DNA of 64,000 nucleotides from Heterotrichella gracilis. Its lineage: Eukaryota; Sar; Xanthophyceae; Tribonematales; Xanthonemataceae. A program made the translations under genes and the position numbers. Location of the stretch: positions 1 through 64,000 of the forward strand of contig JAULBX010025131.1 of NCBI GenBank assembly GCA_032358255.1. Reading direction: 5' to 3'. Of the stretch, positions 1-64,000 are shown piece after piece. Every line of letters starts with the position of its first letter. Position 1 is the first letter of the stretch. Below the pieces are notes generated by a model. It had not been told where the DNA came from. It searched no databases and was given only the letters and a program-made list of their open reading frames with translations.

Positions 1-304
1 TGTCTGTGTTTTTCAACATTGCTGGTTGTGGTTTGCCGCCGTGTGTGGGGGCGTTCTGTTTCTTTCTTTCTTTCTTTAGTACCACAGTAAAAGAGGAATG
101 ATTATGAACTCTTATGATAGTAACAGACCTGGAAACGAGATATGCGGCATCAGTTGGAATGGTTGCCAATGAACGAAGCAGGCCCAGGACAGTCACCCAG
201 CAGCAATGTACCTGCGTTAGCATGGCAGCTGGGATGCCCTCCACTATGACCGTACATGCATGCGCAACATGGCCATGCGCATGCGCAACATCCCCATGGG
301 CCCT

Positions 305-1539
305 TCAGCGCCTCCTCTTTGGCCTACCACCAGGTCGCTCCTCATCCATGAAATCTATTGGCCCAGCCTCGCCATCCACCAGCATGGCATCCTCCTTGTT
401 CTTGGCCTCAATCTCGTCTCGGATGCTGGTCTTGGTCTTCTCCACCGCAGCCTTGAGGTCATCCTGCTGCTGCTGCGCCTGCTTGCTGGCATCGTGGGCA
501 AAGGCAATCTTCTCCTCAACAGTGCCAAGCATGCTCTGTGTGTGGCGCAGCCTGCAAGGCCAAAGAGGGGACGTCAGCCTGCCTGTTGCCATGTGCTGGC
601 GATGGTTGCACACCACCGATTTGTTACACCACCGTGAAATCACTGCAACCTGGAAAGCCGCACGGAGCACAAACAACCCTAAACCCTACGAAGCTAAACG
701 ACCACAAACCCTTAACTACAACCCCTAAACCCTAAGCAGCATGGCACACAGCCACCATGTGTGCGTACCAGGTTGCCACTCCCTCCAACAAGGTGACCAG
801 TTCCTCGGGAGGCACGTCGCGCCCAATAGCTTCATCCACTTGCAAGCTGCACTGCTTCTGGTCCAGCTTGCCCTTGATCACACCCGCGTAGAAGCAGTCT
901 GTGATGATCAGATCCTCTAGCTCCCGGATATTTTGCAGGTCGAGGTCGCTCAGGAGCTCCCCATATGGGATTGTCTGCAGCGTGTGGTTGCCATCAGCTT
1001 CCAGACTATGCGAAGGCAAAATATGCGTTGCAAGCTGGAGAAATGAGCATAAAGCCATTGTTTATCTTACTTTGTTGGTGTGCGCTTTGCTTGCAACCGT
1101 CAGCTGCTTGAGCTTCAGCTGCTGCTGGTCTGAGAGGGGAGGGAACGCAGCATGCAAGCCTACACCAACACAAAAGAGGTGAGGGTTTATGGAGATGCAA
1201 AAGCAATAGGAAAACAGCCTGCTCTTTACTAATTACGTTTGTAGTCTTTCCAGGTCCCATAGGCAAACAGCTTGAGCAGCTCAAACGCCCACGCATGCTC
1301 TGCCGATTGGAGCTGCACAGCACAAGGACCCAGTCAGATCGTGTGACTGGCCAGTGACGATAGCAGCACATGCAGACCAGGATACACACCTCCTTGATGG
1401 AGGGCAGGTCCAACAGTTCACCGAAGGAGTACAGCCCAGGTTCTGAGGTAGCCTTGGTCACCAGGTCCACCAATGCCAGTCCACGAGAGTTTTTGGCTAG
1501 CAAGCAATACTCCACATTTTTGGCCTCAGTGTCAGCCAT
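305..1539 (-). CDS. CSN7: COP9 signalosome subunit 7 (CSN7), PCI-domain protein
   Basis: Subunit of the COP9 signalosome, which removes NEDD8 from cullins and so tunes cullin-RING ubiquitin ligases. Five exons can be followed in frame: 1539-1390, 1312-1237, about 1159-1071, 1034-769 and about 551-305. The start is the ATG reading MADTEAKNVEYCLLAKNS. Family signatures seen are 'YSFGELLDLPSIKE' and 'FAYGTWKDYK' in the helical half, then 'IPYGELLSDLDLQNIRELED' and 'GKLDQKQCSLQVDEAIGRDV' in the winged-helix half of the PCI domain. The C-terminal exon is a Gln/Lys-rich coiled coil (KQAQQQQDDL) ending in a basic tail (GGRPKRRR). Length is about 275 aa, normal for CSN7. The fourth intron holds degenerate CCCTAAA units around 676-735. 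The gene is divergent from the dioxygenase gene at 2181. The family call is firm; exon ends are good to a few bases. Confidence 0.9.
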
Positions 1540-2180
1540 GATTGGAACGAAGTGATTATCTCTGTACCAGGCGTTACGCAAGCCTCTTTTGTGTTAACAC
1601 CAGCTGTGAGTGTGGCAAGTGGCTCGGTGTTCAACCAAAGTGCTATCCCAGATGCATGCAAGGTGTCAGTGGCGGTGGGGGCGGCTAAACCACTTTGGAG
1701 CGGCGAATCAAACGATCAGGTGAATTGGGCAGCCGGGAAACACGAGGAATATGGTATACCGTCACACCATGTGGTGGTTTTGCACTCAAAACTTTGATGG
1801 GGACTTTGAACGACTCGAGTGTCAGCTGCATGGTGGTGGGCGGAGTACAACGGCATGTCCCCACCTATAAGAGCGCAGCCTTACAACTGTACACCCTGAC
1901 AGTCCTGAAACCCGAAAGCAAAGTCTGTTGACCCTGAGGTATCACAGCTTTGTAATCCGACAGCGTTGGTATATGCATGCATATGTGCATGCATTTTGTG
2001 CATGTGCATGCGTGGTGCCAGCCCAGCCAAGCAGCTTGACTTCCTTGTGAAACATAAGTGGACCATTAAATTTCCTTGTGTATATCTGCAACACACTGCT
2101 GCATAACGTGCATATAATTGGCAGCACTTGAAACCCTCCCAATATAATCTTTTCTAGGGTGTGTGCCCGGTAGACAAACC
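1540..2180. promoter_or_regulatory. Shared divergent promoter region, CSN7 / PhyH-like gene
   Basis: About 640 bases between the two outward-facing start codons. No convincing coding exon was found. A cluster of TGCATG/GCATGC palindromes lies at about 1972-2012 and may be a protein-binding site, or may only reflect the TG/CA-rich composition of the whole window. No TATA box is placed with confidence. Confidence 0.4.
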
Positions 2181-4054
2181 ATGGCCAGTACAGTGAGTGG
2201 GATCCAGGGGGACTCCTACTTTGTTAGCGAGACAGATAAGGAGCTGTTCAAAAAGCAAGGGTTCGTGCACCTGCCACAAGTGCTGACCGATGACGAGCTG
2301 GCCAGCATTATTGATCCGGTCTATGAGCAGTACCTGAGTGGGGAGATAGAGGTACCGGGCAAGGACCTATGCGACATGTCAGGTGTGCTGTCAACCACTG
2401 AGCAGCAGCACACTCCAACACGCATGATGGCTGTAGCCTCAGTGTAGGCAGCAACAGTCAGTTCTGACCGTAAAAATAATTAAGAATAAATAGTAATACC
2501 TTATTATCTGTATTTATATTGCTGGGGTTGTGATCAATACATAGCTGTTGTAGTAGGTGAGAGGAATGTTGCAGCAGTACTTCAACAGCCTAGTGCAAAC
2601 AATACCACTAACGTAATGTATTTTTGCAGGTGCTCGAGGGCGCACGCCTGACCAGTTCACTGTGTACAACGTCATGCTCCCTCGCAAGTACTACCCGGGT
2701 TGGCAAGGGAACCTGTTTGAGATGAGGTGCCAGGCCATTGCAGACCACTTGCAAGGAGGTGCTATGATGGTTGGTAAGTGCGTTCCCATGCTTGCGTTGA
2801 TGATGCAGTGTATAGCTGTGCTCCGCAACTGCTTCACCTTTGCTCTCTCTATGCCTGGCACCACTACCCTATTAGGTGCAAGAGGTTTATCCTGCTGCAT
2901 TTTGCATGCAGATTATGACCAAATCCTTGCCAAGCGGCCACAATCCAAGGACGCCACATTTGCATGGCATCAGGACATGGCGTACTGGCCTCCATTCACA
3001 TCGGAGACAGCCACTGCCACCTGCTGGCTCGCAGTCACAGACTCCACCAAGCAGAATGGGTGCATGCGGTTTGTGCCAGGTACAGTGACAGTCACATGCT
3101 TGCCAGTCACATTTGTGGCCCAGATGGAATGCATGTGCCAATATTGGCAACACGGCATGCACCCCTGTCTTTCAGAAGCCGCTGCTGAGTGCTAGCTCAA
3201 TACTACCCTCTGTTGCCGAGGTCCCTCTGGGTTTTCTATGCCATTGAGCACCTTCTGTTTCCCATGCTATACCCAATGAAACAGAAGCAATATATCGAAC
3301 TCAAACCCTATCATATCAAATATTACCCTATTGACATAAAATGGATATGTAAAGCTACATACGTAGCTAAAGAGAACAATAGCAAAGAACGTACATGTAG
3401 ATTTATGTAGTTGTAAATTTTGTACTGGCAACTGTTAAATGCGATTTTTTATTTAAATTGTACACCCGCGCCAGGCAGTCACATGGAGCCTGAGCTGCGC
3501 AAGCATGCGCCTGTGGGGCCCAGCAGGGAGGATTCGCATGCGCTCTACACGCCTGTAGAGGAGCAAAACGAGGACGTCCTGTACGTCCCAATCAAGGTGA
3601 GGAGGGTGGTCCCCACTATAACAATCCGCAATCACCCTGTGCACTGCCACTGTAGTGCGTGGCGCCACCATTGCTTAACGCGCCTGAGTGATGTTCATGT
3701 GCTCAAGTGCCCTCTGCATGCCACAGCAATGCTGTGCAGTATTATTTAACACGTCCCAAATTGTGGGCGTCAAGGGCACACAAAGCAGTACACTGATTAT
3801 GGCTGCAATACCTTCTGAAGTTTGCCAAAAGTGACTGTAAACTGTGTGCCGTGCAGCGTGGGGACATCACTGTGCACAACGAGCGGGTGGTGCACGGCTC
3901 TGGGCCCAACCTGTCAGACGGCTGGCGCAAGGCGTACGTGCTGGCCTTCAGGAAAGCTGCGGCGGTGGCAGAGGAGCGATCCATGGGCTTCACGCACTCC
4001 CACAATGACCAGAACAGCTGGGATGTGTTTCATGAGCATGGCAAACTTGGTTAA
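2181..4054 (+). CDS. Phytanoyl-CoA dioxygenase (PhyH) family 2OG-Fe(II) oxygenase
   Basis: Predicted non-haem iron oxygenase using 2-oxoglutarate and O2 to hydroxylate a small or lipid substrate; the substrate cannot be told from sequence. Five exons join in frame: 2181-2382, 2630-2774, about 2912-3080, about 3477-3595 and about 3857-4054, giving about 280 aa. The N-terminus has the PhyH opening 'FKKQGFVHLPQVLTDDELA'. The iron site is visible: the HxD pair in 'FAWHQDMAYWPP', the distal His in 'ERVVHGSGPNLSDGWRKAY', and the downstream Arg (WRKAY) expected to bind 2-oxoglutarate. All ligands are present, so it should be active. The ATG at 2181 is preferred over an upstream GTG in the same frame. 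No targeting signal is evident. Homologues are common in algae, fungi and bacteria. Confidence 0.88.
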
Positions 4055-5149
4055 GCAGGGCGTCATGGAGCGCATGTGGCTGCCGCACAGCATCATCGGA
4101 GGGTGTACACGGCAGGATGGGCATTTTTGTTGGGATGGTCGAGGCGTCACATGTGAGACTGAGGGCTTCTTCAAGGTGTGTCACAGGGCTTCTAAGGCTT
4201 GGCGTTGCTGGGCCAGTGCCACTGTGTGGCTAGCAACTGCCGACTGAACCTGGTTCAGCCGGGAGAGTCCACGAGCCATGCTCATGTGTGCAATGCCATT
4301 GGGCCAGCTGCTTACTAGTACATGGCCGCCTGCAGTACGCGGGTGGTCAGGCCAGGCCTGATTACGCTGCCCAAATGGCCATGCATATGTATGTATACAC
4401 TATACTGCGCTAGGCCAAATGATCAGGGTGTTGGCATACCAATGTAAACAGTATGTTGATTGAGCATTGCGCAACATCGATGATCACGGTGAACATGCAC
4501 AAACTTTTTACTGCTGCTTAGTTGCTTTTTTCAAGATGGACTGTCGTAGTAAAATGTTACACTACCTCTAATAGTGCAGTAATAGGAAATTCACTACCAG
4601 TGCGTACAAGTTTTGCAAGTTTTCTAGAAGAAGAAATGAATAGGGACCCTAGGATTTGATATGGGATTGCAAAAAGAGGTACTAGTCCAATCCAGCACGT
4701 CCTGGCACCGGCCAGACTATGCTATTCATGTTGGCATGGCCTAACTGTAGTGTGCACTATCACGCAGAATCTGATTCTAAATGCTGTGCTGTCCGATTAT
4801 AAGAAAACCAACCCATCATCATTCATTACTACCAGCTAGCAAACATGCAGTTCTGAGGATGCAGTAGCAGCAAACACTCTGTAAGAACTCCCTAGACTGT
4901 GCCCAGTGGTGTTCAGACCTATGATACCACGTGAGCCCAAAAGCTGCCTATTAGGAGCGCTTGCAACACATGCTGTATGCATTTTGTGCTGCTGATAAAA
5001 ACAGATACGTATTTGTACAATGATTTATCGTCACGTACGTTCAAGATCCAACACCGTGTTCAATTTCCTACATTATTGCTATACTACCTGATTCATGATT
5101 TAGCACTTGTTTAGAGTACAGTACACTATCCCACACCATGCCCGGACTC
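4055..5149. other. Convergent intergenic region (3' ends of PhyH and IPNS-like genes)
   Basis: About 1.1 kb between the stop codons of two converging genes. No reading frame with coding character was found. A TGTAA, the usual chlorophyte poly(A) signal, occurs near 4444 and could serve the upstream gene, though 390 bases is far. Otherwise nothing recognisable. Confidence 0.5.
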
Positions 5150-7676
5150 TCATCTCTTCAGCTTGATGACCTCCAGCTCACTCTTCACATACTCCCCGCA
5201 AGCAATGGGTGGGTATCGAGCCAGCGCATCGGGTGTGGCAAATGGACCCAGCGGCTGCAACACGGCATCTGAGGCAATGTGGTTGAATACTGTGGATGAC
5301 ACTCGCCACAGCGGGCGCCCCTGTTGCTCAGCTGCCCTTGCTGCTGCCAATGTGTCCTTGGTGCACACAACCTGCGACAGCATCCAACCGTCATGCCATG
5401 TCTGCAAAGGATTGCATTCAACTCCTAGGACAACCAACAAAGCACTTTGGGAAGTATTTCTTGATGTTGGGTATGTATTGGAAAAGCAAGGTGGGTTGTC
5501 GCGTATTGATGACACCCCACTTTGGGGTCTGACAATGCATGCATGACGATGAATGCTGACAGTGGCATGCACAGTCCTAGACCCAGTCAAAACAACCCTT
5601 AGGGTAGACAACTCTTGGCTCTCACCTCATGGAACCCCGCCTGGATGTATCCCCCAGTCAGCCACTCCAGCTGCTTGCCTGCTTGCAGGAGCAGGTGGCC
5701 TTTGGGGATGCGCACGGGGATCCGGCGCCCATCTCGGGTCCAAATGAACAGCCCCGGGAACCTCGATGCGCCGTGGATGGTGAGGAAATTAAGGTCGTAG
5801 TGGTAGCCCGCAAAAACAGTGCCCTCCATGCCGTGTTTGCGCAGGTCCGTCCCTGGTAACAGGCAGCACATGCACTTGAACCACCCAATTGCAGCAATGC
5901 AAGGCCGGAAAATGTATCTATTCCAGCATGACCGCTTGTGGCAACATGTCATCTCGCTTGCAAAAAGATGGGCAATACTCGATATGCTGATAAGGGGAAC
6001 TGCTTAATTTGCGCTAGAAAAGGGCGCAGAGGTTGCAATAGCGCAAATGTAACTGTGCATCCTGGCAGCTGGCCATGTACCGAGATTGCGGCTCACCTGT
6101 TGGCGCGAGGAGGTGTGGCCCAAACTGCATGAGTTCAGTGAAAGCTGTTTGCTGCATGCCAAACCCAATGGCTGCCATCTCAGCCACCAGTGTGGTGACC
6201 GCAAGCATTTTCTCGCCCCACGAGTTCATGGTGGCACCCCACTCGTCTCTGAAACCTGCACATGCCCAGGATTCGCTAGTGGGCACTCTGCTTGCATGGT
6301 CGGTTGCAAACTGGGTGCAATAAGACCCCTTCAGGATGCAATGCAATGTTCCTGAGCAGGTGGGTACACTCAGTTCCCGTGCTGGCCGCTGCGGGGATGC
6401 TGCTCTTGTGCAACGTGTTGCTTATGATTGTGTGAGCCCAGTGGGTAATTAATTTCACTCTCAATTCATTCTTAATTCCATGCTGGCGTTCGACTGGCTG
6501 CTTTTGGTATTCGCTGCAAAATACCTGTGGCTGGGGTATGCTGACACAGAATAGGATGACCATCGCTCACCTGCTGGGACAACAGGGTCCGCATTCAATT
6601 GGGTGAACTTTGTGTCAGGCGGGGTCTCCCCCAACCGCCAGAAGAACCGCCACTTGACATCAGATCGAGATGGAATGGTTGGGCGCCGCTCTGCAGGCAT
6701 TGCTTGCATCTTGCCAAGCATCGTTGGATCCTTCAGGCACCGCGGCGTTTCAATGCCCTCGGGAGTCGCCCCAATCTGCAGGCATGCAGGCTTTCTCAGT
6801 GCAACAGGTAATGCTGTAAAATTGCATGGCTGATGCAGGCTGATGCAGGACAATAAAATCAATGGCTGCAACAATATCACAGATGCTCAAACCGTGGGAA
6901 AAAAGGAATATACCCAGGGTGGAAAAATAGCTGATAGCGGCAGGTGCTTGCCTGGTAGTGCAGCTCCGGGCGCGCATCCCGCTCTTTCACTTCTGCTGCC
7001 TGGCTGAAGTACCTTTCAAGCAGGTCAAGGAACCTGTCGTTGTCACAATGGTCCACTCGTGGGTCTTTGACTATCAAGCACCTGGTACAGCACAAAAGTG
7101 GTCTGCAGGTCAGAGGCGGCAACAATGCAAGAGTCAGTGTTGTTCATGCCTCTGGTGCAGTACAGCTGGCGGCGCGTATAGGGTAATCTGGCTGGTGGGT
7201 ATGCCCGAGGCTTGACTGTACCACTACACCTGCTGCGTGGCCATGACGAGGCATGCTGCGGTTATGCATCACATGTGCCATTACTGCCCTATGGCAAACA
7301 GTGGCACCCTCTTGCTTGCCCAGAACCTGGTCAAATGGTCATTAACAAAGACAGGTGCAGCGGGAGCTCACCCAGTATCGTGCAGGCACTGGGCAACCGC
7401 CTGGCACAACTCCTTGTTTTGTGCTGAGCTGAGACTGCCTTGCAAGCAGCAGGTGCTGAGGTCAAACACAGGAAGTGGGCTGTCTTTTGCAGCTGAAGGG
7501 CACGCCGGGCTTGAGCAAAAGGTCCCTGCAAGGTACCAAGCCAGATGAATATCCCCAACCTAGTGGTGCCAACCTATTGCACAGTAAGACCTGTTGTATT
7601 CACCTGACGTTGCTCGCGGGAAACACGGTTGCATGACGTTGGAAACCCCTACTCGCTCCGTGAGTACGTTGTGCAT
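5150..7676 (-). CDS. Isopenicillin-N-synthase-like 2OG-Fe(II) dioxygenase
   Basis: Member of the DIOX_N/2OG-FeII_Oxy superfamily (IPNS-like); the substrate is unknown. The proposed start at 7676 (MHNVLTERVGVSN) is followed by an intron whose phase joins the exon at about 7530-7386, which carries the N-terminal core 'SPLPVFDLS' and 'NKELCQAVAQCLHDTG'. Later exons give 'CLIVKDPRVDHCDNDRFLDL', 'WRLGETPPDTKFTQLNADPV', 'FGPHLLAPTG', then the double-stranded beta-helix. Iron ligands are H and D in 'AGYHYDLNFLTIHG' and the His of 'AGFHEVVCTKDT'. The R-x-S that binds the cosubstrate is 'LWRVSSTVFNHI'. The C-terminus is basic (LEVIKLKR). About 390 aa over seven exons. The first exon is an inference from splice phase; the rest is clear. 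Confidence 0.83.
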
Positions 7677-8510
7677 AGTTGCTCCTTGGGCAGCGGACGA
7701 GGTGGTGAGTTCTTTTCTCCTACTGCCCAACTGCAGCATGCATAGCACAGCTCCCTTTGACTGGCACCAAACTGAAGTGAATGCAAGCGAGGACGACAGG
7801 CAACACTTCAACATAAGCTTTAAAAGAAAGCGGCGCTCAGCGGTGTGCCCACCTACGTTACACGTGCAAGAACCCAAACGCCAGCAAAGACCTAGCCCGC
7901 GAAATTAATGTGCTTGCAAGTGGACATGAACGCCAATCCAGTGCAGGCAAAGATGTACCGTTCTCCAGAAACCAGCGAATAGCTGCAAGAATAGCTCTAC
8001 AGCAAGTGACGTGCACCTTAACAAAGATGATCTCGAGACCAACTTTCTGTGGTTTCGAGTTGAAGTAAAGCTGTCGTTGTGCTGAGAAAAATACCGTATT
8101 CAAAATAGATTTAAATTACTGAAAAAACAAATTTAGGAATTTAGGACCTTACGTCAAGGTAGCTGACCTTCGAGTCCCACATGGGCGCTCCTGAAGAATC
8201 GCCCAGCGAGAAGTCCTCGTGCAGCCCCCAGGCGCAAGCCTTTAGCAAGCGAAGTCCAGAAGTTCGTCAGCAACGCCTGCACAAACGCCTTGGAGGTTGT
8301 CTCATCCGGTACCTGCTGAACTTAGTAAACGTGCAAAGGCCCAAGAGATATCTCAGCAACGGGGTACCCGCTGAGGCGAACCAGCCAACGCTTGTGAAAC
8401 TATTGCTGTCGGTGCGCTGTCACTGAACTCTTCTGCGCAAGTACTTCCGCCAGGAAACGCTGGTCGAGTATAGGCACTGATCAGCGAGAGCTTACCCAGT
8501 TTTGCCCAAC
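7677..8510. other. Divergent promoter region with unexplained coding-like minus-strand exons
   Basis: Lies between the starts of the IPNS-like gene (-) and the SNARE gene (+). On the minus strand two stretches look protein-coding but do not join in frame. One is at about 8253-8153, read as 'KACAWGLHEDFSLGDSSG' followed by 'MWDSKVSYLD' and a GTAAGG donor. The other is at about 8081-8017, read as 'LYFNSKPQKVGLEIIFVK' with good AG and GT borders. An overlapping frame at about 8310-8170 also looks coding-like. I recognise no family. It could be a small gene or a decayed one. Confidence 0.3.
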
Positions 8511-11189
8511 ATGGCGTATGGGGAGGACGAGGGTAATGGTGGGGGGTACTCAAAGGAGGAGCAGTACTTCGTTGACAAGGCGAAGACCGTGCACAAGGAC
8601 ACAACCCAGACTCTGCAGAAGGGTCTTAAGGTGGGTTTCGCAAGCCCTTTGGAGGATGGTCGCTGCGCGGTTTCTTGTCCTGCAAAATGTGGGCGCCCAG
8701 GGTCTGCTATGTGTGGGTTATTGTACCACCCGGAACCATCTGCCCAACAAGTGCTTAGTACCTACTCACACCTGCACACGCCTACCAGCCCTCACCTCCA
8801 CCATAGTTGCACTATGTACCTTGGCAGCAACTGGGCGACTTGCTGTCTGTAACTGAGGTTTCCTTTCTCTCTCACACCCCCCTCTGGCCAGACCGTGACT
8901 GAGACCCAAGACATCGCCCAGTCCACACTTGTGGAGCTGCATAGGCAACGAGAGATATTGGAGAAAGTAGACCGAGATGCGGATTTGGTAAGTTGGGGGC
9001 TTTTAGGTGGCTATAACGGTTGTCCAGCTCGGCATAGGTTGCTGCAATCTATGCTACTAAGGATGGACCAGTGCCAGCCGAAAACCTGTTTCATACACCC
9101 TGTTTGAGGGTGTTGAAAAGCAGCACAGACCTCCAGCTGCTGCACTCCCAGCCTCGTAGTCAATTGCACTTTAGTTGGTTCACAGTTTAGAGATTGCCTC
9201 CTGCAGATCAAGAGCGACATCAAGGAGGCCGATGGCACTCTTGACTACATGAAGAGGCCCTGCTGCTACAACTTTTGCATCTTCTGCTGCGAGTGTGACA
9301 AGGACAAGACTAGGGATGCTACTCGCAAGACAAGAGTGAACGCGTGAGTTTGCTAGTTAGGTACATGCTTTCAGCAGTACAGTCAGCCTTGCAACTCTCT
9401 TGCGCGTGAGTTGGGCAGGGCGACACGGCACAGCTTTGCAGCCGCGAGATCTGGCAGCTTCATCCCCACACATCTCCAGCCGATGCACTTGAGGTACCTG
9501 CTGTCCACACAGCGGGCCTCTTTCCACTCCCATATTTCCACACGTGCCTTGTATACTTCCGGCACCAGTTTGCAGCGGGATGAACAACCGCACTGTCCGT
9601 TGCAGGCGCGGCCAGGCAGTGCGGTACGACAACGAGTACCTGGCTGAGCAAACGCAGGCCAGGGCTAGCCAGGTGCAGATGATGACCAGAGGCGAGGAGG
9701 AGGAAGGGGAAGCCACTGAGGTGAACACACACACACTCTGGAACCCTGTTTTAGGGGGTCGGTTGACAAACAACTGTCAGTGCCTCTGGGTGATGGGCAA
9801 GCTTGTGGACCAGTGTGACTGCCATTGTAGCGGCTGACCTTGCGCTGCGCCAGTGTGCAGCCAACTGTGGGCCTTGTGGCTGCTGCCATGTTGCGCTTAC
9901 GCCCCGGGTGTATATGCGCACAGCTTTGCTGCAGATAAGGCAGTGGCTGTGCTACAGGGCAGGTGCCAGTTAAGCGGGCTGTTTGCATGGGTGGCATTCA
10001 CCCTGCGAAACCCCTTGTGTCCTTGGTCAAGGTTCCCAAGGTGGGCGCAGTATAGATGGCTGACTTGTCCCTGTTGCTTGGCAGGAATCTTCGCGTGGCG
10101 AGTTGTTTGGCAAAAAGCCAGCTGGGGCTTCTGATAAGGCGCGCGCTCGGTTCAACAATGACGCAGTGGAGCGCTACGGGCGCAACTTGGATGGTGGGTT
10201 GGCACAGCAGCGATGGCAACAGTAGTGATGTGGGGGTATTTAGCCAGATGCACCACTTGAACAAGCATAGAGTGCCTGTTGCTGGGTGATATGCGCTCTT
10301 AAAAAACGAGCCCACATTAATCTGAGCATCTGCCAGGCTTGGCCAGGATTCCTATCTTGCAATTGCGTGTGCATTTGGTATCGGTTTTAAACTTTGGGTT
10401 TTTTGGAGCACGAGCACGAGCACAATAGCACACTTGCCCCTTTGCAAATTTTGTTGTGCTGTGCGCCTAGCGTGTTCTGCCATTGCTTGCAGACGCCGAC
10501 AGGCAAGAGGTCCAGAAGGAAACGCAACAACAGGAGTTCTACCTGGACGAGATCATGAGAGGGGTAGATAACCTCAAGGGCCTGGCATCGGTGCGCACTC
10601 CCCCTGCTGAGCTGCACTTTGTTGTGTTTCCGCATCCTCTCGCCATGTTTGCACTGCAGTGCACTGCAGTGAGGTTCCTGCTTTTTGGGCTGAAATGGGG
10701 CCTTTTGTGTACAGGCGATGGAAGGGGAAATGGAGGAGCAGGACCCGATGGTGGACAGGGTGACAGACAAGATCAGCAGGGCGGACGACAACTTGGTGGG
10801 AGTCATGAAGAAAGCTGGCCCACGTGCGTACCTACCCTACTTGTTCACACCCCTCAGTATCCAACCCTATTTCAAACAGCTGCCAGAGTCACTGCACGGC
10901 TGCGGCAGTTGGCGGCATAAAAGTAAATGAGTGTTGTCAGACAACATATTAAGTGTCACCCTCTGCCAGTGGCATGCGAATGAGGCACATATTGTAAGTA
11001 CTGTGCTGAATTTCTGTGTGGCTTCTGTACAACAATGGTTGTCAACCATCTTCTGTGCATGTTTGTTGACCTGGGGCCTGGTGGTGTGCAGTGGCTGGCC
11101 GGGTGAAGCGCCCCAAGGGAGAAGCCAAGATGTCCACGTCTGTCAGTGCCATCATGGCAGCCCAGAAGCTGCAGAAGGCGCTGGGGTAG
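8511..11189 (+). CDS. SNAP-25-type Qbc-SNARE with cysteine-rich linker
   Basis: SNARE carrying both Qb and Qc helices, expected to pair with a syntaxin and a VAMP in membrane fusion at the plasma membrane or endosomes. Eight exons: about 8511-8630, 8892-8985, 9207-9342, 9605-9720, 10085-10194, 10493-10590, 10714-10814 and 11092-11189. The Qb heptads read 'ETQDIAQSTLVELHRQREIL' and continue to 'IKSDIKEADGTLDYMKRP'. The linker begins with six cysteines in eleven residues (CCYNFCIFCCECDKDK). The Qc helix runs 'FYLDEIMRGVDNLKGLA' then 'EEQDPMVDRVTDKISRADDN'. There is no membrane span, as expected for this class, so attachment probably comes from palmitoylation of the cysteines. About 275 aa. The stop is TAG at 11187-11189, and TGTAA follows 29 bases on. 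Confidence 0.87.
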
Positions 11190-12119
11190 GGTTAGCACCA
11201 CCTGGAGACTGCTGAGGTGTAACCCCTTTGCCTGGGGTACCAAGCCTGCAGTACCGTCAGTTGATTGAACAGAAAGTTGTGCCAGCACAGTGGATCGTGA
11301 GGCTTGTTCCGAGCGTGGTCTGGCTGCTGGCTAACGAATGTTCTTTGTGCGAGAGAGGCCCATCAAAGCAGGACATCGTTTTTGTTGTTCATATGGTGAC
11401 ACGCCCGGCTTTGGGCTTTTGTTGAAAGGCATAATTGATAGTTTACAGGCCACACAGGCACGTTTTTTGCGCACCGTGGCGGCGCATACAGCAGGCATTT
11501 TATTGTACCTCCCAAACCTACCCAGTTGCAACGTTGTTTCACACTGCCCAAAATTTGCTTCCTTTGCTTTGTTAAAACACTTCTTGTTTGTAAAAAACCG
11601 TATAGCAAGATCAAAAGGGAGGTAACCTGCCCCACAAGACGCAATCAAGGCATATATGTACACAGCCTCAATTTGGCTGTTGGTGCTTTGCTGCACGCAA
11701 GTTCTTAGCAAGAATAGCAAAGGCTCACTCAGCCTACACAAAAACCTGTTTAACTGAAGGGGGTGGCCAAAAGAGCCCACAAGGTACTCTTACTGTCTGC
11801 CAGTTACTGCCAACAGTTGATTCTAAGTTAGCCCTCAACCTGTCATCCAAGCCATATATACACGGCATCACACCTGAAAAAGGGCGACGACTAGACCCTT
11901 TAAGCAACCTCAAACTCAAAGATGCATGCACTCAGGCATGCTGCAACAGTGGTTGTCAACAGCTTGCTGCAAACGCTCATAGCTTGCAGGTGCAAACACG
12001 GCTTGTGACGCGTCAAAAAGTCTGCGTCGTATCTGGTCGTATGGCAGCTTGAAAAGTGCCTTGTACAACATGTCTCCATGTCCGGGTCAGCAAACCTCAT
12101 ATGGTATACCCATCCCGAC
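11190..12119. other. Convergent intergenic region
   Basis: Between the stop codon of the SNARE gene (+) and that of the small mitochondrial gene (-). Presumably two 3' UTRs. The reading frames present on both strands have no domain or splice logic that I can follow. Nothing else recognised. Confidence 0.45.
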
Positions 12120-12901
12120 CTAGAAAAAAAGCTTCTCCCAGCTTCCAGTGCGGCCCTTGCCGGGGCGCGAGGACACGTAGTCGTACATCACAGCGTCCTG
12201 ATTGGTGTTGGAGGTCGACGGCTTGGTCTCGGGAAGCTCGCGGAGGTAGATTTCATAGGTGTAGGAAGTAGTGGAGTCTACCCCAGAATTTGGTGCGTCA
12301 GCTGCCTTGACATCGGACTGGTGGGCCTTGGCCTGCAGTTGCGACAGACAGCAGTCAGTATGGCACGATATACCCAAGAAGGCGGGAACAGCTTGCAAGT
12401 CGGAAACGCTATTGCGCGTTGGACTCTGGTAAAACGCGAGGGGCATGGCAACATGTGCATTGTGTACCAGAGCCATGTTCTAGAACCAGCAGGCTCGCAC
12501 TGGGTGGAGCCCGTCAAACCAAGCGCCATCCGTGCTTGTACCGTGCGTTCGGAACTCTTATTGAGCCAAGTTTACAGACCAACGCGATATGTGCAGTCAC
12601 CACTAGCTTCCATGCATGGCCAATCGTCACTGCACCCTCAGCCCTTGCACCCCCTAACTCCCAGGCAGCTTGCAACCGACACAAGCACGAACGCAAACAG
12701 GCTCGCTGGCGATCAACACCAAGAGGCAAGGGGTTCCTGACGAGTACCACGGCCACCTGTACTGCAAGCTAAGCACCAAACACCCGCCATCCTCACCTGT
12801 GCTTGGGCAGCGAAAGTGCGCAGGGTGGTACCAGAGCGCACACGACTGGTGTACGATGCAAGGGCGTGAGTGCAGCTAAGGATCTGGCTCAAACTCCTCA
12901 T
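12120..12901 (-). CDS. Small predicted mitochondrial protein, family not recognised
   Basis: Two exons join in phase 0: about 12901-12797 and 12335-12120. The protein is about 105 aa. Exon 1 (MRSLSQILSCTHALASYTSR) continues 'VRSGTTLRTFAAQAQ': rich in Arg, Ser, Ala and Leu, without acidic residues, as in a mitochondrial presequence. The mature part contains 'TTSYTYEIYLRELPETKPS' and 'QDAVMYDYVSSRPGKGRTG' and ends GSWEKLFF. No membrane span. Size, presequence and polar mature part would suit an accessory subunit of a respiratory complex or an assembly factor, but that is a guess. The donor (CAG/GTGAGG) and acceptor (CTGCAG/GCC) are good. It lies tail to tail with the SNARE gene and head to tail with SEC15. 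Confidence 0.6.
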
Positions 12902-13911
12902 TCTTTTCAGCAGAAGGTAGAGGAGAAGGAAAGTCGAAGCTGGAGTTGCAACCCTCGACAAGGAAGCTCACGGAATGGCTCAACAGCAGCCTGGCACAGC
13001 GCACTGGGGTCTGTGTAACGCGAACCTTTGCACGCCTGTGGATCACTCTCTGCGTTCAAGAGCTGGACGAGGGCTAAGGCTGGGGCAGGGGCAGCGACAT
13101 CAACCTGATTAACTGTTCGGAACAAGACAGGTGCTGCTCTTTGAGTGCTCGAGGGTGTCGACGTTTTGCAGCCTCTTGTCCCCAAGATTTGGTCTAGAAA
13201 GTGCGCATGTGAATCCCCGTGATTGCACCAGATGCGGAACTTATCGAATCAAGAAGGTGCTGCATTGGCAAGGACGGGGATGTCATATAACCATCCCCGT
13301 TCGTTTCCCTCTATTTGTTCCTGGGGGTCCAACATGTTCAGTTCCCAAACAGCATGTGCCAGTCCCAGTGTGCTCATGGTGCAATGCCTGGCATGCCATT
13401 GCCAACGGCATCTGGCTCTCTCGCCCATTCCCCCCCACTTGATGCCTAGGACTGCAAGTGCCAATTGGGTTCCCAGCAAAACAAAATAAAGGACCAAAAA
13501 AACTTGTACGTGGCAATGTTGAGTCCCATGGCAAAAGCTCCATTCCCGCAGCTATGGTAGCAACAATACTGCTTGGCATCTCTCTCGTGGATAAATATCT
13601 GTTGAGCCAAAAATCCCACTGTGCGCACAGCAAGCAGGTGCGGTGTGCCCAGCAGCACACGATACGCTTCCTCCCCTTGCACAACGCCAACTGCCCGCTC
13701 TGAAACCCTACTGCCCCTCCCCCCCCTCCTCCACTCCCACACAGCACTCCCCCCAACCTATGCGGCGTTGACGTCTGCAATGATCTGGTCTTTAATTGAC
13801 CAGCACTGCATCCCACCAGCTCCTTGGCAGCAAAGAATCCTTGACTGAAGCCACCATTGTGGTCAAATTCACAAGTGTGGCATACCCACTGCGCTGCGCA
13901 TGAGGGCAAGA
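12902..13911. other. Spacer between SEC15 stop and the small mitochondrial gene
   Basis: About 1 kb with no gene that I can support. It should contain the 3' UTR of SEC15 and the promoter of the small mitochondrial gene. A decayed copy of the last SEC15 exon lies within it at 13759-13830 (listed separately). C-rich and CA-rich stretches are present around 13700-13745. Confidence 0.45.
13759..13830 (-). repeat. Decayed copy of the last SEC15 exon, downstream of its stop
   Basis: About 72 bases match 13915-13985, the last coding exon of SEC15, with scattered changes (for example both contain 'atgatctggtc' and 'gaccagcactgcatc'). It lies about 155 bases downstream of the original on the minus strand. 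The SEC15 stop codon comes first, so it is not translated. Confidence 0.75.
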
Positions 13912-16900
13912 TTACGCCGCATTTGCGTCGGCGATGATCTGGTCCCTTAGCTTGACCAGCACTGCATCCACCAGCTTCTTGCGCATGATTTCAGAGTGCT
14001 TCTTGGCAGTGAAGGGCACCTGCAGCATGGCGGTGCAGCTTGAGAGCACAGGGGTCTGGCCAGCACCACAAAGAGATGACAAGTCGCGAACCAAAGCGAT
14101 GCAGAGACAAACTGAAATGGTGAAGCATAGCCAGGACAAAGCGAGTGGCGCCTGCTCGTGCAAATGTTGATACTGCTAACCTGAAGTGTATGGCTGAAAT
14201 GCATGTAGTTGCTTCTTAGTTTCAAGCATTTGGCGTGGGAACTACCACCTAGGCGTGCCACAAGAGAAGCGGACCTTGGCATCCCGAGACGACTCCAACA
14301 CATGGTGTTTAAGGTTTAAATTTCACTTCAGGGATTATACTGCAGGGTGCAGGATACCTCGACAAGCCACAAGAAAAGCGCACCTTGATATCCTTGTACT
14401 TCTCCAAACACACGTAGTATTCAGAATTTAGGGTTTGAACTAGGGATTGCAATCAGGGTTTAGTGTACCTTGACATCCTTGTACTTCTCCAGCACGTATG
14501 AGAACTTGAGCACATCCAGCTTGGGGTACTTGGTGCGCCGCTTGTCTGCGTCAAGCAGGTCAGCCAGGTTGCCGAAGATGACCAGCTCGCAAAACTGCTG
14601 CATGGGCACCAGCCCGTCCGCGATGCGGGGCACGCTGTCCTGGAGCGGGTGAGGGGTGGGGTGGCGTGAGTGGCGCATGACATTAAAAAAATTGTCGGGT
14701 CTACAGTACCGATATTTTATACATTGCGTTCCATAGTCACCGCCATATTTTTATACATAAATCCCCATGGGGATTTTGCTATATGCTATTCCACAGTACA
14801 CCGCCAGCTGGATGCTCGACCATGCCATGTAGCATATCCGTGTGGGGCGGGTGGGTGTGGAAATGACGATGAACCCTATCAACCCCCGCCTGAGCTATGT
14901 GCCCAGTGTGGCCAGTGTTGGAATATCTCGGAGTGTCAGAACCTTGGGCCCTACCTGCCACTCCTGTGTGAACTTGGCCAGTGTAGCCAGGTCATTAGCC
15001 AGGCGCTGGATGGCAAAGAAGTTAATTGCGGGCAGAATGTCCGACATGAGCAGGGACAGGTGCGCATCCCCAACGTAGTTGACCACGCCTCGGGTGACGG
15101 ACGCAAATGACTCGGTGGGCAGCATCTGCTTGCCCTGGCGGAGCACCTCCTGCGCAGTGTAGGGTTTCGGGATTAGGGTTTAGCTCTTACGTGGAGTGTA
15201 GGGTTCAGCCCTGGTATGTAATTATCATGTTTTAGACTAAGATATGCAATGTGATTTGGTGATTTCATCGTTGTATAGCCATGTGACAGGGTTTTGGTAG
15301 CCGTTGCACTTCCAGGTACCTGGTGAGCTGCTGCATACTGCCTTGCCTATGCACACACTAGGTCGCACACTAACGCACAACCGCAGGCCACACCCAATGC
15401 GGGGCACCGCGCGCGTAGTTCTGTCTGCTTTACTGTACACTACAACTGTTGGCTTGTTTATTTATTTGTCTCCCCACCTCCAGGTACTTCATGAGCTGCT
15501 GCATTTGAATTGCCATCCCTTTTTGTGAAATGTAAATTAGCACAAATTAGTTTCTATTGGCTTGTTACTAACATGTCTCCCACCTCCAGGTACTTCATGA
15601 GCTGCTGCATGTATGGTGACACGTTGGCGATGCTGCGCGTGGGCTCCTCGGGCACCCAATCCATCTTCTCCGCCCCCATGATGAGCGTGTGCACCTGCGC
15701 AGCAACCACCTGCACCACCAGCGTCTCTGCCTTGTACCGCACGGTCTTCAGGGAGTTGATCACGCCTGCACGCCATGTAACAAGTTTAGATTTAGGATTA
15801 GAACCATCAACTTATTGCATCACGTAGCACGCTATGTGATGCAATCACCACTGCAAATAGAAGATTACAATGACAGATACAGTCACAGTTAAAATTAGAA
15901 GCATGATTATGTGACATGTACAATTACAAGTGATCATGCCTGCACGCCGCATGCCATGTGGAACACAGGAAACCGCTTGCCTGTGACCCACATTGATGCG
16001 CTCCAATTGTGAACACAGTCACAATGACAAATGGCAGTTCACCACACTTGCAAGTACCGAGTACCGCCACATGCCACACACGATGCAGTCCCCAAGTTGC
16101 TTCCCAACCACAACCACAACCCCTCGCCCCTGCGCACCTGTGGCCGTGGTGGTGTAAGGGCGGTGCTGCAGGTGGCCCGCCTCTGACCCGCGCCCCTTGT
16201 CATCGCCACCGGGAGCCGCGGGGCCCGCCCGCTGGACGCCGCTGCTGCTGCCGGCAGGCAGAGACTTGTCGCCCCTGCACAGGAAACAGGTTGCGCTTTA
16301 ATGGATTTGGAGTATGTGTGGGGATACTTGCGCCGAAGAGCAGGGATTTCCAGAACGTCCATAGGCGACGCGCGGCGCATATGTGCCGTATGGGGACCGC
16401 TTGCAGGCAATGCACCTACCAACCGGTGCATTCCCGCCAATAAGATCTGTGGCGGGGCAGACACAAGCCCGGCGCCGCATGCGTCTTCCTGAAATAGCGC
16501 ATGTCTACACCACTGACCCTCCCAAAAACCCACCACGCTACACCCCGCACCGCCCAACCGCGCCCACCAACCCGCCTGACTTGCATGATGGTGTACCCAT
16601 CCAGCACAGGCAGGGCAGCGATCACCGCACCCAGGTTGGCAGCCCACTGCAATCCCGCAAATAAGGCCATGGCGATGCAAACAAAAGCCTGACGCCGCAT
16701 GCGCCCCCTTGAAAATGCGCATGTTCACACCACTGACCCCGTCCAGATACCCACGCCGCACCCGCCCATCCACCCACCTGACTTGCATGATGGTGTACTC
16801 ATCCAGCGCAGGCAGGGCAGCAATCACCGCGCCCAGGTTGGCGGCCCACTGCATGGCGCGCGGCAGCGACTTGCTGGGCGCCGACCCCTCCCGCTCCACC

Positions 16901-19900
16901 CCCCGGGACAGCGCCTCCGCGATCACGCGCTGCAGCAGCCGGTCTCGGTGGTGGCGCGCCGCCGACACCATTTCCCCCGAGCTGATCAGGCCCCGCAGCC
17001 AGGCGATGGACTCGATGATGAACCTGCAGAGGGGAGGAATCTGCGTATGATGTTTGGAGGAGGGTGGGGAGCAGGGCGGCATGGTCATGCAGAGGAAGAG
17101 TGCAGCCAGGCGATGGATTTGATGTTGACCCTGTGTGGGAAGGGGCTCGGGCTTAGGGTATAGTAAGGGGTCACATGCTCATGATAGGCGTGCGAGGGGA
17201 GGAGGCGGAAACGCATGGGGAAGAGGCCACGTTGATGTCACCATCGCAGGGTTGTTAGAGGCTGAAGTTTGTGCCAGCGGGGCCAGCCCACCGCTCACCT
17301 GTGAACTTTGCTGCAGTGTCTATCGACCATGCTCTGAAAGGAGACCTTGAGCGGCAGCAGCAACAGCTGCACCCCCCTCCTTCCAGCACATCAGCGTGTG
17401 CGCAGCCACCTTTCACCCCCCATGCAACCCACACCCCATGTGCTCACAACTCAGGTGCCCCACCAGGCCCAGCCAGCTACCACACACCTGCGCACTTGCT
17501 GCAGCGTCTCCGGCACCATTGCCGAGAAGGGCGCCTGTAGGGGCAGCGCCAGCGGCTGCGGCATGCCCCCTCCCACCTGCAGCGGCAGGCCCATGCCCTC
17601 ACCCAGGTCACGCGCCTTGGCCTCGTTGCGCACCTGCAACACAGAAGACACATTGAAAGTAATGAAGAAGTTTACAATGGAATATATTTACAATGGGCCC
17701 ATGCCATTGCCCAGGTCCAGCGCCTTGCCCTCGTTGCGCACCTACAAAAAGTGTAAGTGAATAGACAGTGCGTTTATATGGATAGACTTATAAGTGTACA
17801 TGCAAATATATAGGATCACTATGGATGCATGTATCAAACGAGTAACTGTTGGCAATGAAGTATATATGGAAACTACACAGGTACCATGGACATTGACGAG
17901 TAATGAGCAATCCATTGCACTGCCGCCCATCAAACCAGCTGGCTGCCACAAAATACCCTAGGCACACACAACCCCAGGGCCTACGCCCTAGCCTCACCTC
18001 CACTGTCTGCAGGCTGTCCTTCTCAATGACACGTGGCAGGCTGACGCTGATTGTTGCAGACAGCAGGTCGTGGTACTTGGGCCGAGCCGCGATGAGCACC
18101 TCCTGAATGGGCACCACGTGGTACCCACACTGGCCTGCGAATGGTGGAGGTGGGGGCGGTCAGTGAGCATGGGTGAACATCAACTTAATCAGTCATCAGT
18201 GTAATCCATTTGCAGTTGAGTGTGGGGATATCAATGGATCCATTTGGCGAATGATGGAGTTGAGGGAGGCGCGGTCAGTGAACATTGTTGCAAATTGGAC
18301 ACATTGTTGCAGACAGCAGGTCGTGGTACTTGGGCCGGGCGCCAATCAGCACCTCCTGTATGGGCACCACGGGGTACCCACACTGGCCTGCAGGTGGTGG
18401 AGAGGGAGGGGGGGGCTGAAGAGGGGTGGGGTAAGGTCGATGTAGCTACCACAGAGCGCAAACCACGCCAGCACCACCCTGCCCCTCTCTGCTCCATCAT
18501 TACCACCAACTCCACCACCCAATTAGCGCCGCGGGTGCAGCAGTGACCCCCTCAAACACACCCTCGACCACCCACCTCGCCACCCCACCACCCCCGTCCA
18601 CCCCACCACCGCACACACCAGCAGCATGGCAGGTGCAGCAGTCACCCCTCAACCACCCCCGCCACCACCCACCTAGCGCCGCGCACACCAGGAGCATGAA
18701 GTCCTTCACCATGAGCATGGCGGGGGCAGCGGTCACCCCCTCAAAGGCGCCCTCCAGCACCCCCTTGAGTATGGCCAGGGCAGACTCCCAGCCTGAGTCA
18801 ACCCCTGTGCCCATGAAGGTAGACTGGCAGCTGCGCAGCACCCGATCCTCAACCAGGAAAAAGCATACGATCTGCGGGCCAGGAGAAAAACTTGTTACAA
18901 AAAGTACTTCTTTCTCGAACTTTCAGTCCAAATTCTAGGCATAAATTGTTGAGTGCTCGTTTTCCATTCGTCATCCTCTTGGAAATGGTAAGCGCATTTT
19001 ACCAGCCAGAAATGCCCCTTGTCACAGGGCCTCTGCCCATGAAGGTAGGCTACAGCTGCGCAGCACCCGGTCCTTTTGCCAAGAAAACGCCACAAGCTTG
19101 ATCCTAAATCCTCGCTTCTGACATTCTCAATGCCATCGCCGCTCACAGCTCTCACCTGTGAAGTGAAGCTCTCATAGGACACCAGGAAGTTGGAGGGCGG
19201 GGTCAGATCCGTGTTGAGCTGCAGCCTCCTATTTTGGGTGTAATAATCCTTGAAGCCCTCCAGTTTCCCCAAGCACTGGTGGATCTGGATGCAGCGGTAC
19301 AGGGGCTGCAGGTCCAGGCCCTCAAAGACATCCTGCACGCTGGTGGCGGGGGCCTCCTTCTTGGGGGGTGGGGTGGCGGCTTTGGTGGGTGACTCGGCCT
19401 GGGGCGCTGCGCCGTTGAGGAGGTTGTCCTGCAGGCGCTGTGCGGTGGCGCGCTTGGCTTCAGCGGCTGCGGGCAGGGGGGTGGGGGTTACTTTATGCTG
19501 TTTACCTCACCATAATGTCAGCAACGCGCACTATGTCAACCCCAATTCACCCACTCATTTCTGTATTTGATGATAGTTAAATTCATATTATTTATTGATA
19601 AGTATAATAACCGTTCGTCTTCAGTAACGGTATAAAGAATATGCGCTCATATTTGGCAGATTGATAACAAACAAACACACAAACAAAGGGCATTCCCAGC
19701 CGTCATTAGCTTATGCGCTAACCGTCCATTCTCATTTCCACTCACCCTGCGCCTTCATGGCCTCTGCAATGGTCATAGACATAGCCGATGCCATAACCTT
19801 CTTAATGACATATAAAAAATGCACTGATATTGTGCAACTCCGTGCCTGCCCATTTTCCTTTCCACTCACCCTGCGCCCTCATGGCCTCTGCAATGGTCCT

Positions 19901-22584
19901 AGACACAGCCGAAGCCTCGCTGCCCGCATCTAGCGCAGCCAGGCTCTGCTTACGCTCCCTTGCAAGCTCCTCCTCGTGGGATCGGTCCTTGGCAGCCCGG
20001 CTGACGGCGCGCATGCCCACCTGGCGCGCGTGCGAGCGCACCGTCACCTGTACAAAAACAATTTTGGCGATCAGACTTTAGGGTTTGGGCCTTCTGATGT
20101 GGGCAAGCAGCTGGCGGTGTGTATGCCCACCTGGCACGCGTGAGAGCGCATTGTCACCTGCACAGGCAGACATTCCACCCACTAGGGTTTAGGGTTTAGG
20201 CCTTCTGGAGTGTGCAATTGGTCCTTGGCGGCGTGATCACCCTTGCTCCAGGCTGAAGGTCAGCACGCGTCAAACCCTAATCCACCAACCCAACCCTTCA
20301 GAAACCTCTAGAAAACCCCAGCCAGGCCCACCAGCCAGTTGTTGAACTCCGTGATCACCCCTTGCTCTAGGCTGAAGGTCACAATCGTCAAACCCTAATC
20401 CACCAACCCAACCCTTCATAAACCCCTAGAAAACCCCAGCCAGGCCCACCAGCCAGTTGTTGAACTCCGTGATCACCCCATGCTCTAGGCTGAAGGTCAC
20501 AATCGTCAAACCCTAACCCACCACCCCTCTCCTGCAAAAACCCTAGAAAACCCCAGCCAGGCGCACCAGCCAGTTGTTGAACTCGGTGATCACCCCCTGC
20601 TCCAGGCTGAAGGTGAGCTCATCCACCCGCTTGATGAGGAACCTGCGCAGCGGCCCCAGGTTTGACAGGGTCCGCGCGCTGGAGGCCCTCCGTGCAGCGT
20701 TGGCCTCTTCGCTGGTGCCCTTCTTCTTGCTGCTCAGGCTGCATGGCAGGTAAGGGGGTATGTTCCTTCAGCAAGCAGTGATAGAACTGCGGACATGTCA
20801 TGGTGCTTCGACAAGCTTGTTTTTTTATGTATTTTATTAATAATATAATAACAACTACTGCACTTATTCCTTGATAATTACTGCTCATATGTCATATCTG
20901 AATAACATTTTGCAACTAATTAGTTTCACATAATGCTTCCTATCCTACCTTGCCCGCATGGTTGACGCGTCCGGCAGGTAGAAGTACTCCGTCCGTATGC
21001 GCTCAAGCACCTTGAAGGCCTTGTACATCTGGCGGTTGCTGATGTGCTGCGCGGCAGCGGAGCACAGGCGAAGCAGCTGGATGGCAGTGGAGATGGCCTG
21101 CATGCAGGTTGCTCTCACTTCTCGGGTACTTCCCGTGGGGTCCCAATGCTAAAATGGTGACATGTGCATGCAGGATAATCTCAATTCTCGGGTACTTCCC
21201 GTGGGGACTCAATGCCAACATGGTGAGATGTGCATGCCAACATGATCCCAATTCTCGGGTAATCCCATCGCCCCAACACCATAATGGTCAGATACGCACA
21301 CGAGCATGCATTGCTGTAATCCCTCCACCACCACCACCACCCCTTCCCAGCGCCAGGCGGAACTTCAATATAAAAAGAATAAAAATACCTAATAAATAAT
21401 AAGAAATGTTGAATACGTGCGTACCTGTTTGGAGTCGGAGAGGGCCACCTCCATTTGCATCAGCTCCAGCAGCTCCTCAAGCTTGGACAGGTAGGAGTGC
21501 CCGCCCTCTTGCAGGCTGGTGTTGGCCTCTTTCACCCGCGCGTTGAGGGCGACGGCGTACTTGCGCATGCTCACAAGCTCAGTCATGCTCTTGGCCATCT
21601 CGTCAGCATTCATCCTGCAAGGGGTGCGTGTGGTGGGTCATGTGAACCCTTGTGTGTGGTCTACGTAGCAAGGGTCTGCTGCCGGCCATATTTGCCCTAG
21701 CCAAAGGTATAATCCAGACCGCCTGTGCCAGGTAAACCCTCGCACATACCCTTGCCAGCAGATTAAAACCCTAATTACCAGCTCCGCCATGCTCTTGGCC
21801 ATCTCGCCGGCGATCATCCTGCGGGGCATGCGTGTGTGATGCGGCATGCAAGCGCATGAGGAGCCCGGGTGGTGTATGCTGTAGCCTAGGGTTTGGTGCA
21901 AGCCATCTGTGCCTGTGTAGTAAACCCTAGCACGCGCCCCTTTCCAGCAGCCAAAACCCTAGCACATACCCTTACCAGCAGGCCAACCCATAGCCCCTTG
22001 CCAGGAAGCAAGTTGTTTAAGAGTAGCACCCCACCTGCAGATGATTTCGATGTCAGTGGCCTGCTCGCTCGCGAGCTCCTGCAGCCCCTCCATGACCGTT
22101 TGGCTGAGGTCCTTGCTCGTAGTCTTGCCATAGGAGACGCTGAGGGAGGAGACGCCGTTTTCATCCGGGGCTTGCTCCTCAAACACCAGCTCGTCCCCGG
22201 TCCGCTTCTCAAACACCAGCCGCAGCTGCACAGGGGCAACAGTCAGGTCGCTAGGCAGCATAGTATGGCAGACTTGTTACACTTGCGTGCGTGCCCCAGG
22301 TACAGTGCAACCACCAACAGTGGCCACACGCCATGCAGACAATAATTCAAGCTGCAAGTGCCGCCACAATAAAAGCCCCTGCTGGGCCCCACTGACCTAC
22401 ACCAAGCTCTGTGGTACATGCTGCGCATATGACGAGTTGAAGTGCAGTTTAATAAGGCAGGAAACTGCTTGGTACTGACCAGAGGTGTGATGTCGTTGTT
22501 GTCGAGGGCTGCCTCCACCACATCCTTGATGTTCTCCTCCTCAGCAGTGTCATTGCTCCTGTTGGGCTGTGCCTCTGGCCCCAT
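13912..22584 (-). CDS. SEC15: Exocyst complex subunit SEC15
   Basis: Exocyst subunit that links Rab-GTP on secretory vesicles to the tethering complex. About 17 exons over 8.7 kb. The start at 22584 reads MGPEAQPNRSNDTAEEEN. The N-terminal coiled coil has 'MNADEMAKSMTELVSMRKY' and 'YLSKLEELLELMQMEVALSD', then 'RQMYKAFKVLERIRTEYFYL'. The middle carries the best family matches: 'LGKLEGFKDYYTQNRRLQL', 'NFLVSYESFTSQ' and 'FFLVEDRVLRSCQ'. The C-terminal Rab-binding part has 'EVLIAARPKYHDLLSATIS', 'APFSAMVPETLQQVR' and 'RAMQWAANLGAVIAALPALD', ending 'KHSEIMRKKLVDAVLVKLRD' and a TAA at 13914-13912. Nearly every larger intron holds decayed copies of its neighbouring exon edge, listed separately. Divergent from SYS1. 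Confidence 0.9.
14258..14416 (-). repeat. Two decayed copies of a SEC15 exon edge with donor site
   Basis: Segments at 14258-14306 and 14366-14416 resemble each other and the true exon end at about 14463-14500 (shared core 'ccttgtacttctcca' in the nearer copy). Degenerate TTTAGGG lies between and after them (about 14309-14330 and 14430-14463). Each copy includes the region of the 5' splice site. Confidence 0.7.
15311..15504 (-). repeat. Two extra copies of a SEC15 exon end
   Basis: Copies at 15311-15340 and 15449-15504 match the true exon end at 15557-15616. The shared core 'ggtacttcatgagctgctg' is identical in the nearer copy and the exon. The flanking intron text 'ttggcttgtt' is copied as well, so the duplication crossed the splice junction. 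Confidence 0.8.
16469..16687 (-). repeat. About 219-bp tandem copy of a SEC15 exon and its intron flank
   Basis: The unit at 16469-16687 is followed at once by the true version from 16688. The 72-base exon part (16579-16650) differs from 16781-16852 at only a handful of positions. Both copies have the intron words 'cgccgcatgcg' and 'acaccactgaccc'. A weaker third trace lies at about 16345-16468. Confidence 0.85.
17697..17743 (-). repeat. Decayed copy of a SEC15 exon start
   Basis: Matches 17589-17635 at most positions; both contain 'ctcgttgcgcacct'. It sits about 108 bases upstream in the gene's sense, next to the true acceptor of the exon ending at 17490. Confidence 0.75.
18304..18410 (-). 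repeat. Decayed copy of a SEC15 exon with its acceptor
   Basis: About 107 bases match 18050-18150, including exon text ('cagcaggtcgtggtactt') and the intron side of the acceptor ('cccacactggcctgc'). The copied region keeps an apparently usable acceptor, so mis-splicing to it is possible. Confidence 0.82.
18532..18660 (-). repeat. Two partial copies of a SEC15 exon piece
   Basis: Segments at about 18532-18575 and 18600-18660 repeat parts of 18683-18750. All three contain a form of 'gcagcggtcaccccctcaa', and the second also keeps the 'cacaccagcagcatg' part. Confidence 0.7.
19727..19795 (-). repeat. Decayed copy of a SEC15 exon end
   Basis: Matches 19850-19915 with few changes; both contain 'ccactcaccctgcgcc' and 'catggcctctgcaatggtc'. 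The donor region (cactcaccctgc, a GTGAGTG on the minus strand) is kept in both copies. Confidence 0.85.
20118..20162 (-). repeat. Copy of a SEC15 exon start joined to telomere-type sequence
   Basis: Repeats 20008-20050 ('atgcccacctggc', 'cgtcacctg'). Each copy is followed by a run with TTTAGGG (20080-20090 and 20180-20203) and then 'ccttctg', so exon edge and telomere-type tract were duplicated together. Confidence 0.8.
20232..20585 (-). repeat. Tandem array, three ~118-bp units, of a SEC15 exon end
   Basis: Units begin with 'gtgatcacc' at 20232, 20351 and 20469 (spacing 119, 118 and 117); the fourth start, at 20586, is the true exon coding 'LEQGVITEFNNWL'. Each unit has the exon end, its donor (ctg/gtgggc or similar on the minus strand), and a CAAACCCTAA telomere-like word. 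The two central units are nearly identical, so the expansion is recent. Confidence 0.92.
21099..21296. repeat. 66-bp intronic minisatellite, three copies
   Basis: Units start with 'tgcatgc' at 21099, 21165 and 21231, an exact 66-base period, sharing 'ttctcgggta' and 'aatggt'. The first unit begins at the edge of the SEC15 exon ending near 21091. Confidence 0.88.
21776..21848 (-). repeat. Decayed copy of a SEC15 exon start
   Basis: Repeats 21571-21642; both contain 'catgctcttggccatctcg' and 'atcatcctgc' or a near match. The minus-strand copy would read 'MIAGEMAKSMAELV', compared with 'MNADEMAKSMTELV' in the exon. Telomere-like CCCTAA words recur in the flanks (21728-21975). Confidence 0.85.
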
Positions 22585-23618
22585 GGCTTTGGGGCGTTGT
22601 GCTGCCTACCACCCGCCAGGCAACAGCTGAGACTCGGCCATGCACTGCTCAGTGCATATTTTTGAAAGCCTTGCTGCCAGGCTGGTCAACACATTGGAGT
22701 GGGGTGTCTCAACCAGTTGCAAGGGTTAGTCGGAATGCCATGATGCCACCTTTGAGAGGAAGGCTGGCAGGGCAGAGCTCGTCGATGTAGAGGGAATCTA
22801 GGGTGAAGACACCTACTAGACGCCTACATGTTGCTAACTAGAAGTGCATGCATAAAGGCAACCGTTTGCTATGCTGGGGCTGGTGGGAGGCACACCGTGT
22901 AGGTACAGTGGGTAGGTGGGTGCAAGGAAGGTGGGTATGCCAGGACTCACAGGCAACGAGGAACGTAGCATGCAACACGCAACGCTAGCGAAGTGCAACC
23001 AATCAAAGCAGCTGTTCAGCAAAGATACTTTTTGGCCTGTTTGAAGGGTTACTGGGCAAAAGTAGTATGCACCCAATACCTAGTAAGCGGGGAGGGAATG
23101 AGTCGACTAGAACTAGACTTGCACATTGCACAGACTTTTGCTTGCGAAGCATAAGCGACAACATAGTCAAACGGATGCAAGGTTACATTTATACGTGAAG
23201 TCTTCAGCATACAGCTGTACATGCACTATTGTCAGTGCATGCATGCATATGCATACGAAAGGGTTTGAACTCCACAGCACATGCAACGGCCTCCCTTCGT
23301 AGTTTGCACAGCTGACGTAACGGTTAGAAAGCAACAATTTTTGTGGGTTTTTTCAACTTTTGCTGGTGGTGTATCAGAAGTGTGCTGGGAGCTGGGGAGC
23401 CTGGGCATCGCTGAAATGAAGTCTGCCAAGCACAAATCAGTTCAAAGGCTCTGTTACTGCTCCTGAGGTTGTGGGTTCAACAGGCTTCTGCAAGTCAGTC
23501 CTATATATCTTGGTAGACTGTTGTTGGTACTCGTTCCACAGCCAAAAGGAGGTACCCAGCACTTGAAGGGATCGAGGTAGCGCAGCAGAGGAGTTCAGTC
23601 ATCTTTGAGGCAATACAC
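22585..23618. promoter_or_regulatory. Divergent region between SEC15 and SYS1 starts
   Basis: About 1 kb between two outward-facing start codons. No supported gene. TGCATG palindromes are clustered near 23222-23250. The long open stretch on the minus strand at 22834-23076 lacks splice or domain support. Confidence 0.4.
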
Positions 23619-24917
23619 GATGTTCTACGGGGCTTCAGTATGGGATCCTGTGCTGATAACTGCACAGATCATCGTCGTACAGTGCCTGTATTACATCTCT
23701 TTGGGGGCGCTGTTTGGTGTGCTGGTTGGTAAGTACAAGGTCTTTATTTGATCTGCTTCCAACCTACAGTTTCACGCCCTTAACGTGCTCGCAGCTGTAA
23801 ACTCATCCTTCGTGACATGTGCACTCTGGCTGCAGGGCCATATGTTGTCAGCATAACACTGCACTTCTTCTTCGACTGGCGATGGGTCACCTTCCACAGC
23901 TTCACAGGATGGATGATGGCCACAGCCTTTCTCGGAAACGCCTTTGTGGCCGCGCTGTACTTGGTGTTTGTTGTAAGTGGCCCTGACACACCCATTTGAT
24001 ATGCTGAATGACGTGGTGTTTTTCTGCTCTGTGTAAATGGACAACCTGGTGCTGAATTGTGCCCCGCCATGGATGCATTAACATGCATTGACGATGGGGT
24101 AGTGGACAAAAATCATTTCAAGCATGATGCTCTGACTGCCACTGTTAGTCAGATTCAATTTGATCTGCATTGCATCTCTGCCATGCGACGTGCTGCCAAT
24201 GACGGTGGTCAGGTGGCCAAGTTTTGTGCTGCCATTGATCATTGCCAAGTGCTAAGAATGTCCCTGCATGCAGGTGGAGCGAGCAAAGAAGTGCTTGGAC
24301 TTTGCAGCAACCTTATACATACTCCACTTCCTGTTTGTGCTGGGCTTTGCGGGCTTCCCCACGAGCATTGAATGGTGAGTATTTACAGTACAAGTATAAT
24401 GTTCCAGGTTCCTCCAAGCCTTGTCCAGTTGCCCGGTGGCCGGAGTTACAGTCGCAATTAATACGCGTGTGTGGCTAATGTAGGTGGATCCTAAACTTGA
24501 CATCGCTGGCCGCCACAGCACTGCTCGGCGAGTACTTATGCGTGCAACGAGAATTACGGGACATCCCCTTGAGTAAGTTGGCGTGCATCCATATTGTGAA
24601 GACTTTCTTTCAGCACCAAAATCTGCAGTACGTGTCGTGGCATCATGATTATTCGGCTGCAATCAGTCTAATGTTTGCCCAACTGCTCTCCAGATACTAA
24701 CCGGGTCAGCCGGAAAGCATCGCTGCCTTCCCACCCTCCACCAAGCCCAGGCGTGGTGAATTCCAGTGGTGTGACATCGTTCCCTGGAGGCACAAACTCC
24801 CTGGTGGAGCGCTCAGGCCCCTCGGACAGGCAGTCGATCAAGCAGATCAGCATGAGCCAAAAAAACCTGCGGGGCTCTGGGATGACGAGATCGAACTCGG
24901 TCACCAGCCAAGTGTAG
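23619..24917 (+). CDS. SYS1: SYS1 homologue, Golgi integral membrane protein
   Basis: Four-span Golgi membrane protein that recruits the Arf-like GTPase ARFRP1/Arl3 to the trans-Golgi. Five exons join in phase: about 23619-23728, 23836-23970, 24274-24373, 24483-24571 and 24695-24917. The start 'MFYGASVWDPVLITAQIIVV' is the typical SYS1 opening. It continues 'QCLYYISLGALFGVL', 'TLHFFFDWRWVTFHSFTGW', 'VERAKKCLDFAATLYILHFL' and 'LLGEYLCVQRELRDIPL', all family hallmarks in the right order. Four hydrophobic segments are present. The C-terminal tail is longer than in animals, about 70 residues, rich in Ser and Pro (SLPSHPPPSPG), ending NSVTSQV. Tail to tail with EFHB about 200 bases away. Confidence 0.92.
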
Positions 24918-25119
24918 GGGCATGGAACAAATCCCTGGGACTAAGCTAGCAGTTGTCAGCTGTGGCCAATTGACTCCCACTCAGCGCAGCAGTTTGACCC
25001 CATGCGCGTGGTCGCAGCACCAGGAGCGTTCGTAATGTGGGCATTCATAAGGATATCAGTGCCAATAACCACAAAAGCACCCACAGGTGGCGTGTCCCCC
25101 AAACCACCACCACCCGTAT

Positions 25120-27205
25120 TCATAAGGGTATCTGCGCCTCCCGCCATTCCCGCCTGGCCTTCATGAACGCCTGGAGGCTGCAGCTACTGCCCTGGAGCCC
25201 CCCTTGCTGGCACGCGGCATTGAAGATCACAGCAAATGTCTCCGGTGGTACCTGGATACCAGCTTCGACAAGCAGGCTTTCGATGTCCTCCCGGGATCGC
25301 GGCGCAACAAGGTCCTGCTCGGTCAAGCCTCGGTCAGCGTGGGTGATGGGGCGGATGATTGACGCGGCTTCGCTGTGGTGGGCCCTGGGTGCGCGTCTGT
25401 TCGCCAGTGGGGTGGCAATAGCTGGAGCAGGCTGTGTGGAGCTTGTAGCATTTCTGACAGCGGTTGTGTGTCCGCCAGAGTGACGTTGGTCCTGCAATTG
25501 CACACCAGTTATGATCCTCTTGGTCGCTTACAATTGCAACATGCAAGCGCGTACAAAGGCCCAATGGCGCATGCTTGGCCTAGGGACGCTCAACTCAGAG
25601 ACATGATTGCATCCCAATTTCTCCTTATACCGTATGTATCAATTGTGAATTACCTTCTGTAAACATTTTAATCTGCATTTTATTGTGGTGCGATAAGAGC
25701 CACAGTGCTTCAAATAAGATTTCTGTTATATATGTGCAGGGTAACATCATTCAATGAAGGACTCGCCTGGGCAGTGTACGCCTTTCCCAGGTCTGCATCT
25801 GGTAGCTGCTCTTGCTCTGGGTAGCAACCTGCTATCACAGTGCCTGCTGTTTGGCCATCTCGATTGAGTGAGATGCCAGCGGGGGATTCCCTGTCGCCCA
25901 GCAAAGCCAGGTTCTTGGTTTAACTTATCGGCAAGGGCATGGTTGGTCAATCATTGTGACTTGCAGTGCCACTTTATGAGAGCAGACTCTGACCACTGGC
26001 CTGTATAATTATAGTTCTTAAAACTTCTCGGAGGGTGAGCCATGGCACCTCACCCTCTGGTTCTTGCATGTTACTACAGGGCCTGACCGAAACACATTAT
26101 ACATGCGGCATGGCAGCCATGGTAACTGGCAATAAAAATAATAAGAAAGAAAAACAGAAACCCCTGGCAGGAGGCTCAATCTCACCTTGCACCAAAGCCC
26201 AGGTGCTTTGAAGTCCCCAGGAAGTCGTGCTGTGTGGCCACAAATGTCCGCAGTATTTTGTTGCTGCTTCCTTCCTGGAGTGCCTGATGGTCCACAATTG
26301 GGTGAGGAATGACTGCTTGCACTTCATCTTTCAGGGAACCAATGCCACCAGACGACACCCCAAAGGTATGCGTCGCGGGGTCAATGCCAACTGTGTCCCA
26401 GTTGTATCCCCTGACCCTTTGCTGTCCCGGCCCGATGTGCTTCAGTTGGTGGGCTGAGGGGATTGAGGTGCACTGAGCGGCAGCGGATGACTGCTCAGAC
26501 TGCTCAGGGAAGATGATGCTTTTGGCTTGGTTTGACTTTTCTAACTCCTGCAGTATGTTTGGCAGAGTTTTACCTGTGTGCGCGGCCAAGTGGTAGTGCT
26601 TTGAATCAACTTCATGAGAACGCATCAAGCATGGCATTATGAGCACGTACCACAATATTGTCGAGTCTCCCAAAAGCCTTGCTTGTTCCAAGACCCTGAG
26701 GCCAGTTCCCTGGTATGGTGTTTGCTCGGCCCCCAAGTGGCTGCTTCTTTTGGCTGCAGAAAGGCACCAGTTATTATAAGGAAGGTGTGGTCTACAGGTG
26801 TTATGATGTGCAGGCTTATCAAGTGAACAAGTCCAAAAACTACAAAGTACGCAAAAAGGGCTGCCTAAGTTGAATGCACGAAGTGGGTGGCCATGTTTTG
26901 ATACAAAACAAGCACATACACACCCCAAAGCACAAGCAGGGCAGCTCTCACCTGAAACAGCTGTTTTCCTCGCCAGCATCGTTCACTTCCGCTTTCAAGC
27001 AGTTTGCGACTTGGGCGGACGATGTCACTGACTTGCAAGAGGCAGAACTAGGTTCGGGCTTCACGTATGGGTACCTGTCTATCCCTTCTCGGTAGGTCGC
27101 CAACTCTTCACCACCAAAGCGCAGGCAATCTGCAGATGTGGTGCCCTGCTGGGTTGCAGCCTTACCAGCAGGCACAACACCTCGGAAAGCGTTCCTCGAA
27201 GACAT
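25120..27205 (-). CDS. EFHB / CFAP21-like ciliary protein
   Basis: Resembles EF-hand domain family member B (Chlamydomonas FAP21), an inner protein of ciliary doublet microtubules. The proposed start at 27205 reads MSSRNAFRGVVPAGKAA. The first exon includes 'CLRFGGEELATYREGIDRYP'. A second exon (about 26758-26650) reads 'PLGGRANTIPGNWPQGLGTS'. The large exon (about 26618-26185) holds 'VRGYNWDTVGIDPATHTFGV' and 'VATQHDFLGTSKHLGFGAR'. Then comes 'CYPEQEQLPDADLGKAYTAQ' (about 25925-25748), and the last exon has 'APRSREDIESLLVEAGIQVP' and 'FAVIFNAACQ', matching the C-terminal EF-hand-like part. I see no canonical calcium loop in that part. The family call rests on pattern memory of the repeated 'THTFGV' and terminal regions, so it is moderate. 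Confidence 0.68.
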
Positions 27206-28875
27206 AACGTTGAAAGGGTTTAGGAACCAGCTTATCACTGTGCCGGTGTCGAAGGTGAATGGTATTCTATGAAAGCGAATGCCTACCGAATGCCCACATG
27301 TGGTCAACGACCTATTTGGCCTGCAGTGCCCGTGAACGAACGTACACGACCAATGAAGTTCTATGCGACTGGTGCAAATCAGTCGTTAAAGTACGGGTGC
27401 CGAAGCAACGACTCTAGCATACGGTGAAAAGTTTCACCGCTGATAGTGGCTTGAACCCTAAAGAACGGTTCCGAACCGACGGTCCCCTGCCTGCACAAAG
27501 TACTACTGTGGCACCTTCCAACTGCAGAGTGATGAAATACGGTACTTGAAAGTCACACTTTGGGGTGCAACAAAACCAGCCGAGGGAAATTCAATCGATA
27601 CCAAGATATCAAGATTACCGGTAGAGCAGTGAATGCGGCCTGCAGCCTACACGACAGTATCTGCATCAAGGTTCACCATTGCAAATTTGAACCTGGCAGT
27701 CAATGGAATTGAAAACGTCAAGTCCTCCACCACACACACACCTGGATGAGGGCTGAGGGACAAGAGAGAATCAAATCATTTGAGCAAATGTGAGAGTGAG
27801 TCGGAAATCGGCTGGGGAGCTGGACAGTGCATGGTCAGGACAAAGTGTTCTCAAACCAGCGACCGCAGCAAGACAAGGCAACAAGCCATGGGAAACTTCA
27901 GAGCAGAAAAGAGCCTAATTATTATAGGTATGCCTAATAGTAAATGTCCTAAAATGGATGGACCTTCAACCTTGGAAACAGGCTGAAAATTACCTTGGAC
28001 CTGAATAACTACAACATGATATTCGGCTGCCGTCAGCATCCTACAAAGATGTTGTTGCACGAAAGTGAATAATTTTTCCACCTCGAGCTATGGTACACAT
28101 TTATCATACATTCCTATGCCTCTTTGTGTCTAGAGACAGTTCAATCAACCCTGCAGGTAGTGTAAAATTGACCACACAGGAGCATACATGAGTACCAAAT
28201 AGCACCCCCTCCCAAATTATACAAATACTCTACATGCTGCAGCCCTGCCTACACTGACAGACCTAATCAATACCTCGCAACAACGGGCATACTGTATCTG
28301 TACATGGTACAGGTATGGAAAAGCAATAGATCGCCTGCCCCTTCTGAGAAATGGCGGCAGCGCAGGTGCCCGAACGCACTGCACTGAACACTCCACTGCC
28401 TTGACAAGAATAATATCCCAAGTATCACGCAGCAAAGGAGGAAAACTTTGCATTACGCCCCCTCTCCCCACTCCTTCAATCCACAAGCTGCTGGGATCAA
28501 GCATCTGAAATGCTGCTGGAGCCACTCACTCGCCAGAAGCACATTGGCTACGCTCCAGCAGCCCTGGCCAATGCAAGCCATTTGAAACAAATAGAGCTGC
28601 CTTGAATGCCTCAAGGCGTACCCCTGCGCCAACTGAGGACTGAGAGCTGCTAGTGCAGCGAGGTGCAGCACTGCTCTTGTGCGGCTGCTTCTGTGGCTGA
28701 ACATGGAAATGCTTGCCACGACGCTGGCTGCTGATTGCCAGGATGGCCATGAAGAGCACTTGCCCTGCGCCGACCTCCCACGCAAGAGTCAGCTGCTGTT
28801 GCTGATGCTGAGGCACCGCGAGTCCCCACCAGAATCCCAGACCTGAGTGCCGCGCATCTACATATATTCCCCTCT
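27206..28875. other. Spacer between EFHB start and HAD gene stop
   Basis: About 1.7 kb. It should hold the EFHB promoter and the 3' UTR of the HAD-like gene, both on the minus strand. Open frames exist on the minus strand (for example 27851-28081) but without recognisable domains or splice support. No RNA gene seen. Confidence 0.4.
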
Positions 28876-31800
28876 TCAGCGGCGTCTTTGCTGCGGCGCA
28901 TGGCCCGCCATGCGGTTGTTGAGCATCAGCTTCAAGCGGGACCAGTTGATGCCGCCGCCGTAGCCAAAGCCATCGAATGCGCAGTCGGCGTGCGCGTACT
29001 TGCCGCGGCGGGAGAATGAGGGGGGCAGCGCGACAGTCAGCATGCCTGCGCCCTTGGCCGCCTGCGTGCGCACAATCACAATTATAAGCACAATTACACA
29101 GTGAACATTGCATTTATTACGAAATTTATTCTCGTTTTACATAAATATTGTTCAAAATTACTACCATCACCATTATCATCCTCGCCACTGCATACATACT
29201 CATCATCGTCAATGTCATTATTATTTACAACATTATTTACCACAATAGTAAACTAGCCTGCGCCGGCGCGGGCTTGATTGCGCACAGTTGCAACCACAAT
29301 ATCAAGCACAACCAGTTGTGCAGATGGGCAGGGTGCACAACTTTAACTGACATGCAACCAGAACCCTCGCAGCAGCAGGCCCCCACCTTCATGGTCCAGT
29401 TGTGCGACGACAGGAACGCGGACGCCGAGGTGGATGCGCCCATGGTCATCACGCACGCCTGCAGGAGCTGTGGGCTGACCAGGGTGCCGCGCATCTCCGC
29501 CGCAAACAGCGCTGGGTCCATCGACAGGCCGATGCCGCGCTCCATGCCGCCCCACCTGCCCCCGCGGCCCATGCTGTTGATGAAGTTCTGCGCGTTCTCC
29601 TTCTTCATCTGGAGCAGGCACAGCAGAAACGGCGTTCAGAAATTTGGAGCAAGCAGCTGAAGCTCCACTAAGCGTCAGCTGAGTACATGCGAGCGTATGA
29701 TAGGCAATGCCCATTTGCAAAGTCAAGTGGCAGATGCTGTTTCCGGGGGCACATGCTGTTCCTGTAGGCGGATGCGTTGCCACCGCCATGCGCTGCTCCG
29801 ACATGAAGGCGGCAGCCCACTCATCCTACACCCTACACCCAAAACCCTAACCAGCAGTCCCCCTTGCTACACCTCCCACATTCCCCTACTCGCGCTTGGA
29901 CCATTGCCATGCGCTGCCCCAGCATCGCCGTGTCTGCCCAGATGTCTAAACCCTACACTCTAAACCCTACATAGCCCTACCCGGGCTTGCGCCATCGCCA
30001 TGCACTGCTCCAGCGCGGTCGTGTGTTAAACCGTACGAAGCATTCCCCGTTGCTACAAATCTCGACATTCATCGTGCAGCCAACCCCGTGCTTGTACCAC
30101 ATCTACACCCTACACCCCAGCCCCTACAAAACCCTACCCGGGCTTGCGCCATGGCCATACGCTGCTCCAGCACCGATGTGTCTGCCCACACGTCCTCATC
30201 GCTGCTGCTGCTGCTGCTTGTGTCGTAGTCTGTCTCCTCCTCGTCCCCTTCGTCGCCAAAGGTGAACACGCGGATGTAGGAGGCGCGCGCGGGGCCGATG
30301 GCCTGCACCAAGGGGTGAAATAGCATTCAGTGGGGGGATCCGGGCTTTGAAGCAGCCAAGCGACACAAGGATTATCAAAATTATGTAGAATGGTACTAAT
30401 AGGATAAAATAAAATAAATGCAGTAATATTTTAAATATATAGTGACTAGAAAATAGACAAGACAAATCAATCACCTGTAGGAATTGAAATAATTCAACAA
30501 TTGTCAAATGTTGAAATAATTCAACATTTTGAATTACCTGCATCACCGCGTTCACCACGCCTTCCTTGGGTGTGGATCCGGTGCCCGCCACGATACCCAG
30601 AGGCACCCCGCCAGCAATGACCTCATCGATGAACTGGACCACACCTGAAAGCAGCAGAGGGCAACGGTCAGGGCTGTGTGGCAAGTACAGGTTCAGCGAG
30701 TACAGGCGGCTGTCAGGGCTGAATGGCATGTGCAGATTACATCAGCAGCACTGCATGAACTATGTACTGTCATTTGACAGACATCTGTGCCACCTAACCA
30801 TTGCCCGGTGGCACAGCCGTCTGGCCTTTGTGCTGAGAGCCGCACAGCTCAGCTCCGCGTTAAGGGTTTAGGGTTTTAAGACTGGCAGTAGCAATAAAGA
30901 ACTTGGCCCTACCTTCCCTGAGCGGCAGCTGCACCGCGTCCACCATGTCCTGCAGGTGCTTGCGCTTGGACTCGTGCACCTTGACCGCAAAGTCCTTGCG
31001 CTCGCGCGTGGGCAGCACCAGGGGCCAGCCCACCGTGTTAAAGTAGGACGACACGATGCCCTCCGCGGTGCCGTCGCCGCTCCTCAGCAGGTCGTGGTAC
31101 ACCGCGGGGCCCCACTGCACGCAGTCGTAGCCCAGCTCCTGCAGGTGTACACAATTAGGGGAAATATAGAAAAAATAAATGACTTATGAGAGTAAATTAG
31201 TATTTGTAACTCTTGTAAGATTCCTCAGCAGGCCATGATGCATGCCGGGGACCACTGCACACAATCGTAGCTCACCTCCTGCATGCAATGATTAGACAGA
31301 TATATTGCAAGATTTACAAGGTTTATTTGACAGTCTCATTGCAATAATAAAATAATAAACAATATTTATAAATGTAAATTAAATGGTAAAAGTAAGACGA
31401 GGTGTTCTGTGGTTGCAAACAGGCGTCGAGCTCTCGGCAAAGCCGCAGAACTGCTGCAGAGTCTCCTTGGTGAGGATTTTGGGTTGGGGCTCAAGATGTC
31501 CCACTGGGTTGCTTAGTCATGCGACTTACCCTGAAGGCTTTGTTGAAGGCCACCCGGTGCCCATCCATGTGCAGGTCCACTACCACGCCATCACACTCCA
31601 GAAGGAGCCCTGCGAAACAAATTACAAACCCAGGAGTTAGTGCTGGAAAAAACCACCAACATTTTTTCTTCTTGCCTCAGCATGGTGCAAAAGGCCCCCC
31701 AAGTCAGCAGTGAGCAAGCACTGCATGGTCAGGCACTCTGCATGCACCCCCAAGCAACCCTTGGGAGGAAAAATGGCACAGCAGACATGCGTTGGAACCA

Positions 31801-32163
31801 CATGCATGAGGTTTAGGAGGTTGCAACATCGGAAGGGGCTTGGAAGCTAAAGGAACGAGGAGCCATGGCACGTGCGAGTGAACATGCTCACCTGGCCTTG
31901 TAACTGCTTGCGCCCTGACGCTCAGCTGGGCGCAACCTGCACCGTTAGAAAGCGCTTATCAAAGGGTTCCAAGGTAGGTTTACGCGGAGGGCACCGCAAG
32001 CGTCGGGCAGGTTACCCTGACCACGCTGCATGTTGGCAATCACGAGGGATGCAGGCATGGAGCAACGCAGCAGGGATGGGGACAGGATCCACGCGAGGAG
32101 AACCGGCGCAAAGCGAGGAAGAGGTTGCGTGTACCAAACAGCTGTGTTACAGGCGTTGGACAT
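28876..32163 (-). CDS. HAD-like (CbbY-type) protein with altered catalytic motif
   Basis: Resembles plant plastid HAD phosphatases of the CbbY type. The proposed first exon (start 32163, MSNACNTAVWYTQPLPRF) is basic and hydroxylated like a transit peptide and splices in phase to 'CAQLSVRAQAVTRPGLLLEC'. Motif I follows as 'LLLECDGVVVDLHMDGHRVA', where Glu stands at the position of the Asp nucleophile. The cap reads 'GTAEGIVSSYFNTVGWPLVL' and 'HESKRKHLQDMVDAVQLPLR'. Motif II is 'VPLGIVAGTGSTPKEGVVNA'. An acidic serine run (DYDTSSSSSSDEDVWAD) is inserted after 'RVFTFGDEGDE'. The end has 'AAKGAGMLTVALPPSFSRRG'. I see no K-P-D-P or V-E-D-S motif. Probably not a normal phosphatase. About eight exons, several with duplicated edges. 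Confidence 0.75.
29773..30028 (-). repeat. Three decayed copies of a HAD-gene exon end with telomere-type spacers
   Basis: Segments at 29773-29826, 29886-29947 and 29977-30025 repeat the true exon end at 30133-30195 (shared 'ctacccgggcttgcgcca', 'tgcgctgc', 'gtgtctgccca'). Between them lie 'aaaaccctaacc' and 'taaaccctacactctaaacc' type words. Each copy includes the donor region. Confidence 0.87.
31221..31286 (-). repeat. Decayed copy of a HAD-gene exon start with its acceptor
   Basis: Repeats 31081-31145 with many changes but the same order of words ('cctcagcagg', 'ccactgcac', 'tcgtagc', 'cctcctgca'). It includes the acceptor of the exon that begins near 31140. Confidence 0.75.
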
Positions 32164-33147
32164 GGCATCAGCCCAACAGTCGCAACAATCCAAGATTGCC
32201 ATGTCGCGCTTAAAAATCAGTGGTCCACTGACTCGGCGTGCCAATGGGTGCCATGTGGATGCTGATCGCAGGACGGCTTACCTCTTTTGGGTGTCCTGAC
32301 TTTCCGTGACAAGACGTTGCATCTTTCCACCTTGAGCACCACAGCACGACGGTTCGTGCTGAAAGTGGATGATTGCATGGTGCCCACAGATGGCGGGTCA
32401 GGAGGCTGTGTGGGATCAGGTGCAAACGCTGTTTTACACGCACAGTGGCGAGCAGGCTGTGAGCGTTGTGTCGTTCAAAACTGTTTGAAACCGAGTTAAG
32501 ACCCTCGCGTTTCGCTCCGGGCGGGGGTTCCGGGACAGTTGTAGGCTTCTCAACAAAAAGGACTACCACCATACACCCCACAAACCTACAACCTCGCGGA
32601 AAAGCGCAAGTGCTCGAAACGGTGTCCTACGCGGTCAATGGAACCCCCCAGTCAAGCACGTACATACTTGCAGGTGCACAAGCTTACGCCGCGCGATGTC
32701 AGAAAGGAAACTTGTGAAGCTGGCGTTGAATCCATGTTACACGCCATTTTTTTCGAAGACTTTTTTGAACTCGTTTGAACACTACTTGCCGGGCATGTGA
32801 GTGCGTTGTGGCATGGGGCCCCGTTTACGGGTTAAGCAGTTCAGTGACCACTTGAGTACAGTGCCTGTGCCCACACTCGTGTCACACTCATCTGTGGTGC
32901 AACCTGCGTTGCCAAGTACAGGCATCTGGCCATGCCGGTAAATGAACATGCCCGCAAAACACTCCATGGTTGGAAACGCTTTACACACAAGAGGCGTGCC
33001 GACTTTTAAAGTTGGGTTGAACTAACAGTACAGTGCCTAGGTGTACCTGCATGCAAGCCATCAGTGCCCCCCTTGGACGGCGTCACAGATGAACAGACTG
33101 ACACTATTGCGAGGAACATGTGGTGTTGAGGGGCGATTGGGGGAACC
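32164..33147. promoter_or_regulatory. Divergent region between the HAD-like and cysteine-synthase-like genes
   Basis: About 1 kb between two proposed starts, both of which depend on inferred first exons. No other gene is supported. Composition is ordinary; no TATA box is placed with confidence. Confidence 0.35.
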
Positions 33148-36100
33148 ATGTTCTCATTTGGCCCCAGGAGCGCTGTATATGTGGTGGGATGTTCTGCCGC
33201 GCTCGTAGTGTCGTATGAGGTGGGGAAAGCATATGCATGCATTATCTCGGCTGGGGGCATATGCATGCGTTGTCCCTTTGGGTGCAACGGTGTGCAATGG
33301 CTCAAGTTTGTCAAAAAGACAAGTATGCCTGAGTACTAGTTCGGGCTGGTGCAAACGAAAGTGCATTATGCACAAAATCCCCCAATTTGAGTGGAACAGC
33401 GACCCGACGCTATGCCATGTCCATGCCTGGGTTGCTAGCCTATAGCCAACACCGCATGAATTGCTGATGATTATTCAGCGCAAACCAGCCAGCCAACATC
33501 AGAGGTCAGAGTGGTTGGCAGCGTGAATTATTCTGCATTTAATCTTCAAAGTTTTCTTAGCAGCCGACTCCAGTCAAAGACCAGAGCCCCCACACTGGTG
33601 TGCCCGTGCTGCAGTTAGTTCGCAGGTTTGTCCTAAAAGGCAGACCCAGCGGGTGCGCCACCCCCTCCCTCCACACCAAGTTCTCCCAGCCAGTGAATGG
33701 TGTGGCAGCGCTTATTGGTAACACACCCCTGGTGCGCATAGCCAGCCTCTCGGATCAAACGGGGTGCGAGATCCTGGCCAAGGCGGAGTTCCTGAACCCA
33801 GGTAGAAAATGGGTTTAAATGTTGATGTTATTGGACGGGGTGGGTTCTATGATTGTAGTTTGTAAGTTGGAGATTTTAATTAAAAATGTATGTATTATAT
33901 GCTCAATTGGATTCCTTATTCATTTCCTGAACCCAGGGGGCAGTGTGAAGGACCGGGTGGCCTTGGAGATCATTCAGGAAGCTATTGCAACGGGGCAACT
34001 GCAGCCAGGGGGGCTGGTGACGGAGGGGACCGTGGGGAGCACAGGTGCGTCGTGCCGCAAACCCCGAACCCAAAACCCTAAGCATTGCCAGGAACCCAGG
34101 GAACGCTAGACATGCCTGTAGGCACGAACCTAGCAAATGGTGGTTACTGCGCATGGCTTGAAGTGCTTCGTCGCCGTTCGCAATGAGGATGCACGCATCT
34201 GGGAGTTGTTTTATTGGATTTTTTATAGGATTTTTTAATGTAATTAAAATTAAAATTACCTATGAACCTCAACCACCCCGCGCATGCCTGTAGGCGTGAG
34301 CCTGGCGATGGTGGCGGCCGCGCATGGCTTCAAGTGTTTCATCGCCATGCCAGATGATGCCGCCATTGAAAAGGCCCACCTGCTGCAAGCGCTGGGCGCG
34401 CAGGTGCAGCGGGTGCGGCCGGTGTCCATCACGCACCCGGACCACTTTGTGCATGTGGCGCGCCGCAGGTAGGGATGGGGTACAGGGATTAGGGTATGGC
34501 GTGCATGTGCAGGGAGTGCGGCCGGAAATTGTCCCGCCCGGACCACTTTGATGAAATGCATATACAAACATTTATTTATATGTTTAATTATTTATTTTCA
34601 TGCGTTACAATGTACTTACACTCTGCGCGCCGCAGGGCGGAGGAGACGCCTGGTAGCATTTTTGCAGACCAGTTTGAGAACCTGGCCAACCAGCGAGCGC
34701 ACCTCAAGACAGGTGGGTGGGCGGGCCGGGCTGGAGGTAGCTTGTTTTGCTGCGGCATGCAGGCTATTGGTACAGGTGTTGCACTGCGATTGCTGTGGCT
34801 GCAGCAGTGGGCGGTAGGTTTTTCCCTGCATGCGTGTGATGCATGGGTAAAACGTGCATTTTCCCAACAAATACAATAGGATATGAAAAATGGAAGTAAT
34901 ACATGTGGTATAAATGTAAATAAAACATTTGAAATGTGGTGGCTTGTGCTAGGTGAAGAGATCTGGCAGCAGACGGGCGGCAGGCTGCACGCCTTTGTGT
35001 CTGGGTCAGGCACTGGAGGCACCATTGCGGGGGTGTCCCAGGTGCTCAAGGGGCGCAACCCAGCCATACAGGTGGTCCTGGCGGATCCCCAGGGGTCGAG
35101 CCTGTACAACAAGGTACTATTACGGTTACGATGACAGGTGGTGGGTTGGGTGGGCATGCAATTCCGAGTTGCGATGCATGTGAGTCGTCTCCGAGTGCAT
35201 TTTTGTGGCGAGTGGAGGTGGTGCAAGGGGTGGCGCACACACAGGGGGAGGCGTAAGGTAAACGGCCAAAGGCACTTAAAGCCACCTTTGCACTTACGGG
35301 CATGGCTGTTTGGTGGCGTGCACAAACATTGCAGAGGGTGGTGAACATTCATCTAATTTGCCATTTCATTTGCATGAATTCCCTCGTGCAGGTGGTGCAA
35401 GGGGTGACGCATGCGCGGCTGAAGCACCTGAAATTACCCACAGGTGCATTCAGTCACATGCATTTTGGTGGCCTGCCAGGTGGTGTGAGCGCTGAGCATG
35501 CACCTTAATTTTCTTAATCATTTGCACCCATTCCCTTGCGTCATGTGCAGGTGGTGCGAGGGGTGGCGTATGCCCGAGAGGAGGCGGAGGGTAAGCGCCT
35601 GAAGCACCCCAACGACACCATAGTTGAGGGCATGGGGCTCAATCGCCTGACAGCCAACTTCTCCACAGCACACATAGACACCGCCTTCAAAGTGACCGAC
35701 CGAGAGGTGGTGGAAATGGTGGGTCGCTTGCACCTGGAAACCCTTGACCCAAAATCCTAAATGCCCCATGCCTCCCAATGCATTACAGCCCCTTGAGGCT
35801 GCAATCCAGGGCATATGCGTGCAGTTCAGACGAGGTTGGTTACTCATACCATTGTGAAGGGGCACGGCTCAGCTCCTGAACAGCCGACATGTTCATTGCC
35901 TGACGGGTGAAAATAATGGCTGAAGGAAACGGATAGCACAAAATATATACGGGCTTGGAAGCCGCTCCTTGAATTGCAATTGTAGTTGACTTTTTTTTAT
36001 GTTCTCCTGCAGGCGCAATACCTGCTCCGCAATGACGGGCTGTTTGTTGGCAGCTCTGCCGCCACCAACTGCGTTGCAGCGGTGAAGGCATCGAGGCGGA

Positions 36101-36536
36101 TGGGCCCAGGGCACAGCCTTGTGACGGTGCTGTGCGATGGGGGGCAGAGGTGCGATGCCTTTCTGTTTGATTGAAGTGATGGAGTCTGGGGACGGCAGTT
36201 GGGTGCCCAGGATGGTGTGCCTTGTGGGCCATGCCATGGCTGATTGTGTGTAGCGACTCGAGTGCCAGTTGGCTGCTGACATTCCGGAGTACCGCTGCAT
36301 GGCATTGCATGGTATTGCTATCAAAAGGCCATTCATTTTACTAGTTTTTTGCGGGAGTGAGCGCAGGTGTACTGCAATGGTAATGATAATGCATGCTGCA
36401 ATATTTGCGACTAGTTGCTGACTGGTTATCTTGCCTTTCTGTGCAGGCACCTGAGCCGTTTCCACAATCCAGAGTACCTGCAGAGTGCTGGGTTGACACC
36501 AGTATGCACGGGAACCAGCCTGGATTTTGTGAGGTG
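33148..36536 (+). CDS. Cysteine-synthase-like PLP enzyme (cysteine synthase 2 group)
   Basis: Fold-type II PLP enzyme close to cysteine synthase; similar to the fungal and algal group that includes yeast YGR012W. The core begins near 33560 and reads 'GVAALIGNTPLVRIASLSD', then 'AEFLNPGGSVKDRVALEII' with the PLP lysine. 'LVTEGTVGSTGVSLAMVAAA' is the substrate loop and 'FVSGSGTGGTIAGVSQVLKG' the phosphate-binding loop. Later come 'NDGLFVGSSAATNCVAAVKA' and 'VTVLCDGGQR'. The last exon (about 36448-36536) ends 'HNPEYLQSAGLTPVCTG' and 'TSLDFVR'. An upstream exon at 33148 (MFSFGPRSAVYVVGCSAALV) would splice in phase and supply a membrane anchor; it is an inference and its donor is weak. About nine exons. 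Introns bear striking exon-edge repeats. Confidence 0.85.
33790..33936 (+). repeat. 13-bp direct repeat ending exactly at both splice sites of an intron
   Basis: 'ttcctgaacccag' occurs at 33790-33802, just before the GT of the intron, and again at 33924-33936, just before the downstream exon. The intron is 134 bases (33803-33936). The reading frame is kept across the junction as 'EFLNPGGSVKDR'. This is the pattern left when a short exon piece is duplicated and the repeat becomes an intron. Confidence 0.93.
34110..34200 (+). repeat. Decayed exon copy in an intron of the cysteine-synthase-like gene
   Basis: Repeats the exon start at about 34284-34372: 'atgcctgtaggc', 'gcgcatggctt', 'aagtg', 'ttc', 'tcgcc' follow in the same order in both. 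It keeps a TGTAG acceptor. The word CCCTAAGC lies just upstream (34075-34084). Confidence 0.8.
34458..34635 (+). repeat. 11-bp direct repeat at splice sites, intron made from an exon copy
   Basis: 'gcgcgccgcag' ends at 34468, just before the donor, and at 34635, just before the next exon. Inside the intron, 34494-34560 is a decayed copy of the preceding exon 34393-34460 ('gtgcggccgg', 'cccggaccactttg' in both). An AT-rich piece of about 60 bases separates that copy from the 3' repeat. Confidence 0.92.
35216..35440 (+). repeat. Two decayed copies of an exon start with acceptor
   Basis: Copies near 35216-35240 and at 35367-35437 repeat the true acceptor and exon start at 35519-35610. The farther-downstream copy shares 'gtgcaggtggtgc', 'aggggtg' and 'gctgaagcacc' words with the exon. 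The frame used is the third, ending in 'RLKHPNDTIVEGMGLNRL'. Confidence 0.82.
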
Positions 36537-37987
36537 ACTGGAGTTCAAGTTTCATCTTCTCTGCCGCCATCTCTTGACCCCAGCCCTGAATCAATATTGG
36601 CTGCAGCTCATCCATATGGCTGCGCCTCATCCAGACCAATGGACAGCTTCAGCTGTCAGCTTTATCACCAGGAGGCCTTTGACCTTTCAGTTCTGAAACA
36701 GCCCGTTGCTTCAAAACGAGTACAGCATTCTGCAACTCTCTCTACGTTCAAGTTTACTTGGCTTTGATCTATTTTGTAAGCTTATTCCTGCACCCACCAA
36801 CTCTGCTCCTGGGCAGGCCTGAGGGTACACGGAGACAGTGAGATTTCCCAGCATTTGCCTGTGTGCTCTTAGGGTTGCGTGGGGTTCTGGCATATGTGTT
36901 TTATCCAGCAGGCCAGCTGCAGGGAAAATCTGAATCCTACACCATTATGCAATTGCAATTTATTGATATGAATCCCTGCCAGCCTTGCTGCTTGACGTTT
37001 TCAGCTTGATATGGTGCCTTTCTTGAGCGCACAACCCGATACAAGCCGATGCCATTGCCCTTGCAAAGCCTTTTCCTGTAATTAACTTCCAAACTTGAGC
37101 AGTTGAAGTTGCAACAGCCATGTTTGGAAAAACCATAGCCAAGAGGGTATGAAAAAAAACAATTGTTGGCTGGACCAGGTGTAGAGCCAACTGGGCAATG
37201 GCAAGAAGACCCAAAATAGCCCCTGGCAGTAAACCATTACAGTCCATGGGGTGACGAATATTTCTGTCAACATAATATACCATCATAGGATATCCTTGCA
37301 AACTCAAACATTTGCCATCACTACAGCAGCCTACAATAATGGTGCTGAATCCCTTGTAATGTATTGGGCAAGACCCGCATATTTTGCAACGTTGCCCAGG
37401 ATAATATCATACTACAAAAATGCACATTGTGTAGCTGAACACCATTGCGAGCAAAAATTATTTGGACGCCGTGGCAGATTAAATGAACGGGTGTTCGAAC
37501 GTGATCATGATGCATGCCTATGTTATTCCAAGAATAGCAGCCATCGACTGCAATGCTACACTCAAGCGCAGTTATTGAATACAATCTAATCTATCATAGT
37601 TATCTAAGCATATTCTTTAACCCAGCACTTTCAAAGTGAGGACGGCCGGGAAAAATGTGCTAAAAAAAAACATTTTCATACCGTATCCCAGGCAAACCTT
37701 GGCACGCAACTCCATCCAATAGAGAGTACATAGTATGTTCTATGCCCATGTGTGCATCAAATGAAACTGCTGCTGTGCGTGTGTCCAATGAATCGGAGTT
37801 GAGAGTGCAGATCGTCAAAAACACAACCACACAAACGCATGGTCCATTTTCAGTGCCGTCAATATTGGAACTTCACTCCTTAATTATGATACAGTGACAG
37901 TGATGGGTGGCGCACCCAGAGGGGTTGACTCAAGGGCTTGAAGCACTTGATGGCTCCAAGTGGCTTGCAGCAGACCACTGGAATGAT
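36537..37987. other. Convergent spacer with a possible small membrane-protein ORF
   Basis: Between the stops of the cysteine-synthase-like gene (+) and the subtilase gene (-). On the minus strand an uninterrupted frame runs from an ATG near 37285 to a stop at 36960, about 108 aa, with two hydrophobic stretches ('GAILGLLAIAQLALHLV' and 'IVFFHTLLAMVF') and a basic C-terminus. I recognise no family, and it may be chance. The rest looks like UTR. Confidence 0.35.
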
Positions 37988-40900
37988 TCAAAACAGCCTT
38001 TTACCAATTGCAGCAGGGCCACTGGCTGGTCCTTGGAAGGACTGAACCTGCGGCCCAGCAGGCGCAGCAGCTGAACCCAAAACCCCAGAGAAAAGGAGCT
38101 TATTGGGTGTGCCTGGTTTGAACTGATCGCTGCTGATCATTCCGCCGGTTGCCCACCCCAGGACCACATTCTTGACGTCATCTGGAGCGGCAGCTGGGTT
38201 GTGCTCCAGGTACAGTGCAGCCACCCCCGCCACGTGGGGCACCGCCATGGATGTCCCAGAGGCCAGGGTGTAGGCCTGGTTGTCCACAACAGCGCATCGT
38301 TCTGCACGCACACACAGTGGTTTGGTGTCACAGGCCATCGGGGTGGTGGTTGTGGGCAAGAGCTGAGTCATGCATGAACATGTCAATGACAGAAGAAGGG
38401 TGCGTCTTGACTGCATGACAATACATCTCATTTCATGCTTTCCTGCCGCAGATAATTGCAGTCCTCGGCGGCTATGTATCATATTGAAGTACAGTTAGAT
38501 TAATTTAATTTTAAAAACTGCCAGGGGAATCCAATGAGTATTGATTACTGCAGTCATGATGGAAGCAATTCATGCATGGCCTTGCTACCAATCACCAGCT
38601 GGCCTCACAGGACAAAGCTGCCAGCTGGCAAGGTGACGCAAGCTACGCAAGCCACGCAAGAGTGGCTGCGCACCCTCTGTTTGTTACAGCAGGCAAGAGT
38701 ACCGTCAAAACGCACAAAGCTAACAGACAGTAGCGAACTGCACCACTCCCTGCACACTGCTGGAGTGATCGTCGCTACCTAATAGGTATAGTACACTTAA
38801 CATTGCTACATAACTCACCGCTTCCTCCACACGCTCCAGTGATGTCCACCCCAGGTGCAAAGATGTCCACACAGGGCCCTGTGTTGCTCCACTTGTACAT
38901 GGGCTCACTGTCCCCCTGCTTGGTAGTGCCAAACTTGGTCTGGAGGTCGGTGGCAGCAACCGTGATGGCCTCAGGCACGTTTGCAGGGGACACGTAGCAG
39001 GCGTCGACCCCAGAATTTCCAGAAGCAACAACTGCAGGACAGAGGGGTAGGTGTGTTGGTGAGCAACAGACCGTCACGGGTTGTCCATCAGTAATGAATG
39101 CGGCTTGCTGACCAGACTCCTGCAGTGGACCACTTTACGATGCTGATGAACTGGCAGTGATTATCTGCCGGGCAGGTTTCAGCAGCTTCCTCTGAAATGG
39201 TGCTGGCAATATTTATGAACAGGACCTGCGGCAAATGCCTGGCAGCCACTGGCATGACAGTGACTTCGCATTGCATATGATATCCAGCTACATAGTAGGG
39301 TAAACCCTAAACCCTACACACCGTACCATAGCTTGGCCTACGCCCGCCAGCCAGCTAGCTGCTACTTATCTGGCACATGCACCAATGCTAGGGACCAAGC
39401 TATGGTGGATTGGTGTGCCTTCTGCTTGGCATAGTCACACGCATCTGCTGCATCAATTGCATGAGCATGGCAGCAACGCAGTATGACGAGGCAGATGGTG
39501 ATAACCTGCAGAGCAGCCAGCCCAACAATTCCACCGTCCCCCTGGTCCCTGGTTTTGGTGCGTGTGCCAGGCATTCACAGTTGGTACTGTTGGTCGGTCT
39601 CACCAAGCCCAACCAAGCTAATTACGGTGTTTACAAGGACAGATCCTTCTTTAATTGTTTGAATGATAAATATATTGGGTCTTTATGCGTTTGTGGTACT
39701 TACCAACTGTGATGCCGTGGTTGTTCACCAGGCTGCGCACAGCATCCTCCAGCACCCGGGACCAGCTCCCCACTTGGATCCCCAGGGACAGCGTCACAAT
39801 GGCTGGGGACCTGTGATTTGTGGCCACCCAATCCAAACCTGCCACCGTGTCAGAGATAGTGCCCGATCCCTGGCAATCCAGGATGCGCACAGACACCACA
39901 CGGGCGCCCTTGGCCACCCCCACCACGCGCCCGATGGCGGTTGATGCCACGTGGGTGCCGTGACCGTCGCAGTCGTCGCAGTCTGTATCGTTGTCAACGA
40001 AATCAAACCTGCAACAAGCAAGGGATGTTTGTCAGCTCAGTGTGGCTATCCAAGATGGGATATTTGACATATTACTCGCAAATTGTGACTACACACATGG
40101 ACATGCCACCATAAAGGATCCAATGTGAGGTGAAGCAGGGTTGTAACACAGCTTTGCTGCAATGAATGTGACCCGCCACAAGGCTCCAAGCCACAGCTGA
40201 CCCCACAACGGCTTCAGTCAATTGTCAAAGTAATTTTCAAGTCATCAGGTCTGGCGGCGTGCGTGCAATGCATCCCCGTTTCTGCTCATACCCGTTTGAC
40301 GCGCGGGTGCCGCCATCAGCTAATTGGAACTCCTGGTGGTAGCGCTTGATCCCAGAGTCTACTGTGTAGATGGTCACTCCTTGGCCTACTCCAGCATCAT
40401 TAGGGGTGCCAAACCTGCACCACATGCGCAACCTTGTGCAACTAATTTTCAAGTTACTCATAGTACTACTTAGTATCATTATCACATGCATTCCGGCACA
40501 AAGCCAGATCAGCAACTTGTAGGTTGGAATTATTGTTGGCAGAGTTTATTACTACAGGTTTAGGGTTTTTGAGAAACCCTTACGTGTATTTGTTGTCCAG
40601 GGGCAGCTCCCGCTGGTCAAGCCTGTCCAGATTCCAAAACACAGAGTCCACCACCTCGGTCTTCACCCCCTTGTCGGTGGTGGCAACCAATGGATTGCTG
40701 AAGGCAACTGACTTTGGTCGCTCATCAGACTCAGACAGCGAGGAGCTGGAATCATCTGCTTTCCGCACGTCTGCTTCACCTGCACAACCAGCAGTGCCTT
40801 GTCACTGGCAAAATAAATTACGGGTGTTTTTGCAAATTTCATACCAAGTACTACCACTAGGGGATTTTTTGTTGATGTGGTGTAAAGTTAATTATGGCTA

Positions 40901-43031
40901 CATGCGCGCAGCACTCCAAGGGGGTGGATGCCATTTGTTATTTATAGACGTTGCACAAGAAAAGCCACTTTGCCAAGATTTCCTACAGCAGTGGCCAGAA
41001 CCAAACCTTCCAAGCCGTGCAGCAACAACACCATGGCGTTGATTATGGACCCCACAATTTGTTGATATGTGGCAACTTGCCTTGTGGTTGCGCACTTGCA
41101 TCCTCCATCAAATGCCTATCCCATCTCTTCCAGATGTAGATGTCAACAAGTGGCTCCACACCTGCAGACTCCGATGCTGTCCGACGCAGCACTACATCAA
41201 CACATAGTGTTCTTTGCATCAGTCTGGCAGAACAGAAATTCTGCTATAGGTAATTTTTGCCAGGTATTTTTGGAAACAGCTATGGGTTAAAGGTGTCACA
41301 GGATCAGGGTTCTAAATTAGGGTACTGCACCCTGTCGACCCTCCACAGTGGATGCTGGGCACCATTGGAAGACAGCTGAATTTACATGCAGCTGTTAACT
41401 GAACACACACCTGCGCATGCACTTGGCAAAACCACCCCGCTGGTGCATGAGCCTACCCACAAGTTGATAAAAATGGCATGCACCTTCAGCGGCCAATGAA
41501 GACACTTGGTGCACAGACAGTCACAGGTTGGACAAATGGTATGGTTGTTTCCCCAGCTTGTGGTCGTTTCTGCTCCCACATGTTGGCCCTTTTGATGTAA
41601 TGCTTTGGCCACCCTGTGCTATGCCTGCTCACCTTGGCGTGCACCTCCTGCCTGCAGGACTGGATCATGCGGCATGGGGCCCTCAGCCTTGTGCACCTAC
41701 AGGCATGCACACAGCGTCAATCATTAAACAAGCACGCGCTACCCTCGCGGCGTGTAATGCACAACAAGACTGGCATGTGCAGATCAGTGTGCACATCCAA
41801 ATTCAAGTGCCCAGGCGCATGCCTCCAATCAAGGCAGGTGCTGCTCACCTTTATGTCTATCTCCTTGTAAGCTACTCCCCCTGGCAAGCACCTTTCCAGC
41901 TTTGACACATCGGCACTGGTGAACAGGCCCGCAATACCTGCAGCACAACGCGCATGGGCAGATTCAAGTGACGACCAAGTTGTCATATGCCATATGAGCC
42001 TTAGGACTGTTGATACAATGCTTGATTTGCAATCGGGTCACAACATGGTGCAATGTTATTGGACTGCAGACTTTAGATCCAATTTGGTTCTCCTTGAGGG
42101 CACTAGTCACATGACTACATGTTTCTTAATGATTACAAGTTGGCCAAGCCCCTGGGCGTATCTTTCTGCATGTCATGATTACTGTAATTATTTCTGTAAT
42201 GATTACTGTAATGATTTCTGCAGAACAGTCTGGGCTTCAAGCCGAGTCAGCGGGAAGCTTCAGGTGACTAACATTTCTAACGCCAAATTATTATGCTCTG
42301 GGCAATGCAATGCAAACCAGAAATTTCAAAATAAAATTGTGACAATGGTAGTGCACCCACCTGTTATCGAGCTGGTATACATCCTATGGCACATGCCAGG
42401 CATCCTGCATCCCAGAGAAATACCAAGCGCAGCCTTCAGCAGCAGGTTCCTCCCGCATATTACTTTCAACTTTTCTACAAAGGACGAATCCTGCAGAATA
42501 TCACCTCATGTCACTTCAGCTGTGCAACAGGAATGGGCAAGTTGATGTTGCCGCAAGGTGCTGGCTAGTGGTACGCACTGCAACAACTGGTACGCACTGC
42601 GATGGAACATGTTTTATATTTGGTATGGTAGACACAAGCGCGTGCAACAACTTAGTTGGGTGGTACACGTAAAATCCACCCTGTCTGACACCACTAGTGT
42701 GGCAAACTTTCTTGCGGTTTCCTGCCTGTGGGAAAGCATCAATTGCAATCAATTTAATGGCGTGTGCTACGTTATTGGGCAGTGGAAATAATTAATTGTT
42801 TACCTTGAAGACAATGATCATTGGGTAGGCCTTCAACAGTGACGATGTTCCATTCATGACCTGTGGCTGCTTCAGTGTGCTGCGCATTGGTTGTGGGCCG
42901 CCAGTGCTGTTTATTGCCTGTGGTTTTGGGCTGGTTCCAACTGACACCCACTGCGCCTGGCACCCATGGCTTGCCCAAAATATGAGAATAGTTGCAGCCA
43001 AAGCCCACAAACTTGCCCGTTGAGTGTTCAT
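37988..43031 (-). CDS. Secreted subtilisin-like serine protease, proteinase K type (S8A)
   Basis: Predicted secreted endopeptidase. The start at 43031 reads [20 protein letters not shown]: a clear signal peptide, with likely cleavage after 'HGCQA'. The I9 propeptide spans two further exons: '[12 protein letters not shown]' through '[11 protein letters not shown]' (about 42515-42361), joined in phase to '[20 protein letters not shown]' (about 41937-41852). The catalytic domain shows Asp in '[15 protein letters not shown]', His in '[15 protein letters not shown]', the oxyanion Asn in '[13 protein letters not shown]', and Ser in '[19 protein letters not shown]'. All catalytic residues are intact. 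The tail '[20 protein letters not shown]' is short and low-complexity. About eight exons. Its likely use is digestion or wall remodelling outside the cell; that part is inference. Confidence 0.92.
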
Positions 43032-45652
43032 TGTGGACCAAGGCGCTGCAGATTGATCGTGGCGGTGTTAGGACACCTTCAGCAGCAGACGTAGTGTGGT
43101 AGGCTGGGAGCTGGAACCTGAATTATGGCTGGTGTTGGACTGTCTCCAAAACTGCCCCAGTGATATGGCACGCGGTTAACGTCCAAGCTGCAGATTGCCT
43201 GCTTGGCTGCCAAAATTGGATATGGACACGATAAGCTGCACTGGACTTAATTGTTGAGCTCACAGGAGCAAAGAAATTGCTGCACACTGTGGCAAGCAGT
43301 GCTAAAAGCTGTTGGCACTGCCCAATCCAAGCATGCGCTGGCTGTAAGCTTGACGCCGAAGCTGGCAAGCACCACCTATTGCCACCACTGTCATGAGCAC
43401 TTCTGAGCGCAGGTGATCCACTGCATGATTCCACCAGGACAAAGGCAACTTGTGAAGGGTTGGGTGGTACATGCAGCCAGGCTGACTCAGAGCTCCTCAC
43501 TTGCCAGCGCCGCAAAAACACGCCTCACACCTGGCCTGGCAACCGCATCCTGGGGTGGCAGTACTACAGTAGGTAGGCTATGGTCGACTGCAGTGCACTG
43601 TCTGTCTACCGCTGGCCCGTTGCTGTCCAACAAGCCTGTAAAGCACACCACATGTTACAATGTTACAATTGCGTGGTATGTACTAAAGCCTTTATGACTT
43701 GCCAGGTGCTGCATGGAGCAATAAGCGCTGCGTGGGCTATTTTGAAGGGGATACAGACAGGCGCACATGAGCCAACTGCTGACAGCATGTGTGGCGCTGA
43801 GTTCACAACCTCTAGCATACTTGTAAATGCACAATCCCTACTCCCTGCACTGAGCCGCCTGGCACTATGCACCCATTCATGCCCATTGTTGGCAACCAGC
43901 AATAGTTGGAAACCCAGGTGGCTCATGTGCGCGTAATGAAATTGTGCGCAGTCATTATGTGCACGCACTTGCAACAGCGACAGCCAGTGTAACCACTTAA
44001 GCCATGCACGTATTTGAACTGTTACAGCAGCAGCCAGTCTATATGCCCAGTGGGGTGAATGGTATACTATGTGGAGCTGGAGCAGTGCAGGCAATCTGAG
44101 AGTTGCCAGCAGGCAATGGCATGGCCCATGAGGGAACGTACAAGGACAGGTGCACTCCCTTGACATAAGGACGTTGCAGTAACGAGCATACACCACCGTT
44201 GATTGTAACGCTCAAGCATATTATGTTGCAGGTGTTGTGCACTTCATCTCCATTTTACCCTACCCCATACCTCACAGAAGTGGCATAGCGAGTTTCCAAA
44301 TTCAGAGACTCGTAAGACGTGCAGTTTGCCCAAGTTGTGGGCGTGTAGAGTCCACCAAACCTCAGACAGTTGTCAGTGAAGACCCTGTCTCCGCTGTGCG
44401 GCACATAAGAATAGCCGAGTGGCAAACGGAGCTGGCAATGTGAAATAACGGTGCCCAATGCTCGCCCCTGACGCCAGTGACTGCGCGTGAGGCTTGCAAC
44501 GGTGATAGGCAGGTTCACGTCTTTTGGGCACCGCCACATACACTCAGTGCCCTGTCACCGACCGCCAACCATCACCTGGTCCAACAGGACACCCAAGATA
44601 GTTATCAACGTGGCAGCGGCTGCACAGACGGCATGCTGGCAACCTCCACTTGCCAGTAAGCTTAAGACGGTGTGTTGCTAGGCCTTGAACGACTGAAACA
44701 CGTCGGTAAAACGGCTTCGGCGCCACGAACCTTTGCCTTTCGCATGTTCACGATGCCCTCCGAGGCGACCGCATGATGGGCGGTGGCGATTCTTTCATCA
44801 CATGAGCCCAAAATTGGACATTTACGTTGATTGCATGGCAGTGATGGCTGATCGCAGGTCGTAATGGTCACGTGCAGCATGATCACTCCTCATTACAGCC
44901 AATATTTAACAGTCGGATGACAGGTTGCGGCCGGCCGGGGACCGCCTCTGCTGATGGTACCTAGGATTTCCTACCTCGTCACATTGGAATATGCATGCAT
45001 TTACTCCCCCTTTACAGCTTTTGCAAGTTGTACTAGGAACTAGTTGAAACATTTGCCTTGAAGAGTGGTTGAATGCAGAGCAACATCAAGGACCTGGCTG
45101 CAGTTATATGGTTCGGTGTCTCCCATCATGGTGTAAAACTGGTCCAAGCTTGTCAACATCTGAGCGCATGCGGTGGTTCAGACGTCGCGTATTGATCCAA
45201 AATCAGCATAGAGTCCATCATATTGCATATCCTGTATCGTATCTAACATATGAAACTAACAGGCCCCACAGCAGAAAGTGCGCAACCGTAGGCATCCCGC
45301 ACCAGGCTAAGATAGCCACCACAGACTGCTTCGTCATGACTTACTAAACACATGCCACATGAGGTGTCATGCCGTGTAGAGACGGTCTCTACCCGGGTGC
45401 ACATGCGCCTGCGCTCCTTCAACATGAAATGTTGTGTCACTGACAAGACAGCACGCAGTCTGCCAATGGTGGCCGACTACCATAAGCACTAGCTGCAAAA
45501 CACCTAACGCTTTTGGAAAAGTACACAATCGTATGAGAAAGCAGCATGTTCATGAGAAGCAAACTACCCTCCTAACGCCCACTACTTGAGAACCGTGGGC
45601 AGCAAATTGATTGCTGCGTCCTTGATGCAATCTACTTATCCACAAAGCAGGG
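43032..45652. other. 2.6 kb without a confident gene; possible minus-strand exons
   Basis: Upstream of the subtilase start. On the minus strand a 90-residue frame opens with ATG at 44539 (MWRCPKDVNLPITVASL) and contains several Cys, Tyr and Thr residues ('FGGLYTPTTWANCTSYESLN'). Another exon-like piece at about 43640-43540 reads 'DSNGPAVDRQCTAVDHSLPT' with good splice borders. They could belong to an extracellular protein, but I cannot join them or name a family. The rest may be promoter. Confidence 0.3.
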
Positions 45653-47069
45653 CTATGCCCACCAGCACATAAAAGACAGAAACACAAAAATTCCAACAGT
45701 GACTAGCTTGGCGAGGTTTGTCACAAGCTCATGTGTTGTTATCGCACCCTCGTCCACATCTTGATGCAACAGTGCAAACTCCCGAGCACTTGCCGGTGGC
45801 TGCAGCACTTCGAAAATGGTCCCCATAACTCCATCCGCCTGCCTGTGGCTGAAAGTGTGTGCTTTTAAAATATTCCTGTACTCAATGCTGTCCCTATAGC
45901 TAAAGTCGTCAGCATCAACTGTTACCAGTGGGCACAGTACTTCAGAAAGAACCTGCAAGATGCCTCGCGCCTGGCTGCTACCCAAGTTGTGTGCTCTCAA
46001 AATGTCCATGCATTTAAAGACGACAGTTGATTTCAATTCTATTGTTGCTGGACTACTGCCATATGACCAATTGCCCCACCTGAGAGGAGCAAGAACTTGA
46101 TGCAAGGGAGGAAAACTATGAGATGTTGCCACTTGGCGCAGCATTTTCGACAGAACTCACAAGAGTCCTTTCGCCTGCCTGCTGCTGACTCTGTGTGCTA
46201 TCAGAAATTCTTCGTACTTGTAGGAGTCAGTACAGTCAAAGATCTCCCCTTCAGGATCCCAAACCGTGTCATCTGACCTGTCGTTGATATACGCAGAAGC
46301 AACATGGGTTGGATGGGTGCTGGTGGGCTTCACCCTCACCTGATGCCCTCCCCTGCTGGGTAGATTTTGCCCCTTGGAGTCGGTCCTGGGCAGCCGCAGC
46401 GACAACCTTGACACCCTGCAGCACCACCTTAGCGTCAGTGAGATAGGCTGGAACAAAAACATATAATGAATATCTACGCAGCCTGTCCTTAATCATGCGC
46501 GCAAGAGGGGTTAGCGAAGACTGCCGTCCTGTCCATTGTTTCCCCGACCGCAAGGCTGGGGCACATTGACAGTCCATATCCCCACCAGGATGACGACCTA
46601 GACGAGCCCCCAGAGGTTACACAGGTGCAGCTGTGGTACTCTTCCACAGTAACTTTGCACTCTTTAGGGTTTAGGGTTTAGACTAGACCGCTTGTGCTTC
46701 AGCAGGGTCCTTTTCCCACCCGAGAAGGCTTGCAGGCACACTAGTGTGGCAGAGTCATACACAAAACACACGCAGACACCAGCCCAGTGCGTGTGCAGCA
46801 GGGTGCAGCAATCAGGCGTGAGCTCGAGTTAACCGACAGCAGGAACTGTTGAAAGTAAACCCAATCGGTTTGGCCACTTCTTTACTCCAGCTGCAGCAAA
46901 GGCAAGCAGATACATTTCATTCAGTGAGGTCACAAAGTCAAAAATAGCACCATAACGGTACCTTGCGCTTGCGCCAAGCAAACTGTTGTTCGTGCTGGCA
47001 GTGGTTGCACACTGTTTATATACACGGACCCCAGCTGGCCTTCTGAAATTGCTTATGGAGCTTGCCATC
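45653..47069 (-). CDS. Predicted mitochondrial membrane protein with three MCUR1/CCDC90-like repeats
   Basis: Two exons join in phase: about 46269-46169 and 46084-45653. They encode three copies of one motif: 'YKYEEFLIAHRVSSRQAKGL', 'FKCMDILRAHNLGSSQARGI' and 'IEYRNILKAHTFSHRQADGV', the last two followed by 'L-EVL'. The motif resembles the head of the CCDC90/MCUR1 (DUF1640) family, 'F-T---L---G-S--QA--I'. The C-terminus is a single membrane span ('LAKLVTVGIFVFLSFMCWWA') at the very end, as in that family. A first exon at 47069-46965 (MASSISNFRRPAGVRVYKQC) looks like a mitochondrial presequence, but I could not resolve the exons between. The long coiled coil of MCUR1 is missing. The family call is tentative; the repeats are directly visible. 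Confidence 0.55.
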
Positions 47070-49207
47070 CTGCAGCCCACCAACAAACAATCTCAATAGA
47101 TACAAAATAAGTCTTTAGAAAAGGGTATAGGATGGAGGCTGTAAGCGCAGACCGAGATACCAGTTCCCGGGAAGCTTTCGGAGGGTGCATGCATGCATGC
47201 ATAAACATTTCGGCGAACTTCGTGTTACGACCACTTTGAAACTACTCGTTACAGCCTACAGGAAGCATGGTATAGGTTTACCTGTGCTCACCTAGTGCTG
47301 CGGTTACAAAATGCCGACTAGGGCAGGAATGAACGCGCACGAGTTTGTGGCCAGATTTGGGCAAATATACGAACTGGAACCCCAACAAAGGTAGGTCACC
47401 AGCACAGCAGATTTCGAGCGCTGAGTACGATTATTATTGATGTTAGTATACCGTATACCGCTCACATCTTACAAAACATTGGACCCACAGCTGAAGGGTC
47501 CACTTCCCTTGTACACACCGTACGTACGTACGCAGGACTGATTCTGCTAGTTCAGCAATCACTTCTACCTCGCTTACAAACTTTTTAGAGCTCTCTGCGC
47601 AGGCTCTACTTGAGGGGGCATGCTTGCACTTGCAGTTGTGTACATGTACTGATCAGAAGAGTTCTGAACACCCTGTAAAACCCTGGTGAGGCATTGCACT
47701 TGAACGCAGTGTGAACTGTAAAACCCTTGGTGAGGGCTTCATACTCGTGGCCCTTCATTGCAGTATTCGCCCTTGAGCTCCTCTGTCTGACTGGCATGTT
47801 GCATTCAAACCCATCGCCCAGCTGCCCGGTTGACATGTCAGACACAGGCCTTGTCCGCAGCGAGTCTCCTTTTGGACGCTAGAGTGCACTTGCCCTCAAC
47901 TCTGGCAAAAGCTGAACAAGCACTTGGCATCTAATAGCCGATTGTCAGCGATGCCAAGCTGCAATCTATCAATTTGACCCTTAGTGAACCTTGCTCGGCA
48001 GCTCGGTCATCGTGAGAGGCCTTGCACTCGGGACGCCTTGCGATTACTCACCTTCTCTGCACAACACTTCCGTAGCGGAACAGCATTTTACAACTCTTGG
48101 TTTACAACAGCAGCAGCTCGTATTGTACAATGCCTGGCAACTGTAACGATTGGAGTTAACACGCCCAGCATCTAGGTTCGGTCGGTGAACAAGGGCGTAC
48201 ACACACAGTACAAACCCAGTCTGTTTCTTTACCACCAAAACGCCTGTTCAAAGCTGCAACATTCAAGTGTGGTTCCACACGTGTTCCGCCCTGCTGGGCG
48301 CAGCAGGATGCGCCTCAAGTATGCCCGAGGTCGTAGCGAGGCCTCTTAGAGAAACAAGATGCGGAGCTGCTAGCAATTCAGGCCAGCTCGACTGGGCTGC
48401 TGACGGTGCAGACTGTAAGTGAGAACAGCCATGTGGGTTGTGTTACATATGCAAACACTGTTTATTTTTGTCCTATTGGATGGATGTAAACAGGTTATCA
48501 TGGTTAAGTGCTTGCTGCCAGCGTGTATAATAGATGCCCGATCTCCCATGTGGACAGCGAGGCAAGCTTATCCCCGTTGCGCTGCAAACTACAGCTTTTA
48601 GTCTCTGTGAGCCCCTGTCTAGCAACAATGCATAAAGCGTTGGCACTCGACAGAGTACGTGCTTGACCTGCTCATTATCCACCTGTGGGCGCTGTTGCAA
48701 TGCAGCCATCTTTTCGTGCTGGGTTTGGTGCGCTTCATGCTTTGCTCCCAATTCATTGGCCGCAGTTGTTCCTTTGCATCACATGCCCTGGCTGTGGGCA
48801 CTACCATTGGGGTTTTTGGCCAAACCTGCCATTGGTTTTTTTGCCTCCACCGCTCCGGCTTGCCTCACATGCATTGATCCCTGCACATCACTTTTTCGTG
48901 CGGACAAAGCGCGCTTCTTATACATATGCATGCAATGCAATGGGGACACTGTAGCTCTCCCACGCCCTCCTCAGCAAGCTTGAACCTGAGGGCTCAACAG
49001 CTCCCTACCGCTCCTGGGCGGCATCTGTCCCAAAAGCACTCCCATGCGCCATCCCATGCCGTTCAAAAACACACCCTCAGTGGCCTGCGCCATGCTCTGC
49101 ACCGCACATTTCCACACGTAATTCATGCACATGGCACATGACTTTACGTCGCAACCCACAAGCTGGCTGCCATTCCACAGGAAGCACAGGAGTGCTGAAG
49201 TGGTGCC
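47070..49207. other. 2.1 kb between divergent genes; possible plus-strand exons
   Basis: Upstream of the Fab1 gene. At 47311-47391 an ATG opens 'MPTRAGMNAHEFVARFGQIY' and ends at a good donor (AAAG/GTAGGT), a plausible first exon. At about 48352-48417 a stretch reads 'KQDAELLAIQASSTGLLTVQ' before GTAAGT. The two may belong to a small gene or to 5' exons of the Fab1 gene; phases do not let me decide. A run of GCATGC lies at 47188-47201. Nothing else recognised. Confidence 0.3.
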
Positions 49208-52200
49208 ATGGAGCAGCAACAGCCGCAGGGTCACTTCCCCAGCGGAAGTGCTGCGCCAGCCTCCAGTGTGGCTTCCCGGGTGCTGCAGGGGCACAAGCAC
49301 GGCAGGGGCACCACAGCGAGCCAGGGGTCAATCCAGGTCAGCTGCGCGGTGAAACCTAAACCCCAGATCGCAAACCCTTCACCGAAATCCTAAACCCTAT
49401 GCAGTGCCTGTTGGGCGTTGCTGCAGCCTTTACCACGGCAGGCGCACCACAGCAAGCCAGGGGTCAATCCAGGTCAGCTGCGTGGCTATCGCTTAGGGTC
49501 TGGGGTTTTATCGCTGGTGGCATACCCCCCATTGCACCCAATGCCTATGCTGCGGATGCCAACATGGTGGACGGCAGCAGGGTTGTTTCCTCATCAGCAA
49601 TGTGGCAGACCCACCACAGCCAGCAGCTATGGATGTATCCAGTTCAGCTGTGTGGGATGTCGTGCATGTGCAGCCTTGCCACCCCAATTGCAACCAGCGC
49701 GTCTGGTAACGCGCGTCTGCAAAGGGCAGTTGGCATCACATATGGCCAGTGAATGCATGCGTATAGATCCTGGCGGTAGGACACCGGCCTCCCTGCCACA
49801 AGTTTGCTGTGGGTCCACCTTTGCAAGTTGGCGTTGCCCGTCAGGAATCCCTAACCTAGGGTATTGTGTGTGCCCAGCAGGCTCGAGTGCCCAATCGCGC
49901 GCATAGCAGGCGATCCAAGCGCGACAAGGCGCTCACATGGGAGGTGCCGCCGCCACTGGAGGTATGAGTAGAACCCTTAATCCTACCTGCTAAACCCTAA
50001 ACCCTAACGGATTGCACACTCATAGCCTGCAAATCCCCAGCGTCCCCCCACATCGCCCCACTGCACCTGTCCCCGCCTCCCCCATTAAACCACCCACCCT
50101 CGCACCATTCCCCATTGCACTCCACAACACCAATCCTACCCCCCCACCCCTCCACAGGCGTACCCCACCCCTCCCTCCGAACCCCCCACCACCTCCGACA
50201 GCCACCCCCCACCTCCCGCGCCCCCCACGCTCCACCCCTTGGCAGCCCGCAGCCGCCAGGCCCTGTCAGAAACCGCGGATGACCATTTGCATACCCTTGC
50301 GGCACAGCTATTGCTAGCCGAGGGGGTGGACAACCTATCTGTGTGGGTGCCCATCGTGGTTCGCCTGGCTAAGGGGGCAGCGGAGGGTCTGTCGCCTGCT
50401 GCCACTGTGCGGAATGGGACGCAGGACCCTCGTTACTACATCAAGGTGCGGGAATAATTGGTTGGACACTTGCGTGCCAGCTGTACAGCCAGATTAGCAG
50501 TCAGCCTTGCACGGCCTTGTGCGGCGTCAAGGAGTTCCGTCCTTGTGTTTTACCATGGGGCGGATGATGAAGGGCATTGCGAGGGGCTCATGGTCGCTGC
50601 GTATGCGGGCAATGGGAGGCCTAAACCCTAAATCTCAAAAGCAGGACCCGGGGTAAAGGGCCTTGGTAAATGTCCTGTGAAAATCCCGCATGGACATCAC
50701 CCATACCCCACCATTCTACATGCACTTCACCCACACCCCACCCACCCACCCACCTCCCCACCCACCAGGTGAAGCGCATCCCCAACGTGGGCCACCCCTT
50801 GGCAAATGCAGGGGCTAAACCCTAAACCCTAAAGCAGGACCTGCGGTACTGCATGAAGATGGGGAGATAGTAACCCCTCATCCCACGTGCATGCACCTCA
50901 CCCACCACACCACCCCACAAACCCATTCTGCATGCACCGCACCCGCCCGCCCGCCCACCCACCCACCCCACCTCCGCACCACCAGGTGAAGCGCATCCCC
51001 AACGTGGGCCACCCCGACCACAGCTGCGTGATCTCGGGGGTGGCCTGCCGCAAGAACGTGGCGCACAAGAAGATGCGCAGCTGTGTGGTGTCCCCCCGCA
51101 TCCTGCTGCTGGCAAACTCCCTGGACTACCCCAAGGCTGCGGCCAAGCTGTCCAGCTTTGACAACATACTGGACGAGTACGTAACCACAACCTTGTTGTA
51201 GAATATGGAAATGGTAGTTGTATTTATTTAAAGTTTATAAATCTTTGTCGTTCCGCAAGTCTTGTAGGTGCTCTCTGCTATTGGCTCCCTGATATGGGCA
51301 ACTTGGATTCTTGTAAACCTTGTCAATCATATACATTATTTCTTTGGCATACCTATAAATCTAGTATCACGTGTACTCATGTTGACGACACATCCACAAA
51401 TGAAATAGTTCCAAAAAGGTTTTTATCTGAAATATATATTTTTTGTATTTGTCATCAGGGAGGAGGACTACATCCGGCGCGCGGTGGCGGTCATCGCCGA
51501 GGCCAACCCCCACGTGCTGCTGGTGGAGGCGGGGGTGGCGCGATCAGCACAGGAGGAGCTACTCAAGCATGACATCTCCCTGGTGCTCCAAGTCAAGCGC
51601 CCCCTGCTGGAGCGCCTGGCGCGCTGCATGGGGGTCCCCATCGTCCCCAGCGTGGAGGCCATAAACGTGCATTCAATGGGCCACTGCGCGGAGTTTGAGG
51701 TGGAGAATCTGGTCCCCCTGGCGGCCTTGAATTTGGACCCCACGCCAGACCCGAAGTCGGGGGCGCCGTCGGCGGCGGACGCGGCGGCGGTTGCCGATTC
51801 GGCGGTGGTGAGGAAGTGTCAGCCCAGTGGGGCGCGTACCCTGATGATGTTCAAGGGGTGCCCCAACAAGCTGGGCATGACTGTGCTGCTCAGGGGGGCC
51901 AGCCTGGATGAGCTCACGCGGGTGAAGCAGGTGAGACAGGGGGGGGAGGAGAAGGGGGTTGGAGAAGGGGGAGTTGGTGGGGGCGTGGGGAGTGGGGAGA
52001 GGCGGGGGCAGGAAAGGGGGGGTAATTGGGGATGACCTGGCTTGGTGGAACAGGGGCCAGGGGCGGGGTTAGTGGGTGGGGGAGATTGGTGGGAGAGGAT
52101 GGGAGAGCCTAGACAAGCTGACTGGGTTGGACGTGTGGGGTGAAATCATACGAGGGGTGTGGGTGGGTGATGGTCATTCGGTGGCATGTTACTGGGGACA

Positions 52201-55200
52201 TCATCGACTGTGCATGTTGCACGCATTTTGCAGCTTAAATACCTTGGGAGGTGGTGGGGGCTTGGGGAGTGAGGAGAGGACGGGGGGAAGGGGACATGAT
52301 GGTCAATCCAGTAGCATTGGGGACGTCATCATCTGTACATGATGCATGCTACGCACCCCACATTCCTTGGCACTTTAGCTGTGCGTGGCTTGCATCTGGC
52401 CATCCCATTACCCAAAATCTTAAATTCTAAACCCTGCCCAGGTGGTCATGTTCCTGTCCTACGCCGCCTACCACGCCCGCCTAGAAACCGCCTTTCTGGC
52501 AGACCAAATGGCATGCGTGATGGCATCAGCCAGCACCTGGGAGAGCACACCAATCCCCACCGCGCCTCGCCTGGGACCGCCACAAACCTCGCACCAGCCG
52601 GTGGGGACCGGGACGCAGCGGAGTGGGGACAATGGGGGCGCGGTTTCATCTTCCCAGCAGCAGCAAGGGGAGGAGCATATGGGGAACGGCGTGGGGATCC
52701 CCAACCATCACGTGGGGAGCAGCGGGTCGATGCCTGGGGACCGGAACCACAACGGGTCGGATCCCCACAGCGCGGCGAGCAGCCCCTGCGGCAGCGGCCC
52801 GGGGATGGCGCACCGCCCCGGCTCCACCACCAGTGCTGACGTCAGCACGATGTCCGCGCGCCAGCCGCGGGGCGTCGCCACGTCAGCGCTGACGTCAGCG
52901 CTGCACCGCGCCATGGAGGATGATGTCAGCACCACTGTTTCGGGGCGGCAGCAGCACACCAGCGTTGGGGATAAGACCTGGGACACCGTGATGGATGCGC
53001 ATGGGTCGGACGGGGATGCTGAGAAGGACAGAGGGGTGTACAGCGAAGGGGCAAGGGGAGGGTGCGAGGGGAGTAATGCGTACAGTAGCGGGAGCAGCGA
53101 CGATGATGATGATGATGCCACCTCCTATGGGGGTTTCCACGGCAGGTGCGGGGCTCAAGACCCTAGAACTTTACCCTAGCGTTGAGCCCTAAGGGTTTTC
53201 ACAAAAGTTTGCTTCCATGGCAGGTGCGCCGCCCAAACCCTGCAAGGCTAGCCTTAACCTCTTAAGGCTCTTTGCATCAAATGGCTGCTGCTTGGGGCGG
53301 GGGCACATCAAAACCCTGTAAATGGATTTTATCTCCACTGTATGCATACAGCTGCTGACGCACGGCTGCTTGCCATGTGCACAGGAGTGTGTGCCCTCAT
53401 TACTGTACACTTGATAGTATTGGTTTGCACCGTATAATACATTCGGCGTGCATTTCCTCTTTTTTTTTTTGATACCCGGCTGCTTGCCACTCATGCAAAG
53501 GCGCATGTCCCCACGCTTTTCTTTCCCTTTTTTGTATATGTATTAATACCTGGCTGTTTGCCACTTGTCGCGCAGGCGTGTGTCCCCCGAAAACATGCGC
53601 ACCAACGCAGCTGCTGAGCAGGACCCCATGTCTCTGTCTGGGGCCGAGGATGGAGGCGCAGCCGGGCACACCATGGCGCCTCCGCGGCCAACAGCCACAG
53701 GTAAAAGAATCACATATGTTTACAAAAGTACTAGATTTCTAGAAAGCGAAACGGTCAGCTGCACTGCAATGTATTAGTATCAGCACCTTGAGAAAGGCAT
53801 GCGGGTACCCATGAGTACATCTCTATTGCAATCCTAGCCCTAGCTTAACATTAGATATGGGATTTATGACCTACACCCCAACCTCAACCCTTGCAGCGCT
53901 CAATCTGGGTGGCCTCGCTTCCCGGGTGGCCACAATGGCGCACCACTCCAGCCAATAAACCGCCGAAAATGCATGAATTGTTCATGACAATTGTTCATGA
54001 TATTCTAGTGATTGCAACCCTGAGCCTAGGTTTACAAGAGCCCCTACGTTTATTTATTTCTGTAACCTTGGCCCCCACGCCAACTACCCCATTTCCACCC
54101 GTGCAGCGCTCAACCTGGACAGCCTGGCTTCCCGGGTGAGCACCATGGCGCACCACTCCAGCCAGCAGACAGCCGAGGACCGCCAGGGCGCCCCCGCCAT
54201 GTCAGCATCGGGCCACGTGACGGTGTTCCGAACGCACGCGCAGCGCGCAGCGGGGCACCGGCAGGCGGAGAGCGATGGCCGGGCGGCGGCGGCGGCGGCG
54301 GCGGAAATTGCAGGTGGGGGAAGGGGGCGTGCGCACGGCGATTGGGTCTTGCAGGGCTGGTGGTATGAAAGTGACTGATGGCTCCAGCTAGGAGTTAGGA
54401 TGAAGGGAGGAAGGCAGCACGTCAAATCCTATGGATCAGTTTCTGTGTTCCTTATTTGTGTTATCTCCTTCCTTTCGCAGCCGACCGCGCGGCCGGTGGC
54501 GGCAACGGCGCCCTCCCCGCTGCGCCCCACACGCACCACCCGCTGTTTGCCGCTCGCCTGCGGTGCGCATCCAGCGGGGCCATTTCCCTGGCTGAGACGG
54601 AGACCACTGCGGGCGAATTTGAGGGGGGCGTGTTGGGGACCGCCCTGGCGTCGAGGGTGGGCACGCCTACTGCCAGGGAAGGGGGCTGTGTGGCTGTGTA
54701 TGGCGCGCACCCCTTGCAGGTGGGTGTGGTGTGGATGTGTGGGTGTTCGTGGTGTGGGGTGGGCGGAGGGTGATTTGCAGGGATGCGTGTTTGGGTGCTG
54801 TTTGTTTAATTCCATGTATGTGGTGTTTGTGTGCAATCAATTAAATCAATTAATTACCGCCATGGGTGGTGCGGCGGGGTGTGAATGCAAGCGGGGAGAG
54901 TTGTGGAGAGGTGTGCTTTGGCAGAGGTTGTGATTTATGTTGGCTCCAGAGTTTTTTAAGGATTTTCCGCGCCCTCTGGAGCGGTCTTGATTGCTTCAAA
55001 AGCTTTGGAACCACCAAAAGCCTCAACCCCTGTCAATGGGCAGCTCTCCACACTATTCCTGCTTACCTCCCTGTTTAAGGTTTAGGGTTTACCACCCTAA
55101 ACCCTGAAGTGCCTTGTAGCGCTCTTGAGTGCCGCCAATGTCACTGATACAACCCCACTAAAAACGAGTATTTGGAGCTGGTCCGTCCTCGGTGCATTCA

Positions 55201-58200
55201 GCCAGTCCAAGCTTTGGGGTTTAGGGTTTAGGGTCACATCGGTGCGGGCGTGCGTATGGGGCAGGCGGTGGGCCATGCCTTGATGCGCCACCTCGCATCT
55301 TGATGCCAAGGCAGGGTCCACAGGGGGGCAGGCTGTGGTTGGGAGCGGTGTCGAGTGTTTAGGGTTTAGGGCTTGTATTTGGTGGTGGTAGCTGAGGCAC
55401 CGCAGGGTATATGTGAATGCCATTGGGTGGCTCACACATACTCACAACGCATCGTTTCTGTTCCCCTGCACACAGGCTGGGGGCGGGCCATACCCGGCAT
55501 CAGGCGCAACCTCACCTCGGCCGTTTTTTGCGCCCGGCTCCCCGCGCACCAGGATGCTGACTGGCGTGCCGGGATCCCCAGACGACCCCCTGTCCCTGGC
55601 AGCAAAGGAGGTGAGGCTGCTTTACTTCATCCCCTGCCTAGAGTTTACGCCCTAAACCCTAAATCCTAAACCCTGGCTGCCAAGGAGGTACACCGTGAGG
55701 ACGCTTTTTCTTGGTGCCTGCCCCCTGTTCTCTTCAGGGTTGTGCCTCTGGCATGGAATTGTGTCCCTCCAACCAATTCTCGGGACGGTATCTGTCACAT
55801 GGAGAATAGGAAATTGAGCAGGGTTAAATCCGGGTGCTTACCCTCATCTATTCCCCAGGTGATGCTGCGGGAAGGGGGTGTATCGTCAAGGAGCAGCAGC
55901 GTGTCAGAGGAGGAGAGCGCCAGCCCGCCAGGTGGCGCCCTGTGGCAGCGCATGGGGGACGAGGTGGTGCAGCGCCAGCGGCTGCAGATGTCGGTGGCGT
56001 GCAGGTGGGTGCGAGTTCCCAGCCGAGGCTTTCTGTCGGGGGTTCTCAGTCACGTTTTTGCCGCTGTTAAGTAGTGGAAAAGGTACATTTTCCGGTTGCC
56101 AACAGTGTATATCAAATTTGGTATCGTTGTTGTTTTTCTAGAAGCAAATCCAGCCCTGGTATGCTAGCCTTCGCCGCCATACCCTAAACCCTTAACCCTA
56201 AACCCTCCTCACTCGCCGCCTGAAAACCCCATCTCTCCCTCCCCTTTGCAGGAACCCCATGCGCAACCATACCCAAAACCCTAAACCCTAAACCCTTAAC
56301 CCCCTTCACTCCCCTTTGCAGGAACCCCATGCGCAACTATACCCAAAACCCTAAACCCTAAACCCTTAACCCCCTTCACTCCCCTTTGCAGGAACCCCAT
56401 GCGCAACCAGCTGTGCGAGGTGCCCAGCCTGCAGGTCATCTCATACTACAGCGACAACGACACGCCGCTCATCGACCACATACGCAAGCTGGCAGCCGAG
56501 GCGCACCGCAAGTGCCCAAATGCAGGCAAGTTGAAAATTCTGAACCGTAAACCCTAAACCCTCAACATGCCACTCATTGACCACATGCGCGAGCTGACAG
56601 CAGAAGTGCTTCTTGAGTGCCCCAACGCAGGAAAGTAAAAAAACTGTAACTACCCTGCATCCTAATTTCATTGCCCTATCCTAGCCCTTGTATATCACGT
56701 GCCTTTCCAATCTCAGACTGAGGCCTCCCAAATATCACTTTATGAATTTGTCTCTATTGATTTTCCTCCCTTGCCCCAACCCTGTAAGTAATTAAGTAAA
56801 TCATGGTCATCGTTTCCTCCCAGATTGCGGCGAGCCCGCCTCCCAGCACCTGCGCACCTACCTGCACGGCCACGGGCGGGTCACCTTCTCCTCGCACCAG
56901 CTGCCCCGAGAGGGCGAGCTGCCGGGCGCAGACAAGGGCCTGGTGTGGATGTGGGTGCGGCCCACGAAATGCGGTACCGCGGCGGTGCGGGCCGCGCGTC
57001 GCCTGGCGCTGTGTGAGGAGGCGGCTTGCCTGTCGTTTGGGCATTTCATGGAGCTCATGTTTGGGGGGCTGCACATGGAGTTTGGGGGCAGGTAGGGGAG
57101 GGGAAGTGGATGAATAGTGCGGGGATGGGCCTGCATGAGCAAGCCTGACCGCTTACTGTATTGCCCAAAGTATGTGACTGCACAGGTAGTGGACAGGCAC
57201 CATTGGGAGTTGGTGGGCGCAGGGTCATCTCCCTTTTCTAGCGCCCCATGTCTGAACCAATGTACCTGTCAAGGGCAGGCTGCATACCCATTGATTACCT
57301 GATGAATTGGAGGATTTAATCATGTACTATTTTTGGGCGCAGGTCGCTGCGCACTGGCTTTGTGCGCTACTTTGGCATCGGCGCCACCCTTATGTGCGTG
57401 CACCTGGAGCCTGTGAGACCCTACGGGGTGCACCTGCCACCGCCCAGCGTGCTGCACTCACCAGGGAGCGAGAGGGCGTGGCTACAGGAGGAGATCCAGG
57501 AGCTGTCGCAGGTGAGGAAACACCTTAGCTAAAACCCTGGACTAGGGTTTTGGAGGGGTAGTTGAATTAGAGCGTGGGGGCAGGAGAAGATCTTGGAGCT
57601 GTGGGAGGGAAAACCCTAACTTGAATCATACAGTAGATATTTTACTATTTTACAAAGTGATGGATCAAGGCGTCGCTCATCGCATCAAGGCCTGCATGAT
57701 TTGTGCATGGTGTCACTGAATTGTTTATTCTATCATCCCAGGAGGCCAACCTTGCCCTTGACCACATCGAGGCCGCCCTGCACGACTACGCGGTGGCGCT
57801 GCAGCGCGCGCAGGGCGGTCAGCTGAGTGAGGACGCCTGGCGCCACGTCAGCGACCTGCTCACGCGCGTCAACAGCGAGCGAGCGGACTTCAACGACGCG
57901 CTGGCGGCCATCGCGGCGCAGCTGGGCAACCCCGCCAGCTTCTCGTCAAGTGCGTAGGGTACAGGGTGTGGTGTGGTGGTTGGTGTACATGTAGGTGTTA
58001 TGTAACCTGCCCACGCAAGGACCTAGGGAGCGGGCACCGTACCCCATTATTGCCACGCTCACTTTGCAGTCCGGGATGAGGGAATATTGCATAGAGATTT
58101 ATGTATATTGTTCTCCAATTTCCCGCAGATCACTCCCAGGATAGCTACCACTCCTCCTCCTCCGACGAGGAGGAGCGCCAGGAGGCCCCGGGGCCAGAGG

Positions 58201-61200
58201 CGCTCATGGCAACCGTATACCAGCTCAACCGCATGCGCAAGACCCTCACAGTCATTGCCCTGGCGTGGGCGGCCTACCTGCATGACCCCTCTCTACACAA
58301 CGGGGCGGCGCCGGCGGAGCAGGGGCGGCGCCACGCGCGGCGGCCCAGCGGGGATTCGGCGTCGGTACCCGCAACGGAGACCGCGTCCACCACCACGGAA
58401 CAGGTGGGTCAGGGTCGATCTTTAAGGGTTCAATGATCCTGCTCCCTTCCGCAATAGTTTTGGTCCAGCTGCTGCAAGGTCTGAGGGTTTGTATTTGTTT
58501 GAATCGCATGCGCGGCAGATCAGCGTGTATACTGTCAGAAGTTGCGCTCGTAACAAGGCCTTTCTGCTCCCATCACAGGCTCCCACCGCGTTGCACAGCC
58601 GCCAGGGGAGCATGGCACACGACGCGGAGTTCCTGTCAGCGTACATGCAGAGCGCGGTGTCGCCAAGGTGGGGACTGACAGGGGGTTGTGGTGGGGATTG
58701 GTTGTTCTTTACGTGTTGTGGTGGTGGTGGTTCGTGTGTTGTGGGGCTGCTGCTTCCCACCCACTCCTCTAAGCATTTTGGGTGGCGCGTATTGCTCTTG
58801 CATGCTTTCACGCTTATGTTTCCAGCATTATTCTTTCCGTTGTAACAACTTACATTTATAATTTCTCCCAGGATTGCCGGGCAGGCCAGGGATCCCTCGG
58901 TGCTTGATGCGGGGATGGTGGAGGAGATGGCGGGTGGGGTGGTGGGGGGCGATGGCGGCGTGGCCATGGCTGCCAGCACCTTCAACCCTCAGGAGGGTTC
59001 CCCCCGTTCCACCCTGGTATCACGCTCCCCTGGTCAGGAGGGGGGCATTGTGGGGCAGGAGGCGGCGGCTGGCGGCGGTGGCAAGGGGGAAGAGGCGGTG
59101 CAGGATGGTGGGGATGCGGGTCAATATGAGGTGAGACAAGGGAAATGAGAACCTGTGGATTTTTCTGGAAAAGAAATGCTTGTGATGATACAAGGTGGCA
59201 GGCAGGGTGTGCTTCCGCGCTGTGCCTGACATGCATCTTGCTCTCATTGCTGTGATTCCTGTATCCATTTTTCGTTGCCGCTGTTGCAAGTTGGCTGTGT
59301 AGGTATCATGGCACCTGCACCGTCTCCACGCAGATTAGCGATGCAGCGAGAACCCTAAACCCTCCTCCCGAACCCCTCCCCTCCCACCCGCAGGCACACT
59401 CGCCCTTCCAGAACGCCGCAGCCTCCCCACCCGCCACCGCCGCGCCCCCAGCCAGCCAACCCCCCACCACCCACCGGCTCCAGCAGCTGCGCCCGCAGGC
59501 CCGGAACCCACCACCCACCACCGGTGGCTCCCCACGTTTGGTCACACAGCGCGCATACTCGGCAACCACTGGGCTCCAGAGGACGCTCGAGTGGCTACAT
59601 TCCAGCCAGAGGTACATACCCTAAACCTTAAGCCATGTCAAGCACGGCAACCCCGGAGCTTGTTCAGCAACAATTGAGGCCATGCACACTGGTGTTTCTT
59701 TTTGGGGTGTTCTTTTGGCATGTATCTGCTGTATACAAGGGGAGGGGCCTAGTTGGGTGCAAGCGGGGGGGTGCCACATCCAGTGTACATACTGTTGTCA
59801 AAAATCCCACTCTAACAACCCCCCTTTATTCCCGCTTCAAATACGGCCGCCCACACAGGATAGCCCCATCCCCCTAGGTTTTTCACAGTCCCCACTCTGA
59901 TTCCCGGGTTTGATTATTACAGGTATGGGCGCCCGCATGGTGAGACCACCCCCGACGCCGGCCACCTCTTCCACAGCCACCACCCCCCACCCTCGGACCA
60001 GCACAGCGTGCTCCGGGTCACAGCTGATGGCCAGGTGAGGCTGGCGCCACCGGTGGGAGGTGGGGGCGGTAGGGGGTCCCCGCCCCCCCCCGCCGCCGCC
60101 GCCGCAACACCTCCCCCTGGATTGCAGCACCAGCCGGTGGTGGGGGTGGCGCTGGAGGTGCGCCCGGGTGGGTGGGTGGCGGTGACGCTGCGCCCCGCGC
60201 CCGCGGTGGTCAGTCACATGCTCGCTGACCTGGCGTCTGATGCCACGTGGAGGCCCAGCGTGAGCCCGGCGCCGCAGCAATCCCCGGGCCCGCCGCATGC
60301 GGTGGGCAGGCCGACCAACCCCATCTGGGCGCAGAAGTCGGCTCCTCCCAGGTATCAGATGCTACACATGAATGTATATGTGCAAAACTAAACCTGCGTG
60401 TGCATGCAGAGGGATTTCCTCTCTGATTTGCCCGGCATGCAGAACCTTAATCTGGACATTGATGTACCTTTTTGAGGTGTTGGGGTATATTTTGGATTGC
60501 GTGAATACGTAAGTATTCTGGCTGCTAGTTTACTTTATTTCCCCCCCTGTTTCAGGTTTCTGATGCAGTACGGTCTGGAGGACATTTTGGACAGCGGCAA
60601 TGGCTACAGCCCCCGATACCTACCCTTCATGTTGCCCTCAAAGGCAGGGAGGCAGCTATCGGGGCTGAAGGGGAGGGCAGGGCAGGAGGCAGCGCCAGGC
60701 GAAACCCTGCCGGAGCCCGACGCAGGCGAAACCATCAAGCAGGCGGGAGGATCGCCACCAAAGGAGAACGGGGATGGCTCCCATGTGGTGGGGCAGGTGC
60801 GCTCGGGGTTTGGAGGGGATTGTTTTGTAGTTTACCGTAGTGTGGGCTTTGCTCTTGTATGCTTGCCCAGGAATCGGGAAACACGTCAATGAATCCCCAT
60901 TGCTCCTTTGACATTTGGCGGGCACATCACCAGCCTGTTATGCTATCCTGCAGGTGTCTAGCCCGGGGGGTGGGTCTGCGGGGAGCCAGGGCTCTGTTCC
61001 CCCATCCCCAGCTGCGCGCACCAGTCCCCAGGCGGTGCCCGGGGATGGGATGGTGGGGGCGCATGCAGGCTGCGCAGAGGAGCTGCTGCAGGTGCGCTGC
61101 TAGGGTTTGGGTAGGGTCTGGGGGATGCTTGGGAAGGGTGTTGAGACCTGTTGCGGGTGCGCCGCTTGGGTTTGGGTAGGCTGGCGTGGTTACTTTTATG

Positions 61201-64000
61201 CAAATGCGCTCATTGCGACCAGGAAGATAGGGAGTTCCAAAGCACATGCAGGATTTATGAGCTTGCTCACATGCATTTTCACATGCAGGGTGTAGGGGTG
61301 TTTACTTACATGCATTTTCACGTGCAGGGCGTGAGCAACGCCAGCAACTACCTGTCGCACTTTGAGGACTGGCAGCAGTTTGTGGCGGAGATGGGTGCAG
61401 AGGCACCCGACCCACGCCAGCCAGTGCCGCCACTTGGCGCACAGCAGTGGCCCGAGGAGGGCGGAGCCACAGCCCAAACCCTGTTCAAGGGGACAGGCAC
61501 AGCCCAATCCTCGCCCAAGGCGGCCGCGGCCCACACCCCTTTCAAGGGCACCGGCACAGCTCAGAATTCACCAAAGGGCGCAGGCGCAGCCGAAACCTCG
61601 TCCAGGGGCGCAGGCGCAGCCCAAACCCCCTCCGAGCCGGTGCCGAGAAGGCCAGGCACAGCCCAAACCTTGTCCGGCTCCGGCTCCCCGGCCACCGCTG
61701 CGGCTGCGCCAGGTGGCGCTGTTGCAGCCGAACCAGCGCCAGCTGGCGTGTCTGCGACCCCTCCTCTCCCCCCTGCGGTCCCAGCACCCGCCCTCCCCGT
61801 TTCTGAGACGCGACCGCTCCCCAAGCCCCAGGCCCCCCGCCGCAAGGGGGGCGAGCTCCAGCGGGGGACCATCCCCCTTGCAGCGCACCAGGTGGTCATC
61901 AGTGGGCGCTCGCTGCTGCCCACGGGGGTGAATGACCTCATCTCCACGGTGTATGACGAGGAGCCCACCTCGCTCATCGCGCACTTTCTGGCAACCAGGT
62001 ACGCGCGCTGCGTTGATTGTGTAGCATTATAGCAGGGAGCTTGTGTCCCTGCTAGCAAGCATGTTGCCAGGGTCTTGCGGATGCTCCCAAGGGAGTTAGT
62101 TAGTCAGTTACATGCACTACAGCAATACAGCCAGATTAGCAGCCAGTCTTACCAAGGTTTGGCGCAAAATCCTCAATCCTGAACCTTAATCCCCTATTGG
62201 CCCAGGGGCGCCACCGCCACCATCCTGTACTCTCTGCGCAAAACCCTAATCTGTAAACCCTAAACCCTAGCTTCCCCACTGGCCCAGGGAGTACCAGCAG
62301 TACATCAGGGACGCCATCGCCACCATCCTGTACGGCGCGGCGCGCCCCGCCCCACCCCCGCAACCCACCAAGAGCGGCTTCTTCTCCTCAAACAAGGTCA
62401 CAGTCTCAACCTTTGCAGCTGCCGAGGCGGCGGTGGCGGACACCCACAGCCTCCCCCCCTCATGGCACAGCCCCGAGGCGCCAGAAGGGGGGCGAGTGGG
62501 TGGTGGGGGTGCTCGTGCCGCGCCGGGGGATGGCGCGGCGTCGAGCGCGGGCGGTGGGGATGACGCGGCGTCGAGCGCGGTCCTGCCAGTCAGCGGGGAC
62601 AGCGGCAGGAAGGTGCGGGCAATGCGAAATTTTAACAATGGTAGTTTTTTGGCCTTGTCACAATATGCTTATGTGCTTTGTAACACACCATTATCATCTG
62701 CCGCGGATATGTTATAATATGCATGATTGGAGATGTACATGCAATTGACTCCTGTGTAGGGTTCCAGATGGGGGTTGTAGTCACTTCCTTGTTTATAAAC
62801 TCATAACTGAACTACACTGCAGGGTGTGCGGGATGTGTTTGCCCTGGGCGAGCTGGACCTGGCTGGCCTGCACGTGGAGCACACCGACTGGCGCCTGCTG
62901 CTGTGTGACGAAGCGCACCACTTTGAGCACACCATCCGCGACGAGTGCCCCGGACCGCCCTTTGGCAGCGCGAGGTTCCAGGTGCGAAACCCTACACCCC
63001 TAGCTTCTTGGCATGTATTTACCCTAACTGCCCCAGCCGCATTTGTGCCGGAACACAAATCCAGGAAATCAGCACAAGCTTCTACAGATATTGCGCACCT
63101 GTGGTGATCCCTCAATTTATCATAATTCATCTTCAAATTTTGCTAGTCTGCTTGCACCTTGGTACCTGTTGTGACAGAACCCTGTGCCTCCTTCACAGGT
63201 GACTGCGTACTACGCGCCCCAGTTTGCCGAGCTGCGCAAGCGGTGCGTGAGCGGGGGCGAGATTGCCTACCTGGCCAGCCTCAGCAGGTGCCGCAAGTGG
63301 GCATCCAGGGGGGGGAAGTCAAGCGCATACTTTGCAAAGACGCGCGATGACAGGTGCGGCCTTGCACTGTGCAGTAGTCTGTTTGAATATCAAGCCAACC
63401 AATCCCAGTCTAAAGTACTCGGATTGTTGCATGTGTTTGAGCTGCAGAGGCAGATTAGCAGTATGCGCCGTGCGTCTCCCGGCGCCAGCCACCCCTCAGA
63501 TGGATTTCCCTGCCTCAGGGGCACCGTCAAGGCAGCTTCAAACCCTGAATGTGTTTTTACCCCTGCCCAGGTACATCGTGAAGCAGCTGTCTAAGACTGA
63601 GAAGCAGTCCTTCCTTGAGTTTGCGCCTGCCTACTTCCGGTGTCTGGCCAACGTGCTGTCCAAGGGGCAGGAGACGTGCCTGGCCAAGGTGGTGGGGGTG
63701 TACCAGGTGAGGAGGGGAGCAAAAGGAAAAGCAATTTTTTATGCTTATTGAAAGTAAAATAGAATGCATGTATAAATATCAGGAGACGTGCCTGGCCAAG
63801 GTGGTGGGGGTGTACCAGGTGAGGAGGGGATGGTGTAGTAAATACAGTTGTGTTTAATTGCATTTACATTGCAACTTGTAAAGGATTGGGAACCGTGCCT
63901 GGCGAGTGGGAAAAGACCATCATGACGTCATCAATTTATTGAGGGACATCAGAAGCTGTAATAAAGCAATAGAGTGGGTGGCTTTGGCCATGTATGTCTC
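49208..64000 (+). CDS. FAB1: Fab1/PIKfyve-type phosphatidylinositol-3-phosphate 5-kinase, FYVE-less, 3' end outside window
   Basis: Makes PI(3,5)P2 on endosomes and vacuoles. The proposed start MEQQQPQGHFPSGSAAPA is followed by exons 49881-49961 and 50158-50445, all joining in phase 0, with no FYVE domain. A TCP-1-like chaperonin domain follows: 'YYIK' then 'VGHPDHSCVISGVACRKNVA', 'KMRSCVVSPRILLLANSLDY', 'RPLLERLARCMGVPIVPSVE', 'LMMFKGCPNKLGMTVLLRGA'. After a long low-complexity exon (52440-53143) comes the Cys/His-rich CCR region: 'LQVISYYSDNDTPLIDHIRK', 'TYLHGHGRVTFSSHQLP', 'GLVWMWVRPTKCG', 'LRTGFVRYFGIGATLMC'. The lipid-kinase domain starts near 61970 ('VNDLISTVYDEEPTSLIAHF') and has 'GGKSSAYFAKTRDDR', 'YIVKQLSKTEKQSFLEFAPA' and 'LAKVVGVYQ' before the window ends. 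The catalytic DLK and IID parts lie outside. Confidence 0.9.
49432..49660 (+). repeat. Copies of the first Fab1 exon end
   Basis: 49432-49485 repeats 49298-49347, including the donor ('ccaggggtcaatccaggtca' in both). A more decayed third copy is visible at about 49560-49655, where the donor GT has been lost. CCCTAAA words lie between the first two (about 49389-49400). Confidence 0.85.
50640..50800 (+). repeat. About 190-bp tandem intron unit carrying a Fab1 acceptor and exon start
   Basis: The unit begins 'gcaggacc' after CCCTAAA at 50640 and again after CCTAAACCCTAAA at 50833; that word itself copies the exon end at 50431. It closes with 35 identical bases of acceptor plus exon start (50765-50799 and 50981-51015, containing 'aggtgaagcgcatccccaac'). 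The upstream copy is a ready decoy exon start. Confidence 0.92.
51935..52080 (+). other. G-run intron, possible G-quadruplexes
   Basis: Starting at a GTGAGA donor near 51930, the intron carries many GGG to GGGGGGG runs on the sense strand within about 140 bases, enough for several four-run quadruplexes in the transcript. A tandem copy lies farther on in the same intron (52160-52230 against about 52285-52350, sharing 'gatggtca' and 'ggggac'). Confidence 0.7.
52834..52902. repeat. Two perfect palindromes around TGACGTCA inside a Fab1 exon
   Basis: 'tgctgacgtcagca' at 52834-52847 and 'agcgctgacgtcagcgct' at 52885-52902 are perfect palindromes sharing the 12-base core 'gctgacgtcagc', 51 bases apart. 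The core TGACGTCA is a classical bZIP/CRE site. They lie in the low-complexity Ser/Ala-rich linker, where the encoded residues are probably not constrained. Confidence 0.8.
53350..53575 (+). repeat. Decayed copies of a Fab1 acceptor region
   Basis: Words of the form 'cggctgcttgcca' followed by 'aggcgtgtgtcccc' or a near match occur at about 53350-53395, 53472-53510 and, as the true acceptor and exon start, 53548-53590. Each copy is followed by a T-rich stretch. Confidence 0.65.
53895..53965 (+). repeat. Decayed copy of the Fab1 exon starting at about 54107
   Basis: 'gcagcgctcaa', 'ctggcttcccggg' or 'ctcgcttcccggg', and 'atggcgcaccactccagcca' appear in the same order at 53895-53965 and 54104-54172. 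The copy has an in-frame stop where the exon continues, so only the downstream acceptor gives a functional protein. Confidence 0.88.
55078..55106. repeat. Inverted interstitial telomere-type repeat
   Basis: 'aggtttagggttt' is followed at once by 'accaccctaaaccctg': TTTAGGG units facing CCCTAAA units, which can form a hairpin. The order is the one expected at a head-to-head telomere join, but only about two units are present on each side, inside a Fab1 intron. Confidence 0.8.
55211..55376. repeat. Interstitial TTTAGGG tracts
   Basis: Two tracts of two to three telomere-type units (about 55211-55231 and 55358-55373) within a Fab1 intron. Similar short tracts occur at about 722-735, 15161-15182, 20183-20203, 30863-30880, 39300-39317, 46663-46682, 49990-50010, 50815-50832, 55650-55676, 59348-59362 and 62250-62270. 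Confidence 0.85.
56178..56391 (+). repeat. 70-bp tandem units of telomere-type tract plus exon start
   Basis: 'cccctttgcaggaaccccat' occurs at 56240, 56311 and 56381 (spacing 71 and 70). Each of the first two copies is followed by CCCTAAACCCTAAACCC and 'ttaaccccc'. The third is the real acceptor, with the exon beginning at 56392 and coding 'NPMRNQLCEVPSLQ'. All three acceptors look usable; the first two exon copies run into the telomere-type tract. Confidence 0.95.
56565..56640 (+). repeat. Decayed copy of a Fab1 exon end, joined by a telomere-type tract
   Basis: Repeats 56457-56535 ('atcgaccacatacgc' against 'attgaccacatgcgc', then 'gcaggcaagt' against 'gcaggaaagt'). The junction between exon and copy is 'ccgtaaaccctaaaccctc'. 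Confidence 0.92.
57577..57612 (+). repeat. Decayed copy of a Fab1 exon end
   Basis: 'caggagaagatcttggagctgt' resembles the true exon end at 57485-57510 ('gaggagatccaggagctgt'). Telomere-like 'ctagggttttgg' lies just before the copy. Confidence 0.6.
59838..59950 (+). repeat. Acceptor-side copy before a Fab1 exon
   Basis: 'tacggccgcccacac' at about 59842 resembles the exon start 'tatgggcgcccgcat' at 59932. The match is short but in the same position relative to the acceptor as the other copies. Confidence 0.45.
61258..61339 (+). repeat. Tandem acceptor copies, 40-bp period
   Basis: 'acatgcattttcac', one or two bases, then 'tgcaggg' is present at about 61268-61291 and 61308-61330. The second is the true acceptor, with the exon reading 'GVSNASNYLSHFEDW'. 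The upstream one would give a different frame. A donor-side pair also exists at 61062-61120 and 61130-61185. Confidence 0.85.
61465..61680 (+). repeat. Coding minisatellite in the Fab1 linker
   Basis: About 30-base units code degenerate ten-residue repeats such as 'GTAQSSPKAA', 'GTAQNSPKGA', 'GAAETSSRGA' and 'GAAQTPSEPV'. It lies just upstream of the lipid-kinase domain and is probably disordered, with Ser/Thr-Pro sites that could be phosphorylated. Confidence 0.85.
62195..62246 (+). repeat. Decayed copy of a Fab1 exon start, joined by a telomere-type tract
   Basis: 'ggcccaggg' and 'cgccaccgccaccatcctgt' at 62200-62230 repeat the true acceptor and exon at 62281-62335 ('ggcccaggg', 'cgccatcgccaccatcctgt'). 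Between the copies is 'ctgtaaaccctaaaccctag' (62252-62271). Confidence 0.92.
63780..63829 (+). repeat. Near-perfect copy of a Fab1 exon end with its donor
   Basis: Almost 50 bases are identical to 63668-63717, covering the exon end coding 'LAKVVGVYQ' and the GTGAGG donor. The lack of changes marks it as one of the youngest copies in the window. A short further trace ('accgtgcctggcgag') lies at 63891. Confidence 0.93.

Follow-up and report, generated by a model that had tools for sequence, protein, structure and literature searches.

Genes and exon-edge copies in the window

The window, the whole stretch of DNA analysed here, spans bases 1-64000 of a contig 67,359 bases long, from an assembly of 68.5 Mb and 903 contigs. 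Judged by its proteins, it is from a green alga: the best matches of its cysteine synthase gene were green-algal, for example Micractinium (78%), Chlorella vulgaris (77%) and Tetradesmus (74%), with a top identity of 79% among the 120 matches listed. Four genes are considered below, namely SEC15, a HAD-like gene, the cysteine synthase gene and Fab1; the names HAD-like and Fab1 come from an earlier sequence-only reading of this DNA and are putative. The SEC15 model, in which one exon was corrected by hand, was verified via Pfam alone (Sec15_C, E 2e-35; EXOC6_Sec15_N, E 7.1e-23), and a homologue search with it returned 0 matches. The truncated HAD-like model (350 aa) matched no Pfam family at 1e-3. 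The cysteine synthase gene was the one ab initio model checked against homologues, and its six internal exon joins (33801-36013) were gap-free in the alignment with seven algal proteins. The window also holds a COP9 signalosome CSN7-like gene at 305-1539 on the minus strand (Pfam CSN7_HB_subdom, E 1.8e-11).

The sequence-only reading had counted more than 25 places in these four genes where an exon edge was copied into the adjoining intron. Alignment at score ≥15 on hand-edited models bore this out, with 32 copies in 23 of 55 introns: 16 in SEC15 (10/15 introns), 3 in the HAD-like gene (2/5), 4 in the cysteine synthase gene (3/7) and 9 in Fab1 (8/28). Two of the 32 (18531-18573 and 18616-18648) are doubtful, lying within GGTGGTGG-rich sequence. 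In editing, weak extra exons were dropped, 6 of 17 predicted exons were kept for the HAD-like gene, the final two exons of cysteine synthase and, from 63960 on, the final one of Fab1 were placed by eye, and one Fab1 exon was split by hand. The features are as follows.

13759..13840, minus: copy of the SEC15 coding end in the 3' flank (aligned at about 13772-13826, score 30 against the last exon; the rest by eye)
13921..22584, minus: SEC15 gene, 16 exons after hand correction, 938 aa (ab initio model and Pfam)
14382..14406, minus: copy of the SEC15 exon edge at about 14468-14469, 96%
Near 14258-14310, minus: third, older copy of the same SEC15 edge, by eye
15473..15504, minus: copy of the exon edge at 15583, 32/32; second copy at 15307-15336
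16570..16651, minus: 82-bp copy of the exon edge at 16777, 93%
17102..17133, minus: copy of the exon edge at 17023, 88%
17696..17747, minus: copy of the exon edge at 17633, 87%
18303..18391, minus: 89-bp copy of the exon edge at 18134, 92%
19030..19074, minus: 89% copy of a coding segment lying 22-68 nt within the exon that starts at 18871
19738..19792, minus: copy of the exon edge at 19869, 93%
20110..20164, minus: copy of the exon edge at 20047, 84%
20232..20614, minus: 118-bp tandem array of 3.3 copies, exon edge plus intron start at 20566 (Tandem Repeats Finder)
20442-20497, 20324-20379 and 20233-20264, minus: single copies within the 20566 array (edge alignment)
21777..21822, minus: copy of the exon edge at 21614, 85%
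29884-29946 and 29975-30014, minus: HAD-like gene, two copies of the exon edge at 30137 (edge alignment)
31222..31283, minus: HAD-like gene, copy of the exon edge at 31138, 79%
33802..33936, plus: cysteine synthase gene, AT-rich 135-bp intron with an in-register 14-bp flanking repeat TTCCTGAACCCAGG (TTCCTGAACCCAG/G), score 14
34114..34175, plus: cysteine synthase gene, copy of the exon edge at 34294, 79%
34498..34550, plus: 75% copy of a coding segment that lies 19-74 nt upstream of the donor at 34469
35212-35264 and 35386-35417, plus: two copies of the exon edge at 35551 (edge alignment)
49434..49480, plus: copy of the exon edge at 49336, 96%, the spacer with telomere-type sequence
50762..50798, plus: copy of the exon edge at 50986, 37/37
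53889..53966, plus: copy of the exon edge at 54107, 83%
56239..56409, plus: 70-bp tandem array of 2.4 copies, 98%, comprising telomere motifs, acceptor and the first 18 nt of exon 56392
56565..56636, plus: copy of the exon edge at 56525, 76%
57569..57608, plus: weak copy of the exon edge at 57511, 78%, score 17.5
62203..62230, plus: copy of coding sequence 18-46 nt inside exon 62288, telomere motifs adjoining (edge alignment)
63780..63826, plus: copy of the exon edge at 63706, 47/47

The two extremes picked out in the sequence-only reading were both recovered: the near-identical copy at 63780 matches its edge over the full 47 bases, and the barely visible one at 14258 is the third SEC15 copy seen by eye. 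The copy at 13759, where the range given in that reading begins, is likewise real; it follows the SEC15 stop codon and so does not represent a splice junction.

Sampled stretches and gene models

The sample consisted of the window and 29 stretches fetched from the same assembly, of which 27 eukaryotic stretches (317,359 bases including the window) were used. A repeat of the window (L001) and three bacterial stretches were left out of the intron counts. The latter come from three apparently bacterial contigs (C1, C100 and C180) with GC of 0.35-0.37 and long open frames covering 69-93%; C1 measures 894 kb in this algal assembly. Stretches L022-L030 look eukaryotic by their GC of 0.51-0.59, which was checked after counting. 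Genes were predicted ab initio with a finder of our own, for which long open frames and self-trained splice sites served as training material; it called 50 genes with 393 introns. We kept 307 introns of 60-1200 bp with strong exons on both sides, including 25 in which a weak internal exon had been merged into the intron. The study covers the DNA sequence of one genome.

Exon-edge copies are frequent, directional and specific to their own intron

Exon edges, each made up of the splice core and 80 nt of exon, were aligned to their own introns with a threshold score of ≥18. The results showed a same-strand copy of an adjoining exon edge in 61 of the 307 predicted introns across the 27 stretches, at 29/307 donors and 36/307 acceptors. 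None was found at this threshold when the edges were set against other introns (0/1,535 per side), the reverse complement (0/307 per side) or shuffled introns (0/921 per side). The sequence-only reading had proposed such a comparison with control pairings, and the excess that it anticipated is thus present against every control, as is the pairing of each intron with its own neighbour. The overall rate was 19.9% (13.0-24.7% by bootstrap over the 27 stretches). Copies occurred in 40 of 231 introns and 17 of 26 stretches outside the window, confirming that the phenomenon reaches beyond it.

A search independent of annotation gave the same picture of direction. At score ≥20, 73 forward and 3 inverted matches were obtained in 254 kb, three bacterial stretches included, and 0 after shuffling, in agreement with the earlier statement that the copies run in the direction of the gene. 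The three bacterial stretches of the same assembly (30 kb) contributed 0 forward matches, and copy identity ranged from 100% down to 72%, in line with the earlier remark that copies run from near-identical to barely visible. Together, these two observations disfavour a general assembly artefact, which the sequence-only reading had named as a possible error.

A BLAST search among the 307 introns gave 42 matches; among the best 25 of these 42, two of the top three lay within one stretch, and many involved the telomere-bearing array intron at 56005-56391. One 59-bp match (81%) linked introns of L015 and L019, which are on different contigs. Filler sequence copied from elsewhere was considered for two non-telomeric fillers, and neither had a second place in the 68.5 Mb assembly.

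Structure of the duplication events

Fifty of 65 edge events extended to the splice site, and the exon part of the repeats varied from 15 to 140 bp. At first the copied unit seemed to end sharply within a few bases of entering the intron; this impression was weakened, since gapped extension found homology onward in 25 of 50 cases (about 2 by chance) and the intron part should also decay about twice as fast.

The spacers of 49 junction events were compared with the flank beyond the copy, and 23 showed homology at z>4. Homology covered at least 80% of the spacer, as for a whole tandem unit, in 7 of the 49, for example the 217-bp unit at 50986 (179/181 spacer bases reached, with telomere motifs in the unit), the 202-bp unit at 16777 (119/120 spacer bases reached) and the 118-bp array at 20566. 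It was partial in 16 more. The remaining 26 spacers had no homology at z>4, 5 of them scoring z 3-4, and plain tandem duplication is therefore unproven for these 26. In L011 the pair is identical over 65/65 bases, yet its 72-bp spacer is unrelated. The local part of the earlier proposal of local tandem duplication thus stands (same strand, own intron), and its tandem part holds for a share of the events: simple tandem duplication explains part of them, and extra joint sequence is likely in others.

Pure tandem junction events exist, such as a 42-bp unit in L021 and the 70-bp unit at 56239. With a spacer of ≤8 bp taken as pure tandem, such cases numbered 4/16 in introns, 8/31 in unannotated DNA and 0/46 between exon and intron, a count from which repeats bearing a telomere 9-mer, pure tandem ones included, had been dropped.

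The sequence-only reading had mentioned tandem duplication as a proposed source of introns, a role that found hardly any support. An in-register match of donor and acceptor flanks at zero offset occurred in 1 of 307 introns (33802-33936, score 14), a candidate for a recent intron gain by its flanking repeat. At score ≥18, donor and acceptor flanks matched in 4/307 introns, 0 of them in register. Intron gain as the main outcome was accordingly rejected.

Copies derive from coding edges and decay as non-coding DNA

We profiled where 30-bp windows match their own intron. Matches were found for 8-10% of windows whose centre was the junction or lay 15 nt inside the exon, for 6-10% of those 30 nt inside and for 0-1.8% of those 80-130 nt inside. 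On the intron side the frequency was 0.9-2.5% at +15 to +100 and climbed again to 4.7-5.4% at +160, perhaps through copy-to-copy matches.

Splice junctions are copied, as had been claimed, and they are not the sole source. A copy within 320 bp downstream was found for 6 of 32 stop-codon edges (0 in reverse complement), and the SEC15 end at 13759, missed by the gene finder, is a further case beyond these six. The duplication process is therefore not splice-specific, and splice-specific copying, for instance RNA-templated, was set aside. No start edge was copied upstream (0/27), reflecting either selection against an extra ATG or poor start models.

Copies of exon sequence might merely stay visible for longer. 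In a simulation, exon-derived copies had a 1.6-fold longer visible life. With divergence limits matched for age, target sizes taken from our own estimate and events treated as independent, duplications crossing an edge were 7.1- to 13.6-fold commoner per target than those in intron interiors. Exon-intron against intron-intron counts in six settings were 16/9, 25/20, 16/7, 25/17, 12/8 and 19/15, with p from 1.1e-6 to 1.0e-10; these settings supersede a narrower count that had given 9-10-fold. Tolerance alone thus fails to account for the edge bias, the visibility ratio being only 1.6 against a 7-14-fold excess, a bias that the sequence-only reading had missed. Repeats in introns had higher GC than random segments (0.570 against 0.506, p 0.005, n=16), as did those in unannotated DNA (0.595 against 0.511, 0/2,000 draws, n=31). 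This would fit a preference for coding-like DNA, to which unannotated exons could contribute.

Exon and copy mismatched at frequencies of 0.109, 0.094 and 0.173 at codon positions 1, 2 and 3 (about 1,010 sites each), which is the pattern expected if the copy changes freely and the exon mainly at synonymous sites. The coding constraint that functional tandem exons would keep at positions 1 and 2 is absent from these values, and the copies decay neutrally, as non-coding DNA. Repeats between exons were spaced by a multiple of three bases in 7 of 9 cases. Both observations fit the earlier suggestion that copies are tolerated as long as one splice pair works.

Telomere repeats lie beside splice sites and at the copies

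An association with telomere repeats had also escaped the sequence-only reading. The telomere unit of this genome is TTTAGGG: long arrays in the CCCTAAA sense begin contigs C70, C140, C526, C609, C717 and C770, and a reversed control pattern of the unit gave 0 matches. The same unit is described as ancestral to green algae in the accessible part of PMC8226300. The 317 kb contained 617 telomere 10-mers, while none of 19 alternative units with identical composition exceeded 14; the density of telomere 10-mers per 10 kb was 45.4 in introns, 11.5 in other DNA and 0.7 in exons. Telomere 9-mers formed 129 arrays in 88 of the 307 introns.

These arrays crowd towards splice sites. Forty-six of the 129 start within 40 bp of a donor (about 16 expected), in both orientations. 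Arrays ending 10-40 bp before an acceptor numbered 21 in the CCCTAAA sense (about 8 expected) and 3 in the TTTAGGG sense (about 4 expected), two of the latter in a duplicated intron pair. This bias on the acceptor side may reflect selection against AG and for CTAA-type branch points; CCCTAAA could serve there as branch point or pyrimidine tract, or simply avoid AG. Some donors in introns of L007, L013 and L025 seem to be built of telomere sequence, for example GTAAACCCTAAACCC and GTAGGGTTTAGGG.

The arrays are linked with the duplications. A telomere 10-mer was present in 19 of 33 introns with an ungapped copy crossing the junction, against 52 of 274 others (Fisher p 6e-6). Introns with no junction event showed a donor-side telomere excess too (14.5 against 3.7 per kb). 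With the motifs masked, direct repeats flanked telomere arrays near junctions in 30/77 cases (5.9% at control points), in intron interiors in 10/47 (2.7%) and in unannotated DNA in 10/43 (2.3%). Of the 65 events, 22 had a telomere 7-mer no more than 25 bp from the new joint of the copy, and 15 had one on the opposite side of the copy; the corresponding share of random windows was 10.5% for the introns concerned and 4.8% for introns overall. Telomere 8-mers were found in 22 of 45 exon-intron spacers (5.0 expected) and in 6 of 23 spacers of unannotated pairs (1.4 expected), with a small excess in intron-intron spacers (3/12, 1.6 expected). Only one of six stop-edge spacers held a telomere 7-mer.

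Among the 49 junction events, the 8-mer occurred in the spacer and beyond in 16, in the spacer only in 11 and beyond only in 1; in 21 there was none in spacer or flank. Motif orientation was unbiased, 11 forward and 15 reverse at the left copy and 9 and 13 at the right, so that the G-strand does not consistently point away from each broken end. This argues against telomerase simply extending both broken 3' ends, a model we therefore did not retain. A search for shared non-telomeric sequence at the tracts, such as a telomerase RNA flank, yielded only degenerate telomere units and no clear motif.

Origin of the copies

We consider it probable that the copies arose as short local duplications through break or replication repair, often at telomere tracts, and survived only where the protein stayed intact. 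Each event would place a second, same-strand copy of a stretch of about 40-220 bp next to the original, and some would add further sequence at the joint. Coding DNA would be struck far more often than intron interior, or its hits would more often be seen. A hit inside an exon would be lost unless it was in frame, and one across a splice junction or stop codon would do no harm, since an intact copy remains available and the spare sits in the intron or 3' flank. One copy would be spliced and the other ignored; the spare would then mutate freely, giving copies of all ages. Tracts of TTTAGGG/CCCTAAA, mostly beside splice sites, would take part in many events, either as a fragile site of breakage or stalling or as repair filler placed in the joint.

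How the tracts come into play can be read in more than one way. It is possible, and we hold it tentatively, that the telomere repair machinery itself is at work: telomerase or captured telomeric DNA would add TTTAGGG at staggered breaks, and CST-Pol alpha fill-in would duplicate the overhang on both sides. Such a process would leave direct repeats around telomere tracts, as found in three contexts, and a telomere motif at the new joint; it would also suit the preponderance of spacer-only motifs (11 events against 1 beyond only). Mammalian precedents exist in the accessible parts of two studies, one in which CST-Pol alpha fill-in makes small tandem duplications (PMC8355091) and one on telomeric insertions at breaks with occasional flank duplication (PMC2246262). 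The lack of orientation bias is at odds with it, as are the 16/49 events with the motif in spacer and beyond, as if pre-existing, and the 21/49 with no motif.

We give similarly tentative weight to the tracts having come first, fixed near splice sites because tolerated or useful and then acting as fragile points where replication slippage duplicates the adjoining exon edge. The peaks of tracts within 40 bp of donors and of CCCTAAA 10-40 bp before acceptors are consistent with this order, as is the donor-side excess in introns that have no junction event, and the tandem units at 50986, 56392 and 20566 contain the motif. Interstitial telomeric tracts are unstable in the yeast and mammalian tests covered by the accessible text of PMC6410037. 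This account leaves the placement of telomere sequence beside splice sites unexplained, and the 21/49 events with no motif weigh on it as well.

A more ambitious version, which we regard as speculative and rather doubtful, would make the machinery of telomere ends, in the form of telomerase, CST-Pol alpha fill-in or both, a main engine of intron growth in this lineage as it acts on breaks in transcribed coding DNA. Each event would leave a tract at the splice site and a spare exon edge, and the telomere repeats would then double as branch-point or pyrimidine signals before acceptors.

It is unlikely that the copies are ordinary, genome-wide small tandem duplications, seen at edges only because selection holds the exon copy, with the telomere motifs a side issue. 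The pure tandem cases in introns (4/16) and unannotated DNA (8/31) agree with this, but a simulated 1.6-fold advantage in visibility falls short of a 7-14-fold age-matched excess, the telomere coupling is strong, and 0/46 exon-intron pairs were pure tandem, though some pure tandem repeats with a telomere 9-mer had been dropped there. We think it very improbable that the copies function as decoy, alternative or regulatory splice junctions under selection; a few are 100% identical where the intron part of their unit has diverged, as at 50986 (37/37), but codon positions 1 and 2 differ alike at about 10% and the copies are of many ages. A mobile or introner-like element can be practically dismissed, as the sequence-only reading had done: the direct repeats around the insert resemble target-site duplications, but their exon part varies from 15 to 140 bp, both fillers tested occur once in the assembly, edges gave 0/1,535 cross-matches per side and among the best 25 of the 42 BLAST matches between introns, two of the top three were within one stretch and many involved the telomere-bearing array intron.

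Comparison with known systems

Local duplication and interstitial telomeric insertion are both known; what is unusual here is their frequency, position and coupling. Intron gain by tandem duplication reportedly goes by the name of the Rogers model. In the accessible part of Lehmann et al. (2010, PMC2891723), an exon piece containing an AG/GY site becomes duplicated in tandem and so gives a new intron; the gains are few in Drosophila, and their duplicates are no longer backed by sequence conservation. The likeness lies in a local tandem duplication across coding sequence with one copy left in the intron. The difference is that the introns here pre-existed, the copy lies inside the intron and has a splice core of its own, and the in-register signature of gain is confined to 1/307.

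Small tandem duplications are also said to have been described in rice by Vaughn and Bennetzen in 2014. Those treated by Schimmel et al. (2021, PMC8355091, accessible in part) arise from fill-in of staggered breaks. Such duplications are direct, short and adjacent and are ascribed to nearby nicks with fill-in, and the copies here share their same orientation and closeness (73 forward against 3 inverted; reverse complement 0/307). They differ in the strong coding-edge bias, the tie to telomere sequence and the many spacers with no detected homology. In the accessible part of Nergadze et al. (2007, PMC2246262), short interstitial telomeric sequences are inserted at breaks, with flank duplication at 4.6% of rodent and 16% of primate loci. 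The present tracts resemble these as short telomere-unit tracts at internal sites, some with flanking duplications; they consist of the species' exact telomere unit, and flanking direct repeats accompany 21-39% of arrays, a figure from a different kind of test. In contrast to the mammalian insertions, they crowd beside splice sites.

In introner elements, direct repeats lie beside intronic inserts; here no shared element was seen between introns by edge cross-match, BLAST or the two fillers. In tandem exon duplication, which gives mutually exclusive exons, exon sequence is repeated in the next intron. The accessible part of PMC9013439 deals with that process, whereas the copies here are of edges and decay without coding constraint. 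Further related work appears in PMC3488318 and PMC12636532, each accessible in part. Among the titles and abstracts listed in searches of the openly licensed literature, no account was found of frequent exon-edge copies in the introns of a green alga, nor of telomere tracts beside its splice sites.

Consequences and further observations

With about 1 in 5 introns carrying decaying exon-edge copies, this genome keeps a readable record of intron growth. As a rule, intron growth and gain lie too far back to be read, and here the duplications can be dated and their source sequence is known. Rates, breakpoints and ages therefore become measurable within one genome. The coupling of telomere repeats to splice sites joins break repair at telomere-like tracts with intron evolution and allows a clear comparative test. 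There is also a warning for annotation, as the ab initio finder called copied edges extra exons, for example in SEC15 and, at 63783, in Fab1.

Two further repeats were observed. The Fab1 coding exons contain in-frame repeats 30 nt apart at 61576-61633 and 62526-62580 of the window. A tandem array on the minus strand of L019 comprises exon and intron, with two 78-bp introns about 95% alike and a 42-nt exon edge common to both.
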